From NCBI GenBank assembly GCA_012517605.1, contig JAAYUS010000080.1:1-49233 (forward strand): a stretch of DNA of 49,233 nt, read 5' to 3'. Both the position numbers and the translations under genes were made by a program. This document shows positions 1 through 49,233 of the stretch, piece by piece. The notes beneath the pieces are model-generated. The model had not been told where the DNA came from. It saw only the letters and a program-made list of their open reading frames with translations, and did not search any database. The stretch comes from Bacteroidales bacterium. Its GTDB lineage: Bacteria > Bacteroidota > Bacteroidia > Bacteroidales > VadinHA17. The stretch's first letter is position 1. Every line of letters starts with the position of its first letter.

Positions 1-978
1 CTTCAGCAGCTTATGCATCAGTTCCTTCATGACAGGCACATTGTCATTTATGCCTTTTAGAAGGACTGTCTGGCTTCCCAGAGGAAATCCTCCGTCTGCC
101 AGCTTGTTGCAAGCATTTGCACACTCATCCGTAATCTCTGACGGATGGGAAAAATGAAGGCTCAGGAACAAAGGATTGTATTTTCTTAGAACCCCGATCA
201 ATCCGTCAGTAATACGCTGCGGAAGTACAACTGGCGTTCTCGTACCTATCCGGATCATCTCAACATGTTCAATTTTCCTGATATTATAAAGTATATAATC
301 AAGCGTTTCATCAGTCAATGTCAATGGATCTCCGCCGCTGATAAGAACATCCCTGACTTCCTTGTGGGAAGCTATATAATTGAAAGCCTTTTCATAGTCC
401 TGCCTTCCCAGCTTATCGAGCCTTCCCACTGAATGCGACCTTGTACAGTATCTGCAATAGTTAGAACAGACCTGGGTCACTGTGAAAAGCACCCTGTCGG
501 GGTACCTGTGAACAATGCCCTTGACAGGAGAAAAGGATTTCTCATGCAGCGGATCTGACTGTTCACTGGGCGAAACAAGAAGTTCTTCAACAACCGGCAC
601 CACATTCCTGCGGAGAGGATGACCGGGTTTGGAATCATAAATCAGCGAAGCGAAATACGGGGTAATCCGTAAAGGAAGACGGCCCTTCAGATTATTGATA
701 GCCATTATCTCCTTGTCGGACAGTTTCATGATCTTCTTCAGCTCTTCGATACTTGTAAAAGCATTGCGAAGCTGCCATTTCCAATCATTCCAGGATTCGA
801 TAGTCGTTAGTGGGAAGTACCGGCGCATGAATTCAGAACTCCGGTTGCTAACTAACTGGTTGGGGATTACATCTTGCGAAAAAATCGTGGTTTTCGCGCC
901 AGGCTCTTCATCAGAAGAGCAACCCACGAGGCGACCCTCTCCATGGAGGGTTGTAACCTCATTATTGTTAGCGTTCAT
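1..978 (-). CDS. Lysine 2,3-aminomutase-like radical SAM protein, 3' end outside window
   Basis: The reverse strand is open from an ATG at 978 to the window edge, giving 326 N-terminal residues. Residues 170-181 read VCSNYCRYCTRS; Cys171, Cys175 and Cys178 form the CxxxCxxC radical SAM cluster motif, and the context (LFTVTQVCSNYCRYC, DVLISGGDPL) is typical of the KamA family of PLP-dependent 2,3-aminomutases. Known members interconvert L-lysine and beta-lysine, glutamate and beta-glutamate, or act in EF-P modification; the sequence seen does not decide between them. The PLP-binding lysine of the family lies further downstream and is not visible. The first 45 or so residues are low in similarity to the core. 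It is followed upstream by about 500 bp without a convincing gene, so it probably has its own promoter. Confidence 0.85.
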   Translation of the reverse strand, partial: MNANNNEVTTLHGEGRLVGCSSDEEPGAKTTIFSQDVIPNQLVSNRSSEFMRRYFPLTTIESWNDWKWQLRNAFTSIEELKKIMKLSDKEIMAINNLKGRLPLRITPYFASLIYDSKPGHPLRRNVVPVVEELLVSPSEQSDPLHEKSFSPVKGIVHRYPDRVLFTVTQVCSNYCRYCTRSHSVGRLDKLGRQDYEKAFNYIASHKEVRDVLISGGDPLTLTDETLDYILYNIRKIEHVEMIRIGTRTPVVLPQRITDGLIGVLRKYNPLFLSLHFSHPSEITDECANACNKLADGGFPLGSQTVLLKGINDNVPVMKELMHKLLK

Positions 979-1122
979 AACGGTTGATGAAATTAATCAT
1001 CAGTTGCTAAATTTTTCTTGTTGTTAAAAGTTTTGGTTATTAAAAATTTGGACGAAAATATAATTTCTGATGATACAATGTACTTTCCGACCTTAATAAA
1101 TATTAACACGGCCTGCAATTTA

Positions 1123-1293
1123 TTAACAGAATAATACCTGATTCTGTAAGCCTCTTATTATCATACTATTGTACGACAATGCTTTGAGCATTTCCACCTT
1201 GCTTTCAGGGATGCATAACCGACTGGCATTTTCGTGCTCCGGTAAAATCCTTTTTGCAGCCCTTTCTGTTAAAAAATTCACATCCTTACTCAT
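1123..1293 (-). CDS. Possible small protein, 56 aa, doubtful
   Basis: A short reverse-strand frame starts at ATG 1293 just after a purine-rich AAAAGGAGAA stretch that would make a strong but closely spaced Shine-Dalgarno. The product is Lys/Glu-rich at first (MSKDVNFLTERAAKR...) and ends in a Cys. I recognise no family. It is the only frame worth noting in the 979-1486 gap between arfB and the aminomutase gene; a plus-strand frame overlaps it. Most Bacteroidota genes lack a clear Shine-Dalgarno, so the signal may be chance. Confidence 0.2.
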   Translation of the reverse strand: MSKDVNFLTERAAKRILPEHENASRLCIPESKVEMLKALSYNSMIIRGLQNQVLFC

Positions 1294-1422
1294 TTCTCCT
1301 TTTCTTTTTTTAAGAAACCCGTCAATCAATAATTATGCCACAATTCAGAACATTAATTCAAACATGTCTTCTAAAAAAGGCATGCATTATAACGCATTAG
1401 TCAGGGATTAATTATACGAATT

Positions 1423-1466
1423 GAAAAAAATCCTGATCGTCAGCATTATGCGCTGTAAATCAGGAT
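1423..1466 (-). terminator. Rho-independent terminator after arfB
   Basis: Read on the reverse strand, ATCCTGAT (1466-1459) pairs with ATCAGGAT (1437-1430). There is an inner CAGC/GCTG pairing and a small loop, followed by a run of seven T. It lies about 20 nt after the arfB stop and would end the rhamnosidase-arfB transcript. Confidence 0.75.
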
Positions 1467-1486
1467 CTTAATAATCTCACTTTAAT

Positions 1487-1918
1487 TTATTCAGACTCTT
1501 GTGAAATGTCTTTTTTGCTTCGGATCTGCTTTATCATGCTGTGTTTCCGTTTTTGATCAAGCCGCCTGGCAACAGATTTCACCGTAGGTAATGTCTTTAT
1601 CCTTTCCGGATTTTCTGTCAGGGCATCAGCCAGAAGCACCAGGAGCTTTTCAACTGCCTTGTCTCTGTTCCCTAATTGAGTGCGCTGTGACTGAGACCTA
1701 ATTACAAGTTCTCCCGACTTGCTGATTCTTTTCCCGAGCCTGGCAAGTAATATATTTTCCTCATCCGGAGAAAAAACACCTGATGCAATTATATTGAATC
1801 TCAGTTCGATCTTTGTATTGACCTTGTTGACATTCTGCCCCCCGGGGCCGCTGCTTCTCGAAGCAACGAATGTGAATGCCGATTCAGGTATCCGTTCCCT
1901 TAGTTGTTCAGCTGTCAA
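1487..1918 (-). CDS. arfB: ArfB-type peptidyl-tRNA hydrolase (ribosome rescue)
   Basis: This 143-residue protein has the release-factor GGQ motif at residues 26-28 in the context SSGPGGQNVNKVNTK, followed by the usual ELRF strand and a basic C-terminal tail (QKRKHSMIKQIRSKKD) like the one that enters the mRNA channel in ArfB/YaeJ. ArfB hydrolyses peptidyl-tRNA on ribosomes stalled at the end of truncated mRNA. The length fits the family (about 140 aa) and is far shorter than RF1/RF2. The start is a TTG at 1918, 8 nt after the stop of the rhamnosidase gene; there is no ATG nearby, and the frame begins where family members begin. It is probably co-transcribed with the GH78 gene, although the functions are unrelated, and it ends at a good terminator. 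Confidence 0.88.
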   Translation of the reverse strand: MTAEQLRERIPESAFTFVASRSSGPGGQNVNKVNTKIELRFNIIASGVFSPDEENILLARLGKRISKSGELVIRSQSQRTQLGNRDKAVEKLLVLLADALTENPERIKTLPTVKSVARRLDQKRKHSMIKQIRSKKDISQESE

Positions 1919-1926
1919 AGTTGTTG

Positions 1927-4683
1927 TTATTCAATTAGTTCAAAAACATATTCTCCCGATCCGGCAGATATCTCAACACGTTTTTCCTTATTGTCATGCT
2001 TCATTGAAAAAGGATCTTTTGGCTGTTTTGCCTTATTTCCTTTCATTCCTGATACCGGCCTTTCATATTTTATCTTTGAGATGTCATTTGTGGGAAGAAA
2101 TATTCTGGCTGTCGTATTGACAGGTATGTTAACAGTGAAGACCAGTTTACCGTCCTTCCTTTCCCATCCTGACGATATAAGCCCGTAGGGGCTTTCAAAT
2201 GTGGCCCTGGAAAAATCAAGTTTTTTTGTCACATGAGGGTAAATTGTGATCTCCTTGTATCCTGGTTTTGCATAATTTATCCCTGCCGAGCTTTTATACA
2301 TCCAGTCTCCTATCGCTCCATAGGCATAATGGTTGAATGAATTCATTCCGGGATCCTGGAAAGTGCTGTCGGTCTTCTGTCCGTCCCATCTTTCCCAGAT
2401 GGTAGTTGCCCCCATTTTCACAGGATACAGCCACGAAGGATATGTTTCCTGAAGAAGGAGATCATATGCAACATCCTCGTAACCATTAAGTGTGAGAACA
2501 TGGCATAGATACGGAGTCCCAAGGAAACCCGTTGAAAGATGGTTCCTCCTTCCTCTGATATCATCGGCAAGGAATTTTGCAGCTTTCGGCCTAAGATCAT
2601 CAGGAAGAAGGTCAAACATAAGTGCCAGAACATATGATGTCTGGGAATTTGTTCCTACACGTCCGGCAGGGGTAACATATTCCCTGTTAAATACTTCTTT
2701 TATCTTATTGTAAATGCCTGTGTAAAGCTGCTCATCTTCTGTCCTGCCAAGTTCCCCGGCAGCTTTTGCAAGAATGCCTGCAGAATATGCATAGAAAGCT
2801 GTCGAGATAAAATCGTGCTCAGTAAAACCGTCTGCTTCAGTGTGATTGTTCACTGGCGGATGATAAAACAGCCAGTCACCGTATTTGCTTCCTCCCTTCC
2901 ATATATATGAATCGCCTGCTTTGGCACGGATATATTCAACCCACGCCTTCATACTGGGATACTGGTTCTCAAGAAGCTGCCTGTCGCCGTAAACCTGGTA
3001 TATGTTCCAGGGGACAATTACTGCCACATCACCCCATCCTGCTGATGGCTGGGCGGTTAAGGCGTTCTGCGGGTTAAGAACGTCGGGAATTACATCAGGT
3101 ACCTCACCTCCCGGCTTCTGGTCAAGGGCAACATCTTTCAGCCATTTGGTGAAAAATGCTGCCACGTTAAAATTGAAGGCCGCTGTACTGCTGAAGGCCT
3201 GGGCATCGCCTGTCCACCCCAGCCTTTCATCCCTCTGAGGACAATCTGTAGGAACATCAACGAAATTTCCTTTCTGCCCCCACTGGATATTATGCTGCAG
3301 CTGGTTGAGAAGCGGATTGGAACTCGCATACGTCCCGGTAACCGGCATGTCTGAATGAACGACCACCCCTGTAATATTGTCAGTGGTAAGTTCTCCCGGG
3401 AAACCTGTAACCTCTACATATCTGAAACCCATGAATGTGAAACGCGGTTCGTATGTTTCCTGGCCTTCTCCCGAAAGTGTATAGGTGAGCTGGCATTTGG
3501 CGCTCCTCAGGTTTTTTGTGTAAAACTCACCATATTTATCAAGGACCTCAGCATGCCGTATTGTTACGACGGTACCTTTTGCACCTGAGACCTTCAGCCT
3601 TATCCAGCCTACCATATTCTGGCCCATATCGACAAGAAGGCTTCCCCCGGGCGAACGGAATACCTTTACAGGCTTTATCTCGCCGATCTTTCTTATCGGA
3701 GCCCCCTGTGAAGCAATAATGTTGTTTTTATAACTGCCGGTTTTAACCGCCTTCCAGTTGCTTTCATTATAGTCAGGCAGGTTCCATCCGGTAAGTTTTC
3801 GCGTTGCATCATATGTCTCACCGTTATAAATGTCATTCATCCTTATAGCACCGTCGTTGCTGCACTTCCATGTTCCGTCGGTAACTATCATCGATTCTGT
3901 TCCGTCGGTGTATGTTATTTTCAACTGCATCAACAGTCCGAGTCTTTTGCCGTATATGGCCCAGTTATTGCCCCATGCCAGAGTTCCCCTGTACCATCCG
4001 TCACCAAGTACTGCACCGACTGCATTTTTACCTTTTACGACCTGATCCGTCACATCATATACCTGGTACTGAAGTCTTTTGCCGTATGATGTCCATCCCG
4101 GCGTCAGCACCTGATCACCAACTTTCCTTCCATTCAGATGAAGCTCATAAAAACCGTGCGATGTCACATAAACTACCGCTTTTGCAACGTTCTTGTCGAT
4201 ATTGAATTCTTTTCTGAAATGAGGTGAAGGAGCATACCTGTTTGTATCGCTGTCCATTTCAATCCAGCTCGCCTTCCAGTTCTCCTGATTCAGCAATCCT
4301 GCCTCCCAGAAAGCAGTTCCGCTCCATTTCGATGACTTTCCCCTGTTGTCCCACACCATTACCTGCCAGTAATATCTCTGTCCGGGCTTCAGGTCCTTTC
4401 CCTGGTATGGAACAAGAACCGATTCACCTGAAGCAACCCTGCCTGTACTCCAGACGATCCCTGATACGGAAAATCTCTGATCGGTGGAGACCCTTATTGA
4501 ATATGCAGTTTGCATCACATTGTTGCCAGTGCTTTTGATTTTCCATGACAACCGTGGCTGAAGGGCATCAATTCCCAGGGGATTTGTCCTGTGTTCACAG
4601 GTAAGATCATATACAGTCAGTTCCTGCGAATGTAAAAATGCAGGGATAAACATCAGAAGGAGAAAGAGTTTTACTGATTTCAT
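1927..4683 (-). CDS. Secreted alpha-L-rhamnosidase, GH78
   Basis: This 918-residue protein has an N-terminal signal peptide (LFLLLMFIPAFLHSQ). An Ig-like domain starts at TCEHRTNPLGID, next come the Bac_rhamnosid_N jelly-roll domain (SWIEMD, HFRKEF, YVTSHGFYELHLNG) and a second beta domain. An (alpha/alpha)6 catalytic domain from about residue 450 and a C-terminal beta domain complete it. The catalytic-block motif DCPQRDERLGWTGD is intact at about residues 480-493; Glu486 is the likely general acid. GH78 enzymes remove terminal alpha-L-rhamnose by inversion. The gene is divergent from rhaT with 119 bp between starts, so it probably feeds the adjacent rhamnose operon. The signal peptide has no lipobox Cys, suggesting a periplasmic or exported enzyme. 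The glycan substrate cannot be told from sequence. Confidence 0.93.
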   Translation of the reverse strand: MKSVKLFLLLMFIPAFLHSQELTVYDLTCEHRTNPLGIDALQPRLSWKIKSTGNNVMQTAYSIRVSTDQRFSVSGIVWSTGRVASGESVLVPYQGKDLKPGQRYYWQVMVWDNRGKSSKWSGTAFWEAGLLNQENWKASWIEMDSDTNRYAPSPHFRKEFNIDKNVAKAVVYVTSHGFYELHLNGRKVGDQVLTPGWTSYGKRLQYQVYDVTDQVVKGKNAVGAVLGDGWYRGTLAWGNNWAIYGKRLGLLMQLKITYTDGTESMIVTDGTWKCSNDGAIRMNDIYNGETYDATRKLTGWNLPDYNESNWKAVKTGSYKNNIIASQGAPIRKIGEIKPVKVFRSPGGSLLVDMGQNMVGWIRLKVSGAKGTVVTIRHAEVLDKYGEFYTKNLRSAKCQLTYTLSGEGQETYEPRFTFMGFRYVEVTGFPGELTTDNITGVVVHSDMPVTGTYASSNPLLNQLQHNIQWGQKGNFVDVPTDCPQRDERLGWTGDAQAFSSTAAFNFNVAAFFTKWLKDVALDQKPGGEVPDVIPDVLNPQNALTAQPSAGWGDVAVIVPWNIYQVYGDRQLLENQYPSMKAWVEYIRAKAGDSYIWKGGSKYGDWLFYHPPVNNHTEADGFTEHDFISTAFYAYSAGILAKAAGELGRTEDEQLYTGIYNKIKEVFNREYVTPAGRVGTNSQTSYVLALMFDLLPDDLRPKAAKFLADDIRGRRNHLSTGFLGTPYLCHVLTLNGYEDVAYDLLLQETYPSWLYPVKMGATTIWERWDGQKTDSTFQDPGMNSFNHYAYGAIGDWMYKSSAGINYAKPGYKEITIYPHVTKKLDFSRATFESPYGLISSGWERKDGKLVFTVNIPVNTTARIFLPTNDISKIKYERPVSGMKGNKAKQPKDPFSMKHDNKEKRVEISAGSGEYVFELIE

Positions 4684-4751
4684 GGTAAATAATTAGGTTT
4701 ATAGAATTTAAGATTTGAAATTTATCTATTTTTAATCGAAACAAAAAAGGT

Positions 4752-4765
4752 AAAATAGCTATTTT
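4752..4765. promoter_or_regulatory. 14-bp perfect palindrome between GH78 gene and rhaT
   Basis: AAAATAGCTATTTT is a perfect palindrome, 37 nt upstream of rhaT and 68 nt upstream of the rhamnosidase start, in the only shared control region of the two divergent units. Its place suits an operator for a rhamnose-responsive regulator, but no regulator gene is adjacent and AT-rich palindromes also arise by chance. Confidence 0.35.
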
Positions 4766-4802
4766 TATTCTCTTAAACTACAACCTAATACAAATTCATT
4801 AA

Positions 4803-5831
4803 ATGAATCCGATTGCAGGAATTCTGTTGATAGCCCTTGGCAGCATTGGCGCTGCAAGTTTCTATGTCCCGTTCAAGAAAGTAAAAGACTGGGCATGGGA
4901 GTCGTACTGGATAGCCCAGGGAGTTGCAGCATGGCTGATTGCACCCTGGCTCTTTGCCCTGATCTTTGTTCCTCATGGTGAACTTATCCCGATAATAAGG
5001 GAGTCGCCATCCTCCGCCAAATTGATGGCAATGGTTTTTGGAATTTTGTGGGGGTTCGGCGGACTTACTTTCGGATTAAGCATGCGTTATCTCGGAGTAG
5101 CCCTTGGACAGAGCATTGCGCTTGGATTATGTGCAGCTTTTGGCACAATAATACCTGCGGTGGTTGCCGGACAAAACCTTTTTTCATCACGGGCTGGCAT
5201 ACTGACAATTGCAGGTGTGGCAATAACAGTTGCCGGTATCGCAATAATTGGATACGCAGGTGCATTGAAAAGCAAAAATCTGACTGAAGAGGAGAAAAAA
5301 GCTGCAATAAAGGAATTCGCGCTTAAAAAAGGCATACTGATAGCCATTTTCTCAGGGATAATGAGCGCCTGTTTCAACTTCGGATACGAAGCAGGAAAAC
5401 CAATTGAAAATGTTGCGCTTGCCCATGGAACAAATCCTCTTTTCCAGAAGAATCCAACGCTCATATTCATACTCCTTGGAGGATTCATTACAAATCTTTT
5501 ATATTGCGGATATCTGAATATCAGGAACAAAACTTACAGGGATTATCTTGGTGTTTCTTCAGGAGTATTATTAAATAACATTGCATTTACCTTCCTTGCC
5601 GGTTTTCTCTGGTTCCTCCAGTTCCATTTCTTCGGAATGGGATCGAGCAAACTGCCCGAAGGCATGGCGGTTTTCGGATGGAGCATCCTTATGGCACTTA
5701 ATATTGCAATCAGCAACATATGGGGAATACTGCTCAGGGAATGGAAAGGAGTGAGCAAAAAGACAATCATAGTGCTGATTATTGGTATTTTGGTACTTAT
5801 TCTTTCGACATTTGTGGTAAAATTAAGCTGA
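4803..5831 (+). CDS. rhaT: L-rhamnose/proton symporter RhaT
   Basis: This 342-residue, very hydrophobic protein has about ten predicted membrane segments. The start is characteristic of RhaT: NPIAGILLIALGSIGAASFYVPFKKVKDWAWE, with the later GFGGLTFGLSMRYLGVALGQSIALGLCAAFGTIIP. RhaT imports L-rhamnose with protons across the inner membrane. It is the first gene of a plus-strand run, 7 nt before rhaM, and is divergent from a secreted rhamnosidase that would provide its substrate. The ATG at 4803 opens directly on the conserved N-terminus. The length matches E. coli RhaT (344 aa). Confidence 0.95.
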   Translation: MNPIAGILLIALGSIGAASFYVPFKKVKDWAWESYWIAQGVAAWLIAPWLFALIFVPHGELIPIIRESPSSAKLMAMVFGILWGFGGLTFGLSMRYLGVALGQSIALGLCAAFGTIIPAVVAGQNLFSSRAGILTIAGVAITVAGIAIIGYAGALKSKNLTEEEKKAAIKEFALKKGILIAIFSGIMSACFNFGYEAGKPIENVALAHGTNPLFQKNPTLIFILLGGFITNLLYCGYLNIRNKTYRDYLGVSSGVLLNNIAFTFLAGFLWFLQFHFFGMGSSKLPEGMAVFGWSILMALNIAISNIWGILLREWKGVSKKTIIVLIIGILVLILSTFVVKLS

Positions 5832-5838
5832 AACGACT

Positions 5839-6153
5839 ATGAAAAGATTTGGCTTTAAAATGAAACTTTATCCCGGATTCAGGGATGAGTATAAAAAGCG
5901 CCACGGCGAAATCTGGCCGGAGCTTGTCAAATTACTCAAAGACAATGGAATTGGCAACTATTCCATCTTTTTCGATGAAGAAACAAATATTCTTTTTGCC
6001 TATCAGGAACAAAAAGGAGAAAGCTCCTCTCAGGACCTTGGCCAACAGGAAGTTGTAAAAAGATGGTGGAAATATATGTCGGACATCATGGAAACAAATC
6101 CCGATTATTCTCCTGTTACAGTTCCTCTTGAGCAGGTTTTCTTCATGGAATAA
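5839..6153 (+). CDS. rhaM: L-rhamnose mutarotase RhaM
   Basis: This 104-residue protein matches the family size exactly. It has His22 in KKRHGEIWPEL, the predicted catalytic histidine of RhaM, and the later RWWKYMSDIM and NPDYSPV motifs with the substrate-contacting tryptophans. It interconverts the alpha and beta anomers of L-rhamnose, supplying the form used by the isomerase. It is cytoplasmic, without a signal peptide. It sits 7 nt after rhaT and 30 nt before rhaA, so it is almost certainly in one transcript with them. Confidence 0.94.
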   Translation: MKRFGFKMKLYPGFRDEYKKRHGEIWPELVKLLKDNGIGNYSIFFDEETNILFAYQEQKGESSSQDLGQQEVVKRWWKYMSDIMETNPDYSPVTVPLEQVFFME

Positions 6154-6183
6154 AACATTAACACCTACTAATACCATACTAAA

Positions 6184-7452
6184 ATGAATAAAGATCTTAT
6201 TAAGAAATCATATCAGCTTGCAAAAGAACAATATGCTGAAATTGGCATTGATACGGAGAAAGTGCTTGATCAGCTTGATGACATAGTCATAAGCCTTCAC
6301 TGCTGGCAGACAGATGACGTCGGAGGTTTTGAAAAAGAGGGTGCGGAACTTGGCGGAGGCGGTATTCAGGCAACAGGAAACTATCCCGGAAAAGCAAGAA
6401 CGATCACTCAGATGCGCGATGATCTCGACAAGGTAATGTCACTGCTTCCAGGAAAGCAAAGACTCAGCCTTCATGCAATCTATGGCGAGTTTGAAGGTAA
6501 AAAGGTCGACAGGGACCAGATTGAAGTCAAACATTTCCAGGGATGGATCGACTGGGCGAAGAAAAGAGGGATCGGACTCGACTTTAACTGCACTTGTTTC
6601 TCCCATCCCTATGCCGATGATGGATTTACATTGTCGAGTAAAAATCCGAAGATCAGAAAATTCTGGGTTGAGCATACAAAACGATGCCGTGCAATTGCTG
6701 CGGAAATGGGACGACAGCTTGGCACACCATCGGTTCATAACCTCTGGATACCCGATGGATCAAAGGATATACCTGTCGACAGATACGGACTGAGGAAGCT
6801 TCTCAAAAAGTCACTCGACGAGATATTTTCTGTAAAGTATCCTAAAAAATATCTGAAGGATTCCGTTGAAAGCAAGCTTTTCGGCATAGGATCAGAGTCT
6901 ATGGTAGTTGGCTCTCACGACTTTTACATGGGATATGCCATGCAGAACAATACCTTGATCACGCTTGATAATGGGCACTTCCATCCTACGGAACAGGTCG
7001 GAGATAAGATTTCGTCAATCCTGCTTTACATAGATGAACTCTTGCTTCACCTTACAAGGGGAGTAAGATGGGATAGCGACCATGTCCTTACATTTAATGA
7101 TGAACTGGTTCTTATTGCACAGGAAATAGTGCGGGCAAAGGCATTGAAAAGGGTTAATATAGGACTTGATTTCTTCGATGCAAGCCTTAACAGGATCGGA
7201 GCTTATGTGATCGGGACAAGATCAGCCCAGATGGCATTTCTGTTCGCAATGCTTGAACCAACAGAAACCCTTGTTAAATTTGAGGAGACGGGAAGAACCT
7301 TTGAAAGATTGTCGTGGCTCGAACTGCTCAAATCCAAACCATTCGGTGCAGTATGGGATTATTACTGCCTCAGGTCAGGAGTCCCTGCCGGCCAGGATTA
7401 TGTTGAAGAGATAGTTAAATATGAAAAGGAAGTTTTGAATAAAAGAGGATAA
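6184..7452 (+). CDS. rhaA: L-rhamnose isomerase RhaA
   Basis: This 422-residue protein is colinear with E. coli RhaA (419 aa): HCWQTDDVGGFE at 39-50, GGGIQATGNYPGKAR at 57-71, LDFNCTCFSHP, GTPSVHNLWIPDG, ESKLFGIGSES, LDNGHFHPTE, VRWDSDHV and IGLDFFDASLNRI. These carry the metal-binding Glu, Asp and His residues of the TIM-barrel enzyme. It converts L-rhamnose to L-rhamnulose. It lies 30 nt after rhaM and 44 nt before the kinase gene. There is no truncation, and the start ATG fits the family N-terminus. Confidence 0.96.
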   Translation: MNKDLIKKSYQLAKEQYAEIGIDTEKVLDQLDDIVISLHCWQTDDVGGFEKEGAELGGGGIQATGNYPGKARTITQMRDDLDKVMSLLPGKQRLSLHAIYGEFEGKKVDRDQIEVKHFQGWIDWAKKRGIGLDFNCTCFSHPYADDGFTLSSKNPKIRKFWVEHTKRCRAIAAEMGRQLGTPSVHNLWIPDGSKDIPVDRYGLRKLLKKSLDEIFSVKYPKKYLKDSVESKLFGIGSESMVVGSHDFYMGYAMQNNTLITLDNGHFHPTEQVGDKISSILLYIDELLLHLTRGVRWDSDHVLTFNDELVLIAQEIVRAKALKRVNIGLDFFDASLNRIGAYVIGTRSAQMAFLFAMLEPTETLVKFEETGRTFERLSWLELLKSKPFGAVWDYYCLRSGVPAGQDYVEEIVKYEKEVLNKRG

Positions 7453-7496
7453 AATCCTTTGTAATTTCGATTGTTCAAATTGCATTATAAAAATCT

Positions 7497-8864
7497 ATGA
7501 AGCAAAAAGTAATTGCAATATTTGATGTAGGGAAGACAAACAAGAAACTCCTTTTGTTTGATCACGATCTCAGACTTGTCTCTGAGGAAGAGACAAGATT
7601 TCCTGAGGTTATGGATGATGACGGTTTTGAATGCGATAATATTGAACTTATTGAAAAATGGGTTAAAGATTCTCTTCTTGATCTTATCCATTCCGACAAA
7701 TATGAGCTCACAGCTGTGAATTTTGCCACATATGGGGCAACTATCGTTTATCTTGATGAAAAAGGAAAACGCATTGCCCCGGCCTATAATTACCTTAAAC
7801 CAATCGATGAGAGGATCCCCGAGCGTATTTACAGGAGATACGGCGGACAGGACGAATTTTGCAGGAGAACTGCATCCCCGGCACTTGGTATGCTGAATTC
7901 AGGAATGCAAATACTATGGTTTAAAACTGTAAAACCCGAATTATATGAAAAGGTACGGTACATACTGCACCTGCCCCAATACCTGTCGTACCTCATAACA
8001 GGAAGGATCTTTTCCGAACATACATCCATAGGTTGTCATACAGCCTTATGGGACTTCGACTCCATGAAATACCATCCTTGGGTGAGCGATCAGGGGCTCG
8101 ATCTTCCATCGCCTGTTCCCGTTTCAACATTGACCGATGTCATTATCGACAACATTCCTGTCAAAGCCGGGATAGGGATTCATGACAGCTCAGCTTCCCT
8201 GGCACCTTATTTCTCAGGAGGCAAAGGCAAATTCCTGCTTTTATCAACAGGCACGTGGTGCATCAATATGAATCCTTTCAATCCCGAAAGACTGACGGTT
8301 GAACAGCTCGATAATGATTGTCTTTGTTATATGAGCATAAACCAGCAGCCTGTCAAATCGTCGAGGATCTTCCTTGGAAACATGCATGAGACGGCGGTAA
8401 AAATGCTGAATGAACATTTCAGGACTACTGAGAATTTCTATAAAAATGTGAAGTACGATCAGGAGTTGATCAACATGCTGAAATTAAGATACAGCGGAGA
8501 TAAAAGGGCGTTTTTTAACAGCGGTCCGGAAGCAAGAGAATTCAGGCAGCATATCGATCTTTTTGATTTCAAATCATTCGACGAAGCATACCATCAGCTT
8601 ATGAGTGAACTGTGCAGTCTTGCCGTCGGGGCAATAAAGCTTATCCTGCCCGAAAAGGATGATATTGCGAATATATACATCACAGGCGGATTTGCAAAGA
8701 ACCAGATCTTTCTGAGACTCATGGCCAGATCATTCCCCGGCAAAAAGGTATACACTTCGGTCATGAGCAATTCCACAGCTCTGGGAGCTGCAATTGTTGT
8801 TCTGAATTCCATGACTTCAGAAATGCCTCAGCTTAACCTCGGACTAACTGAATATCAGGCTTGA
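7497..8864 (+). CDS. FGGY-family carbohydrate kinase, probable rhamnulokinase
   Basis: This 455-residue protein has two actin-like halves. The N-terminal phosphate motif is FDVGKTNKKLLLFD, a sugar-contact segment follows (NFATYGATIVYLDEKG), and a C-terminal ATPase half carries LLSTGTWCINMNPF and YITGGFAKNQIFLRL. It is a complete FGGY kinase, but it does not begin like E. coli RhaB (DLGASSGR type). It looks closer to the divergent FGGY branch that includes YoaC/NaCK-like kinases. Its position as the last gene after rhaT-rhaM-rhaA argues that it phosphorylates L-rhamnulose. An alternative is a kinase for another 6-deoxyketose such as fuculose. Family membership is firm; the substrate is inferred from the operon. 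Confidence 0.8.
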   Translation: MKQKVIAIFDVGKTNKKLLLFDHDLRLVSEEETRFPEVMDDDGFECDNIELIEKWVKDSLLDLIHSDKYELTAVNFATYGATIVYLDEKGKRIAPAYNYLKPIDERIPERIYRRYGGQDEFCRRTASPALGMLNSGMQILWFKTVKPELYEKVRYILHLPQYLSYLITGRIFSEHTSIGCHTALWDFDSMKYHPWVSDQGLDLPSPVPVSTLTDVIIDNIPVKAGIGIHDSSASLAPYFSGGKGKFLLLSTGTWCINMNPFNPERLTVEQLDNDCLCYMSINQQPVKSSRIFLGNMHETAVKMLNEHFRTTENFYKNVKYDQELINMLKLRYSGDKRAFFNSGPEAREFRQHIDLFDFKSFDEAYHQLMSELCSLAVGAIKLILPEKDDIANIYITGGFAKNQIFLRLMARSFPGKKVYTSVMSNSTALGAAIVVLNSMTSEMPQLNLGLTEYQA

Positions 8865-9226
8865 TTGCCTGGTATGGTCGATGATTACAGTCCCCATGCT
8901 TCTACATCAGGAAGATATTGATTCTTGCCTTTTTGTCATTTGTGCAACCTTTGGATCCATAGTGGTAAAATACCTTCCGCTCTGTTTTATAAGTCAGTTC
9001 TTATTCATTCTTAAAGGGTGGAAGGGGATTTCAGGGGTCTTCCTGTTGTAAGGCCGGAAATTAAAAGAATTTTGAATTGCAGAATGGTTTTAAGCAATTT
9101 AAGTTTTTTGCCAACGTTGTCCATTTAATTAATGACTGGTGTTAAAAATGATATTTTTTGTAAAACTATTATAATTTTGCGGCCCGGAAGGATCATATTT
9201 TTCAGAATGAAATAAAATATCTTCAG
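8865..9226. other. Intergenic stretch after the rhamnose operon
   Basis: The 362 bp between the kinase and the next plus-strand gene contain no convincing reading frame and no strong terminator. A weak GGAAG...CTTCC stem is present near 9020-9045. The last 150 bp become AT-rich and hold the -7-like box described separately. Confidence 0.5.
9172..9179 (+). promoter_or_regulatory. Bacteroidota -7 box (TAATTTTG) before the polyphosphate operon
   Basis: TAATTTTG matches the TAnnTTTG -7 consensus of the Bacteroidota primary sigma factor and lies 47 nt before the ATG at 9227. The TTTG at 9157-9160 is too close to be the -33 box, and no good one occurs at the usual 19-21 bp spacing, so this is only a partial match. 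Confidence 0.35.
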
Positions 9227-9634
9227 ATGAAAGCTACAAAATATATTTTGATAGTTCTGGCTATAGCCAGCCTTAACAGCGGTATTGCGGCCCAGAACTC
9301 CCGGACTGAGAGGAAAATCAGGAGCATTGTTGTCACCCAGGAGAAATATGATATGCTTGTAACACGAAAATACAAGGAATCAGAGCAATATTTCGACAAC
9401 AGGGGAAACCTTGTGGAAGATATAACTTACAAACAGGGAAAGATCAGCAAACATTTCAAATATCAGTACGATGCTGATAATAATAAAATAAGGGAAGAAG
9501 AATATGATCCGGCAGGCAGGCTGATTGAGTATTCCGAATATAAGTATGAAAACGGGCTGAGGGTTGAGAAAAACGTCTATGATCCGAATAAAAAACTTAA
9601 ATCGCGGAAAATATATCAGTACACAGAATATTGA
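9227..9634 (+). CDS. Secreted protein with YD/RHS-like repeats, function unknown
   Basis: This 135-residue protein has a signal peptide (ILIVLAIASLNSGIAAQ) and a charged body of about five short beta-repeats: YFDNRGNLVED, HFKYQYDADNNKI, EYDPAGRLIEY, EYKYENGLRVE, NVYDPNKKLKS. This is the pattern of YD/RHS-type or MORN-like sheets. It lacks any toxin domain and is much smaller than RHS proteins. The gene stops at 9634, 2 nt before the polyphosphate polymerase start, so the two are likely translated from one mRNA. A structural or binding role in the periplasm is plausible, but no function can be assigned. Confidence 0.75.
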   Translation: MKATKYILIVLAIASLNSGIAAQNSRTERKIRSIVVTQEKYDMLVTRKYKESEQYFDNRGNLVEDITYKQGKISKHFKYQYDADNNKIREEEYDPAGRLIEYSEYKYENGLRVEKNVYDPNKKLKSRKIYQYTEY

Positions 9635-9636
9635 AT

Positions 9637-10416
9637 ATGACGACTGACATAAAAGATATTGTTGATTCCTTTGGCTCTGTTTCACTCGAAGAGACGGATG
9701 CGGTAAAACTTATGGACAGGTATGACACAAAATTACTTCTGCATGTCAGCCGGGTCCCCGAATTACTGAAACTGATGGCAGATAATTACCGGGTTCTGGA
9801 GATCAATGGCATCAGGATCTCTGGATACAATACCACATACCTTGAAACTCCTGATTATATGTTCTATAATCAGCATATTACCGACAGGGATGGACGGACA
9901 AAGGTAAGATTCAGAAAATACCTTTCAACAGGAAAGACATACCTGGAAATCAAAAAGAAGAACAGAAAACATAAAACTGTAAAGTGGAGGATCGAAAACC
10001 ATCTTCATGAAGGTTCCCTTGATCTTACGGCCCGTGAATTCATCAATAATCATATCTCTGTCGATTCTGCCGCTCTTAAACCGATCATTTCGAACAACTT
10101 CAAGAGGATCACTTTTGTAAGATATGATATTCCTGAGCGAATCACACTCGACCTCGATCTTTCTTTTTCAAGACCTGATGGCTTTAGCAGGGAGCTTCCG
10201 CTTGTGGCAATTGCCGAGTTGAAAAGCCAGGGAATTGCCGTAAGATCACCCTTTTCAAAGCTCATCAGAAGCCTGTCTTTTTTCCCGGTCGGTTTCAGCA
10301 AATATTGCACGGGACTGGCCTTGCTTTATGATGTTCCAAAAAAGAATATTCTTAAACAGAAAATTTTATTGTTAAACAGGATTGAAAATGAATATAATGG
10401 AGTCCTTAGTGCCTGA
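9637..10416 (+). CDS. VTC-domain polyphosphate polymerase family protein
   Basis: This 259-residue protein has the triphosphate-tunnel fold signatures of the VTC domain: LMDRYDTKLLLH near the start, YNTTYLETPDY, RTKVRFRKY, TYLEIKKKNRK (paired basic residues facing the tunnel), ITLDLDLSF and VAIAELKSQG. Family members make polyphosphate from ATP or bind it. The ATG at 9637 is preferred to the upstream TTG at 9631, which would overlap the previous gene's stop codon. The 3' end overlaps the next gene by 29 nt. VTC-domain and DUF4956 genes are a known adjacent pair in bacteria, which supports the call. Enzymatic activity is inferred. Confidence 0.82.
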   Translation: MTTDIKDIVDSFGSVSLEETDAVKLMDRYDTKLLLHVSRVPELLKLMADNYRVLEINGIRISGYNTTYLETPDYMFYNQHITDRDGRTKVRFRKYLSTGKTYLEIKKKNRKHKTVKWRIENHLHEGSLDLTAREFINNHISVDSAALKPIISNNFKRITFVRYDIPERITLDLDLSFSRPDGFSRELPLVAIAELKSQGIAVRSPFSKLIRSLSFFPVGFSKYCTGLALLYDVPKKNILKQKILLLNRIENEYNGVLSA

Positions 10417-11083
10417 TAATGTTAATATTGCAGGAATAAGCCTGCTGGATCTCCCGAATTTTCTGGAGTTTGTGCTGAGGTTCATACTGAATATGTCGGT
10501 AATTATGATCCTGGTCCGATGGCTTTATTATTCAAAAACCAGGCGGAAAGATTACCTTTTCACATATATCCTTATCTCCAGCATTGTCTTCCTGCTTTGT
10601 TTCCTTCTCGAAAGCGTAAAACTGCAGATAGGATTTGCCCTCGGTATGTTCGCGATCTTCGGCATAATACGCTACAGGACCGACGCCCTTCCAATAAAGG
10701 AAATGACATATCTGTTCCTTATAATAGGCGTTTCGGTAATAAATGCGCTGACAAATTCCGAAACCAGCCTGCTGGACCTTCTCTTTACAAATGCCGTGAT
10801 AATATTTATAACTTACGGTCTTGAAAAGGTATGGCTGCTGAAACATGAATCGTCAAAGCTTATAATTTACGAAAAGATCAATCTTATTAGAAAAGAGAAT
10901 TATGATTTGCTCATAAAGGATCTAGAGGAAAGGACAGGCATTAAAAAGATCAACAGGGTGGAAGTCGGGAAAATCAATTTTTTACGCGATATATGCGACC
11001 TGACAATTTACTATTATGCAGATAATAACGAAACCTCGTCCGGCCAGGCAAAAATCCACGATAACGATGACGATGATGACTAA
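10388..11083 (+). CDS. DUF4956 integral membrane protein
   Basis: This 231-residue protein has an N-terminal part with four or so membrane helices (FLEFVLRFILNMSVIMILV, YLFTYILISSIVFLLCFLL, IGFALGMFAIFGIIRYRTD, LLDLLFTNAVIIFITYGL). A cytosolic C-terminal domain ends in an Asp-rich tail, HDNDDDDD. GMFAIFGIIRYRTDAL is the signature of DUF4956 (about 220 aa). ATG 10388 is chosen over the upstream TTG 10382. It overlaps the VTC gene by 29 nt and the next gene by 8 nt, so all are translationally coupled. The likely role is a membrane partner of the polyphosphate polymerase; the biochemical function is unknown. Confidence 0.82.
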   Translation: MNIMESLVPDNVNIAGISLLDLPNFLEFVLRFILNMSVIMILVRWLYYSKTRRKDYLFTYILISSIVFLLCFLLESVKLQIGFALGMFAIFGIIRYRTDALPIKEMTYLFLIIGVSVINALTNSETSLLDLLFTNAVIIFITYGLEKVWLLKHESSKLIIYEKINLIRKENYDLLIKDLEERTGIKKINRVEVGKINFLRDICDLTIYYYADNNETSSGQAKIHDNDDDDD

Positions 11084-11744
11084 AAAGCTCTTTCTCCTGT
11101 GTGCAGCTTTCTGCATCACAATTACCACATTTTCACAGAAGAATGATTTTGGAATTTACTACTGTGTCGGAGGTGAGATCAAACTTGTCCGGAAACTTGA
11201 ACTGGACATAGTCGCTAATTTAAGGACACTTGACAATGCATCCAGAATCAGCCAGATATTTGTCGAACCCGGGTTGACGTATAAATTAAGCAAATTCCTT
11301 TCTGTCGGTGCAGGGTACAGGTTTACGAGTTTCTATGAGGATGATGATACATTCCATCCACGTCACCGCTGGTATTCCGATATAAAAGCAAAGTTTCCTG
11401 CAGGAGAATTTAAAATATCGGCAAGAATTAGATTCCAGCAGTCATTCAAGACTTATTTTGAAGATGAGAGTGATAAGGATCCTTATGATGAATTGAGATT
11501 CAGGCTAAAGACTTTGTACAATATCCCTTCATTCCCGGTGAATCCGTATCTTGCGGCTGAACTTTATATGCCTGTCTTGCAGGATCATGAAAAGACAATT
11601 GATACCCGAAAATTCATGGCCGGGGCTGAATACAATATTTCGAAAAAACACTCCGTTGAGCTTGAATACATGTATCAGCACGATTTCCTGCCAAAAGAAA
11701 AGAGCAGGAACATCCTGTCAGTAAATTATAATTTCAAGTTCTGA
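11076..11744 (+). CDS. DUF2490 outer-membrane beta-barrel protein
   Basis: This 222-residue protein starts at ATG 11076 (ATGATGACTAA overlaps the stop of the DUF4956 gene). The signal peptide (LFLLCAAFCITITTFSQ) follows at once, which is why longer upstream starts were rejected. The rest is alternating beta-strand with aromatic girdles: VEPGLTYKLSKFLSVGAGYRF, HRWYSDI, ARIRFQQSF, LAAELYMPV, AGAEYNISKKHSVELEYMY, ending ILSVNYNFKF with a terminal Phe, as expected for an outer-membrane barrel. It matches the DUF2490 pattern. Its coupling to a VTC/DUF4956 pair suggests export or surface handling of a product, which is inference. Confidence 0.8.
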   Translation: MTKKLFLLCAAFCITITTFSQKNDFGIYYCVGGEIKLVRKLELDIVANLRTLDNASRISQIFVEPGLTYKLSKFLSVGAGYRFTSFYEDDDTFHPRHRWYSDIKAKFPAGEFKISARIRFQQSFKTYFEDESDKDPYDELRFRLKTLYNIPSFPVNPYLAAELYMPVLQDHEKTIDTRKFMAGAEYNISKKHSVELEYMYQHDFLPKEKSRNILSVNYNFKF

Positions 11745-11817
11745 AAAATCTGCATTTATTGAATTTATCGCTGTGATTTTTTACTTTTAAGGCTTCACTC
11801 TTAAAAGATGAAGTTTT

Positions 11818-13167
11818 ATGAAGATCAGACTTGCTCTAACTGCTTTAATATTCTTTTCATTATCATTAATTTCTCCGGCACAGATAAAACCTGAACGCCA
11901 GTGGCCGGGTTACAGGGGTTATCTTGCTTCTGGTGTTCTCGACAACGCAGGATTGCCTGAATCATTTGATTTCCAGAAGATGCAAAACGTCAAATGGAAA
12001 ATAAACATCCCCGGCATGGGGATATCAAGCCCTGTGATCTGGGGCAGCAATCTTTTCATCACCACCGCTGTCAGTGAAGGCGATAAGGCCGGCTTTAAAC
12101 CGGGCATTTTTGGTAATGTCACGCCTGTTAATGATGCCTCAGTCCATGAGTGGAAGGTCTATTGCATTGATAAAATGTCAGGGAAGGTGGTATGGGAAAG
12201 AACATCTTACAAAGGGATTCCGAAAATAAAGCGCCATCCCAAATCAACACATGCCAACAGCACAGTTGCAACCGACGGAAAACATGTAGTTGCTTTTTTT
12301 GGCTCAGAAGGCCTCTTCTGCTATGATGTAAACGGTAAATTACTGTGGCAGAAAGATTTTGGCGTTCTTAAATCGGTATTCTTTACAATGCCTGACGCTG
12401 AATGGGAATTTGCCAGCTCGCCAATAATATACAATGGAGTTGTTGTGATCCAGTGCGACGTGCTTGAGAACTCATTCCTGGCAGCCTATGACGTGAGAAC
12501 TGGAAAAGAATTGTGGAAAACTCAGCGCGATGAATATCCGGGATGGTGCACTCCAAATATTTATACCTGTAACGGAAAGACATACGTTTGCGTAAACGGG
12601 TATAAACATAGGGGAGGATATGATTTCTTAACCGGAAAGGAAATCTGGAAAATGTCGGGTGGAGGAGATATCCAGATACCAACTCCCATTATCGGAAATA
12701 ACCTTATTTACTTCAATAGCGCGCATGGCAAAAGCTCACCTGTTATAGCTGTCAGGACAGACGCCACCGGCGATATTACACTGAAAGGAGATGAGACCTC
12801 AAATCAGGGTGTCCTCTGGTCCATTCCCAGGGGTGGATCCTACATGCATACAATGCTTCTGTACAGGAACAAACTTTACAATGTAAACTGGAACGGGACC
12901 ATTAACTGCCTTGATCCTCTTACAGGAAAGGAAATATACAATGCCAAGCTCGGCGCTTCAAAGAGCTTCATAGCATCACCCGTGGCTTCTGACGGAAGGA
13001 TTTATATCGTGGATGAGGAGGGGACCGTTTATATTATCTCAGATGAGCCTTCATTCAGGCAGCTGGCAGAGATCCCTTTGAATGACATTTGCATGACTGC
13101 TCCAGCAATCACCGACGGAATGATATTCTTCAGGACTCAGAACTACCTGTATGCCGTAGGAAAATAA
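11818..13167 (+). CDS. Secreted PQQ-like (BamB-type) beta-propeller protein
   Basis: This 449-residue protein has a signal peptide (LALTALIFFSLSLISPAQ), then the QWPGYRGYL entry motif and about seven to eight blades built on the repeat D-x-x-[ST]-G-K-x-x-W (DKMSGKVVWERT, DVNGKLLWQKD, DVRTGKELWKTQ, DFLTGKEIWKM, DPLTGKEIYNA). These are PQQ-like repeats as in BamB and quinoprotein dehydrogenases. I see no PQQ-binding cysteine pair or calcium-site residues, so a cofactor is unlikely. It lies 73 nt downstream of the DUF2490 gene on the same strand and converges on the redox operon, which encodes three similar propellers (gap of 16 nt). Confidence 0.85.
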   Translation: MKIRLALTALIFFSLSLISPAQIKPERQWPGYRGYLASGVLDNAGLPESFDFQKMQNVKWKINIPGMGISSPVIWGSNLFITTAVSEGDKAGFKPGIFGNVTPVNDASVHEWKVYCIDKMSGKVVWERTSYKGIPKIKRHPKSTHANSTVATDGKHVVAFFGSEGLFCYDVNGKLLWQKDFGVLKSVFFTMPDAEWEFASSPIIYNGVVVIQCDVLENSFLAAYDVRTGKELWKTQRDEYPGWCTPNIYTCNGKTYVCVNGYKHRGGYDFLTGKEIWKMSGGGDIQIPTPIIGNNLIYFNSAHGKSSPVIAVRTDATGDITLKGDETSNQGVLWSIPRGGSYMHTMLLYRNKLYNVNWNGTINCLDPLTGKEIYNAKLGASKSFIASPVASDGRIYIVDEEGTVYIISDEPSFRQLAEIPLNDICMTAPAITDGMIFFRTQNYLYAVGK

Positions 13168-13183
13168 GAGTATGAACAGCCTC

Positions 13184-16100
13184 TTATTCTTTTCTGATTC
13201 TGGCAATCAGATCATCTTTTTTCACTGATCGTACGGATATGGCAAGTGCAGCCAGACCTGTAAGAAGGATCAGAAATATCATACCTGCAATTGTGGTCCA
13301 TGGAATGGAAGCATTTCCGGCGATTGAAGGCCTTGTTGCCAGAAGTGCAGATACAACTCCCGTAAGGATACCTGCAACCAGAATAAGTGAATGATCCCTG
13401 AAAATCATCGAACGTATTCTTTTCACCGAAAAGCCTGTTGCCATCATAAGACCAAATTCACGCTTACGCTGGTTGAAATTTCTGATAAGGATGAATCCAA
13501 GGCCCGCAACCCCAAGTATCATTCCTATCCCGCCGAGGATTGTGAAAACTGTGAGATATGTGTTTGTTACCACAAAAAACGATGCAAGACGATCATAAGC
13601 AGGTTCAAAATGTGCTCCGTATTCTGAAAAACGTTCATTAAGAGTGCTTTGATAAATGCCGGTCATTCCCGGATCTCCGTCGGCAAGAAAGATCTGGCTG
13701 CCTGAAATGGAAGGGAAAAAACGGCTGAAATCCCTGTTGCCTGTCAAAACATAACCCTGAAATACTGACGATTTAAGCCCGGCCGAAATTACAATGTTAA
13801 GTATCTGACCGTTCTCAGACCTTATTCTGAGTGTATCACCTGTCCGGATCTTAAGACCGTATTGAAGAACAGTCTGGTCAGCTATGCCATAAATAGTGCT
13901 GTCGTTGGGAGGATTGTTCAGTGTAAGCCATGGATCTGTCTTTTTCAAACCTTTCATCCGGGTGGCAAAGGAAAAGGACCCTCTGCTCACAAATGCCGAA
14001 GGGTCAATTCCCGCAAGAGGGGGAGAGGTTATGTGGTTAAGATTCAGACAGCTTGCGTCATTCCCTGATGTTTTTGCTGCCTGCACAAAAATCAGATCTT
14101 TAAATTCAGCTTCATCCAGCCCGAGATCATGCCTGGTCTCAGCAGAATTAAGGTCACCCTGCATAGGTACAGGTGATTCGCCCCATAAAAGGAATCCGCC
14201 GGTTCCGCCAGATCTCTTAAGCATGGAATCATTAATATCCATCCTGTTGACGCTGGTGATTATAACGGCAAATAATCCTGCGGCAAGAAACAAAACTGGT
14301 GCTATTGCCTGCTGCGGATTGAAGGAATAATATCTGCCTGAAATCATTCGTGCATTCCTGAAACCTGGTGAAACTGAGATCTTTTTCCTTAGAAAACTCT
14401 GCCGTACAATAAGTATCATGGCAGCAAAGGCTGCTATCCCTGCACAAAATGACAGGAGAGTTGATTGCTCAGGAATCAGGAATGATAACGCAGTGATTAA
14501 AACAGTGATGATTGAAAGGGCAACAGCAAGAAAGAAATTCAATTTTGAAGAAGGCTCACGTATCGCTCCCGTTTCTTTTCTGTATAACCGTTTCAGAAAT
14601 CCGGAAGATCTGTACATCAGGATCAGGAAGATCAGCAAAATGCTAATTCCAAATCCCATCAGAAGTGTGCCGGGATAAAAACCTGCACTCAGTGTGTCTG
14701 TCTGCACGGCGCCCTGCCAGACAGAATTCAGGGCCTTTACCACAACAATGTTGAAAAGACTGCCAGCAAGGGCTCCGGGCAGGGCACCGCCCAAAGCAAT
14801 AATTGCTGTCTCTGTTAATAATATCTTCCTTATGCTGCTGTTCCGAAATCCTATCGAAAACAATGTACTGATCTGGTTTCTTTTTGATTCAAGAAAAGTC
14901 GAAACAACGAGAATAAGAAGTATGATCGCTGAAAGGATTATGAAGAATCCCAGACCAAGGAACAGCGAACTGAAATCGACACCGCTGCCGGCAGCATCTG
15001 ATGAAACAGCAGGCAGATCGGTAATCGTAAATCCCGATTTATACGGATCAAGAGCACCTGTTGTTTTTGCATAAATCAGGCTGTCACTAACTCCGTTCGC
15101 AAATCTTATTGAAGTAACAGGACCATAGTTGCTGCCCCATAATTCCTTCCCCTTTTCATAATTAATAAATGCCTTGGGAGTTCCCCTGAATGAATTCCAG
15201 TATTTCTCATCCTTATCCCTTATTAGGTCCATATTAACTGATATTCCGGCATCCCAGGCTGAACACGACTCTTTGCCTGCGATGCCTGGGAATTCAGGCA
15301 TAAGCAGGGAGTCTGACCAGATACCTTTCATCTCAACAATTTCGCTGACTATGAAATCATTTTTGGCTTCAACAAGGCGATTCTTTGAGTCGGGAGTATA
15401 ATAAGTCATTGTCACTGTATCACCTGGTAAGGCTTTCAGATCCTCAGCAATCCAATGGTTAAGGATGATGCCGTTTCCACGGGGCACTCCGGGATAAAGG
15501 TCAGGATCAATGGCAGAAACAAAGGAATATGGAGTCGACCTGTCACCAAGTCTGATGCTGTTGGCAAGGTATGTTATTGCAGGATGTGACTCCAGCGGCA
15601 GTTTTTCAATCTCACCGGCAATGAGATCATCAATGAAGATCCTGTCGGATATAAGTTCATAGCCTCCGGTGGCCGGAATCTTCCTGACTGTCAGGCCTAT
15701 ATCCACGGGATCGATGAATTTGTACAGGCTGTTGTAAATATCCCGGACTGTAATACCTGGTCGTCTTTCAAACAACAGCCTGTTGATACCGGGGAAATTG
15801 TCAATCCTGCCTTTAAGATCGGAAAGACCGATGAAAATGTTTAATGGAGTGATCTGGCTTATTCCCAGCGAGAAATTTCCTGATTGTGAACTGGACAGAA
15901 CTCTTCCGGTTTTGATCACGATGGAACTGGTTGTGCTTTTGTCAGGCGAAAACGGAGCATCGGCAGGAAGATCACTGAGTGTACTGAACCTGATGATAAT
16001 ATCATCGCCTGGTTTGAGATCCAGATAGGATGCAAGCTTTTGATTTATCGCTGCTTCTCCTTTATTTAAAGTTATGGAATCGTTTCCCTGGAATGGGAAA

Positions 16101-16450
16101 AAACTCTCATCGACAGCATAAATTTTGATGGAGGGTGAAGTGGTACCGGTTGAAAAATTCTGGCAGAATCCGTCAATTTCAAGAACGCCGGTCGTTTTAA
16201 GTCCCGTCGCCTTTTCCATCTTACTGCAAAGCATGGGGTCAAAATACCTGATGCCTGAACTGACCATGATTCCTGTTTTGCCGATCTTCTCCAATGATGT
16301 CTTCTTCAGACTGCCCCTGACAGAATTACCTGTCATTAGTGAACCTGTTATTACAGCTGTCAGAAGAATGATGATCAGCACCTGGTAAATAACTCCCTTG
16401 CGGTCGTACAATAATGATTTAAAGGCAATATGACTTAGATTCATCCTCAT
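13184..16450 (-). CDS. ABC transporter permease with two FtsX domains (MacB/LolCE-like)
   Basis: This 1088-residue protein has an N-terminal membrane anchor (VLIIILLTAVITGSLMTGNSVRG), a large extracytoplasmic region, an FtsX module at about residues 490-630 (FFIILSAIILLILVVSTFLESKRNQISTLFS...), a second soluble region, and a C-terminal FtsX module (about 965-1088, ILGGIGMILGVAGLGFILI then RKREFGLMMATGF). With two modules in one chain it could work without a second permease. It starts 5 nt after the ATPase stop, so the two form one transporter. Such systems act on the periplasmic side (lipoprotein release, extrusion of molecules or mechanotransmission). It is the last gene of the redox operon; cargo unknown. 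An alternative start is ATG 16444. Confidence 0.88.
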   Translation of the reverse strand: MRMNLSHIAFKSLLYDRKGVIYQVLIIILLTAVITGSLMTGNSVRGSLKKTSLEKIGKTGIMVSSGIRYFDPMLCSKMEKATGLKTTGVLEIDGFCQNFSTGTTSPSIKIYAVDESFFPFQGNDSITLNKGEAAINQKLASYLDLKPGDDIIIRFSTLSDLPADAPFSPDKSTTSSIVIKTGRVLSSSQSGNFSLGISQITPLNIFIGLSDLKGRIDNFPGINRLLFERRPGITVRDIYNSLYKFIDPVDIGLTVRKIPATGGYELISDRIFIDDLIAGEIEKLPLESHPAITYLANSIRLGDRSTPYSFVSAIDPDLYPGVPRGNGIILNHWIAEDLKALPGDTVTMTYYTPDSKNRLVEAKNDFIVSEIVEMKGIWSDSLLMPEFPGIAGKESCSAWDAGISVNMDLIRDKDEKYWNSFRGTPKAFINYEKGKELWGSNYGPVTSIRFANGVSDSLIYAKTTGALDPYKSGFTITDLPAVSSDAAGSGVDFSSLFLGLGFFIILSAIILLILVVSTFLESKRNQISTLFSIGFRNSSIRKILLTETAIIALGGALPGALAGSLFNIVVVKALNSVWQGAVQTDTLSAGFYPGTLLMGFGISILLIFLILMYRSSGFLKRLYRKETGAIREPSSKLNFFLAVALSIITVLITALSFLIPEQSTLLSFCAGIAAFAAMILIVRQSFLRKKISVSPGFRNARMISGRYYSFNPQQAIAPVLFLAAGLFAVIITSVNRMDINDSMLKRSGGTGGFLLWGESPVPMQGDLNSAETRHDLGLDEAEFKDLIFVQAAKTSGNDASCLNLNHITSPPLAGIDPSAFVSRGSFSFATRMKGLKKTDPWLTLNNPPNDSTIYGIADQTVLQYGLKIRTGDTLRIRSENGQILNIVISAGLKSSVFQGYVLTGNRDFSRFFPSISGSQIFLADGDPGMTGIYQSTLNERFSEYGAHFEPAYDRLASFFVVTNTYLTVFTILGGIGMILGVAGLGFILIRNFNQRKREFGLMMATGFSVKRIRSMIFRDHSLILVAGILTGVVSALLATRPSIAGNASIPWTTIAGMIFLILLTGLAALAISVRSVKKDDLIARIRKE

Positions 16451-16455
16451 AGCTG

Positions 16456-17139
16456 TTATTTCTGCATGCCGGTGACCTGAAAAAGCTTTCCTTCAGAAAG
16501 GTTGTACCTCAGTTTCATCTTGCCGGCAAGTTCAGCCGAATGTGTGGCAACAATCAGTGTAATGCCATATTCATTGTTCATCCTGACAAGAAGATCTCCC
16601 AGGTTTTCAGCATTTTTTCTGTCGAGAGAGCCGGTTGGTTCATCTGCAAGCAGAATGGATGGTCTGTTAACAAGTGCCCTGACCAGGGTTGCTCTTTGCG
16701 CCTCCCCTCCGGATATCTGATCGGGATACTTGCCGGCAAGCTCAGTGATGCCGGTCTTCTTCATCATTTCTTCAGCATCTTCAACCCTTTTGTCAAACTC
16801 ATTTCCCGAAATCTCTGAAGCCAGAAGCGGAAGGAGTATATTCTCTTTTACCGTCAGATACGGCAGGAGAAGATGTTCCTGGAACACGAATCCTATATTC
16901 TTGTTCCTGTAGGAAGCGGAACTATCCTGATCATAATCAAGTATCCTGACTCCCCTGAAAAGCAGATCTCCACTGTCGGGTCTGTCGAGTAACCCTATAA
17001 TGTTAAGCAGAGTGGTCTTTCCAGACCCCGAAGGGCCAGCTATTGATATTGAATCACCCTCATTGACGGTAAGTGTCAGTTCATTAAGAACTACGCCCCT
17101 CTGCTGGAAGGATTTTGTGATGTTCTTTATTTCAAGCAT
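16456..17139 (-). CDS. ABC transporter ATP-binding protein, LolD/MacB type
   Basis: This 227-residue protein has a complete nucleotide-binding domain: Walker A GPSGSGKT (35-42), Q-loop Gln87 in FVFQEHLLLPYLTV, signature SGGEAQ (143-148), Walker B ILLADEP (162-168) and switch His200. The ENILLPLL and SGGEAQRATLVRALVNRP segments place it with LolD/MacB/FtsE-type ATPases that power FtsX permeases. Its start overlaps the glycosyltransferase stop by 8 nt and its stop lies 5 nt before the FtsX permease. The domain gives no substrate information. Confidence 0.93.
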   Translation of the reverse strand: MLEIKNITKSFQQRGVVLNELTLTVNEGDSISIAGPSGSGKTTLLNIIGLLDRPDSGDLLFRGVRILDYDQDSSASYRNKNIGFVFQEHLLLPYLTVKENILLPLLASEISGNEFDKRVEDAEEMMKKTGITELAGKYPDQISGGEAQRATLVRALVNRPSILLADEPTGSLDRKNAENLGDLLVRMNNEYGITLIVATHSAELAGKMKLRYNLSEGKLFQVTGMQK

Positions 17140-18433
17140 TTTTCACTGTTTTTTCATATACTGAGGCAAGTCCTTCTGACATCCTGGCAAGGGAAAATTC
17201 TTTACGAACGTTGTTTATACCGTCAGATCTGAGCTGTGCCAATTGCTCCCTGTCGGTAAGAAGATTATAAAGTGAAGTTGCAAGCTCTTCCACCGTATCT
17301 GGTGAATAGATAATACCACCGCCTGTCTTTTCGACTATCTCAGGAAATGCTCCCGTGTCAGGCTGTACTACCGGGATCCCTGAAGCATTTGCTTCAAGAA
17401 GGTACAGTCCATATCCATCATATTTACGAACCGGAACTGTAATGACATCGACATCATTGAAGAACCTCATTTTCCCTTCACCCTGAAAGTCGGGATATAT
17501 ATGAATGCTTTTCGCAAGTCCTGCCTCCCTGATTTTCTTAATCTGATCTGAAAGAAACGGTTTATCAATTCCCGTGTATCCTCCGCACACATTGAGTGTC
17601 AGACCGGGTATACGATCCTTCTTTTTGAGCTCAATAAAGGCATCGACAAGCTTGTCAAAGCCATTATGGTAATTCACCCTGCTGAAATACCCTATTGCAG
17701 AAGGTGACGGTCTCACAGCAGGTACAGGATCGCCTTCGGGATCAAAACCAAGCGGAATTATCGACACATTATTGCCATTGATACCCGTTCTTTGCAGAAA
17801 AAAGTCTTTGTAATACCTGCTGGGGGTGACAAATGAGTCGACATAAACGGCTTCCCTGGCGATCATTTCCCAGGCCCTGGATCTGAAAGGTTCAGCCATA
17901 TCATCTATCCAGTCATCCTCATTCAGGAGGGAGCATACAACCTTTACGTCCATCCGTTTTTTGAGCTGCCTTGCAATTCCCAGGATAAGGGCATTGGAAA
18001 GATGGATTATATCTGGTTTCCCATCCCGTGAGAGATATCTTACCAGCCTGTCGACTTCTGATTTTCTGAATGCATTGTCGCCTTCAATCATATTGATGGT
18101 AAGCTCCTCATATCCTTCAGAGCTGGTTGTACCGGCCTGTTTTGCGGCAAGTTTCAGAAAAAGGTCTGTGTCGAGGAGTTTATCAAAAAAAGCAGGCATG
18201 TTCCTGAGAAATTTTACCTTTTCTCTCAGATACATCGATATGGCGCCAAAAAACACATTGTTGTCGAAGCCGCTTTCCTTCAATGTTGTCTTGTCGGGAG
18301 GCAGATACAGCGGAATGGCTTTAGCATCTATGCCAGGCACTTTGCGTATTGCCCTTACATAAAGCATATCGCGGTAACAATTTCCGCAATAGAATGATCC
18401 TCCGGAACCAGTAATAAGATATACTATTTTCAT
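17132..18433 (-). CDS. GT4-family glycosyltransferase with an N-terminal CGNC loop
   Basis: This 433-residue GT-B protein opens with MKIVYLITGSGGSFYCGNC; the C-terminal half has the donor-binding part of GT4 (GYFSRVNYHNGFDKLVDAF, LNVCGGYTG, VPVRKYDGYGLYLLEANASGIPVV, with the E-x7-E-like KYDGYGLYLLEA). Start ATG 18433 is preferred to a TTG 24 nt upstream because the family starts at MKI. The CGNCYRD motif in the glycine-rich loop is unusual for GT4. I recall similar CG[NT]C...RDN openings in uncharacterised glycosyltransferases of other phyla, so it is probably a family trait. It lies between a propeller gene (4-nt gap) and the ABC ATPase (8-nt overlap). Acceptor unknown. Confidence 0.85.
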   Translation of the reverse strand: MKIVYLITGSGGSFYCGNCYRDMLYVRAIRKVPGIDAKAIPLYLPPDKTTLKESGFDNNVFFGAISMYLREKVKFLRNMPAFFDKLLDTDLFLKLAAKQAGTTSSEGYEELTINMIEGDNAFRKSEVDRLVRYLSRDGKPDIIHLSNALILGIARQLKKRMDVKVVCSLLNEDDWIDDMAEPFRSRAWEMIAREAVYVDSFVTPSRYYKDFFLQRTGINGNNVSIIPLGFDPEGDPVPAVRPSPSAIGYFSRVNYHNGFDKLVDAFIELKKKDRIPGLTLNVCGGYTGIDKPFLSDQIKKIREAGLAKSIHIYPDFQGEGKMRFFNDVDVITVPVRKYDGYGLYLLEANASGIPVVQPDTGAFPEIVEKTGGGIIYSPDTVEELATSLYNLLTDREQLAQLRSDGINNVRKEFSLARMSEGLASVYEKTVKNA

Positions 18434-18437
18434 TTCA

Positions 18438-19553
18438 TTATTTTTTACCGAAAGCAAGGAGCCTTCCGTCTTCAGTCAGAATAAAAAACCTGTCGCCTGA
18501 AACGGCCGGAGAGCTGCTTACGGGAGCCCCTGTATTAAAGCTCCATATCTTTTTCCCGTCAGCCTGATTAAGCATGTAGACATAACCGTCGAGACTCCCG
18601 AAGATGACCTTTGTGGGGGTAAGGACTGCGGAACCTGTTATCCTCCCGTTTGTTCTGAACTTCCATCTGAGCCTTCCGGTAATGAGGTCATAACAATACA
18701 TATATTTGTCCTCATTTCCCACAACCACTAAATTCCTGCCTATAGCCGGTATTGAAAGAACCGATCCTGAATTTTCATTTGCCTTTACCTCCCAGATCAG
18801 TTTTCCCGTAAGCATATCGAGGCAGTAAAGGTTTCCGTCGTAATCCCCGAAACATGCTTTTCCTCCTGAAAGGGCAGGGGAGGAGGCAATGTACACTCCT
18901 ATCTGGATCGTATCTTTTTCCCTTCCTGTAACTGCATCAGCAACCCTTATGATGCCGTCACATCCTCCGAAAACAATATTATTATTCAACACCGAGGGAG
19001 TTCCGTTCACATAGTTTTCCGTTTCGAGCTTCCACTGAAATCGGCCGTTTACCGGATTAACCGAATGCAGGAAATAGTCATAACTGCCCACTACAATGCC
19101 TGAACTTTTTCCTGTGCTCCAGTAATTTGCCGATCCGACAATCTGGTTGTCGGTCTTGTATTTCCAGAGAAGTTTTCCGGTAGTCCGGTCAACCGAATGC
19201 AGTGAACCATCGCCAAAGCCTGTAATGACACTGTTCCCGTAAACAAGCGGCGGGGATTCTGCGCTCCCGCCTCCTTCATACTTCCACTTCAGTTTACCGT
19301 CATTTTCCACAGCCAGGATGGTGCCCTTGTCAGTTCCGAAGAAAATGGTGCCGCTGCTGATTACAGGAGAGGACCTTGACCTGGTACCTGCTGAATAACT
19401 CCATAATAATGAGGGGGATGAAGTAAGCTCATTGGCAGTAAAACCGGTAAGATCAGATTTACCCCTGAAAACAGGCCATTCCAGTTCCGGATCCTGTGCA
19501 GAAACCGATTGGAAAATAAAAGCAGCTAATATGTATGGCAACAGTTGTTTCAC
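18438..19553 (-). CDS. Secreted PQQ-like (BamB-type) beta-propeller protein
   Basis: This 371-residue protein begins at a GTG at 19553 that overlaps the preceding stop as GTGA; the frame then encodes a clean signal peptide (KQLLPYILAAFIFQSVSAQ). An upstream ATG at 19598 would put 15 extra residues before it and overlap the Fe-S gene by 49 nt. After EWPVFRGKSD come seven to eight short regular blades: DNDGKLKWKYEG-like, DRTTGKLLWKYK, NPVNGRFQWKLE, DAVTGREKD, DMLTGKLIWEVK, DLITGRLRWKFR, NQADGKKIWSFN. No catalytic or cofactor residues of PQQ dehydrogenases are seen. It is probably a periplasmic docking or scaffold protein for the redox operon. Confidence 0.85.
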   Translation of the reverse strand: MKQLLPYILAAFIFQSVSAQDPELEWPVFRGKSDLTGFTANELTSSPSLLWSYSAGTRSRSSPVISSGTIFFGTDKGTILAVENDGKLKWKYEGGGSAESPPLVYGNSVITGFGDGSLHSVDRTTGKLLWKYKTDNQIVGSANYWSTGKSSGIVVGSYDYFLHSVNPVNGRFQWKLETENYVNGTPSVLNNNIVFGGCDGIIRVADAVTGREKDTIQIGVYIASSPALSGGKACFGDYDGNLYCLDMLTGKLIWEVKANENSGSVLSIPAIGRNLVVVGNEDKYMYCYDLITGRLRWKFRTNGRITGSAVLTPTKVIFGSLDGYVYMLNQADGKKIWSFNTGAPVSSSPAVSGDRFFILTEDGRLLAFGKK

Positions 19554-20620
19554 TTTCCTGTTATGTTTCCAAAATGTCCAAGCGCCCCTGTAGGGCATAT
19601 TTCAATACATTTATCAGTCATGGTAGGGAGTATGTTGTCAAAGTCGTCGAAAAGCGGTAGGGAGATTACTGATACAAAACCCCTGTTGACAAAACATAAT
19701 GAGGGTTCTTCCTTTTTATCTCCGGACAACCTCACACATAATCCGCATTTTATACATTTTGCATTTTCAAAAATCAGGCCTGTTTTTATGTTTATTTTCT
19801 TTGATATCGGTGAATTTACGAATTTCCCTTTGGGATCCTTCAATTCAAAATGTTCTGCAAGCTCCCTCAGACGGCAATCATCAGCAGCCCTGCAATCACA
19901 TCTCATGCAACTTCCGGCTTCTTCCACCGCATCCTTTATTTCTGTTATTTCTCTGTGGCGTTTCACCTCAGTTCCGCATTCCTTTAGCCATTCCCTTTGT
20001 TCGGTTTCATCAATCTGACCGATCCTTGATGAAAATCTTTTCTTAAGGTCAACCGGTTTATGATAATCCGAACTGATCCTGACTCCTTTTTCAATTCCGG
20101 ATGAATTGTAAAGGAATATCCTTGTATTGCGTATCGACACAGGAGCATCAATTTTTTTCCTTCTGCAGGCGTTCTCACAGAAAGCCTTGCATGTAAAGCA
20201 ATTAAGGTCGCCTCCTTCTGTTTCGGCAAGAACAAGCTCCCTTGCCTCATCTGTTTTTCCTGCTGATAGGAGGCGATTCATCAGTGGAATATTATAACTC
20301 ATGGGACAAACCACCCTGCACTGACCCTCACATTCGGCCCTGTGTTCTGACAGCAGAAGTGTAACCGCCTTCTTCCGCAGCCGTAAAACTTCATCGCCTG
20401 AAGCATCAATTTCCATATCCTCCTGGCACAGGGATGAGCATGACGGTACAAAGCTGTTTCTCCTTATATCCTTTACAATGCAGACCATGCATGATGAATA
20501 ATGTTCCAGGCCATCGCCATGGCAGAGAGTCGGAATTTGCAGGCCTGCCTTTCTTGCAGCATCAAGAACTGTCTGTCCTTTTTCTGCTTCGACTTCTATA
20601 TCGTCAATTCTTATCTTCAT
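19550..20620 (-). CDS. Iron-sulfur electron-transfer protein ([2Fe-2S], Fer4_20-like and 4Fe-4S domains)
   Basis: This 356-residue protein has three Cys-rich parts. Residues 1-75 form a plant/NuoG-type [2Fe-2S] domain (Cys33, 44, 47, 61). Residues 93-170 have His93-x3-Cys97 then Cys101, Cys105-Pro, IPLMNRLLSAGKTDEA and C141-x2-C-x3-C-x3-C152 RRKKIDAPVSI, the pattern of the Fer4_20 domain of GltD-type proteins. A further Cys group (238, 241, 243, 249) and a C-terminal ferredoxin part (Cys289, 292, 295, 309, 338, 342) follow. It resembles the N-terminal electron-transfer region of NuoG or HydA but ends before any molybdopterin or H-cluster domain. Its start overlaps the NuoEF-like gene by 17 nt. 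It is cytosolic and the likely partner of that flavoprotein. Confidence 0.8.
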   Translation of the reverse strand: MKIRIDDIEVEAEKGQTVLDAARKAGLQIPTLCHGDGLEHYSSCMVCIVKDIRRNSFVPSCSSLCQEDMEIDASGDEVLRLRKKAVTLLLSEHRAECEGQCRVVCPMSYNIPLMNRLLSAGKTDEARELVLAETEGGDLNCFTCKAFCENACRRKKIDAPVSIRNTRIFLYNSSGIEKGVRISSDYHKPVDLKKRFSSRIGQIDETEQREWLKECGTEVKRHREITEIKDAVEEAGSCMRCDCRAADDCRLRELAEHFELKDPKGKFVNSPISKKINIKTGLIFENAKCIKCGLCVRLSGDKKEEPSLCFVNRGFVSVISLPLFDDFDNILPTMTDKCIEICPTGALGHFGNITGK

Positions 20621-23024
20621 TTTTTACATCCACTAGTTCAATGGCGCTTTCAGGGCAGACTACCCTGCAGTTGTCGCATTTCGTACATTTCGACTGGTCT
20701 ATCTCATGTTTCTCATAGGGCCGGAAGTCAATAGCGCCCACAGGACACTCCTGAAAACACTTTGTACACCCTGTGCACTTATCTGTTATTAAGTATTTTA
20801 CAAGATCCCTGCATCTTTTTGCCGGGCATATCCCCCTTGCATGGGCTTCATATTCCTCCCTGAAATATTTAAGGCCGGTAACAACAGGATTGGGCGCTGT
20901 TTTGCCAAGACCGCACAGACTTCCGTCCTTTACCTCATAGCAAAGATTCTCGAGCTCATCTAAATCAGCCAGGGATGCCTTACCCTGACTTAACCTGGTA
21001 AGAATATCGAGCATTTGCTTTGTTCCAACCCTGCAGAATGTACATTTGCCACATGATTGTTTGTGGGTGAAATCAAGAAAATACTTCGCCATGTCAACCA
21101 TGCAGTCTGTATTATCAAGAACTACCATTCCTCCTGATCCCATCATTGCGCCCATTCTTGTAAGCTCTTCATAATCGACAGGCGTTCCGGCCATTTCAGC
21201 AGGAATACAACCTCCTGAAGGGCCTCCTATCTGAACAGCCTTGAATGTCCTTCCCTCTGCCACGCCACATCCTATCTTTTCTACAATATCCCTTACAGAA
21301 ATACCCATGGGGACTTCAATAAGTCCTCCCTTTGCTACCTTCCCTGCAAGTGCAAATACTTTTGTTCCCTTGCTTTTGTCAGTTCCGATTGAGCTGAATG
21401 CCTCAGGGCCGTTATTGATTATCCATGGCACCAGTGCCAGTGTTTCGACATTGTTCACAAGCGTAGGGAAGCCCATGAATCCTTTCTCGGCAGGATAGGG
21501 GGGACGAAGATGAGGAGTACCTCTTTTCCCTTCAAGTGAAGCAATGAGGGCGGTTTCTTCACCACAGACAAAAGCACCGGCTCCTTCGAAAACCTCAATT
21601 TCAAAAGAAAAGTCGCTTCCCAGTATGTTTGATCCTGTCAGCCCTTTATCGGAACATACTTTCAGTGCATTTTTAATACGGGTTACTGCAAGCGGATATT
21701 CCGCGCGTATGTAAAAAATACCCCTGTTGGCGCCTGTTGCAAATCCTGCAATCAGCATTCCTTCGATGATCCGGAATGGGAAAGACTCCAGCAGCATCCT
21801 GTCCATGAATGCGCCAGGGTCACCTTCATCGCCATTGCAAACCACGTATTTTGTTGCGGATACTGATGCGGAAGAGATCTCCCATTTGCGTCCTGTAAGA
21901 AAACCGGCACCGCCTCTTCCCCTCAGTCCGCTGCTCTTAATTGTGCTGATGACTGAGCTCCTGTCGCCTGTCATCAGGACATTTCTCAAAGCACTGAAGC
22001 CACCGAGAAGCTTATATTCATCATAGGAGTCAGGAGTCATCATCCCCCCGTTGAGGGTTGCAAGATGTTTCTGGGCCTGAAGGAAATTATTCAGGGTTTG
22101 TTCCCTGACCTCGCCCGGCAGATTGACGGGACTGTAAAGCATGTCATCCGAAAGAAATGTATCTGCAATATTGTTTATCGTGAACTTTAACTTCTTATTC
22201 AGGGACCTCGGTTTTATGTGTTTCAGCAGAATCTCTTCAACCTGGTCTTTCCTTACATTTGTGTACCTTGTGCTTTTATTTTCAGGGCTGACAATTTCAA
22301 GAAGGGGCGTTTGATTGCATACTCCCACGCATCCGACAGGCTTTACCTTGATATTCAGTTCATAGAATTCACGGATGTCTGAAAGTTTTGAAAGGATCTC
22401 CTTGCTGCCGCCTGCAACACAGCACGATCCAAGACCTATCCTGACTTCAGCATCAAAATCATCCTTTACTGTTTTACTGTCATGGCCCTTCCTGCTTCCC
22501 TGCGATTTCAGGAAATCATTTACTATCTCATTCACCTGGGTCGGTTTAACATGACCATAAGTTTTGTTGTCGATCTGAACCACAGGGGCCAGTGTGCAGC
22601 AGCCGAGACATGCCACTTCCTCAATTGAGAACAGGTTGTCGGGCGAACTGTTCCTCTCTTCAGTTATCTTAAGATCCCTTTTAAAGGCTTCCGAGATCAG
22701 CTGTGAACCTTTGACATGACAGGCAGTCCCTGCACATATCTTAATAGTATGTCTTCCTGCCGGTATATGCCTGAACTGTGAATAGAAAGTTGAAACCCCT
22801 GAAATTTGTCCGGGAGTGATGTCAGTTATCCTGCAAATATGTTTAAGAGCTTCAGAGGGAAGGTAATTGAGCTTCTTCTGGACCTCCTGAAGGATAAGAA
22901 TAACCTTGTTCTTTCCTGTCCCGGTTTCCTTTACCACCGACTCAACAGCAGAATTGATCTCCTCAACTGTCAGAGATTTGCCTTCGCAGTTACAGGCTTT
23001 TATATCTTCCTTTGTGTTTTTCAA
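20604..23024 (-). CDS. Fused NuoE-NuoF/HydB-like NADH dehydrogenase subunit
   Basis: This 806-residue protein has these domains in order: NuoE-like [2Fe-2S] thioredoxin fold (Cys97, 102, 139, 143); a second thioredoxin-like [2Fe-2S] domain (Cys201/202, 232, 236); the NuoF FMN/NADH domain (GLRGRGGAGF 367-375, then GAGAFVCGEETALIASLEG) with its 4Fe-4S site (Cys658, 661, 664, 704); and two C-terminal ferredoxin clusters (Cys750-760 and 780-790). Separate HydC and HydB carry these same parts in electron-bifurcating hydrogenases, so this is a one-chain version. It should oxidise NADH, or reduce NAD+, with FMN in the cytosol. The start is a TTG overlapping the preceding stop (TTGA); no ATG lies near. 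No hydrogenase catalytic subunit is encoded nearby. Confidence 0.9.
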   Translation of the reverse strand: MKNTKEDIKACNCEGKSLTVEEINSAVESVVKETGTGKNKVILILQEVQKKLNYLPSEALKHICRITDITPGQISGVSTFYSQFRHIPAGRHTIKICAGTACHVKGSQLISEAFKRDLKITEERNSSPDNLFSIEEVACLGCCTLAPVVQIDNKTYGHVKPTQVNEIVNDFLKSQGSRKGHDSKTVKDDFDAEVRIGLGSCCVAGGSKEILSKLSDIREFYELNIKVKPVGCVGVCNQTPLLEIVSPENKSTRYTNVRKDQVEEILLKHIKPRSLNKKLKFTINNIADTFLSDDMLYSPVNLPGEVREQTLNNFLQAQKHLATLNGGMMTPDSYDEYKLLGGFSALRNVLMTGDRSSVISTIKSSGLRGRGGAGFLTGRKWEISSASVSATKYVVCNGDEGDPGAFMDRMLLESFPFRIIEGMLIAGFATGANRGIFYIRAEYPLAVTRIKNALKVCSDKGLTGSNILGSDFSFEIEVFEGAGAFVCGEETALIASLEGKRGTPHLRPPYPAEKGFMGFPTLVNNVETLALVPWIINNGPEAFSSIGTDKSKGTKVFALAGKVAKGGLIEVPMGISVRDIVEKIGCGVAEGRTFKAVQIGGPSGGCIPAEMAGTPVDYEELTRMGAMMGSGGMVVLDNTDCMVDMAKYFLDFTHKQSCGKCTFCRVGTKQMLDILTRLSQGKASLADLDELENLCYEVKDGSLCGLGKTAPNPVVTGLKYFREEYEAHARGICPAKRCRDLVKYLITDKCTGCTKCFQECPVGAIDFRPYEKHEIDQSKCTKCDNCRVVCPESAIELVDVKNEDKN

Positions 23025-24739
23025 TTTTCAGAAATGCAAAAAATGTTATTTCTACTTCTTATATAAATGTTTTTATCAGAAAATGCCGGAGTGCAGTCGG
23101 CCGGTTCTCCTATCGGCGATTCAGCGAGCAATTCATATTTTCCGCTTTCCTTAACTATATGCATCATTCCGCTCCGGTCGAGAAACCATACCTTTTCATC
23201 AGCTATCACTGGAGAAGCATAAAACTGATCCATGAAATAATGAGTCCACAGGGTATCGCCCTTCTGTGAGTCATAACAAACAACATCACCATTACCCGTT
23301 GAGAGGAACAGAAATTTGTCGGTTGCTACAGGGCTCGAAACATCGGGGGTGAATGTATTATCTTCCCAGGCGATTGAAGGCCCCGGGCCTGGCTTAATTG
23401 CAGCAAGCCTGGCATAATCGGTTACAGCATATACCATTGAGCTGTTAACTGCAAGGGATGGCGCCACATCGCCTGTAAGAACCTCAAGCGACCAGAGTTC
23501 CTTTCCGGTTGCTGGATCAAAGGCAGTGACTTCCGGATTTCCGTTTATCACAACCTGTGGCTGTCCGTTGAAGTGAGCAATGACAGGGGAGGCCCAGCTT
23601 GCCCTTCCTCGTCTTAGAGTTTCCCATTTCTGTTCACCTGTCGAAGTGTCAAAACCCATGACTGAAACCTTTTCATTCGAATCGAACTGAACTATCAGTA
23701 AGCCATCATATATCACCAGTGAGCATGAATATCCATAGACATTGCTTGGGATTCCGATATTTTTTGACCATTTTTTGTTTCCGTCGTGATCGAAACATAA
23801 AAGGTTTCCGTTGGCAAAGATCGCGCATACCGATTTTTCGTCAGTTGCCACACTTGACACAGCAAGGCCCGCCTCCATATCTGTTTCAGGCGGAACTGCA
23901 GGTTCTCCTTCAATACCTGATCCCGGGGCTGTCCATAAGATCTGCCCGGTATTCTTGTCGAGGCAGTATACTTCGCAGGATTTGCCCTCGGCACCTGTCA
24001 CAAAAAGCCTGTCACCCCATATCACAGGGGAGCTTTTCCCATTCTTCGGAACGGCAGTCTTCCATTTTATGTTCCTGCCTTCTTCCCCGTTCCATTCAAC
24101 CGGATAACCTGAACCGCCTGCAATTGCCCTTCCATCCTTTCCCCTGAAAAACGGATAATTCGTGGCATCGGGTTTGAAATCACCTGCAACAGACCCTGAT
24201 GAAGATTCCCTGTCTTTTTTCCTTTCTTTTCTTTCAGCCCTGGCAGATGCTTTTCCGCTCAGGTCGGGAAGGTCACTCCTTAACATAAATGAGGAAATGA
24301 TCGCGGCAACCGTTAGAAATGCCACAGTGCCGGCCAGATATTTTGCATACAGGGCTTTCTGTGTTACCTGATACTGCCGTTCCCCGGGAATTGAAGGGAT
24401 GCTCTTTTCACTACCGGCTATGATTCTTTGGCATATTACGAAAATGATTGCTCCGGCAAGCAAAAGGTAAGATCCTGTTTCGACCTGACGGCGTGATGCG
24501 AAATAGGCTTTTCTTGCCATGAGGTCAAGGGCTCTTACCTGCTCTGCCTTTAAGGCATTGTCAGGATTTTTATCGTACTCTTCCTTTATGGAACTGATTG
24601 CCGGATTATCGAGCGGATCCATTGCTTTAAGCTGGATCAGGCTCAGCAGCATAGTAATTGCAACAATCAGGGTAAAAACACCGGATCCAATGCTTATTCC
24701 CCTGATTATCTTAAGGTCTTTTTCTTCAAACTTTATCAT
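23021..24739 (-). CDS. Membrane-anchored PQQ-like beta-propeller protein with three TM helices
   Basis: This 572-residue protein starts at ATG 24739, overlapping the NapH-like gene by 14 nt; the open frame upstream lies inside that gene and was excluded. Three hydrophobic helices (GVFTLIVAITMLLSLIQL, SYLLLAGAIIFVICQRIIAG, LAGTVAFLTVAAIISSFML) precede a basic/Ser linker and a PQQ-like propeller that enters at NYPFFRGKDG. It has blades such as DKNTGQILWTAP, DTSTGEQKWETL, DPATGKELWSLE and DSQKGDTLWTHY. By topology the propeller lies outside the membrane. It sits between the NapH-like polyferredoxin and the NuoEF-like subunit, exactly where a membrane partner would be expected. I know of no characterised protein with this architecture. 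Confidence 0.82.
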   Translation of the reverse strand: MIKFEEKDLKIIRGISIGSGVFTLIVAITMLLSLIQLKAMDPLDNPAISSIKEEYDKNPDNALKAEQVRALDLMARKAYFASRRQVETGSYLLLAGAIIFVICQRIIAGSEKSIPSIPGERQYQVTQKALYAKYLAGTVAFLTVAAIISSFMLRSDLPDLSGKASARAERKERKKDRESSSGSVAGDFKPDATNYPFFRGKDGRAIAGGSGYPVEWNGEEGRNIKWKTAVPKNGKSSPVIWGDRLFVTGAEGKSCEVYCLDKNTGQILWTAPGSGIEGEPAVPPETDMEAGLAVSSVATDEKSVCAIFANGNLLCFDHDGNKKWSKNIGIPSNVYGYSCSLVIYDGLLIVQFDSNEKVSVMGFDTSTGEQKWETLRRGRASWASPVIAHFNGQPQVVINGNPEVTAFDPATGKELWSLEVLTGDVAPSLAVNSSMVYAVTDYARLAAIKPGPGPSIAWEDNTFTPDVSSPVATDKFLFLSTGNGDVVCYDSQKGDTLWTHYFMDQFYASPVIADEKVWFLDRSGMMHIVKESGKYELLAESPIGEPADCTPAFSDKNIYIRSRNNIFCISEN

Positions 24740-26012
24740 CCGATCTCTTATTATTAACATGGACAGGGCAATATTTAAAGCATCTGCCGCAACTGTAACA
24801 TTTACCTTTATGAGGCACATAGCCGGCCCTCCTTGTTCTTGTTGCAAGAGAAACGAGGCTCAGGCCGAAGGAAATTCCCAGGAACAGGCCGACCCATGAC
24901 GATCCTTTCCTGAAACGTTCATGAATCTTCAACTCTTCGGCAAAAAGCTCAGTCTCGGTCTTCCCTGCTTCCTTGAAAGCAAGCGCAGCTTTGGATACAG
25001 CCGGAATACCGTTCTCCTTTTCTGCCCTTATCTCCCTGGCAAGCTGTACATTGCTGTTCAGGCCTGTCAATGCTGGTGAAAGATTCCTGAAAAGCAACAA
25101 ACCGCCTGCTGCAAAAAGCGGGATAAGAAGCACATAGACAAGGAACCTCCTTCTTTCCTTCTGCGGTTCTTCAGGAGGTGCTGAAACATCAGAAGGAAGT
25201 ATGGCATCGTACGGGCATACATCTTCGCACAGCCGGCAGTTTGTGCATTCCGCCGGAGTTATTGTAAGGTGCCGCGAAGAAAACCTTGAGAAGATATTGA
25301 GAAGAACGCCGTAAGGGCAGAAATATCTGCAATATGGCCTGTTTATGAATATACCGGCAACCAGGAGAAGCCCTCCGAATATAACCATCGTATAAGGGGC
25401 GTTAAGCCTGAAGATACCTACAAAGGGATCATACCTGCAAATCAGAAACTGGCTTTCGGTTGCCGCCGACAAAACTGCCAGGCCAAGATAGATGAACGGG
25501 ACAGAAATCATAACTGATTCCACTGCTTTCGGAAGTTTAACCGGGCGGAAACCTGTAAGTTCCTGTATCGCGCCCAGCGGACATACACCTGCACAGAAGA
25601 CCCTGCCAAAGGCGAGTGCATAAACAAGCGGTATTATAAAAAACAGCAAAACGGTTATGGGAATTGTATAATCGCTGTTGAAAAGGGCCAGCGCTACGTT
25701 CTGCACCGAACCGACCGGACAAACACACCCTTCCCTGACGAATCCGAAATATGCCAGTGAAAAAACTGATAACCACAGGAGGCCTTCCCTCGAACGTTTC
25801 TTTAAAGCAAGCCATGATGCCAGGGATAATGTACCTATCAGAAGGGCCAGGTCAATATATTCCCAATAAGGCGCTCTCTGCAGCGGCATCTGGTGTTCAG
25901 GATAAACATATCCCGACTCAAATTCCGGTCTGGGAAACCTGTCCTGCGCAACCATTACAGCATGCCATCCCAGCATCAGAAACAACAAAATATATGGTAA
26001 CTTCTTTTTCAA
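24726..26012 (-). CDS. NapH/NosR-like membrane polyferredoxin
   Basis: This 428-residue protein has about six to eight membrane helices. Cysteine motifs sit at helix ends: CVCP (96-99), CAGVCP (140-145) and CRYFCP (228-233), the last two being the CxxxCP type of NapH and NosR. Two 4Fe-4S sites follow, at Cys256-266 (CTNCRLCEDVCP) and Cys405-415 (CYSCGRCFKYCP). NapH/NosR relatives carry electrons across or along the membrane, often from quinol or a flavoprotein. The start is a TTG at 26012; there is no in-frame ATG nearby and the first helix follows directly. It lies 70 nt after the Tat ferredoxin gene, and this gap carries a purine-rich heptamer repeat. Confidence 0.87.
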   Translation of the reverse strand: MKKKLPYILLFLMLGWHAVMVAQDRFPRPEFESGYVYPEHQMPLQRAPYWEYIDLALLIGTLSLASWLALKKRSREGLLWLSVFSLAYFGFVREGCVCPVGSVQNVALALFNSDYTIPITVLLFFIIPLVYALAFGRVFCAGVCPLGAIQELTGFRPVKLPKAVESVMISVPFIYLGLAVLSAATESQFLICRYDPFVGIFRLNAPYTMVIFGGLLLVAGIFINRPYCRYFCPYGVLLNIFSRFSSRHLTITPAECTNCRLCEDVCPYDAILPSDVSAPPEEPQKERRRFLVYVLLIPLFAAGGLLLFRNLSPALTGLNSNVQLAREIRAEKENGIPAVSKAALAFKEAGKTETELFAEELKIHERFRKGSSWVGLFLGISFGLSLVSLATRTRRAGYVPHKGKCYSCGRCFKYCPVHVNNKRSDDKV

Positions 26013-26039
26013 TCTTTTACTCTTTATTTTTAACTTCTT

Positions 26040-26071
26040 CCTTTCTCCTTTCTCCTTTTTCCTTTCTCCTT
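26040..26071. repeat. Heptamer tandem repeat before the NapH-like gene
   Basis: About four and a half copies of CCTTTCT occur on the plus strand. Read in the direction of the genes this is AGAAAGG, creating several AAGGAG stretches 28-60 nt upstream of a TTG start. It fills the only sizeable gap inside the 12-gene operon. Repeats of this kind change copy number by slippage. Confidence 0.6.
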
Positions 26072-26082
26072 ATGCTCAGATC

Positions 26083-26658
26083 CTACTCTCCTCCAACCTT
26101 CTTCTCCTTCGGAATATACTGCATCCTGTCGCTCACCCGTGACACTGCATCCGACGGGCAATTTCTTGCAATTGAGCATTCATTGCAATATACGCACAGA
26201 TCCTGGTTGATCTGGAGATATAGTGAGCCGTTGCCGAAATCAGCGCATCCCTTGACACATTTTCCGCAACCATCGCAGAGGTCCTCATTAATGGTATATT
26301 CAAAATATGGTTCCTCGACAAATTTTCTTGTTATTGCAGCGGTAGGGCACATCTGATCCTCTGCCGCGGTGCTGATTGTCTTCACTCCCTGCCGAAGATA
26401 TCCTCCGCACAGGTCGCAATAACCGCACATAACATATGCATGCACGGCCTTGACAGCAGACGGAGTCAGAACACAATTGGTCTTGCACTGACCGCATTGA
26501 GTACATTTGTGGGGATCAATCTGCCATACATTCCCTGATGCTGAGACCTTCTTCGAAAGTACCAATGGAAGGCCTATAACCGGAGCAACAACAAGAATCT
26601 TTCCGGCTTTACGGACAAAATCCCTCCTTGACTGGTATATGTTCTTTTTCTCTTTCAT
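26083..26658 (-). CDS. Tat-exported four-cluster ferredoxin, NapG-like
   Basis: This 191-residue protein has a twin-arginine signal: SRRDFVRK at 10-17 followed by a hydrophobic stretch (ILVVAPVIGLPLVL). Sixteen cysteines form four 4Fe-4S sites: 52/55/58/62, 78/81/84/104, 128/131/134/138 and 155/158/161/167. This is the plan of NapG and related periplasmic ferredoxins, which are folded with their clusters before Tat export and work with a NapH partner; a NapH-like gene is next in the operon. The start ATG lies 7 nt after the 56-aa gene. The signal may stay uncleaved as a membrane anchor. The periplasmic location follows from the Tat motif. Confidence 0.88.
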   Translation of the reverse strand: MKEKKNIYQSRRDFVRKAGKILVVAPVIGLPLVLSKKVSASGNVWQIDPHKCTQCGQCKTNCVLTPSAVKAVHAYVMCGYCDLCGGYLRQGVKTISTAAEDQMCPTAAITRKFVEEPYFEYTINEDLCDGCGKCVKGCADFGNGSLYLQINQDLCVYCNECSIARNCPSDAVSRVSDRMQYIPKEKKVGGE

Positions 26659-26665
26659 CTCTTAG

Positions 26666-26836
26666 TCATTTTTTTCTGTCACATTCGCTCTTTCCGCTGC
26701 AAGACGATTTCACGGGACAGCCTGAACAACCGCTGCCTGAAACAACCCGGTTCCCGACTGCAAAAACAATAAAGGCGAGAAGAAGCCATAATCCTGCTCT
26801 GACGATGCTTTTTATGAAACCTGTTCTGTCTGTCAT
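26666..26836 (-). CDS. Small Cys-rich single-TM protein, 56 aa
   Basis: This 56-residue protein is MTDRTGFIKSIV, then one membrane helix (AGLWLLLAFIVFAVG), then a Cys tail CSGCPVKSSC...C. Layout and size resemble the FeoB-associated Cys-rich membrane proteins, which are short helices with a Cys-rich metal- or cluster-binding tail. The ATG at 26836 overlaps the stop of the upstream propeller gene as ATGA, and the stop lies 7 nt before the Tat ferredoxin start. This tight placement strongly supports a real gene despite its size. There is no feoA or feoB nearby. A role as a small metal/Fe-S accessory is inference. Confidence 0.75.
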   Translation of the reverse strand: MTDRTGFIKSIVRAGLWLLLAFIVFAVGNRVVSGSGCSGCPVKSSCSGKSECDRKK

Positions 26837-27747
26837 TTTCTTTCAAAAATATAAAGTTTCGAATCCGTTTTGTCGGCTGCATAAATCCTTGTTCCGTTGT
26901 CTGTGGCAAGGTCGAGTGGAACTGACTTATCGAAGGAATTCCGTGATGAGACAAATTCAACAAAGCTGCCTTCACGATTGAGTATTTTTATCCTGTTAAT
27001 TCCTTTTTCGGCGGTCACAATACCATTGGGAACGATCACAATATGGGAAGGATTGCAGCATCCGCAGAATGCTCCGGGAGCCGTTCCCGGTTCCCCGAAT
27101 GCGTATATCATTTTTCCGTCGGGGCTCCATGTTTCGATCCTGCGCCTGCCGGGGTTGGCCACAACAAGATTATTATCCGACCAGTCCAGGTCAAAATAAG
27201 GACTTGGAATTATGAAATGATCGCCCGACTGACCGATCATTGATATGACATCACCGTCCCTTCCCAGCAAAAAGATCCTTTTGCTGCCGGCATCCGCAAC
27301 CGCAAGCATGCCATGATTAGCCGACAATGATGTTATAATTGCGTTACCTTCGTAGGGGCCCCATTCATTCAGTATTTTTCCATTTTTTGAAACAACCAGA
27401 ATTGTTTCCTGCGTTGATGCAAAGATAGTATCGCCTGAAACCGCCAGTGCGGTAATCTCTTGCTCTGTTCCGGTGTTCCATAGTTCCTTATAACCCGGGT
27501 CAATAGCTTTTATGAATGTATCGCCTGCCAGGCAGATCATTCCGTTATCAGAAACAGCAACAGACGAAAGCCTGCCTTCATCTACACTTATAGTCCGGGT
27601 TATTTTCCAGTTATCAGTATATGTTGTATCACGGGAAGTCTCTGACACAGGTTCCCTGTCGGAACCTGAGGTCGCATCATAAATAATGTAACCCATGAAT
27701 GCAAGGATGATGGTCAGGGCAAATATGGCCGAAAGCTTTTTATTCAT
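26833..27747 (-). CDS. Membrane-anchored NHL-like beta-propeller protein with CGCC motif
   Basis: This 304-residue protein has an N-terminal signal anchor (LSAIFALTIILAFMGYIIYD) and a Ser/Thr/Asp-rich spacer. A six-bladed NHL-type propeller follows, with GRLSSVAVSDNG, SLSANHGMLAVADAGSKRIFLL, FDLDWSDNNLVVANPGRRRIETWS, GIVTAEKGINRIKILN, PLDLATDNGTRIYAADKTDSKLYIF. In blade four the loop GAFCGCCNPSHI (Cys228, 230, 231) is unusual and could bind a metal or Fe-S cluster, or form a disulfide. The start overlaps the upstream propeller stop by 4 nt and the stop overlaps the small Cys-rich gene by 4 nt. It faces the periplasm. I recognise no enzyme family. Confidence 0.8.
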   Translation of the reverse strand: MNKKLSAIFALTIILAFMGYIIYDATSGSDREPVSETSRDTTYTDNWKITRTISVDEGRLSSVAVSDNGMICLAGDTFIKAIDPGYKELWNTGTEQEITALAVSGDTIFASTQETILVVSKNGKILNEWGPYEGNAIITSLSANHGMLAVADAGSKRIFLLGRDGDVISMIGQSGDHFIIPSPYFDLDWSDNNLVVANPGRRRIETWSPDGKMIYAFGEPGTAPGAFCGCCNPSHIVIVPNGIVTAEKGINRIKILNREGSFVEFVSSRNSFDKSVPLDLATDNGTRIYAADKTDSKLYIFERK

Positions 27748-29210
27748 GATCCGTGATTTTTACCGATATAGAGACAAAGCAGGTTCCGCGCATCCCTCAT
27801 GATAAGGTAATTACCGGCTATTGCCATTGGTCCCCAGGCTTCGATTCCTTTTATGACAGAGTGCCGGGATATAAGTTCCGCCTGTGAGCCGTTAAGCCTG
27901 AAATAATATAGATTGGCATCATCGTCGAGAAGCAGCATTTTTCCATCCTTGACAATATATGGACCCAGGCCTCTTCCGAATCTTCTGTCTTTACCGCTGC
28001 TCCAGACAGGATTCCTGAGGTCGGACCGGTTGTAGCAGACAAGCTGTTTCTTGAGTGGACCTGCATTCTCTGGCATCACTGTCCATACAAAATCACCTGT
28101 TATGACAGGTGTTTGCTGGTCGCTGGAAATGCCTTCTGTTGCTTTATGGGACTCGACAACAGAAGCAGAAAATCCCGAACCGTCATAATCGATCCTGAGT
28201 CTTGCACCTCCGGCGCCATAACTTCCGAAAACAGCTATTTCATTATTACCAAGGTAAAGCGGTGATGCAGCTGTTGTTGCAGGGCTCCATTCCCTGGTTG
28301 ACCACAGCAGCTTTCCGGTTTCGGGTCCTTCAGCAGCAACACCTGCAACACCGCCAACAGCGTTATAAACATACATCCTCCGTCCGTGTATTACCATTGG
28401 AATGATTGAACCATGCGACATCCTGAGTGAATCCGGATTTGGAGTACGCCACATTATCTCACCATCCGAGCACCTGACACCTATCATCAGTGCTTTTGCA
28501 CCCGGAGCAAGAACTGCTACATCGTTGTCAATCAGCGGGCACTGGCCTGAATAAAAATCGGGAGTGACCTTCCCCTTTTCACTTCCGGGAACACCAAATT
28601 CCTTCTCCATGTCAATGGTCCACAACAGATTGCCTGTTATTGGATCAAGGCACATGACATGCGATCTTGGCCCAACGGTTACAAGATATTTATCGGTAAC
28701 AGCCGGGACAGTTCTGGAATATCCATGATTTCTTTTCAGTTCAACATAATACCATCTTCTCCACAGCTCGGTTCCGCTCTTAAGTGAAAAACACCTGAGC
28801 ATGTCGGCCTTCCGCCTTTCATTGTAATCTAAGATATAAACCCTGCCATTCAGAACGGCAGGACCTGCATATCCTTCACCAAGTGTTGTTTTCCATACTA
28901 TGGGAGGACCTGCAGTATCCCATGATTCTGCAAGTTCAAAAGAATCCCTGGCAATGTTACTGAAATCTGTTCCGCGAAACCTGGGCCATGATCCTGCAAC
29001 TATCTCATCCATGACACCGAGTGAATCGTAAAACTCGCCGACCACAACACTGTCAGATCTTGGCTCGATTTTGGGACGGTTATCCATTCCCGGAACGCGC
29101 ATAACCATTTCAGCAGGATAATGATCATCGGCAAGCCACCAGACAAGAACTGCAGCCAGTATCACGGATACAATCCCTGTATAAAGTATATTTCTGTTCT
29201 TCCTTATCAT
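27744..29210 (-). CDS. Membrane-anchored PQQ-like beta-propeller protein, first gene of the redox operon
   Basis: This 488-residue protein has an N-terminal anchor (NILYTGIVSVILAAVLVWWLA), a linker, and a propeller entered at SWPRFRGTDF. Its blades are less regular than in the other propellers of the operon (SLKSGTELWRRWYYVEL, DPITGNLLWTID, CSDGEIMWRTPN, GPETGKLLWSTR, LVCYNRSDLRNPVWS). PQQ-type dehydrogenase active-site residues are not seen. It is the promoter-proximal gene: upstream lies a 643-bp region shared with asnB, with a candidate promoter 20-50 nt before this ATG. It ends with an ATGA overlap into the NHL-like gene. It may be the extracytoplasmic receptor or docking unit of the system. 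Confidence 0.82.
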   Translation of the reverse strand: MIRKNRNILYTGIVSVILAAVLVWWLADDHYPAEMVMRVPGMDNRPKIEPRSDSVVVGEFYDSLGVMDEIVAGSWPRFRGTDFSNIARDSFELAESWDTAGPPIVWKTTLGEGYAGPAVLNGRVYILDYNERRKADMLRCFSLKSGTELWRRWYYVELKRNHGYSRTVPAVTDKYLVTVGPRSHVMCLDPITGNLLWTIDMEKEFGVPGSEKGKVTPDFYSGQCPLIDNDVAVLAPGAKALMIGVRCSDGEIMWRTPNPDSLRMSHGSIIPMVIHGRRMYVYNAVGGVAGVAAEGPETGKLLWSTREWSPATTAASPLYLGNNEIAVFGSYGAGGARLRIDYDGSGFSASVVESHKATEGISSDQQTPVITGDFVWTVMPENAGPLKKQLVCYNRSDLRNPVWSSGKDRRFGRGLGPYIVKDGKMLLLDDDANLYYFRLNGSQAELISRHSVIKGIEAWGPMAIAGNYLIMRDARNLLCLYIGKNHGS

Positions 29211-29229
29211 AAGCCAGTGCTTCAGCCCT

Positions 29230-29262
29230 CAAATTTAATAATCTATCAAAGCCCTGCGCAAT
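29230..29262 (-). promoter_or_regulatory. Candidate Bacteroidota promoter of the redox operon
   Basis: On the reverse strand, TAAATTTG (29237-29230) matches the TAnnTTTG -7 box, and ATTG (29262-29259) sits 21 bp upstream where the -33 TTTG is expected. The start codon at 29210 would follow after a short leader. The -33 box has one mismatch. Confidence 0.4.
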
Positions 29263-29359
29263 GCCATTATCAAATATCAACTTATAACTCGTTACGCGGA
29301 GCAATATCTGCGCTAAATGGAAAAAACGGCCATTTATCCCGAAAACCTTTAGTCCCGCC

Positions 29360-29387
29360 TGTTCATAAAATCATGCTTTTATGAACA
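29360..29387. promoter_or_regulatory. 11-bp perfect inverted repeat, possible operator
   Basis: TGTTCATAAAA (29360-29370) and TTTTATGAACA (29377-29387) are perfect complements around a 6-nt loop, about 150 nt upstream of the redox operon start and 470 nt upstream of asnB. No T run follows directly on either strand, so a binding site for a dimeric regulator is more likely than a terminator. Confidence 0.45.
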
Positions 29388-29794
29388 TTATTCATAACAT
29401 GCGGAAACCATTCATCTATTTAGCTGTGAGGCTGCAATATAGTAAAACTAAATATTCTGTCAGTTTAAATATGTTATATTGTATATATCAAACAGCAATA
29501 TTTAATTTTTTTTAACAACCTGCAAGTCAGACCTGACAATATTTATCAGCATAAATATTTCATTTTAACCCAATTTAGCATCCCAAAGCAGAAACACACA
29601 TGCAAAAGAGAGGTTGTTTAACTCCGGCATCCGCCGGTTATGATCTTAAAGACGTTAGATTAGGTTAAAATATTTATTTAAATATGATATTTGTCATTAA
29701 TAATATTTATTGTTTTAACCTTTTTTATAACAATTTATGCATAACAAGGTAAATTATTTTTCATTTTGATATTTTATAATATAAAACATTTCAT

Positions 29795-29802
29795 TAGTTT
29801 TG
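29795..29802 (+). promoter_or_regulatory. -7 box (TAGTTTTG) before asnB
   Basis: TAGTTTTG fits TAnnTTTG and lies 51 nt before the asnB start. The nearest TTTG (29765-29768) is 26 bp upstream, longer than the usual 19-21 bp, so the -33 part is weak. Confidence 0.4.
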
Positions 29803-29853
29803 CTGCCTGATTTTCAGGAACACCTAATTAGGAAAAAGAAATAAACGGATATT

Positions 29854-31521
29854 ATGTGCGGAGTAGTTGGAGTATTTGATTTGAAGGTAAGTCATCAGGA
29901 ACTGAAGCCGACTGTCCTTAAAATGTCAAAAAGAGTAAGGCACAGGGGGCCTGACTGGTCGGGTATTTTTTCGTGTGAGAAAGCCATTCTTGCCCATGAA
30001 AGATTGTCAATCGTCGATCCGCAATCGGGTCGTCAGCCATTGTACAGCAAGGATAAAAACCTAATTCTGGCCGTCAATGGTGAGATTTACAATCATCAGG
30101 AAATAAGGAAGCGGTACGAGCGCACATATGAATTTCAGACTCATTCCGACTGTGAGGTCATACTTCCCCTGTACAGGGACAAAGGTCCGGATTTCCTTGA
30201 GGAGATGAACGGAATATTTGCTTTTGCACTGTATGACAGGGAGAAGGACTGTTATCTTATTGCACGCGACCACATTGGAATAATACCCCTGTATATGGGA
30301 TGGGACCAGTTCGGGAATTTCTATGTGGCATCGGAACTGAAAGCCCTGGAAGGCATATGCAACAAGATACAGGAATTCCTTCCGGGTCACTACCTCTACA
30401 GCAGCGACGGCATCATGAAAAAGTGGTACACCCGCGACTGGATGGATTATGAAGCTGTTGAGAATAACACTACCTCAATCGAGGAATTAAGGGAAGCTCT
30501 CGAAGCCTCGGTGCACAGGCAGCTTATGTCGGATGTACCGTATGGAGTTCTTTTATCCGGAGGGCTCGACTCCTCGGTAGTTTCAGCAGTTGCAAAGAAA
30601 TTTGCACCAAGGAGGATTGAATCAGGGGACAAAGCTGAGGCCTGGTGGCCGCAGCTGCATTCTTTTGCAGTCGGGCTGACAGGATCACCCGACCTTGCGG
30701 CAGCACGGAAGGTGGCAGAACATATCGGAACTGTGCATCATGAGATTAACTTCACTGTCGAGGAGGGCCTTGATGCAATAAGGGATGTTATTTACCATAT
30801 CGAAACCTATGATGTAACGACGGTAAGGGCATCGACTCCCATGTACCTTCTTTCCAGGGTCATCAAATCGATGGGAGTGAAGATGGTACTTTCAGGCGAA
30901 GGAGCAGACGAAATATTCGGAGGCTATCTTTATTTTCACAAAGCCCCCGGACCAAGGGAATTTCATGAGGAAACAGTGAGGAAATTGAGCAAGCTCCATC
31001 TTTATGACTGCCTGCGTGCCAATAAATCGCTTGCCGCATGGGGCGTGGAAGGCCGTGTTCCATTCCTTGACAAGGAATTCATGGATGTCGCAATGCGTCT
31101 GAATCCAAAAGACAAGATGATAACAAAGGACCGGATTGAAAAATGGGTCCTTCGTAAGGCATTTGAGGATTATCTCCCCGCAAGCGTTGCATGGAGACAG
31201 AAGGAACAATTCTCCGATGGTGTGGGTTACAACTGGATAGATACTTTAAAAATGCTTGCATCAAGGGAGGTTTCGGATGAACAGCTTAAGAATGCAAAAT
31301 ACCGATTCCCAATAAATCCTCCCATGTCGAAGGAAGAGTATTATTACAGATCGATATTTTCGGAGCATTTTCCATCGGATTCGGCAGCAGCATGTGTTCC
31401 TTCAGTGCCATCAGTCGCCTGCAGCACTGCAGAGGCTCTTGCATGGGACGCATCGTTTAAAAATATGATCGATCCTTCAGGCCGCGCTGTCAAAAATGTT
31501 CACATCGACTCTTATAAATAG
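29854..31521 (+). CDS. asnB: Asparagine synthase B (glutamine-hydrolysing)
   Basis: This 555-residue protein is the size of E. coli AsnB (554). It has the N-terminal nucleophile Cys2 (MCGVVGVFD), the glutaminase residues RLSIVD (49-54) and NGEIYNH (75-81), and the synthetase PP-loop SGGLDSS (235-241). MVLSGEGADEIFGGYLYF and VEGRVPFLDKEF follow. It makes asparagine from aspartate, ATP and glutamine in the cytosol. It is monocistronic by appearance, with its own upstream -7 box and a very strong terminator right after the stop. The long C-terminal segment (SDSAAACVPSVPSVACS...) is like that of eukaryote/bacterial AsnB homologues. Confidence 0.95.
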   Translation: MCGVVGVFDLKVSHQELKPTVLKMSKRVRHRGPDWSGIFSCEKAILAHERLSIVDPQSGRQPLYSKDKNLILAVNGEIYNHQEIRKRYERTYEFQTHSDCEVILPLYRDKGPDFLEEMNGIFAFALYDREKDCYLIARDHIGIIPLYMGWDQFGNFYVASELKALEGICNKIQEFLPGHYLYSSDGIMKKWYTRDWMDYEAVENNTTSIEELREALEASVHRQLMSDVPYGVLLSGGLDSSVVSAVAKKFAPRRIESGDKAEAWWPQLHSFAVGLTGSPDLAAARKVAEHIGTVHHEINFTVEEGLDAIRDVIYHIETYDVTTVRASTPMYLLSRVIKSMGVKMVLSGEGADEIFGGYLYFHKAPGPREFHEETVRKLSKLHLYDCLRANKSLAAWGVEGRVPFLDKEFMDVAMRLNPKDKMITKDRIEKWVLRKAFEDYLPASVAWRQKEQFSDGVGYNWIDTLKMLASREVSDEQLKNAKYRFPINPPMSKEEYYYRSIFSEHFPSDSAAACVPSVPSVACSTAEALAWDASFKNMIDPSGRAVKNVHIDSYK

Positions 31522-31544
31522 ACATCCGGATGGTAATTAATATT

Positions 31545-31590
31545 ACAGATGCCGGAACATCTTTGAAAGATGTTCCGGCGTCTGTTTTGT
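31545..31590 (+). terminator. Strong Rho-independent terminator after asnB
   Basis: GCCGGAACATCTT (31551-31563) pairs perfectly with AAGATGTTCCGGC (31567-31579) around TGA. Outer ACAGAT/GTCTGT pairing (one G-T) extends the stem to 19 bp, and TTTTGTTTT follows. Confidence 0.9.
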
Positions 31591-31640
31591 TTTAAATATT
31601 TATTTTATTTTTATTCCATTGAAGTCTAAACCTTTTTTCA

Positions 31641-32711
31641 ATGGATATAGATGAATTTGATGATCTTAAAATCATCCTCTGGTTATTACTTTTTCTGATC
31701 TTCGGAATAGTCATTATAACCTGCAGACCCGATGCGGAAGGATATATTATGACAGTCAACGGACCCGAGGCTCCGGGAAAAATGGGTCTCACCCTGGAAC
31801 ACGAGCATATTCTTGTTGATTTTATCGGAGCTGACAGTACAGGATATTTCAGATGGAACCGCGATTCTGTTATAGCAAAAACTGAACCTTTGGTTCATGA
31901 AATAAGAAGAAGAGGTTTCAGAACATTTATAGAATGTACCCCTGCATATCTTGGCCGCGATCCGGTCCTTCTGAAAGAGCTGTCACGAAAAACAGGTGTG
32001 AATTTCATCACAAATACAGGCTATTATGGTGCAAATAATAATAAGTATATTCCTAAGAGCTTTTATAGTCAATCTGCAGAGGAGCTGGCTGGTATCTGGA
32101 TAAATGAATTCAGAAACGGAATTGATGATTCCGGCATCAGGCCGGGTTTTATAAAGATCGCCGTTAATCCATCAGATTCCCTGTCACCTGAACACAGAAA
32201 AATCATTACTGCAGCCGGAATTGCCCACCTTGCCACAGGCCTTGTGATAGCATCTCATACCGGGCCTGACAACCCGGCATTTGAGCAGATAAATATTTTA
32301 AAGAAGAACGGGATAAACCCGTCGGCATTTATATGGGTCCACGCGCAGAACGGAACTCAGGATGGTAACATAAATGCTGCAAAAGAGGGTACATGGATAT
32401 CTCTCGACAATATTCATTACCGCCCTGATCAGGACCCCGGATCCAAAGGAAGTCTCGAATGGTATGCCGAAAGGCTGCTGGCTCTAAAAAAACAGGGACT
32501 TCTAAACAGAGTCCTTATTTCCCACGATTCAGGATGGTATGATCCATCTGAACCAGGTGGAGGTAAAATAAATGGTTATACAGCTATTTCAGACTATTTT
32601 ATTCCTGTTTTAATATCAAAAGGATTCACAAAAAATGAAATAGACCAGATCCTGATCAAAAATCCTGCTGAAGCTTTCACTGTCAGAATCAGAAAATCTC
32701 AGTCGGACTAA
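31641..32711 (+). CDS. Phosphotriesterase-family metal-dependent hydrolase, membrane-anchored
   Basis: This 356-residue protein has an N-terminal hydrophobic helix (IILWLLLFLIFGIVIITC); Cys28 is in a poor lipobox (IITC), so it is either a lipoprotein or a signal-anchored protein. The PTE-family ligands are complete: H54-E-H56 (TLEHEHI), Lys172 (GFIKIAV, the carboxylated lysine), His206 (ASHTG), His234 (WVHAQN) and Asp296 (SHDSGW). The family includes lactonases, phosphotriesterases and homologues of unknown substrate. It lies after the asnB terminator and 215 nt before the sulfatase run, so it is probably a separate unit. Substrate unknown; a sugar lactone would fit the surrounding carbohydrate genes. 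Confidence 0.85.
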   Translation: MDIDEFDDLKIILWLLLFLIFGIVIITCRPDAEGYIMTVNGPEAPGKMGLTLEHEHILVDFIGADSTGYFRWNRDSVIAKTEPLVHEIRRRGFRTFIECTPAYLGRDPVLLKELSRKTGVNFITNTGYYGANNNKYIPKSFYSQSAEELAGIWINEFRNGIDDSGIRPGFIKIAVNPSDSLSPEHRKIITAAGIAHLATGLVIASHTGPDNPAFEQINILKKNGINPSAFIWVHAQNGTQDGNINAAKEGTWISLDNIHYRPDQDPGSKGSLEWYAERLLALKKQGLLNRVLISHDSGWYDPSEPGGGKINGYTAISDYFIPVLISKGFTKNEIDQILIKNPAEAFTVRIRKSQSD

Positions 32712-32840
32712 TGTCATAATGTTATAATCAATTAAAGTACCATACAACTATTTGCATATTAAAACATTTAAACATGAAAACATAACACCCTGCGTCCTGA
32801 GTCCTTAATCTTGCGTCTGGCATTCTTCTTAAACCACTCA

Positions 32841-32920
32841 ACCCTTCAACCTTTCAACCCTTCAACCCTTCAACCCTTCAACCCTTCAACATTTCAACCC
32901 TTCAACCTTTCAACCTTTCA
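32841..32920. repeat. Ten-copy octamer tandem repeat just before the sulfatase operon
   Basis: Ten direct copies of ACCCTTCA (variants ACCTTTCA and ACATTTCA) run without interruption and end 6 nt before the ATG at 32927. The repeat takes the place where a ribosome-binding region would lie. Each copy-number change would shift upstream elements by 8 nt. Confidence 0.9.
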
Positions 32921-32926
32921 ACCATA

Positions 32927-34354
32927 ATGAAACCACTGATTCCCGCCGCACTTTGCACCAGCCTTTCACTTATATCCTGCAGCCAGTCTGAAAGGGACAA
33001 ACAACTTCCCAACATCGTTTACATCCTGGCTGATGACCTTGGTTACGGCGACCTGAGCTGCTATGGCCAGTCAAGATTCACCACACCCAACCTCGACAGG
33101 CTTGCCAGTCAGGGGATGAAGTTCCGGCACCACTATACGGGTTGTACCGTAAGCGCTCCTTCAAGATCATGCCTGATGACTGGACTTCATTCCGGACATA
33201 CGCCAATAAGGGGAAATAAGAACTGGAATCCCGAAGGTAACTGGCCATTGCCAGGTGCTTCAGTAACAATTGCCGAAATGTTGAAAACCAAAGGGTATAC
33301 TACAGGAGCTTTTGGTAAATGGGGCCTTGGTTACATCGACACTGAAGGAGACCCCAATGCACAGGGTTTTGATGAATTTTACGGTTATAACTGCCAGACA
33401 CTGGCTCATAACTACTATCCCGATCATCTCTGGCATAACCATGAAAAAATCATCCTTCATGAAAATGACAGTGCACGAACCGGCGCCTACAGCCCGGATC
33501 TTATTCACAGAGAAGCCATTAAGTTTATCGAAAAGAACAGGTCAAAGCCCTTTTTTCTCTTTTATCCCACAACAATTCCGCATGCTGAGCTAAGTGCCAA
33601 AGAAGAATACATGAATATGTTCAGAGGGAAATATAACCCGGAAAAATCATTCAGGGGTACTGACGATGGCCCGAATTTCAGACTTGGGCCGTATGGCTCC
33701 CAGCCTGAAGCCCATGCGGCATTTGCTGCAATGATAAAGGAACTGGATGACTATGTCGGTGAGATCCTGGCAAAACTTAAGGAGCTTGGACTTGAGAAAA
33801 ACACCATAGTGATGTTTGCATCCGACAACGGACCTCACCTCGAAGGAGGAGCCGATCCTGACTATTTTGACAGCAACGGCCCTCTGAGAGGCTACAAGCG
33901 CGATATGTACGAAGGAGGGATAAGAACACCCATGATAGTCAGATGGCCCGGGAAAATAAAGGAAAACACGGTTTCTGACCATATTTCTGCATTCTGGGAT
34001 GTTATGCCTACTCTTGCTGAAATATCCGGGGCTGAAGTGCCTTCAGGAATAGATGGAATTTCATTTCTTCCCGCCCTGCTTGGTAAAAGACAGAAAAACC
34101 ACGACTACCTCTACTGGGAATTTCATGAACAGGGTGGCAAGGCCGGTGTCAGGATGGGTGACTGGAAGGCTGTTAAGCTGAATGCTGACAATGGTTTTCA
34201 GGATTCAATTGAACTTTATGATCTTTCCCGGGATGAAGGCGAAAAAAATGATATTTCCTCTTCAAATCCGGAAATTGTAAAAAAAATGATCGGAATAATG
34301 AATGAAGCTCATACCAGGTCAGAGGTATTCCCATTTGAATTTGAAAAGAAATGA
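32927..34354 (+). CDS. S1-family sulfatase 1, lipoprotein, Ser-type
   Basis: This 475-residue protein has a good lipobox (LISC, Cys18) after a short signal peptide. It has the metal-binding DD (residues 36-37 in ILADDLGYGD), the formylglycine motif S76-A-P-S-R80-x4-TG with Ser as the modified residue, GKWGLGY, HAELS and the late metal ligands SDNGPH. S1 sulfatases remove sulfate esters from sugars after Ser or Cys is oxidised to formylglycine; here this would need the anaerobic enzyme at 41917-43275. It is first in a run of five sulfatases, preceded by an octamer repeat and overlapping the next gene by 4 nt (ATGA). Sugar and position specificity cannot be read from sequence. Confidence 0.92.
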   Translation: MKPLIPAALCTSLSLISCSQSERDKQLPNIVYILADDLGYGDLSCYGQSRFTTPNLDRLASQGMKFRHHYTGCTVSAPSRSCLMTGLHSGHTPIRGNKNWNPEGNWPLPGASVTIAEMLKTKGYTTGAFGKWGLGYIDTEGDPNAQGFDEFYGYNCQTLAHNYYPDHLWHNHEKIILHENDSARTGAYSPDLIHREAIKFIEKNRSKPFFLFYPTTIPHAELSAKEEYMNMFRGKYNPEKSFRGTDDGPNFRLGPYGSQPEAHAAFAAMIKELDDYVGEILAKLKELGLEKNTIVMFASDNGPHLEGGADPDYFDSNGPLRGYKRDMYEGGIRTPMIVRWPGKIKENTVSDHISAFWDVMPTLAEISGAEVPSGIDGISFLPALLGKRQKNHDYLYWEFHEQGGKAGVRMGDWKAVKLNADNGFQDSIELYDLSRDEGEKNDISSSNPEIVKKMIGIMNEAHTRSEVFPFEFEKK

Positions 34355-35871
34355 AAAAAACAGGAAGAGAAGTTCTTACGGGCAGTGCACTGGCTGCCCT
34401 TGCAGCTTTGCAACCATTGAATTCACAAACCCCGGATAAGCCCAACATAATAATTATCTATGCCGACGACCTCGGTTACGGTGATGTCAGCTGCTATGGC
34501 TCTTCCACTATTAAAACACCCAACATTGACAGACTTGCTGCAAGGGGACTGAGGTTCACAAATGCTCACTGCACGTCTGCCACAAGTACTCCGTCGCGGT
34601 ACTCGCTGCTGACTGGGGAGTATGCATGGAGGCGGCCGGGCACTGGTATATTGCCCGGAGATGCTTCAGCAATAATCCTTCCCGGACGACATACAATGCC
34701 TTCCGTTCTTAAATCTGCAGGATACACGACTGCAATTGTCGGGAAATGGCACCTGGGTCTGGGGCCTCAGGGAGGACCCGACTGGAATGGCACTATCACT
34801 TCCGGTCCGGCCGATATAGGTTTTGACTACAGTTTCTTCATACCCGCAACGGGCGACCGTGTACCCTGTGTCTTTATTGAAAACAGACATGTTGTGGGAC
34901 TTGATCCTGCCGATCCGATAAGGGTGGATTATAATAATAAAACAGGCGACTGGCCAACAGGTCGCGAAAATCCGGAGCTTCTTAAAATGCATCCAAGTCA
35001 CGGTCACGACATGACAATCGTTAACGGGATAAGCAGAATAGGTTATATGACAGGAGGGAAATCAGCCCTCTGGACCGACGAGGATATTGCTGATGTTATT
35101 ACAGGAAAGGCGGTAAGCTTCATTGAAAACAACAAAGACCATCCCTTCTTTCTTTATTTCGCCACTCACGATATTCATGTTCCAAGGGTTCCGCATCCAA
35201 GGTTTGCCGGTAAAAGCGGGATGGGACCACGTGGTGATGCAATACTTGAATTCGACTGGTCGGTAGGTGAAATTGTAAAGACAGTTGAACGCCTGAACCT
35301 GAATGATAATACGCTTATAATAGTCACCAGCGACAATGGACCCGTCGTCGACGATGGTTACAGGGATCAGGCTGTGGAGCTTCTTGGTTCGCATAAACCT
35401 GCAGGACCCCTTCGCGGGGGTAAATACAGCGCCTTTGACGGAGGAACAAGGGTTGTTTTTATTGCGAACTGGAATGGAAAAATAAAAAAAGGAGTCTCTG
35501 ATGCACTTTTCAGCCAGATTGATCTGATGGCATCCTTCTGCAGACTTGCCGGAGCAGATCTTCCGAAAGGTTCTGCACCTGACAGCCGCAACAATCTGAA
35601 TGTTCTTCTGGGAGAATCATCGGCCGGAAGGGACTGGGTGGTTGAACACTCCGCAAATGGAAGGCTGTCAATTATTAAAGGTGACTGGAAATATATTGAA
35701 CCGGGACCAGGAGTTAAAGTAATGGCAAATACAAATACCGAAACAGGTAATGATCCCCTGCCTCAGCTTTACAATCTCAGGACGGATATTGGCGAGAAAA
35801 ACAATGTAGCATCTGAAAACCAGCCTGTTGTTAAAGAATTAACAGATCTGCTGAATAAATTGAAGAAATGA
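34351..35871 (+). CDS. S1-family sulfatase 2, Ser-type
   Basis: This 506-residue protein has an N-terminal export signal, basic then hydrophobic (KKTGREVLTGSALAALAALQPLNSQ). Metal residues are in IYADDLGYGDVSCYG (39-50), the formylglycine motif is S79-T-P-S-R83-x4-TG, and GKWHLGLG, THDIHVPRVPH and TSDNGPVVDDG follow. The HDIHVPRVPH and the large insert after ITSGPADIGFDYSF resemble arylsulfatases of Bacteroidota glycan clusters. It is coupled by ATGA overlaps to both neighbours. All active-site residues seem intact. It probably acts in the periplasm on a different sulfate position from sulfatase 1. Confidence 0.92.
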   Translation: MKKTGREVLTGSALAALAALQPLNSQTPDKPNIIIIYADDLGYGDVSCYGSSTIKTPNIDRLAARGLRFTNAHCTSATSTPSRYSLLTGEYAWRRPGTGILPGDASAIILPGRHTMPSVLKSAGYTTAIVGKWHLGLGPQGGPDWNGTITSGPADIGFDYSFFIPATGDRVPCVFIENRHVVGLDPADPIRVDYNNKTGDWPTGRENPELLKMHPSHGHDMTIVNGISRIGYMTGGKSALWTDEDIADVITGKAVSFIENNKDHPFFLYFATHDIHVPRVPHPRFAGKSGMGPRGDAILEFDWSVGEIVKTVERLNLNDNTLIIVTSDNGPVVDDGYRDQAVELLGSHKPAGPLRGGKYSAFDGGTRVVFIANWNGKIKKGVSDALFSQIDLMASFCRLAGADLPKGSAPDSRNNLNVLLGESSAGRDWVVEHSANGRLSIIKGDWKYIEPGPGVKVMANTNTETGNDPLPQLYNLRTDIGEKNNVASENQPVVKELTDLLNKLKK

Positions 35872-37352
35872 AAATGAATTACTCTTTTCCACTGGTTGGT
35901 CTGGGTCTGGCTTCAGCTGCAACATTGGGCACCTATGCCCAGAAAACAGATTCTTTTATGCAGGTTACACCCAATGTTGTCCTGATCCTCATGGATGACA
36001 TGGGATATGGAGACATTGGCAGGACCGGTGCTGCCGGATACTCTACCCCAAACCTTGACAGGCTCGCAAGTCAGGGAATGCAGTTCACCTGGTTCTATTG
36101 CCCTCAGGCAGTCTCCAGCGCCTCACGTGCCGGTTTGCTTACTGGTTGTTATCCAAACAGGATTGGCATTTCGGGAGCTCTGATGCCCTGGGCGACAAAT
36201 GGTATAAGCAGTGACGAAACTACCATTGCAGAGATCCTTAGATCAAAGGGATATCATACAGGTATCATCGGCAAATGGCATCTGGGTCATCACAGGGAAT
36301 TTCTCCCTCTGCAGCATGGATTTGATGAATACTACGGTATCCCTTATTCAAACGATATGTGGCCTGTAGATTTTGATGGTGTGCCCATTCAGCTGAAAGA
36401 CACAACAAGCAACAAAATGAAGTACCCTGTGCTTCCTCTTGTCGAAGGCAATGAGAAGGTTGGAGAAGTTCGCACGCTAAAGGATCAGGATAAGCTTACC
36501 ACAGATTATACTGAAAGGGCCGTGAAGTTCATTGAATCACACAAAAATGACCGTTTCTTCCTGTACCTTCCTCATTCAATGGTGCACATCCCTCTGGGAG
36601 TATCTGATAAATTCAGGGGCAAGAGTAAGCAGGGCATGTATGGTGACGTGATGATGGAAGTCGACTGGTCGGTCGGCGAGATAATGAAGGCTCTGGAAAG
36701 GAATGGCCTTGATAAAAACACTCTGGTGATCTTTACAAGTGACAATGGCCCATGGCTCAATTTTGGCGACCATGCCGGAACAACCGGAGGACTTCGGGAA
36801 GGTAAGGGAACCAGTTGGGAAGGAGGACAGAGAGTGCCGTGCATAATGCGCTGGCCAGGGGTAATTCCATCAGGTGAAATTTGCAGTCATCCTGCAAGTT
36901 CGATAGATATTTTGCCTACCCTTGCTGAAATAACCGGAGCAAAACTCCCGGAGAATAAGATTGATGGCATAAGTATTCTTCCCTTGCTTCTAGGAAATCA
37001 AAATGCATATCCCCGACATATCTTCTATTACTACTACAGGGAGAACAGTCTTGAAGGAGTGCAAAAAGACTACTGGAAACTGATACTTCCTCATCCTGCA
37101 ATATCCTATACCGGAGTTGCTCCGGGAAATGGTGGCTGGCCCGGGAAAACGAGAAATGTTACGATCGATTCAATCGAACTGTACGACCTCAGGAGGGACC
37201 CCGGAGAAAGATATGATGTTGCCGCAATCTATCCCGAAATTGTAAAGGAACTTGAAGCTATCGCCAATGAGGCCAGAATTGATCTAGGCGATGATATAAC
37301 AAATAATAAGGGTCTTAATCGCAGACCTTCAGGTCAGATAAGCATCAAATAA
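35868..37352 (+). CDS. S1-family sulfatase 3, Ser-type
   Basis: This 494-residue protein has a signal peptide (SFPLVGLGLASAATLGTYAQ). Metal residues lie in LMDDMGYGDIG (42-51). The formylglycine motif S83-S-A-S-R87-x4-TG has Ala in place of the usual Pro, a known tolerated variant, but it makes this member the most divergent of the five. GKWHLGHH, HSMVHIPLG and TSDNGPWLNFGDH are intact and resemble arylsulfatase A-type enzymes. It starts by ATGA overlap with sulfatase 2 and ends 6 nt before sulfatase 4. Substrate unknown. Confidence 0.91.
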   Translation: MKMNYSFPLVGLGLASAATLGTYAQKTDSFMQVTPNVVLILMDDMGYGDIGRTGAAGYSTPNLDRLASQGMQFTWFYCPQAVSSASRAGLLTGCYPNRIGISGALMPWATNGISSDETTIAEILRSKGYHTGIIGKWHLGHHREFLPLQHGFDEYYGIPYSNDMWPVDFDGVPIQLKDTTSNKMKYPVLPLVEGNEKVGEVRTLKDQDKLTTDYTERAVKFIESHKNDRFFLYLPHSMVHIPLGVSDKFRGKSKQGMYGDVMMEVDWSVGEIMKALERNGLDKNTLVIFTSDNGPWLNFGDHAGTTGGLREGKGTSWEGGQRVPCIMRWPGVIPSGEICSHPASSIDILPTLAEITGAKLPENKIDGISILPLLLGNQNAYPRHIFYYYYRENSLEGVQKDYWKLILPHPAISYTGVAPGNGGWPGKTRNVTIDSIELYDLRRDPGERYDVAAIYPEIVKELEAIANEARIDLGDDITNNKGLNRRPSGQISIK

Positions 37353-37358
37353 AATACA

Positions 37359-39035
37359 ATGAAGCATATTAAATCATTCCTCGGTATAGGCGCTGCATCT
37401 CTGCTGGCTGCGAGCGCTGTCGGGCAGCAAACACACAGGCAGCCTAATATTTTGTGGATCTCCACAGAAGACATGAGCCCTCATCTGGGATGTTATGGCG
37501 ATAAGGTAGCTCATACACCGAATATCGACAGACTGGCTTCGCAGGGAATAAGATATACAAATGTATTTACGACAGCTGCGATTAGTGCACCATGCCGTGC
37601 TGGTATAATAACCGGAATGTACCAGACTTCGATAGGATGCATGCATATGCGTACCACTTCATACAGGAGAGGGGTGGACAATCCTGTTGAATTTACTGCA
37701 GTACCACCACATTATGTGAAAGCATTCACAGAATACCTGCGCACAGCCGGGTATTACTGCACCAACAATTCCAAGACTGATTATCAGTTTGCAAAAGATC
37801 CCGTTCCGGAAAGCATCTGGGATGAATGCAGCAGGAATGCACATTATCGCAACAGGCCGGATAAAAGCCAGCCTTTCTTTTCTGTATTTAACTGGGTGGG
37901 CACTCATGAAAGCCAGAACTGGGATATAAGCAATGTGAAAACGGATCCAAAAACTGTAGAAGTTCCTCCGTATTATCCTGACAATGAAATAATAAGAAGG
38001 AATATCTCAAAAATGTACGATAATATTGCAAAGCTCGATTCAGCAGTAGGTGTTTTATTGAATGAGCTTGAAAGGGAAGGGGAGCTCGATAATACGATAA
38101 TATTTTTCTGGGGTGACCATGGTGATGGCCTTCCCAGGGCAAAAAGATGGTTGTACGATTCAGGACTTAATATACCTCTGATCATCCGGTTTCCTGATGG
38201 CAGGAATGCAGGAACCGTAAATGATCAGCTCATAAGCTCGATCGATTTCGGACCTACTGTCCTTTCACTTGCCGGAGTGCCGGTCCCTTCGCATTTGCAG
38301 GGAAGGCCATTCCTCGGGAATCAGTCTTCTTCTCCACGGGATGCCGTGTTTGCAGCCCGCGATCGTGTTGATGAATCTTACGATATGATCCGTTCAGTGC
38401 GGACAAGGGATTTTCTGTACATCAGGAATTTCTATCCGAACGAACCCTTCCCCATCTGGGTCCCTTACCTGAGTAATATGCCGATTTATAAAGAAATGCT
38501 TCGCCTGGATGCCGAAAATAAACTTGCAGGCCCGCAGAAAAGCTGGATGGCATATAAGCGTCCCCCTGAAGAACTTTATGATGTAAAAGCTGACCCATTT
38601 CAGATAAGCAATCTGGCTGATAATCCTGAATATAAGACTGTAATGGATGACTTAAGAAAACTCCAGGAAAGATGGACCCTTGAAACGGGTGATATGGGTC
38701 ATATGAATGAACCAGAAATGATTGAACAGATGTGGCCGGGGATGAAACAGCCGGTTACTGATATTCCCTATTTCATTGTGAACTCTCCGGAAGACAGAGC
38801 TTCAAAGAATTACAGGACAGGCGGTACCTTTTCTTCACCAATGACTCTTGGATTCTACTGTCCTACACATGGCTCCTCAATTGTTTACACTTTCGAGGAG
38901 AAGGAAAATCCGCGGTGGTTGCTTTATTCCGGTCCGCTTCATCTGAAAAGCGGAATTTACAATATCAGGGTCAAGGCAGTAAGATATGGCTACAAGGACA
39001 GCAATGAACTTAAAGCAGCTTTTACAATAAACTAA
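37359..39035 (+). CDS. S1-family sulfatase 4, Ser-type, heparan N-sulfatase-like
   Basis: This 558-residue protein has a signal peptide (SFLGIGAASLLAASAVGQ). The metal motif is the variant WISTEDMSPHLGCYG (TED rather than DD). The formylglycine motif is S76-A-P-C-R80-x4-TG and the metal ligands include WGDHGDGLPRAKRW. The TED, the HLGCYGD and the GDHGDGLPRAKR features are those of the sulfamidase/heparan N-sulfatase branch, although bacterial members act on several sugars. An extra C-terminal beta domain of about 110 residues follows RKLQERWTLETGD. It lies 6 nt after sulfatase 3 and 28 nt before sulfatase 5. Confidence 0.9.
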   Translation: MKHIKSFLGIGAASLLAASAVGQQTHRQPNILWISTEDMSPHLGCYGDKVAHTPNIDRLASQGIRYTNVFTTAAISAPCRAGIITGMYQTSIGCMHMRTTSYRRGVDNPVEFTAVPPHYVKAFTEYLRTAGYYCTNNSKTDYQFAKDPVPESIWDECSRNAHYRNRPDKSQPFFSVFNWVGTHESQNWDISNVKTDPKTVEVPPYYPDNEIIRRNISKMYDNIAKLDSAVGVLLNELEREGELDNTIIFFWGDHGDGLPRAKRWLYDSGLNIPLIIRFPDGRNAGTVNDQLISSIDFGPTVLSLAGVPVPSHLQGRPFLGNQSSSPRDAVFAARDRVDESYDMIRSVRTRDFLYIRNFYPNEPFPIWVPYLSNMPIYKEMLRLDAENKLAGPQKSWMAYKRPPEELYDVKADPFQISNLADNPEYKTVMDDLRKLQERWTLETGDMGHMNEPEMIEQMWPGMKQPVTDIPYFIVNSPEDRASKNYRTGGTFSSPMTLGFYCPTHGSSIVYTFEEKENPRWLLYSGPLHLKSGIYNIRVKAVRYGYKDSNELKAAFTIN

Positions 39036-39063
39036 TCTTCACAACCTAATATAAACCGTAATT

Positions 39064-40632
39064 ATGCATCTGAATCTAAGATTCCCGGCATTGCTGGGTG
39101 CAGCAGCAGCGATAAGTCAGGCTGCATTATCACAGGAGGCCGGCCAGCAAAGGCCGAATATTATTTACATAATGTCCGACGACCATGCATACCAGGCAAT
39201 AAGCGCATACGGTGGTCCGCTTAAAGATCTGGCCTCAACACCGAATATCGACAGGATCGGAAAGGAAGGTATCAGGTTTGACAGATGCCTTGTTACAAAT
39301 TCAATTTCCGGACCTTGCAGAGCCGTTATCCTGACAGGAAAGTACAGTCATCTAAACGGATTTTTGAATAATGAAGGCCAGAAACCTTTTGACGGATCCC
39401 AGCAGACTTTTCCAAAACTACTCCAAAAAGCTGGTTATCAGACGGCTATGATAGGGAAGTGGCATCTTATGTCAGATCCCACAGGTTTTGATCATTGGGA
39501 AGTGCTTCCCGGTCAGGGTAGTTATTATAATCCTGAATTCATCACGAGTGAAGGAAGGCATACCGAAAAAGGATATGTTACGGAGCTGATCACGGAAAAA
39601 AGTCTCAAATGGCTCGATGAAGCCCGGAAAACAGGAAAGCCTTTTATGCTCATGATGCATCACAAGGCGCCCCACAGGGAATGGCAGCCAGGTCCCAATG
39701 AACTGACTCTTTACAAAAATGTCAAATTCCCTGAAACTGAAACGCTTTTTGATGATTACTCAAACAGGGGTACCGCTGAAAAGACACAGGATATGACGAT
39801 TTCAAAGACGATGAGGATAGAGGAGGATTTAAAGCTCTACAAGGACAAATCAAAAATGAAATCAACCGGACTGACAAGAATGGATTCCCTGCAGATGGCA
39901 AACTGGAATGCCGTCTATGATCCGATTATCAAGGAATTCTATTCACTCAATCTTACCGGTCTTGATCTTGTCCGTTACAAGTACCAGCGCTATCTTCAGG
40001 ATTATCTTGCCTGCATTGCTGCCGTCGATAAAAGTGTGGGAGAGGTGCTCGACTATCTTAGAGAATCGGGACTTGATAAGAATACAGTTGTCATTTATGC
40101 TTCAGACCAGGGATTTTATCTTGGAGAACACGGATGGTTTGATAAGCGCTGGATGTTTGAACAGTCATACAGAACTCCTCTGCTTATAAGCTGGCCCGGT
40201 GTTACTAAACCAGGTTCTGTAAACAGCGACATGGTTTCGAACATTGACCTTCCGGAGACATTCCTTGAGATTGCAGGCGTTAAAGTGCCGGATGATATGC
40301 AGGGAAGAAGCATGGTCCCGATCCTGAAAGGCAAAACTCCTTCAGACTGGAGAAAAGAACATTACTATCACTACTATGAATATCCGGGTTCACATATGGT
40401 AAAGCGTCATTACGGAATGAGCACCGAAAGGTACAAGCTTATCCATTATTATTATGACATAGATGAATGGGAGCTTTATGATATTAAAGCAGATCCGCAG
40501 GAAATGAAAAATGTCTACAACGATCCTGAATATGCTTCCATAAGGAAATACCTACACAAGAGACTTGCAAAACTAATGAAAAAATATGGTGACAGTGAAC
40601 AACTTGCAAAGAGCTTTCTGCCTGAGAATTAG
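39064..40632 (+). CDS. S1-family sulfatase 5, Ser-type
   Basis: This 522-residue protein has a signal peptide ([18 protein letters not shown]). The metal residues are in [15 protein letters not shown] (37-50), the formylglycine motif is S82-G-P-C-R86-x4-TG, and [17 protein letters not shown] and [22 protein letters not shown] are present. The last motifs are shared with N-acetylglucosamine-6-sulfatase and iduronate/choline sulfatase-like members, so a 6-O-sulfatase is a reasonable guess. It is the last sulfatase of the run; the next gene begins inside its 3' end (47-nt overlap). Confidence 0.91.
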
Positions 40633-41920
40633 TGTCATCCTTGTTGTTTTCGGCCTGGCCGTTGCCTGCAGGGATAACAGCAGGGTAAAAAACCCGGGGT
40701 TCCGTCTGATTCCGGCGGAAAAAATAAGATTCAATTCATTCGTCGACTGCAACATGGCAGAGGCCTGGATTGGTGATACTTTCAGAATATTTCCGGGGAA
40801 ATATGGTGAAGATCCTTTGTGGGGAGATGCAAATGACCTTAAATTCACAAATGGGAAAAACGCTCCTGATGCATTTGACAATGATTCATCAGAGTTTTTC
40901 ACCCCGGTAATGCCTGAGAATGTACCTCCAGGGCAGGATGGCCTGCATGGAGCTGTCTGGTTTGAGACTATTTATCAGGATAAAAGGGATGTGACAGGAA
41001 GAACCCTGTATGCCATTTATCACAATGAAAATTACCCTGCCACACTGCCTTATAATTCTGTAACAGGCGAGGGATACCGGAACATCAACTGGCCGCAGGG
41101 CCTTCTTGGGCCCGAATCTCCAGCTGCCGTATGCAGAATAGGCATAATGAAGTCGGCTGACGGCGGCATGAGCTGGGAAAACAAGGGAATTTTTATTGAG
41201 GATCTCAATCCCCGTATGATCCTCAAACCTCACAACACCTCAAATACCTTTGCAGGCGGCGTAGGAGACCCGTCTGCCGTGGCAAGCGGTGATTACCTTT
41301 ATCTATTCTATGGTGAATACGGATATCCGGGCATTTATGAAGAGAATACATATTCAAGGAAAGAGGAATGGCTCGGGCAGTGTATAAGCGTTGCCAGGAT
41401 AGCCCTGAATGATCTGGATGACCCTCAGGGAAAGGCTTTTAGATGGGATGGAAATGACTTTACAGTCAAGTATAATGGCATTGGGAAACCTGTTGCGTCT
41501 CTTCAGATCCCCATGGAAGAGGGTGGAGGACCGGCTTCATCACCCGGCGGCGGTTTCCACTGGGGGCCCTCGGTTAGCTGGAATACATATCTTAATTGCT
41601 GGGTTATGCTGATGGGACATGTGACAGGGCCTTCATGGAAAGGAAGCAAAGTGTTCATTTCCTTCAATAGGAATAAGGACTTCAGCAAACCGCAAAACAG
41701 CCAGGAATGGACAAAGCCGCAGCTTCTGCTGGATATGCCCGGACACACCCTCTGGTATCCTTCACTGCAACCCATGGATACTCCTGAAGATATTGCAGAA
41801 AGGACAACCTGCCTCAGACTGGGGAGGAAAGCCCGACTTTTTGTAAAACGCCTCAGTCCTTCAGGAGATGAATACGCCTCAGAGCATATAATCGAATTTG
41901 AAAAAGGATCACCCGATTAA
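40586..41920 (+). CDS. GH43/GH32-like beta-propeller lipoprotein, function unknown
   Basis: This 444-residue protein has a hydrophobic N-terminus ending GLAVAC (probable lipoprotein Cys28, imperfect lipobox). Beta-rich segments follow that resemble five-bladed glycosidase propellers: [71 protein letters not shown]. Acidic residues at blade inner edges would be the expected catalytic or binding sites, but I cannot assign them. The ATG at 40586 overlaps sulfatase 5 by 47 nt; starts up to 40604 (TTG) are possible. Its stop overlaps the convergent anSME stop. Probably the glycosidase or binding component of the sulfatase operon. Confidence 0.72.
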
Positions 41921-43275
41921 AGAGTATATGGGAACCTGCCCATGCAGCAGTTTTTGAATTTCTTGCCGCTACCACAGGGGCAGGGATCATTTCTCTCAGG
42001 CATAACAGGCTTTTTAACCTGGTTTTCACGATTGCGGATCCATGCCATCACATTGGCAGGAGGACGCTTGTTCTTCAGTTCCTTCGCCATGAAATCCATA
42101 TATGGCTCTGCATGTTCAAAGAACATTTTGTAAGCCGTGCACAGATAATTAAGGCCATTTGAACCATCAGGAGTCTTTATAAACCTGTGCTTGGGGCATT
42201 CTCCATGGCATGCATAACGAACGTTGCATTGCAGGCAGTAGCGCGGCAATGAATTCCTCTTGGCAATTCCGAAATCAAACTGCTTCTGCGACCTGGCCAG
42301 GTCGATAAGAGGAGTCGCATTAATATTTCCGAGATAATACTCCGGATATACGAAGTGATCGCAGGAAAACACATCGCCGTTATGTTCCATTGCCAAGGCA
42401 TCACCGCATGTGTCATTGAAAACGCACAGCCCCGGGTTTTCCCCAACATAATTTGCAAGAGTGGCATCAAAAATCTGGACAAAATACCTTGCTACATCAT
42501 TTCTCACCCACTCATCAAATATAGTTACAAGGAATTTCCCGTATTCCTCCGGTTTTACCGACCATCCGGTGACCTGCGGATTATCAGATAGTCCCGGAGC
42601 CAAAAGCTGAAGCTTATGCTGATCTCTCTGGTCATCAATTATTTCAACGACAGGCAGGAACTGCATAAAACCGCTTCCAATCTTTTTAAGAAACCTGTAG
42701 GTTTCAGATGCATAGGCAGCATTGTAATCATTTACAACACTGAGGGTGTTGAACTCTACTTTATGACGGTGAAGAAGTTCAATTCCCTTCATCACCTTAC
42801 GGAAGGTGCCTTTTCCTGAAAATGTCCTCCTGTAATGATCATGATTATGTTCTTCACCATCAATTGAGATACCTACAAGTATATTATTGTCTGCAAAGAA
42901 CTTACACCAGTCATCACTGAGTCTTGTGCCATTCGTCTGAAAAGCATTTTCAATCTTTTTTCCTCCTCCGTATTTTTTCTGAAGTTCGAGAGCTTTCCTG
43001 TAAAAGTCGAGACCCATAAGGGTTGGCTCGCCGCCCTGCCAGGTGAAAGTGACGACAGGGACCTGATGTGCCTCGATGAATTGCCTTGTAAATTCTTCAA
43101 GAAGCTCCGGAGTCATCCTCATCTCATTCTGAGAACCGAAAAGCTTTTTCTTTTCAAGATAATAACAGTAAGTACAATTCAGATTGCATGAAGGGCCTGC
43201 CGGCTTCAGCATTACCTGAAATGCGTTGGGCCGCTTGAGCTTAAGTGCATCAGTGAATAAAAGGGTCGACTTCAT
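41917..43275 (-). CDS. Anaerobic sulfatase-maturating enzyme (radical SAM, SPASM)
   Basis: This 452-residue protein has the radical SAM motif C30-x3-C34-x2-C37 in MLKPAGPSCNLNCTYCYYLEKKK, which is diagnostic for anSME. The Gly-rich FTWQGGEPTLMGLDF and the SPASM cysteines CGDALAMEHNGDVFSCDHFVYP and CLQCNVRYACHGECP follow. A C-terminal SEC-C zinc motif (NDPCPCGSGKKFKNCC) is an extra not found in all members. It converts the active-site Ser or Cys of sulfatases to formylglycine without oxygen. ATG 43275 is chosen; a TTG 33 nt upstream would only add a hydrophobic stretch. It is convergent with the five Ser-type sulfatases, clearly their maturase. It lies 160 nt downstream of the 546-aa gene on the same strand. 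Confidence 0.94.
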   Translation of the reverse strand: MKSTLLFTDALKLKRPNAFQVMLKPAGPSCNLNCTYCYYLEKKKLFGSQNEMRMTPELLEEFTRQFIEAHQVPVVTFTWQGGEPTLMGLDFYRKALELQKKYGGGKKIENAFQTNGTRLSDDWCKFFADNNILVGISIDGEEHNHDHYRRTFSGKGTFRKVMKGIELLHRHKVEFNTLSVVNDYNAAYASETYRFLKKIGSGFMQFLPVVEIIDDQRDQHKLQLLAPGLSDNPQVTGWSVKPEEYGKFLVTIFDEWVRNDVARYFVQIFDATLANYVGENPGLCVFNDTCGDALAMEHNGDVFSCDHFVYPEYYLGNINATPLIDLARSQKQFDFGIAKRNSLPRYCLQCNVRYACHGECPKHRFIKTPDGSNGLNYLCTAYKMFFEHAEPYMDFMAKELKNKRPPANVMAWIRNRENQVKKPVMPERNDPCPCGSGKKFKNCCMGRFPYTL

Positions 43276-43435
43276 CAGAAAGAGTAACAGAATAATGCAA
43301 TTATACAAATAATTACCAAGTCATGAAGTAAAATGTTATCAGTTGCACCAGGGATAGACTTTCGTACTCAGATTTATATGACTTATATTAATTTAAGTTG
43401 TAAATTATTGCAGAAAATGAGTCGCTGATTAATAA

Positions 43436-45076
43436 TCAATAAAAAACAATTACCTGTCGCCCGGCCAACCTGTTGATTGTCAGAACTCCACCATCCTTGA
43501 GGGTTTTCCATGTGAAACCTTCCCCGCCTTTGGTTTCATTTAAAGGTTTCCCTTCAAGATGAACAGCTGCAGGTTTGGTTGTCATTCTTATTATTTCATA
43601 GCCCGAATTATCAAATGTACTGTACCTTATCATGGACCTGATCCCGGAAGCATTATCATTCAGATCCCAGAGTATCTTATTGTTTTGTCCGTGGTAATCG
43701 GCCTGCTGTATTACAGAAGTTGAAAAAAGAATATGATTGTCATCCTTTGGTGCAAGCCTGGGATCAGCAGCCATTGCCCTTAAGTAATGCCTCAGGTAAT
43801 CGCCGTATCCATCTGTCATCCATACTTCTCCGTTGGGATAACTATTCCTTCCATCGTTCCCGACCATATATGTTGACCATATAAGCTGACGGACAGCATT
43901 TATATATCTGGTGCTGTCGCCCGTGAGGCTGACATACAGAAGTTCGTCCGCACCCTGTCTTGCCGTATGACTGTTGCCCTGAACCTCATAAGCCGTTTGT
44001 TCATTAATGACAGTCACACCGTATTTTTCCCAGTTTTTATTGCCAAGTCTGCCGTAGACCCATCTTATTATGCCCTGAACATTCTCACGCCATTGCGGGA
44101 AATACTCCCGGTGTTCCATGATAAACCTTGCAAATGTCATGGCATTGATCTGAGTATCGCTCCATCCGGGAACATCCTCAAAAAACGGCCCCCACTTATT
44201 GTTCTTCAATGGATAATTCTTCATCCACGTCAGGATGATATCAAATGACTTCATGTAATCTTCAACTCTGCCTTTTCCGAGACCGGTAAGTTCAAGGAAC
44301 AGATTAAGTGATGGCGACCAGTTGGAAGTATAAGTACTTGAGGCAAGAGGCGTCATGTCATTCAGCGATTTAGTAAGCCTTCCAACATCTCCGGTCAGGG
44401 CATTTACCTTAAAGGGCATGGGTGAGTTAAGGGAATCTCCTGAAACTGTATGGGATGAAAGAGTATTGGCAATTTTCACTGCGGCATCGAGATATACCTG
44501 TAGCCCGGTCATTTTGTAAAGTTTAACAAGCTCATAACCAAATGATCCTGCTTTATCGGGTTGGGTATAGTATTTGCCGATAACCATATCGCCGTCATAA
44601 ATACCTGAATAAATGAGAGTATTGTAAGGATAGGGGATGTCAGGCCATTCAGAGCCTGAGGGGCTAAGACCGTGGCTAAGGTAATAATCTGCCATAAAAC
44701 ACATGTTGGCCTTAACACGTTCATTTCCTGAATACTGATACAATAATCGCCAGGCCGAAAGCGCCATTTGCAACTGGTCTCCGCCAATACCTCTGCGGTC
44801 ATTAAAATGCTCCTCCCAAACCTGATGATTCATATAATAGGGGAGACCATTCATATCTGTCCTCATTGTATCCCAGAAATTCCATACAAGATTGATAATG
44901 TGATCAAATGACCGTCCGGGATCAGTGTCATACCACGGCTCAATAGTACCTTTGCTGTCAGTTTTGATATCGTGGAATATAAGCTTTTCCTGGCAGAAGC
45001 TTTTAACAGGTAAGGACATGAGTAACGAAGCCAGAAAGCATAAGATTACTGTTCGCGACAGATATTTGGACTTCAT
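43436..45076 (-). CDS. Secreted uncharacterised protein, probable alpha/alpha-toroid carbohydrate enzyme
   Basis: This 546-residue protein has a signal peptide (TVILCFLASLLMSLPVKSFCQ). Helix-rich repeats look like an (alpha/alpha) toroid: GGDQLQMALSAWRLLYQYSG, GYELVKLYKMTGLQVYLDAAVKIANTL, SPSLNLFLELTG, YMKSFDIILTWMKNYP, ELLYVSLTGDSTRYINAVRQLIW. Tyr/Trp/Asp-rich loops (IPYPYNTLIYSGIYDGDMVIGKYY) separate them, and a beta-rich end closes it. This fold is common in polysaccharide lyases and GH88/105/127-type hydrolases, but I recognise no family. It lies just upstream of the anSME gene on the same strand and opposite the sulfatases, so it probably acts on the same sulfated glycan. Confidence 0.65.
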   Translation of the reverse strand: MKSKYLSRTVILCFLASLLMSLPVKSFCQEKLIFHDIKTDSKGTIEPWYDTDPGRSFDHIINLVWNFWDTMRTDMNGLPYYMNHQVWEEHFNDRRGIGGDQLQMALSAWRLLYQYSGNERVKANMCFMADYYLSHGLSPSGSEWPDIPYPYNTLIYSGIYDGDMVIGKYYTQPDKAGSFGYELVKLYKMTGLQVYLDAAVKIANTLSSHTVSGDSLNSPMPFKVNALTGDVGRLTKSLNDMTPLASSTYTSNWSPSLNLFLELTGLGKGRVEDYMKSFDIILTWMKNYPLKNNKWGPFFEDVPGWSDTQINAMTFARFIMEHREYFPQWRENVQGIIRWVYGRLGNKNWEKYGVTVINEQTAYEVQGNSHTARQGADELLYVSLTGDSTRYINAVRQLIWSTYMVGNDGRNSYPNGEVWMTDGYGDYLRHYLRAMAADPRLAPKDDNHILFSTSVIQQADYHGQNNKILWDLNDNASGIRSMIRYSTFDNSGYEIIRMTTKPAAVHLEGKPLNETKGGEGFTWKTLKDGGVLTINRLAGRQVIVFY

Positions 45077-45112
45077 TGGTTTCTGAATATTGATTTATGC
45101 CTTACTAAATTA

Positions 45113-45120
45113 CAAATTTA
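45113..45120 (-). promoter_or_regulatory. -7 box (TAAATTTG) before the 546-aa gene
   Basis: TAAATTTG on the reverse strand fits the TAnnTTTG consensus about 37 nt before the ATG at 45076. No good -33 TTTG stands at the expected spacing. Confidence 0.35.
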
Positions 45121-45280
45121 ATTTGGAATAACTTTTTGTAACGATTGAATTACCAGGGTGATTTAATAACCTGAATTTCTTATCAAAGTATATTTCTTTG
45201 ATTTCACTTCGGGAGAATTTGCCCTGATGCAGTAAATAGCGGATATTTTACTAAATTTAACCAAACTAAATACAGTGCCA

Positions 45281-45996
45281 ATGAAAAGGAAGGAGTTTAT
45301 CAGAATGGCATCAGCCGGATCTGCAATGGCTTTTACGTCACTTTATTTTCCGCAGGATAATGCCAGTCGTAAGATAAAAATAGGACTCATCGGTTCAGGC
45401 TGGTACGGCATGGTGGATGCCAAGGCAGCCCTCAAAGCCGGCAATGTTGAGATATCTGCACTATATGATGTTGATTCGGACCACCTTTCAAAGAGTGCTG
45501 ATACGCCGCAGGTGGAATTCTTGTACTGAAGGATCAGATAACGACACCCGACACTCTTAATGTAAAATTCGGCTTCCAAAGTGCTCCGGTATTGTGGCAG
45601 CATCGTCTCTGGGGTAACGGTGATGTAAACAGGGAATACAATAACGGTATCTTCTTTTACGGCGATAAGGGGTCAATTTTTGCCGATGATTCAAGGGTAA
45701 TAGTATTCGGAAGAGGGAAGGATGATCCCAAGGAAGAATTGGCTGTTGCAACACCAGATATGCAGGAACGACATCTGGCCGGCTTTATTTCAGCCGTGAG
45801 GAATAAGGATCAAAAGATGATTGATTGTCAGCCCTGGGATGCATTCCAGTCAACGGCAACAGTACAGCTGGCAATGATCTCATATAACACCGGTTCAATA
45901 GTAAGATGGGACAAAGAAAAGAATACTGTCATTGATAATCCGGGTGCAGCTGCCCTAATGAAGAGGGAGTACAGAGGAAAATATATTCATCCGTGA
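45281..45996 (+). pseudogene. Gfo/Idh/MocA-family oxidoreductase, broken by internal deletion
   Basis: The N-terminal part (ATG 45281) has a Tat-like start KRKEFIRMASAGSAMAF and the NAD-binding GLIGSGWYGMVDAKAALKAG with the acidic residue at DVDSDHL. At about 45505-45512 the frame runs into a stop (45527-45529), while a different frame continues as GGILVLKDQ through LWQHRLWGNGDVNREYNNGIFFYGDKGSIFADD to the C-terminal AGFISAVRNKD. The middle of the family (about 200 residues, with the EKP catalytic region) is missing and the two halves are in different frames. Exported family members are about 430 aa. So this is a deletion remnant, not a frameshift only. It is divergent from the 546-aa gene. 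Confidence 0.85.
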
Positions 45997-45999
45997 TTT

Positions 46000-46440
46000 T
46001 CAGACTTTCTCTGAGCAGTTAAACATCCACTGAACTCCATATTTGTCAGTCAGAGCCCCGTAATAGTCACCCCAGAACATATCCTGCAGCTCCATTTCGA
46101 CTTTTCCCCCATTTGCAAGTGCTGTGAAAAGTCTTTGCGTCTCATACCTGGTTTCTGGCTGGAGGTTAATATATACATTATTTCCAAACCTGACATTGAA
46201 ACCCATTGAAGCGGGAGCATCACTCCCCATAAGAACTGATGAACCTCCGAGGATCGGGAGAGATACATGCATCACCATGTTTTTTGCATCTTCGGGCATT
46301 GGTGGTGCGTTATCTGAGTGAGGGACATCCCTGAAGCGCATTATTCCTCCCTGAAAATCACTTTCAAAGACTGATCTGTAGAAATTAAAAGCCTCTTCGC
46401 AGTTACCAGGGAAATTAAGATATACATTTACTGTGGCCAT
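46000..46440 (-). CDS. VOC-family PhnB-like protein
   Basis: This 146-residue protein has the paired beta-alpha-beta-beta-beta layout of PhnB-like VOC proteins: VYLNFPGNCEEAFNFYRSVF at the start, MPEDAKNMVMHVSLPI, VLMGSDAP, INLQPETRYETQRLFTALANGGKVEM, then the closing GDYYGALTDKYGVQWMFNC. It belongs to the group named after 3-demethylubiquinone methyltransferase-like or glyoxalase-like proteins; most have no known substrate and metal residues vary. There is no signal peptide. It is convergent with the Gfo/Idh remnant (gap of 3 nt) and follows the Ldh2 gene by 121 nt on the same strand. Confidence 0.88.
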   Translation of the reverse strand: MATVNVYLNFPGNCEEAFNFYRSVFESDFQGGIMRFRDVPHSDNAPPMPEDAKNMVMHVSLPILGGSSVLMGSDAPASMGFNVRFGNNVYINLQPETRYETQRLFTALANGGKVEMELQDMFWGDYYGALTDKYGVQWMFNCSEKV

Positions 46441-46561
46441 CTTGTTATATGTTTAATGGTTTAAATATTTTATAAACCTGCAGCCTCCAATAATACTACA
46501 ACAATCAGGAAAACCTTGAGTTCAAAGAATTAATTTCCAGTCTGGGTGAAGAGACTGATGG

Positions 46562-47686
46562 TTACCGAAACATATCAAGATATTTCTCTATTCCGTATTC
46601 ACTGCAGAGCCCTCTGAATTCAGCCAAAAGCTCATCGCTGAACGGAATACCTTTCTCTTTCCTGAACAACCATGTATCATATTCTTTTTCACCGGCTGTA
46701 TAAATTCTTTCCTGACCCGGCATTTTTCTTGAAGACCGGAGCTCCCGCAGTATATTTCCTGCAGTCTTTTTAAAATCTTCAGGATCAGTAAATGCATTTA
46801 TATCAATTGCAATAAAAAAATGTCCGAGCGAGTAGGGGACCTTCTTCCCGTCGCTTATTCCTGTCAGCATCCTAAGGTAAGCCCCCTGCTGCAAAGCTGA
46901 TGAGAGTATCTCAACTACAGTTGCATATCCGTAACCTTTATACCCGGCAGTTTCTTCACCGATACCTCCAAGTGGTGTTAGGGCTGCGCGACCTGCAATA
47001 AGATCCTTCAGAACTTCCTTCGAATCAGTTTTGCTAATGCCGTTTTCATCAATTACCCATCCGGCAGGAAGATCTTTTCCCATACGGGCATAAAGTTCTA
47101 TTTTCCCTCTTTGTGTAATTGAGGTGGCGCAATCGAGCAGAAACGGGAAAGGCTCATCAGTCGGCATGCCAAATGTAAACGGATTGGTACCAAGCATGTT
47201 TTCAACACCGAAAGTCGGGGCAATTGACGGACGAGCATTAGTGCCCGTAATTCCTATCATATTCTCCTTTACAGCCATAAGTGAGTAATAGCCTGCAATA
47301 CCGAAATGCGTTGAATTACGCACTGCAACCATCCCCATACCGTATGTTTTGGCCTTGTTTATTGCCAGTTGCATTGCCCTGAAGGATATCACCTGACCCA
47401 TCCCGTTATGTCCGTCAATCACGGCAGTCGCCGGTCCCTCTCTGACAATCTCATGACTGGTAACCGGTTCCAGAATACCGTCTTTTATCCTGTCGAGATA
47501 TATTGGCTTCAGACGATTAACACCGTGCGAATCGAAACCAAGTTTATCAGCCTGTATCAGGACATCTGTTACAATTAGGGCATCTTCATGAGGAATACCT
47601 GCGTTTTCCATTACCTCGGTCATGAAACGTTCCACCAAATCGAATGGCAGATATTTTACATTATTATTTTCTTGGTTTATAGGCAT
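46562..47686 (-). CDS. Ldh2/YlbC-family NAD(P)-dependent malate/lactate/ureidoglycolate dehydrogenase
   Basis: This 374-residue protein matches the family length. It has the typical segments DSHGVNRLKPIYLDRI, GPATAVIDGHNGMGQVISFRAM, GMGMVAVRNSTHFGIAGYYSLMA (catalytic His), GITGTNARPSIAPTFGVENMLGTNPFTFGMP, FLLDCATSITQRGKIELYARMGKDLPAGW and ALTPLGG...TAGYKGYGYATVVEILS. The family reduces or oxidises 2-oxo/2-hydroxy acids with NAD(P)H (malate, lactate, ureidoglycolate, 2,3-diketo-L-gulonate). The closing ELRSSRKMPGQERIYTAGE is also usual. It is cytosolic. In this neighbourhood a sugar-acid substrate is plausible. It starts at ATG 47686 and sits downstream of a palindrome-rich region. Confidence 0.92.
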   Translation of the reverse strand: MPINQENNNVKYLPFDLVERFMTEVMENAGIPHEDALIVTDVLIQADKLGFDSHGVNRLKPIYLDRIKDGILEPVTSHEIVREGPATAVIDGHNGMGQVISFRAMQLAINKAKTYGMGMVAVRNSTHFGIAGYYSLMAVKENMIGITGTNARPSIAPTFGVENMLGTNPFTFGMPTDEPFPFLLDCATSITQRGKIELYARMGKDLPAGWVIDENGISKTDSKEVLKDLIAGRAALTPLGGIGEETAGYKGYGYATVVEILSSALQQGAYLRMLTGISDGKKVPYSLGHFFIAIDINAFTDPEDFKKTAGNILRELRSSRKMPGQERIYTAGEKEYDTWLFRKEKGIPFSDELLAEFRGLCSEYGIEKYLDMFR

Positions 47687-47746
47687 ATTAAATGATTTTA
47701 TTTCTACAAATAGTTTAGATATGCATTATTTTCCGATACAATATGT

Positions 47747-47781
47747 AAAGTACTACTGATTATCAGTCAATTATGTACTTT
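47747..47781. promoter_or_regulatory. Nested palindromes upstream of the Ldh2 gene
   Basis: The outer arms AAAGTAC (47747-47753) and GTACTTT (47775-47781) enclose the 13-bp palindrome ACTGATTATCAGT (47755-47767), 61-95 nt upstream of the Ldh2 start. It could be an operator for that gene or a recombination site of a lost element. Confidence 0.4.
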
Positions 47782-47865
47782 TGGCAACGAATGGGCAACA
47801 AAAAAGCAAATATCAACTGAAATCGTAATGCAAAGATAGGAAGAAATTTACGGATTTTTAGGCAA

Positions 47866-47895
47866 TAAAAAAGCCCTTGATCTTCACCAAGGGCT
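47866..47895 (-). terminator. Rho-independent terminator, reverse strand
   Basis: Read in reverse, AGCCCTTG (47895-47888) pairs with CAAGGGCT (47879-47872) around an 8-nt loop, then six T. It follows the stop of the HU-like fragment by about 20 nt, as expected for the original gene's terminator. Confidence 0.75.
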
Positions 47896-47916
47896 CTGTT
47901 CAAATTCAGGTTTCTT

Positions 47917-48012
47917 CTACTTAACCTTGCTGGCTAAATCATTTCCTGCTTTGAACTTAATGTATTCATTATAAGTTATTTTGTATCTGTACCAATATGT
48001 CCTATATTCTTT
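47917..48012 (-). pseudogene. Possible 3' remnant of an HU-family DNA-binding protein gene
   Basis: The reverse frame is open for 31 codons and has no start codon; it is closed upstream by a TAA at 48013-48015 inside an inverted repeat. The last residues, YIKFKAGNDLASKVK, look like the C-terminus of HU/IHF proteins, which end in a [VI]-x-F-[KR]-[AP]-G-x-x-L pattern. A good terminator follows. The residues before it (RTYWYRYK) are not recognisable as HU, so only the tail appears to be left. Confidence 0.35.
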
Positions 48013-48078
48013 TTACGTGTACCTTATTTTAAAATTATGGTACACGTTTTAAATTTGAGTACCGCCTTGGGACATATT
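47994..48078. repeat. Nested inverted repeats at the end of the Fic gene
   Basis: The inner arms ACGTGTACC (48015-48023) and GGTACACGT (48039-48047) are perfect complements with ATTTTAAAAT at the centre (48026-48035). The outer arms AATATGTCC (47994-48002) and GGACATATT (48070-48078) are also perfect; the right one lies inside the last codons of the Fic gene. No T run follows on the Fic transcript side, so a simple terminator is unlikely. Confidence 0.6.
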
Positions 48079-49170
48079 ATTACCCTTCAATAATTCAAAC
48101 AGCTTTGTATTGATATAAATGTTTTCCCGACCGATTTTCTGGGCAGTTACAATGCCTATTTCTTGCAGACTTTGCAGATACCTTGATGCAGCTTTCCGTT
48201 CAATTTTCAAATTGTCAACCAAAAAATCAATCTTGCAGTAGGGCTGCAAAAAAAGAATCTCGATCAAATCTTTGCTGTAAATACGGGGTGTTTTTTCCTT
48301 TACAATGTTTATGGTTTCGAGTATTAAGCCATTAATGCTATTGACCTGCTTGATTGTATTTGAGGCTGTTTGCTCAATACCTTTCAGAATGTAAAGCACC
48401 CAGGGCTCCCAATTAGAGTTAAAGGTAACATCTCTTAACAGGCGGTAATATTCTCCCTTATTTTGGATAATGAAGCCGCTGAGGTAGAGTATAGGGCTAT
48501 CCAATAAGCCTTTCAGCATAAGGTAAAGGACATTCACAATGCGACCTGTCCTGCCGTTGCCATCATAAAAAGGGTGAATGCTTTCAAACTGATAATGCTG
48601 AACTGCCAGCTTGATAAGAGGTGAAACATCATCATCTTCATCAATATTGAGGAATTTCTCCAGATTAGTCATAAGGTTGCTGATGGCATCTTTATCATCG
48701 GGAGGGGTGTAGATTGTCTCTCCGGTGGCATCGTTTTTTAAGGTTGTGCCGGGCAATTGACGAAGCCCTGCTGTGTTTTCTTCAAGAATATTCTGTACCT
48801 GAATGATGCCGTTGGTGCTTAAAAATCCTTTGTTACGGATAAACTCAGTACCTGCAAACAATGCCTCCCGATATCGAAGCACCTCTTTGGTGGCAGAATC
48901 GGGTTTGAATGATTTGGCTGTTAATGCCTGGTATAATGAATCGTGGGTGGTTATCACGTTCTCAATTTCAGATGAAGCTTTGGCTTCCTTCAGAACAATG
49001 GCATTGATGAGAATATTCTGGTTAGGCAGTGTATGCGCCAACCCTTTTAACTCAGCCAGTGCAACCGCTGCCTTGCTTTCCTGCCTTAAAATGGCTTTGG
49101 TTTCAATTGCATCCCTGTCGGGTGGCAATAAAGGCAGTTCGTTATTTGGGATTTCAGGATTAAGAGCCAT
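48049..49170 (-). CDS. Fic-domain protein (probable AMPylase, class II)
   Basis: This 373-residue protein has the Fic active-site motif HPFYDGNGRTGR at 199-210 (His199 catalytic, Asn205 and Arg207 for ATP/metal). An upstream inhibitory helix motif S66-SEIE-N71 of the S/T-x-x-x-E-G/N type makes it class II and self-inhibited. A Fic_N-like region precedes the core. The C-terminal 80 residues (TPRIYSKDLIEILFLQPYCKIDFLVDNLKIERKAASRYLQSLQEIGIV) form a winged helix that could bind DNA. Fic proteins transfer AMP or other groups from nucleotides to Thr, Ser or Tyr of a target protein. No antitoxin gene is seen before the window edge, 63 nt upstream of the start. It is typical of mobile or accessory DNA. 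Confidence 0.92.
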   Translation of the reverse strand: MALNPEIPNNELPLLPPDRDAIETKAILRQESKAAVALAELKGLAHTLPNQNILINAIVLKEAKASSEIENVITTHDSLYQALTAKSFKPDSATKEVLRYREALFAGTEFIRNKGFLSTNGIIQVQNILEENTAGLRQLPGTTLKNDATGETIYTPPDDKDAISNLMTNLEKFLNIDEDDDVSPLIKLAVQHYQFESIHPFYDGNGRTGRIVNVLYLMLKGLLDSPILYLSGFIIQNKGEYYRLLRDVTFNSNWEPWVLYILKGIEQTASNTIKQVNSINGLILETINIVKEKTPRIYSKDLIEILFLQPYCKIDFLVDNLKIERKAASRYLQSLQEIGIVTAQKIGRENIYINTKLFELLKGNNMSQGGTQI

Positions 49171-49233
49171 GGTACTTTATTTATTATTTATTTGATTTTG
49201 TTCGCCTCACCAACGAGGTGAGCAAGTTGTAAA

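Follow-up and report, generated by a model that had tools for sequence, protein, structure and literature searches.

The window analysed in this study, a 49,233-nucleotide contig from a Bacteroidales bacterium (GenBank JAAYUS010000080.1), raises the question of what a single operon does with a cytosolic NADH module, membrane Fe-S proteins and several beta-propellers. We tentatively regard the operon as a membrane-spanning electron-export system, in which electrons from NADH, and perhaps from ferredoxin, would reach a periplasmic redox reaction, possibly one that involves an isoprenoid lipid.

Layout and conservation of the operon

Twelve open reading frames on the minus strand, the first beginning at 29210 and the last ending at 13184, make up a single compact operon as judged by the ORF list and the spacing (Table 1). 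Neighboring genes overlap or are separated by at most 7 nt, with the sole exception of a 70-nt gap between the end of P4 (26083) and the start of P5 (26012); these coordinates agree with the close packing described in the first-pass annotation. Its account of the domains in the twelve proteins also matches the Pfam and NCBIfam profiles used here for domain calls and, as it had claimed, a CxxCH motif is absent from all twelve. The promoter is predicted to lie, as seems likely, in the intergenic region before P1. The convergent propeller gene d1 adjoins P12 in several relatives as well.

Table 1. Coordinates and features of the operon and its flanks
Feature	Position	Strand	Description	Basis
P1	27744..29210	-	488-aa PQQ-type beta-propeller, N-terminal membrane anchor; first operon gene	Pfam PQQ_2
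P2	26833..27747	-	304-aa NHL-like propeller, membrane anchor, conserved Cys-Cys pair C230-C231	82-sequence alignment
P3	26666..26836	-	56-aa single-TM protein, four conserved Cys (C37, C40, C46, C52)	40 sequences
P4	26083..26658	-	NapG-like ferredoxin, Tat-like signal, 16 invariant Cys	Pfam/NCBIfam, alignment
P5	24726..26012	-	NapH-like membrane polyferredoxin	Pfam, conservation, helix prediction
P6	23021..24847 (likely start 24739)	-	608-aa (listed start), three TMs and extracytoplasmic PQQ-type propeller	
P7	20604..23024	-	BfuC-BfuB (NuoE-NuoF/HydCB) fusion, FMN/NADH domain, 2x4Fe-4S	Pfam, PDB alignment
P8	19550..20620	-	BfuA-like 2Fe-2S/4Fe-4S protein, short form without FAD domain	Pfam/NCBIfam, PDB matches
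P9	18438..19598	-	386-aa PQQ_2/BamB-like propeller	Pfam/NCBIfam
P10	17132..18457	-	GT4 glycosyltransferase	Pfam
P11	16456..17139	-	ABC transporter ATPase	Pfam
P12	13184..16450	-	1088-aa FtsX-type ABC permease, ten hydrophobic segments	Pfam, TM prediction
Intergenic region	29211..29853		643 nt before P1, divergent from asparagine synthase gene	
d1	11818..13167	+	449-aa PQQ-type propeller, convergent	

Most of the 80 loci compared, which come from several families of Bacteroidota, show the same gene order. When genes on the same strand behind P4 were counted, using only loci with room for them, P5 was present in 78 of 78, P6 in 72 of 73, P7 in 58 of 68, and P9 in 47 of 52. This excludes chance as the origin of the grouping. 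The first-pass annotation had called for a gene-neighborhood comparison and named an order confined to one strain as evidence against its proposal; the order recurs beyond one strain. The ten loci without P7 in this count include L094 and L103. Locus L094, in which only P4 and P5 are seen, was not taken as a minimal system, as a run of N follows P5. The glycosyltransferase P10 was not seen in the operons of Prevotella and Rikenellaceae. In a phylum sample of 394 genomes (completeness of at least 80; E<=1e-40), both P5 and the cyclase of the terpenoid cassette described below were found only in the genome of the window, a point against the export reading.

The cytosolic module and its electron outlet

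The NADH/FMN domains recognized in the first-pass annotation are present, but P7 is not a plain dehydrogenase, since it carries the cluster ligands of a Bfu core. Pfam identified NuoE, NuoF and 2x4Fe-4S domains in P7, which thus has the 51-kDa FMN/NAD, NADH_4Fe-4S, C-terminal 4Fe-4S dicluster and NuoE-type 2Fe-2S domains of BfuB and BfuC. P7 was aligned to 9n5u_B, 8oh5_B, 9bov_B, 7t2r_B and 7q4v_B; the alignment to NfnB spans 600 residues, and HydB-type chains align as well. The His and Cys ligands of the B2 cluster are in place, with H728, C733, C738 and C641 corresponding to H525, C531, C536 and C438 of the NiFe-Bfu enzyme (7t2r_B); the exception is S679 at the position of C476, neither the Cys nor the Thr often found there in Bfu proteins.

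P8 has the 2Fe-2S and 4Fe-4S domains of BfuA, with Fer2_4 above and Fer4_20 and Nqo3 just under cut-off, and with matching PDB chains. No FAD or NADP domain was matched by Pfam in the 356-aa window protein. Its long relatives possess an FAD domain and lack the NADP site. For example, the relative in L103 matches NfnA and chains of 8oh5 and 9bov, the latter of which we take to be a Stn-type structure, and its alignment jumps about 155 residues at the NADP part; a motif search, run without a positive control, found the NADP motif in 0 of 25 long forms. The NADP(H)-binding domain that defines BfuA of the Nfn/Stn type (type 1) is therefore missing from P8 and its relatives. This indicates that NADPH is no longer the outlet, and that the NapGH-like pair looks like the new one.

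P7 and P8 thus share with the Bfu family (HydABC, StnABC/NfnABC; PMC9304861) the core domains of BfuBC and BfuA and most B2 ligands, and the best PDB matches are NfnB (9n5u), 8oh5, 9bov and NiFe-Bfu B. Unlike that family, the operon has BfuB and BfuC fused in one protein, its BfuA relatives are without the NADP part (P8 also without the FAD domain), and the genes next to them encode extracytoplasmic propellers and a polyferredoxin that spans the membrane. The survey of the family leaves 17 clades without assignment and counts some Bacteroidetes under Nfn (PMC9304861). If P7 and P8 (as BfuA) work like their relatives, the core would take NADH electrons in the cytosol and may merge them with those of reduced ferredoxin; by this analogy, P7-P8 would be a putative bifurcating or confurcating enzyme for NAD(H) and ferredoxin.

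Ten operons lack P7 and P8 and keep most other genes, and nine of these form one clade. The NADH module is thus a replaceable input and NADH not the sole possible donor, which counts against an essential NADH input in the export reading. The first-pass annotation had proposed a relay from NADH to the outside; this fits the evidence and the conserved gene order, but its NADH module is dispensable, its core is of Bfu type rather than a plain dehydrogenase, and the linked terpenoid cassette was not mentioned.

The Fe-S chain, the quinone question and the propellers

The exported four-cluster ferredoxin claimed earlier was recovered in the orthologs of P4: 16 Cys are invariant in 12 NapG-like sequences, suggesting four 4Fe-4S sites, and the Tat-like signal reads RRxF in 11 and RKxF in one. 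P3, with one TM and four conserved Cys, is likewise the Cys-rich single-helix protein described before; membership of a known Cys-rich family was considered and rejected, as the window protein has no Pfam match and one relative gave a weak match at chance level. In P5, eight long helices are predicted and 15 Cys are conserved. C140/C144, C228/C232 and C256-C266 are invariant in 46 sequences, with two CX3CP motifs and a ferredoxin domain, and C96/C98/C192 are placed on the face opposite the remaining sites by the predicted helices and invariant Cys; P5 would thus have Cys sites on both membrane faces. A fold search with P5 gave nothing significant, a result of little weight for a helical model.

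The pairing of a membrane protein bearing CX3CP motifs and a ferredoxin domain with an adjoining exported multi-cluster ferredoxin resembles the NapGH quinol dehydrogenase and NosR/RdhC/MauMN. However, P5 scored 60.8 bits against NapH (TIGR02163; cut-off 213.05) and P4 19.2 bits against NapG/MauM (TIGR00397; cut-off 178.85), both far under the cut-offs. The NapH match is confined to residues 108-274, so it covers neither the C-terminal cluster motif nor the additional CxC...C site, which is placed on the outside. The operon also has no nitrate reductase, is coupled to a Bfu core, and lacks the FMN-binding domain, for which no match was found in P1, P2 and P4-P12 (P3 has no Pfam match of any kind).

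This likeness points to another possible reading, in which menaquinol feeds P5, while P7-P8 serves as a secondary entry point or passes electrons to quinone by way of P5, making the operon an NADH:menaquinone or menaquinol:periplasm oxidoreductase. The P5 motifs and the operons free of P7-P8 are consistent with it. In addition, among the 34 P5-positive genomes of the order, 25 carry MenA, MenD or MqnC above the curated cut-off, and menaquinol could therefore feed P5 as it does NapH. MenA above cut-off was rarer with P5 (8/34 vs 79/164 in the others, p=0.013), and MenD was found in 8/34 vs 57/164 (p=0.23). The rarer MenA prompted the idea of quinone-free transfer, which was dropped because MqnC of the futalosine route was above cut-off in 17 of the 34, this genome included. 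Against the menaquinol reading stand the low and partial NapH match and the retention of P7 behind P6 in 58 of 68 operons with room; we consider it somewhat unlikely.

The structure model of P1 (pLDDT 89) is nearest to BamB, YxaL and tetrathionate hydrolase, at 10-16% identity, a likeness of fold alone. This fold is common to non-redox scaffolds such as BamB, which speaks against electron export. The propellers might instead be BamB-like scaffolds of an ABC/FtsX export or envelope-assembly machine, with the Fe-S chain only keeping thiols or clusters reduced, and the ABC and FtsX genes are indeed retained in L114 and L119 despite the missing glycosyltransferase. However, dozens of polar residues of P1 are invariant in 86 sequences, which is unexpected for a scaffold and makes P1 the best candidate for a catalytic or substrate-binding unit; 19 of 47 lie before inner strands, within 112 of 419 positions, a weak enrichment (p=0.02). 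A Bfu core together with three further Fe-S proteins would also be a large investment for such a role, which is improbable.

P2 has no Pfam match and a single weak NHL-type match in NCBIfam. The listed start of P6 is TTG (24847); the true start is more likely ATG at 24739, which keeps the overlap with the previous gene. With the long start, four segments are predicted in the window ORF. P6 orthologs were predicted as N-in/C-out in 81 of 92 cases and the reverse in 9, and three TMs were not obtained in 2; the positive stretch that follows TM3 in the window protein had raised the suspicion of a cytosolic propeller, which was rejected on these grounds. P9, which scored 151 bits with the BamB model (cut-off 285), is putatively secreted, as its N-terminus reads.

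PQQ-dependent alcohol dehydrogenases carry an adjacent Cys pair at the cofactor, and a PQQ-level donor cannot reduce NAD+ and ferredoxin without proton-motive force. No such pair (CC) occurs in P1, P6 and P9, and the best propeller score against the PQQ-dehydrogenase family TIGR03075 is 81.9 bits (cut-off 480.05). These observations argue against an inward flow, in which a propeller oxidizes a periplasmic substrate at a potential too positive for the Bfu core to bifurcate to NAD+ and ferredoxin unaided. This direction is improbable, even though Bfu enzymes are described as reversible (PMC9304861) and a study on flavinylated extracytosolic systems reports NapH-like proteins in clusters with the extracytosolic ethanol oxidase ExaA (PMC8238504). 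Those systems are similarly modular, joining NapH-like proteins to extracytosolic oxidoreductases, but the operon proteins gave no match to an FMN-binding domain and the propellers are not PQQ dehydrogenases by the family cut-off.

In the preferred export reading, electrons would pass from the core to the cytosolic Fe-S sites of P5, across the membrane to the outer Cys site C96, C98, C192 and, as topology and homology suggest, on to P4. From P4 and P3 they would go to at least one of the membrane-tethered PQQ-type propellers (P1, P6, P9, P2), and P10-P12 may glycosylate and export a substrate or product, or extract it from the membrane.

A linked terpenoid cassette

A five-gene cassette encoding a ferredoxin, a radical SAM protein, a DUF116-prenyl synthase, a toroid protein and a class II-like terpene cyclase lies upstream or downstream of the operon, or on another contig as in this genome; in L119, genes of the two sets share a strand and overlap. 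Of the 198 genomes of the order, 34 have P5 and 10 have the cyclase, with 8 carrying both (p=1.2e-5), and strong radical SAM matches were found in the same 10 cyclase genomes. Among 60 relatives, the cyclase is present in 8, every one with a strong P5 match. The link is partial, as 26 of the 34 P5-positive genomes are without the cyclase and 2 of the 10 cyclase genomes (one 82% and one 97% complete) are without P5.

The motif of class II terpene cyclases is DxDD. The cassette cyclase has SQHop_cyclase domains and a similar VPDxDDT stretch, as in squalene-hopene cyclases, but scored 103.5 bits against the hopene cyclase family (cut-off 431), and the radical SAM protein 44.7 bits against HpnH (cut-off 225). 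The fused DUF116-prenyl synthase and the second, small toroid protein also set the cassette apart. The linkage hints at the class of the substrate or carrier and suggests that in some species it is an isoprenoid-derived lipid.

A more specific version of electron export is unlikely, though worth stating: a new Bfu class would merge electrons of NADH and reduced ferredoxin and pass them across the inner membrane along a dedicated cytochrome-free Fe-S wire to periplasmic propellers acting on, or together with, an undescribed cyclized isoprenoid from the cassette, which might be a membrane redox lipid of a new kind. Neither the operon nor the cassette was found described in open-licence papers, the literature covered here. 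If true, electron export would let anaerobic Bacteroidota deliver low-potential electrons of NADH and ferredoxin to the periplasm without heme, and might give a function to an unassigned Bfu branch; the cassette is compact, testable and without a described product. The operon is also found in records of Maribellus sediminis, Ancylomarina and Tangfeifania, and the question is thus directly testable in named strains.

Operon layout and distribution

The twelve reverse-strand genes described in the first-pass annotation were borne out by ORF positions and domain matches, and a motif scan agreed with its statement that no CxxCH is encoded, finding none in any of P1-P12. The only spacing above 7 nt is a gap of 70 nt. 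A 643-nt intergenic region lies 5' of P1; beyond P12 comes d1, a propeller gene in convergent orientation.

Features of the window, with operon genes P1-P12 in transcription order
Feature	Product or content	Position	Strand
P1	propeller	29210-27744	minus
P2	NHL-like propeller	27747-26833	minus
P3	56-aa Cys protein	26836-26666	minus
P4	NapG-like	26658-26083	minus
P5	NapH-like	26012-24726	minus
P6	TM-propeller	24847-23021	minus
P7	NuoE-NuoF fusion	23024-20604	minus
P8	NuoG-N-like	20620-19550	minus
P9	propeller	19598-18438	minus
P10	GT4	18457-17132	minus
P11	ABC ATPase	17139-16456	minus
P12	FtsX	16450-13184	minus
d1	propeller	11818-13167	plus
Rhamnose-use cluster	alpha-L-rhamnosidase, RhaT, RhaA, FGGY kinase	1927-8864	
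VTC gene	VTC-domain protein	9631-10416	
Sulfatase gene	sulfatase	32927-34354	
ORF run	same-strand ORFs	32927-41920	

P5 was searched for in 60 relatives and 20 loci were then fetched, in which the gene order recurs up to the contig ends, other families included. A scan with a NapG-like alignment confirmed at least 523 relatives in at least 585 stretches. The best 80 of these are all Bacteroidota by title, including members of Prolixibacteraceae, Marinilabiliales, Rikenellaceae, Tannerellaceae, Prevotella, Saprospiraceae, and Cytophagales. In these 80 loci, counting only those with room and requiring the same strand, P4 is followed by P5 (78/78), P6 (72/73), P7 (58/68), P8 (46/58), P9 (47/52), and P10 (37/50), and preceded by P1 (67/71) and P2 (67/75); P11 and P12 fall mostly outside the sequence covered. 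The neighbourhood search across Bacteroidota that had been proposed as a check found the order conserved in the 20 loci and most of the best 80. It is not kept everywhere: one locus (L094) shows P4 and P5 only, with a masked run, and another (L103) is rearranged, P8 preceding P4 and P2 following P6. The system is patchy, as P5 occurred in 34 of 198 genomes sampled from Bacteroidales and, in a phylum sample of 394 genomes, in the source genome only.

Membrane proteins, cytosolic module, and electron flow

Each of the 15 Cys residues of P5 reaches at least 95% conservation. Its AlphaFold model (pLDDT 78) contains eight long hydrophobic helices (5-20, 48-72, 75-92, 119-135, 162-184, 207-222, 283-318, and 353-390). 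The signal-like start suggests an N-terminus inside; by helix count, the CX3CP motifs, the ferredoxin domain, and the C-terminal CxxCxxCxxxCP would then be cytosolic, and C96, C98, and C192 would face outward. A plain hydropathy scan did not pick up 75-92 and gave seven segments, a count that would place the ferredoxin domain on the outer side; eight helices are preferred because of the model. Sixteen Cys are invariant in P4, which also bears a Tat-like signal, and the P6 propeller is predicted outside in 81 of 92 orthologues. In a Prevotella locus (L119), a P2 relative (8932-9957) carries a Tat-like signal and, at its C-terminal end, a CxxCxxxC stretch; P3 is missing there.

The closest solved structures to P7 are NfnB (9n5u), 8oh5, 9bov, and HydB chains of bifurcating hydrogenases, with complex I ranking lower; 8oh5 and 9bov are presumably Stn. 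Schut et al. (PMC9304861) define the electron-bifurcating Bfu family by a P7-type core and report a second cluster, one of whose ligands is a His that nearly all BfuB subunits conserve. By alignment, P7 retains this His (H728) and three Cys ligands (C641, C733, and C738); the fourth Cys position is Ser (S679), and about two thirds of the family carry Thr there. Judged from the structure matches and cluster ligands of P7, the NADH/FMN module of the first-pass annotation (P7-P8) is a Bfu core and not a plain NADH dehydrogenase, with bifurcation itself putative.

Domain and structure matches make P8 a BfuA relative. The 53 relatives tabulated include 25 long forms (504-533 aa) and 22 complete short ones; the window's P8, with 356 aa, is of the short type and lacks the FAD domain. 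The long P8 of L103 matches NfnA and chains of 9bov and 8oh5, FAD stretch included, and its alignment skips about 155 residues at the location of the NADP part. A motif search, run without a positive control, found the NADP motif in none of the 25 long forms; a GxGxAG pattern occurs in 15. From these sequences, a transhydrogenase-like enzyme appears to have lost its NADP outlet. Mainly because this outlet seems gone and the transmembrane Fe-S pair adjoins, P5-P4 is read as a new third-substrate path; many third substrates of Bfu enzymes are already known.

P7 and P8 are absent from ten operons of the best 80 loci, several of which also lack P2. The nine that could be placed in the P5 tree form one clade (support 0.971). 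When P7 was sought in two genomes without it (99% and 97% complete), the top hits by E-value were paralogues with 45% and 41% identity; two genomes that have P7 gave 71-73%. As P7-P8 is naturally lost, the remaining system must there obtain electrons from another source. Menaquinol may be the donor instead of NADH, and at least one of three menaquinone-pathway markers exceeded its cut-off in 25 of the 34 P5-positive Bacteroidales genomes. The futalosine route seems commoner than the classical one in P5-positive genomes, MqnC being counted mainly in these.

Outward flow from NADH, perhaps with ferredoxin, to the propellers is the best-supported reading. NADH, and perhaps ferredoxin, would give electrons to P7-P8, which would pass them through P5 to P4 and on to one or more propellers; P10-P12 would handle a glycosylated or lipid substrate. 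Electrons may instead run inward, but this direction is energetically awkward with a PQQ-like donor.

Terpenoid cassette and other neighbouring genes

The other ORFs of the best 80 loci were clustered to find recurrent upstream genes, which were propeller-like ORFs (52 loci), a squalene-cyclase-like protein (10 loci), a histidine kinase with a LytTR regulator (5 loci), and radical SAM with prenyl synthase (4 loci). The terpenoid cassette comprises ferredoxin, radical SAM, DUF116-prenyl synthase, toroid protein, and class II-like terpene cyclase genes; the family matches displayed for these five products all score below cut-off. Where at least 8 kb precedes P4, 10 of the 28 loci in the more distant group carry the cyclase, always on the P4 strand, and none of the 23 in the nearer group does. 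In L119, overlapping one-strand genes run from radical SAM through P1 and onward. The cassette stands directly behind P8 in one relative (G018), upstream with regulators in another (G007), and on contig C59 (L147, 5511-11733) in the source genome.

Ten of the 198 Bacteroidales genomes have the cyclase, eight of them with P5 (p = 1.2e-5, or 5.8e-5 minus the source genome, both ignoring kinship of genomes). Strong radical SAM matches fell in the same ten, and two weaker ones elsewhere. In G591 (97% complete), one of the two lacking P5, the cassette occurs without the operon. The cyclase is absent from 26 of the 34 genomes that have the operon, so the association with the cassette is optional. 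NapH-like proteins alongside extracytosolic oxidoreductases are already known (PMC8238504, PMC5928378); the open-licence literature searched yielded no description of NapH-like and Bfu proteins united with propellers and this cassette.

Near the cassette of the source genome, two small proteins (L147, 1015-1894) have one CxxCH site each, by eye, and on their account c-type cytochromes probably exist in the organism. A permease, presumably ArsP/YraQ-like, lies about 7.5 kb before P4 on the same strand in L104, L108, L113, L121, and L124. The window also holds a rhamnose-use cluster and a VTC-domain protein, which we take to be of the polyphosphate polymerase type. The sulfatase gene is the first in a series of large ORFs on one strand, in which annotation covers the sulfatase alone.
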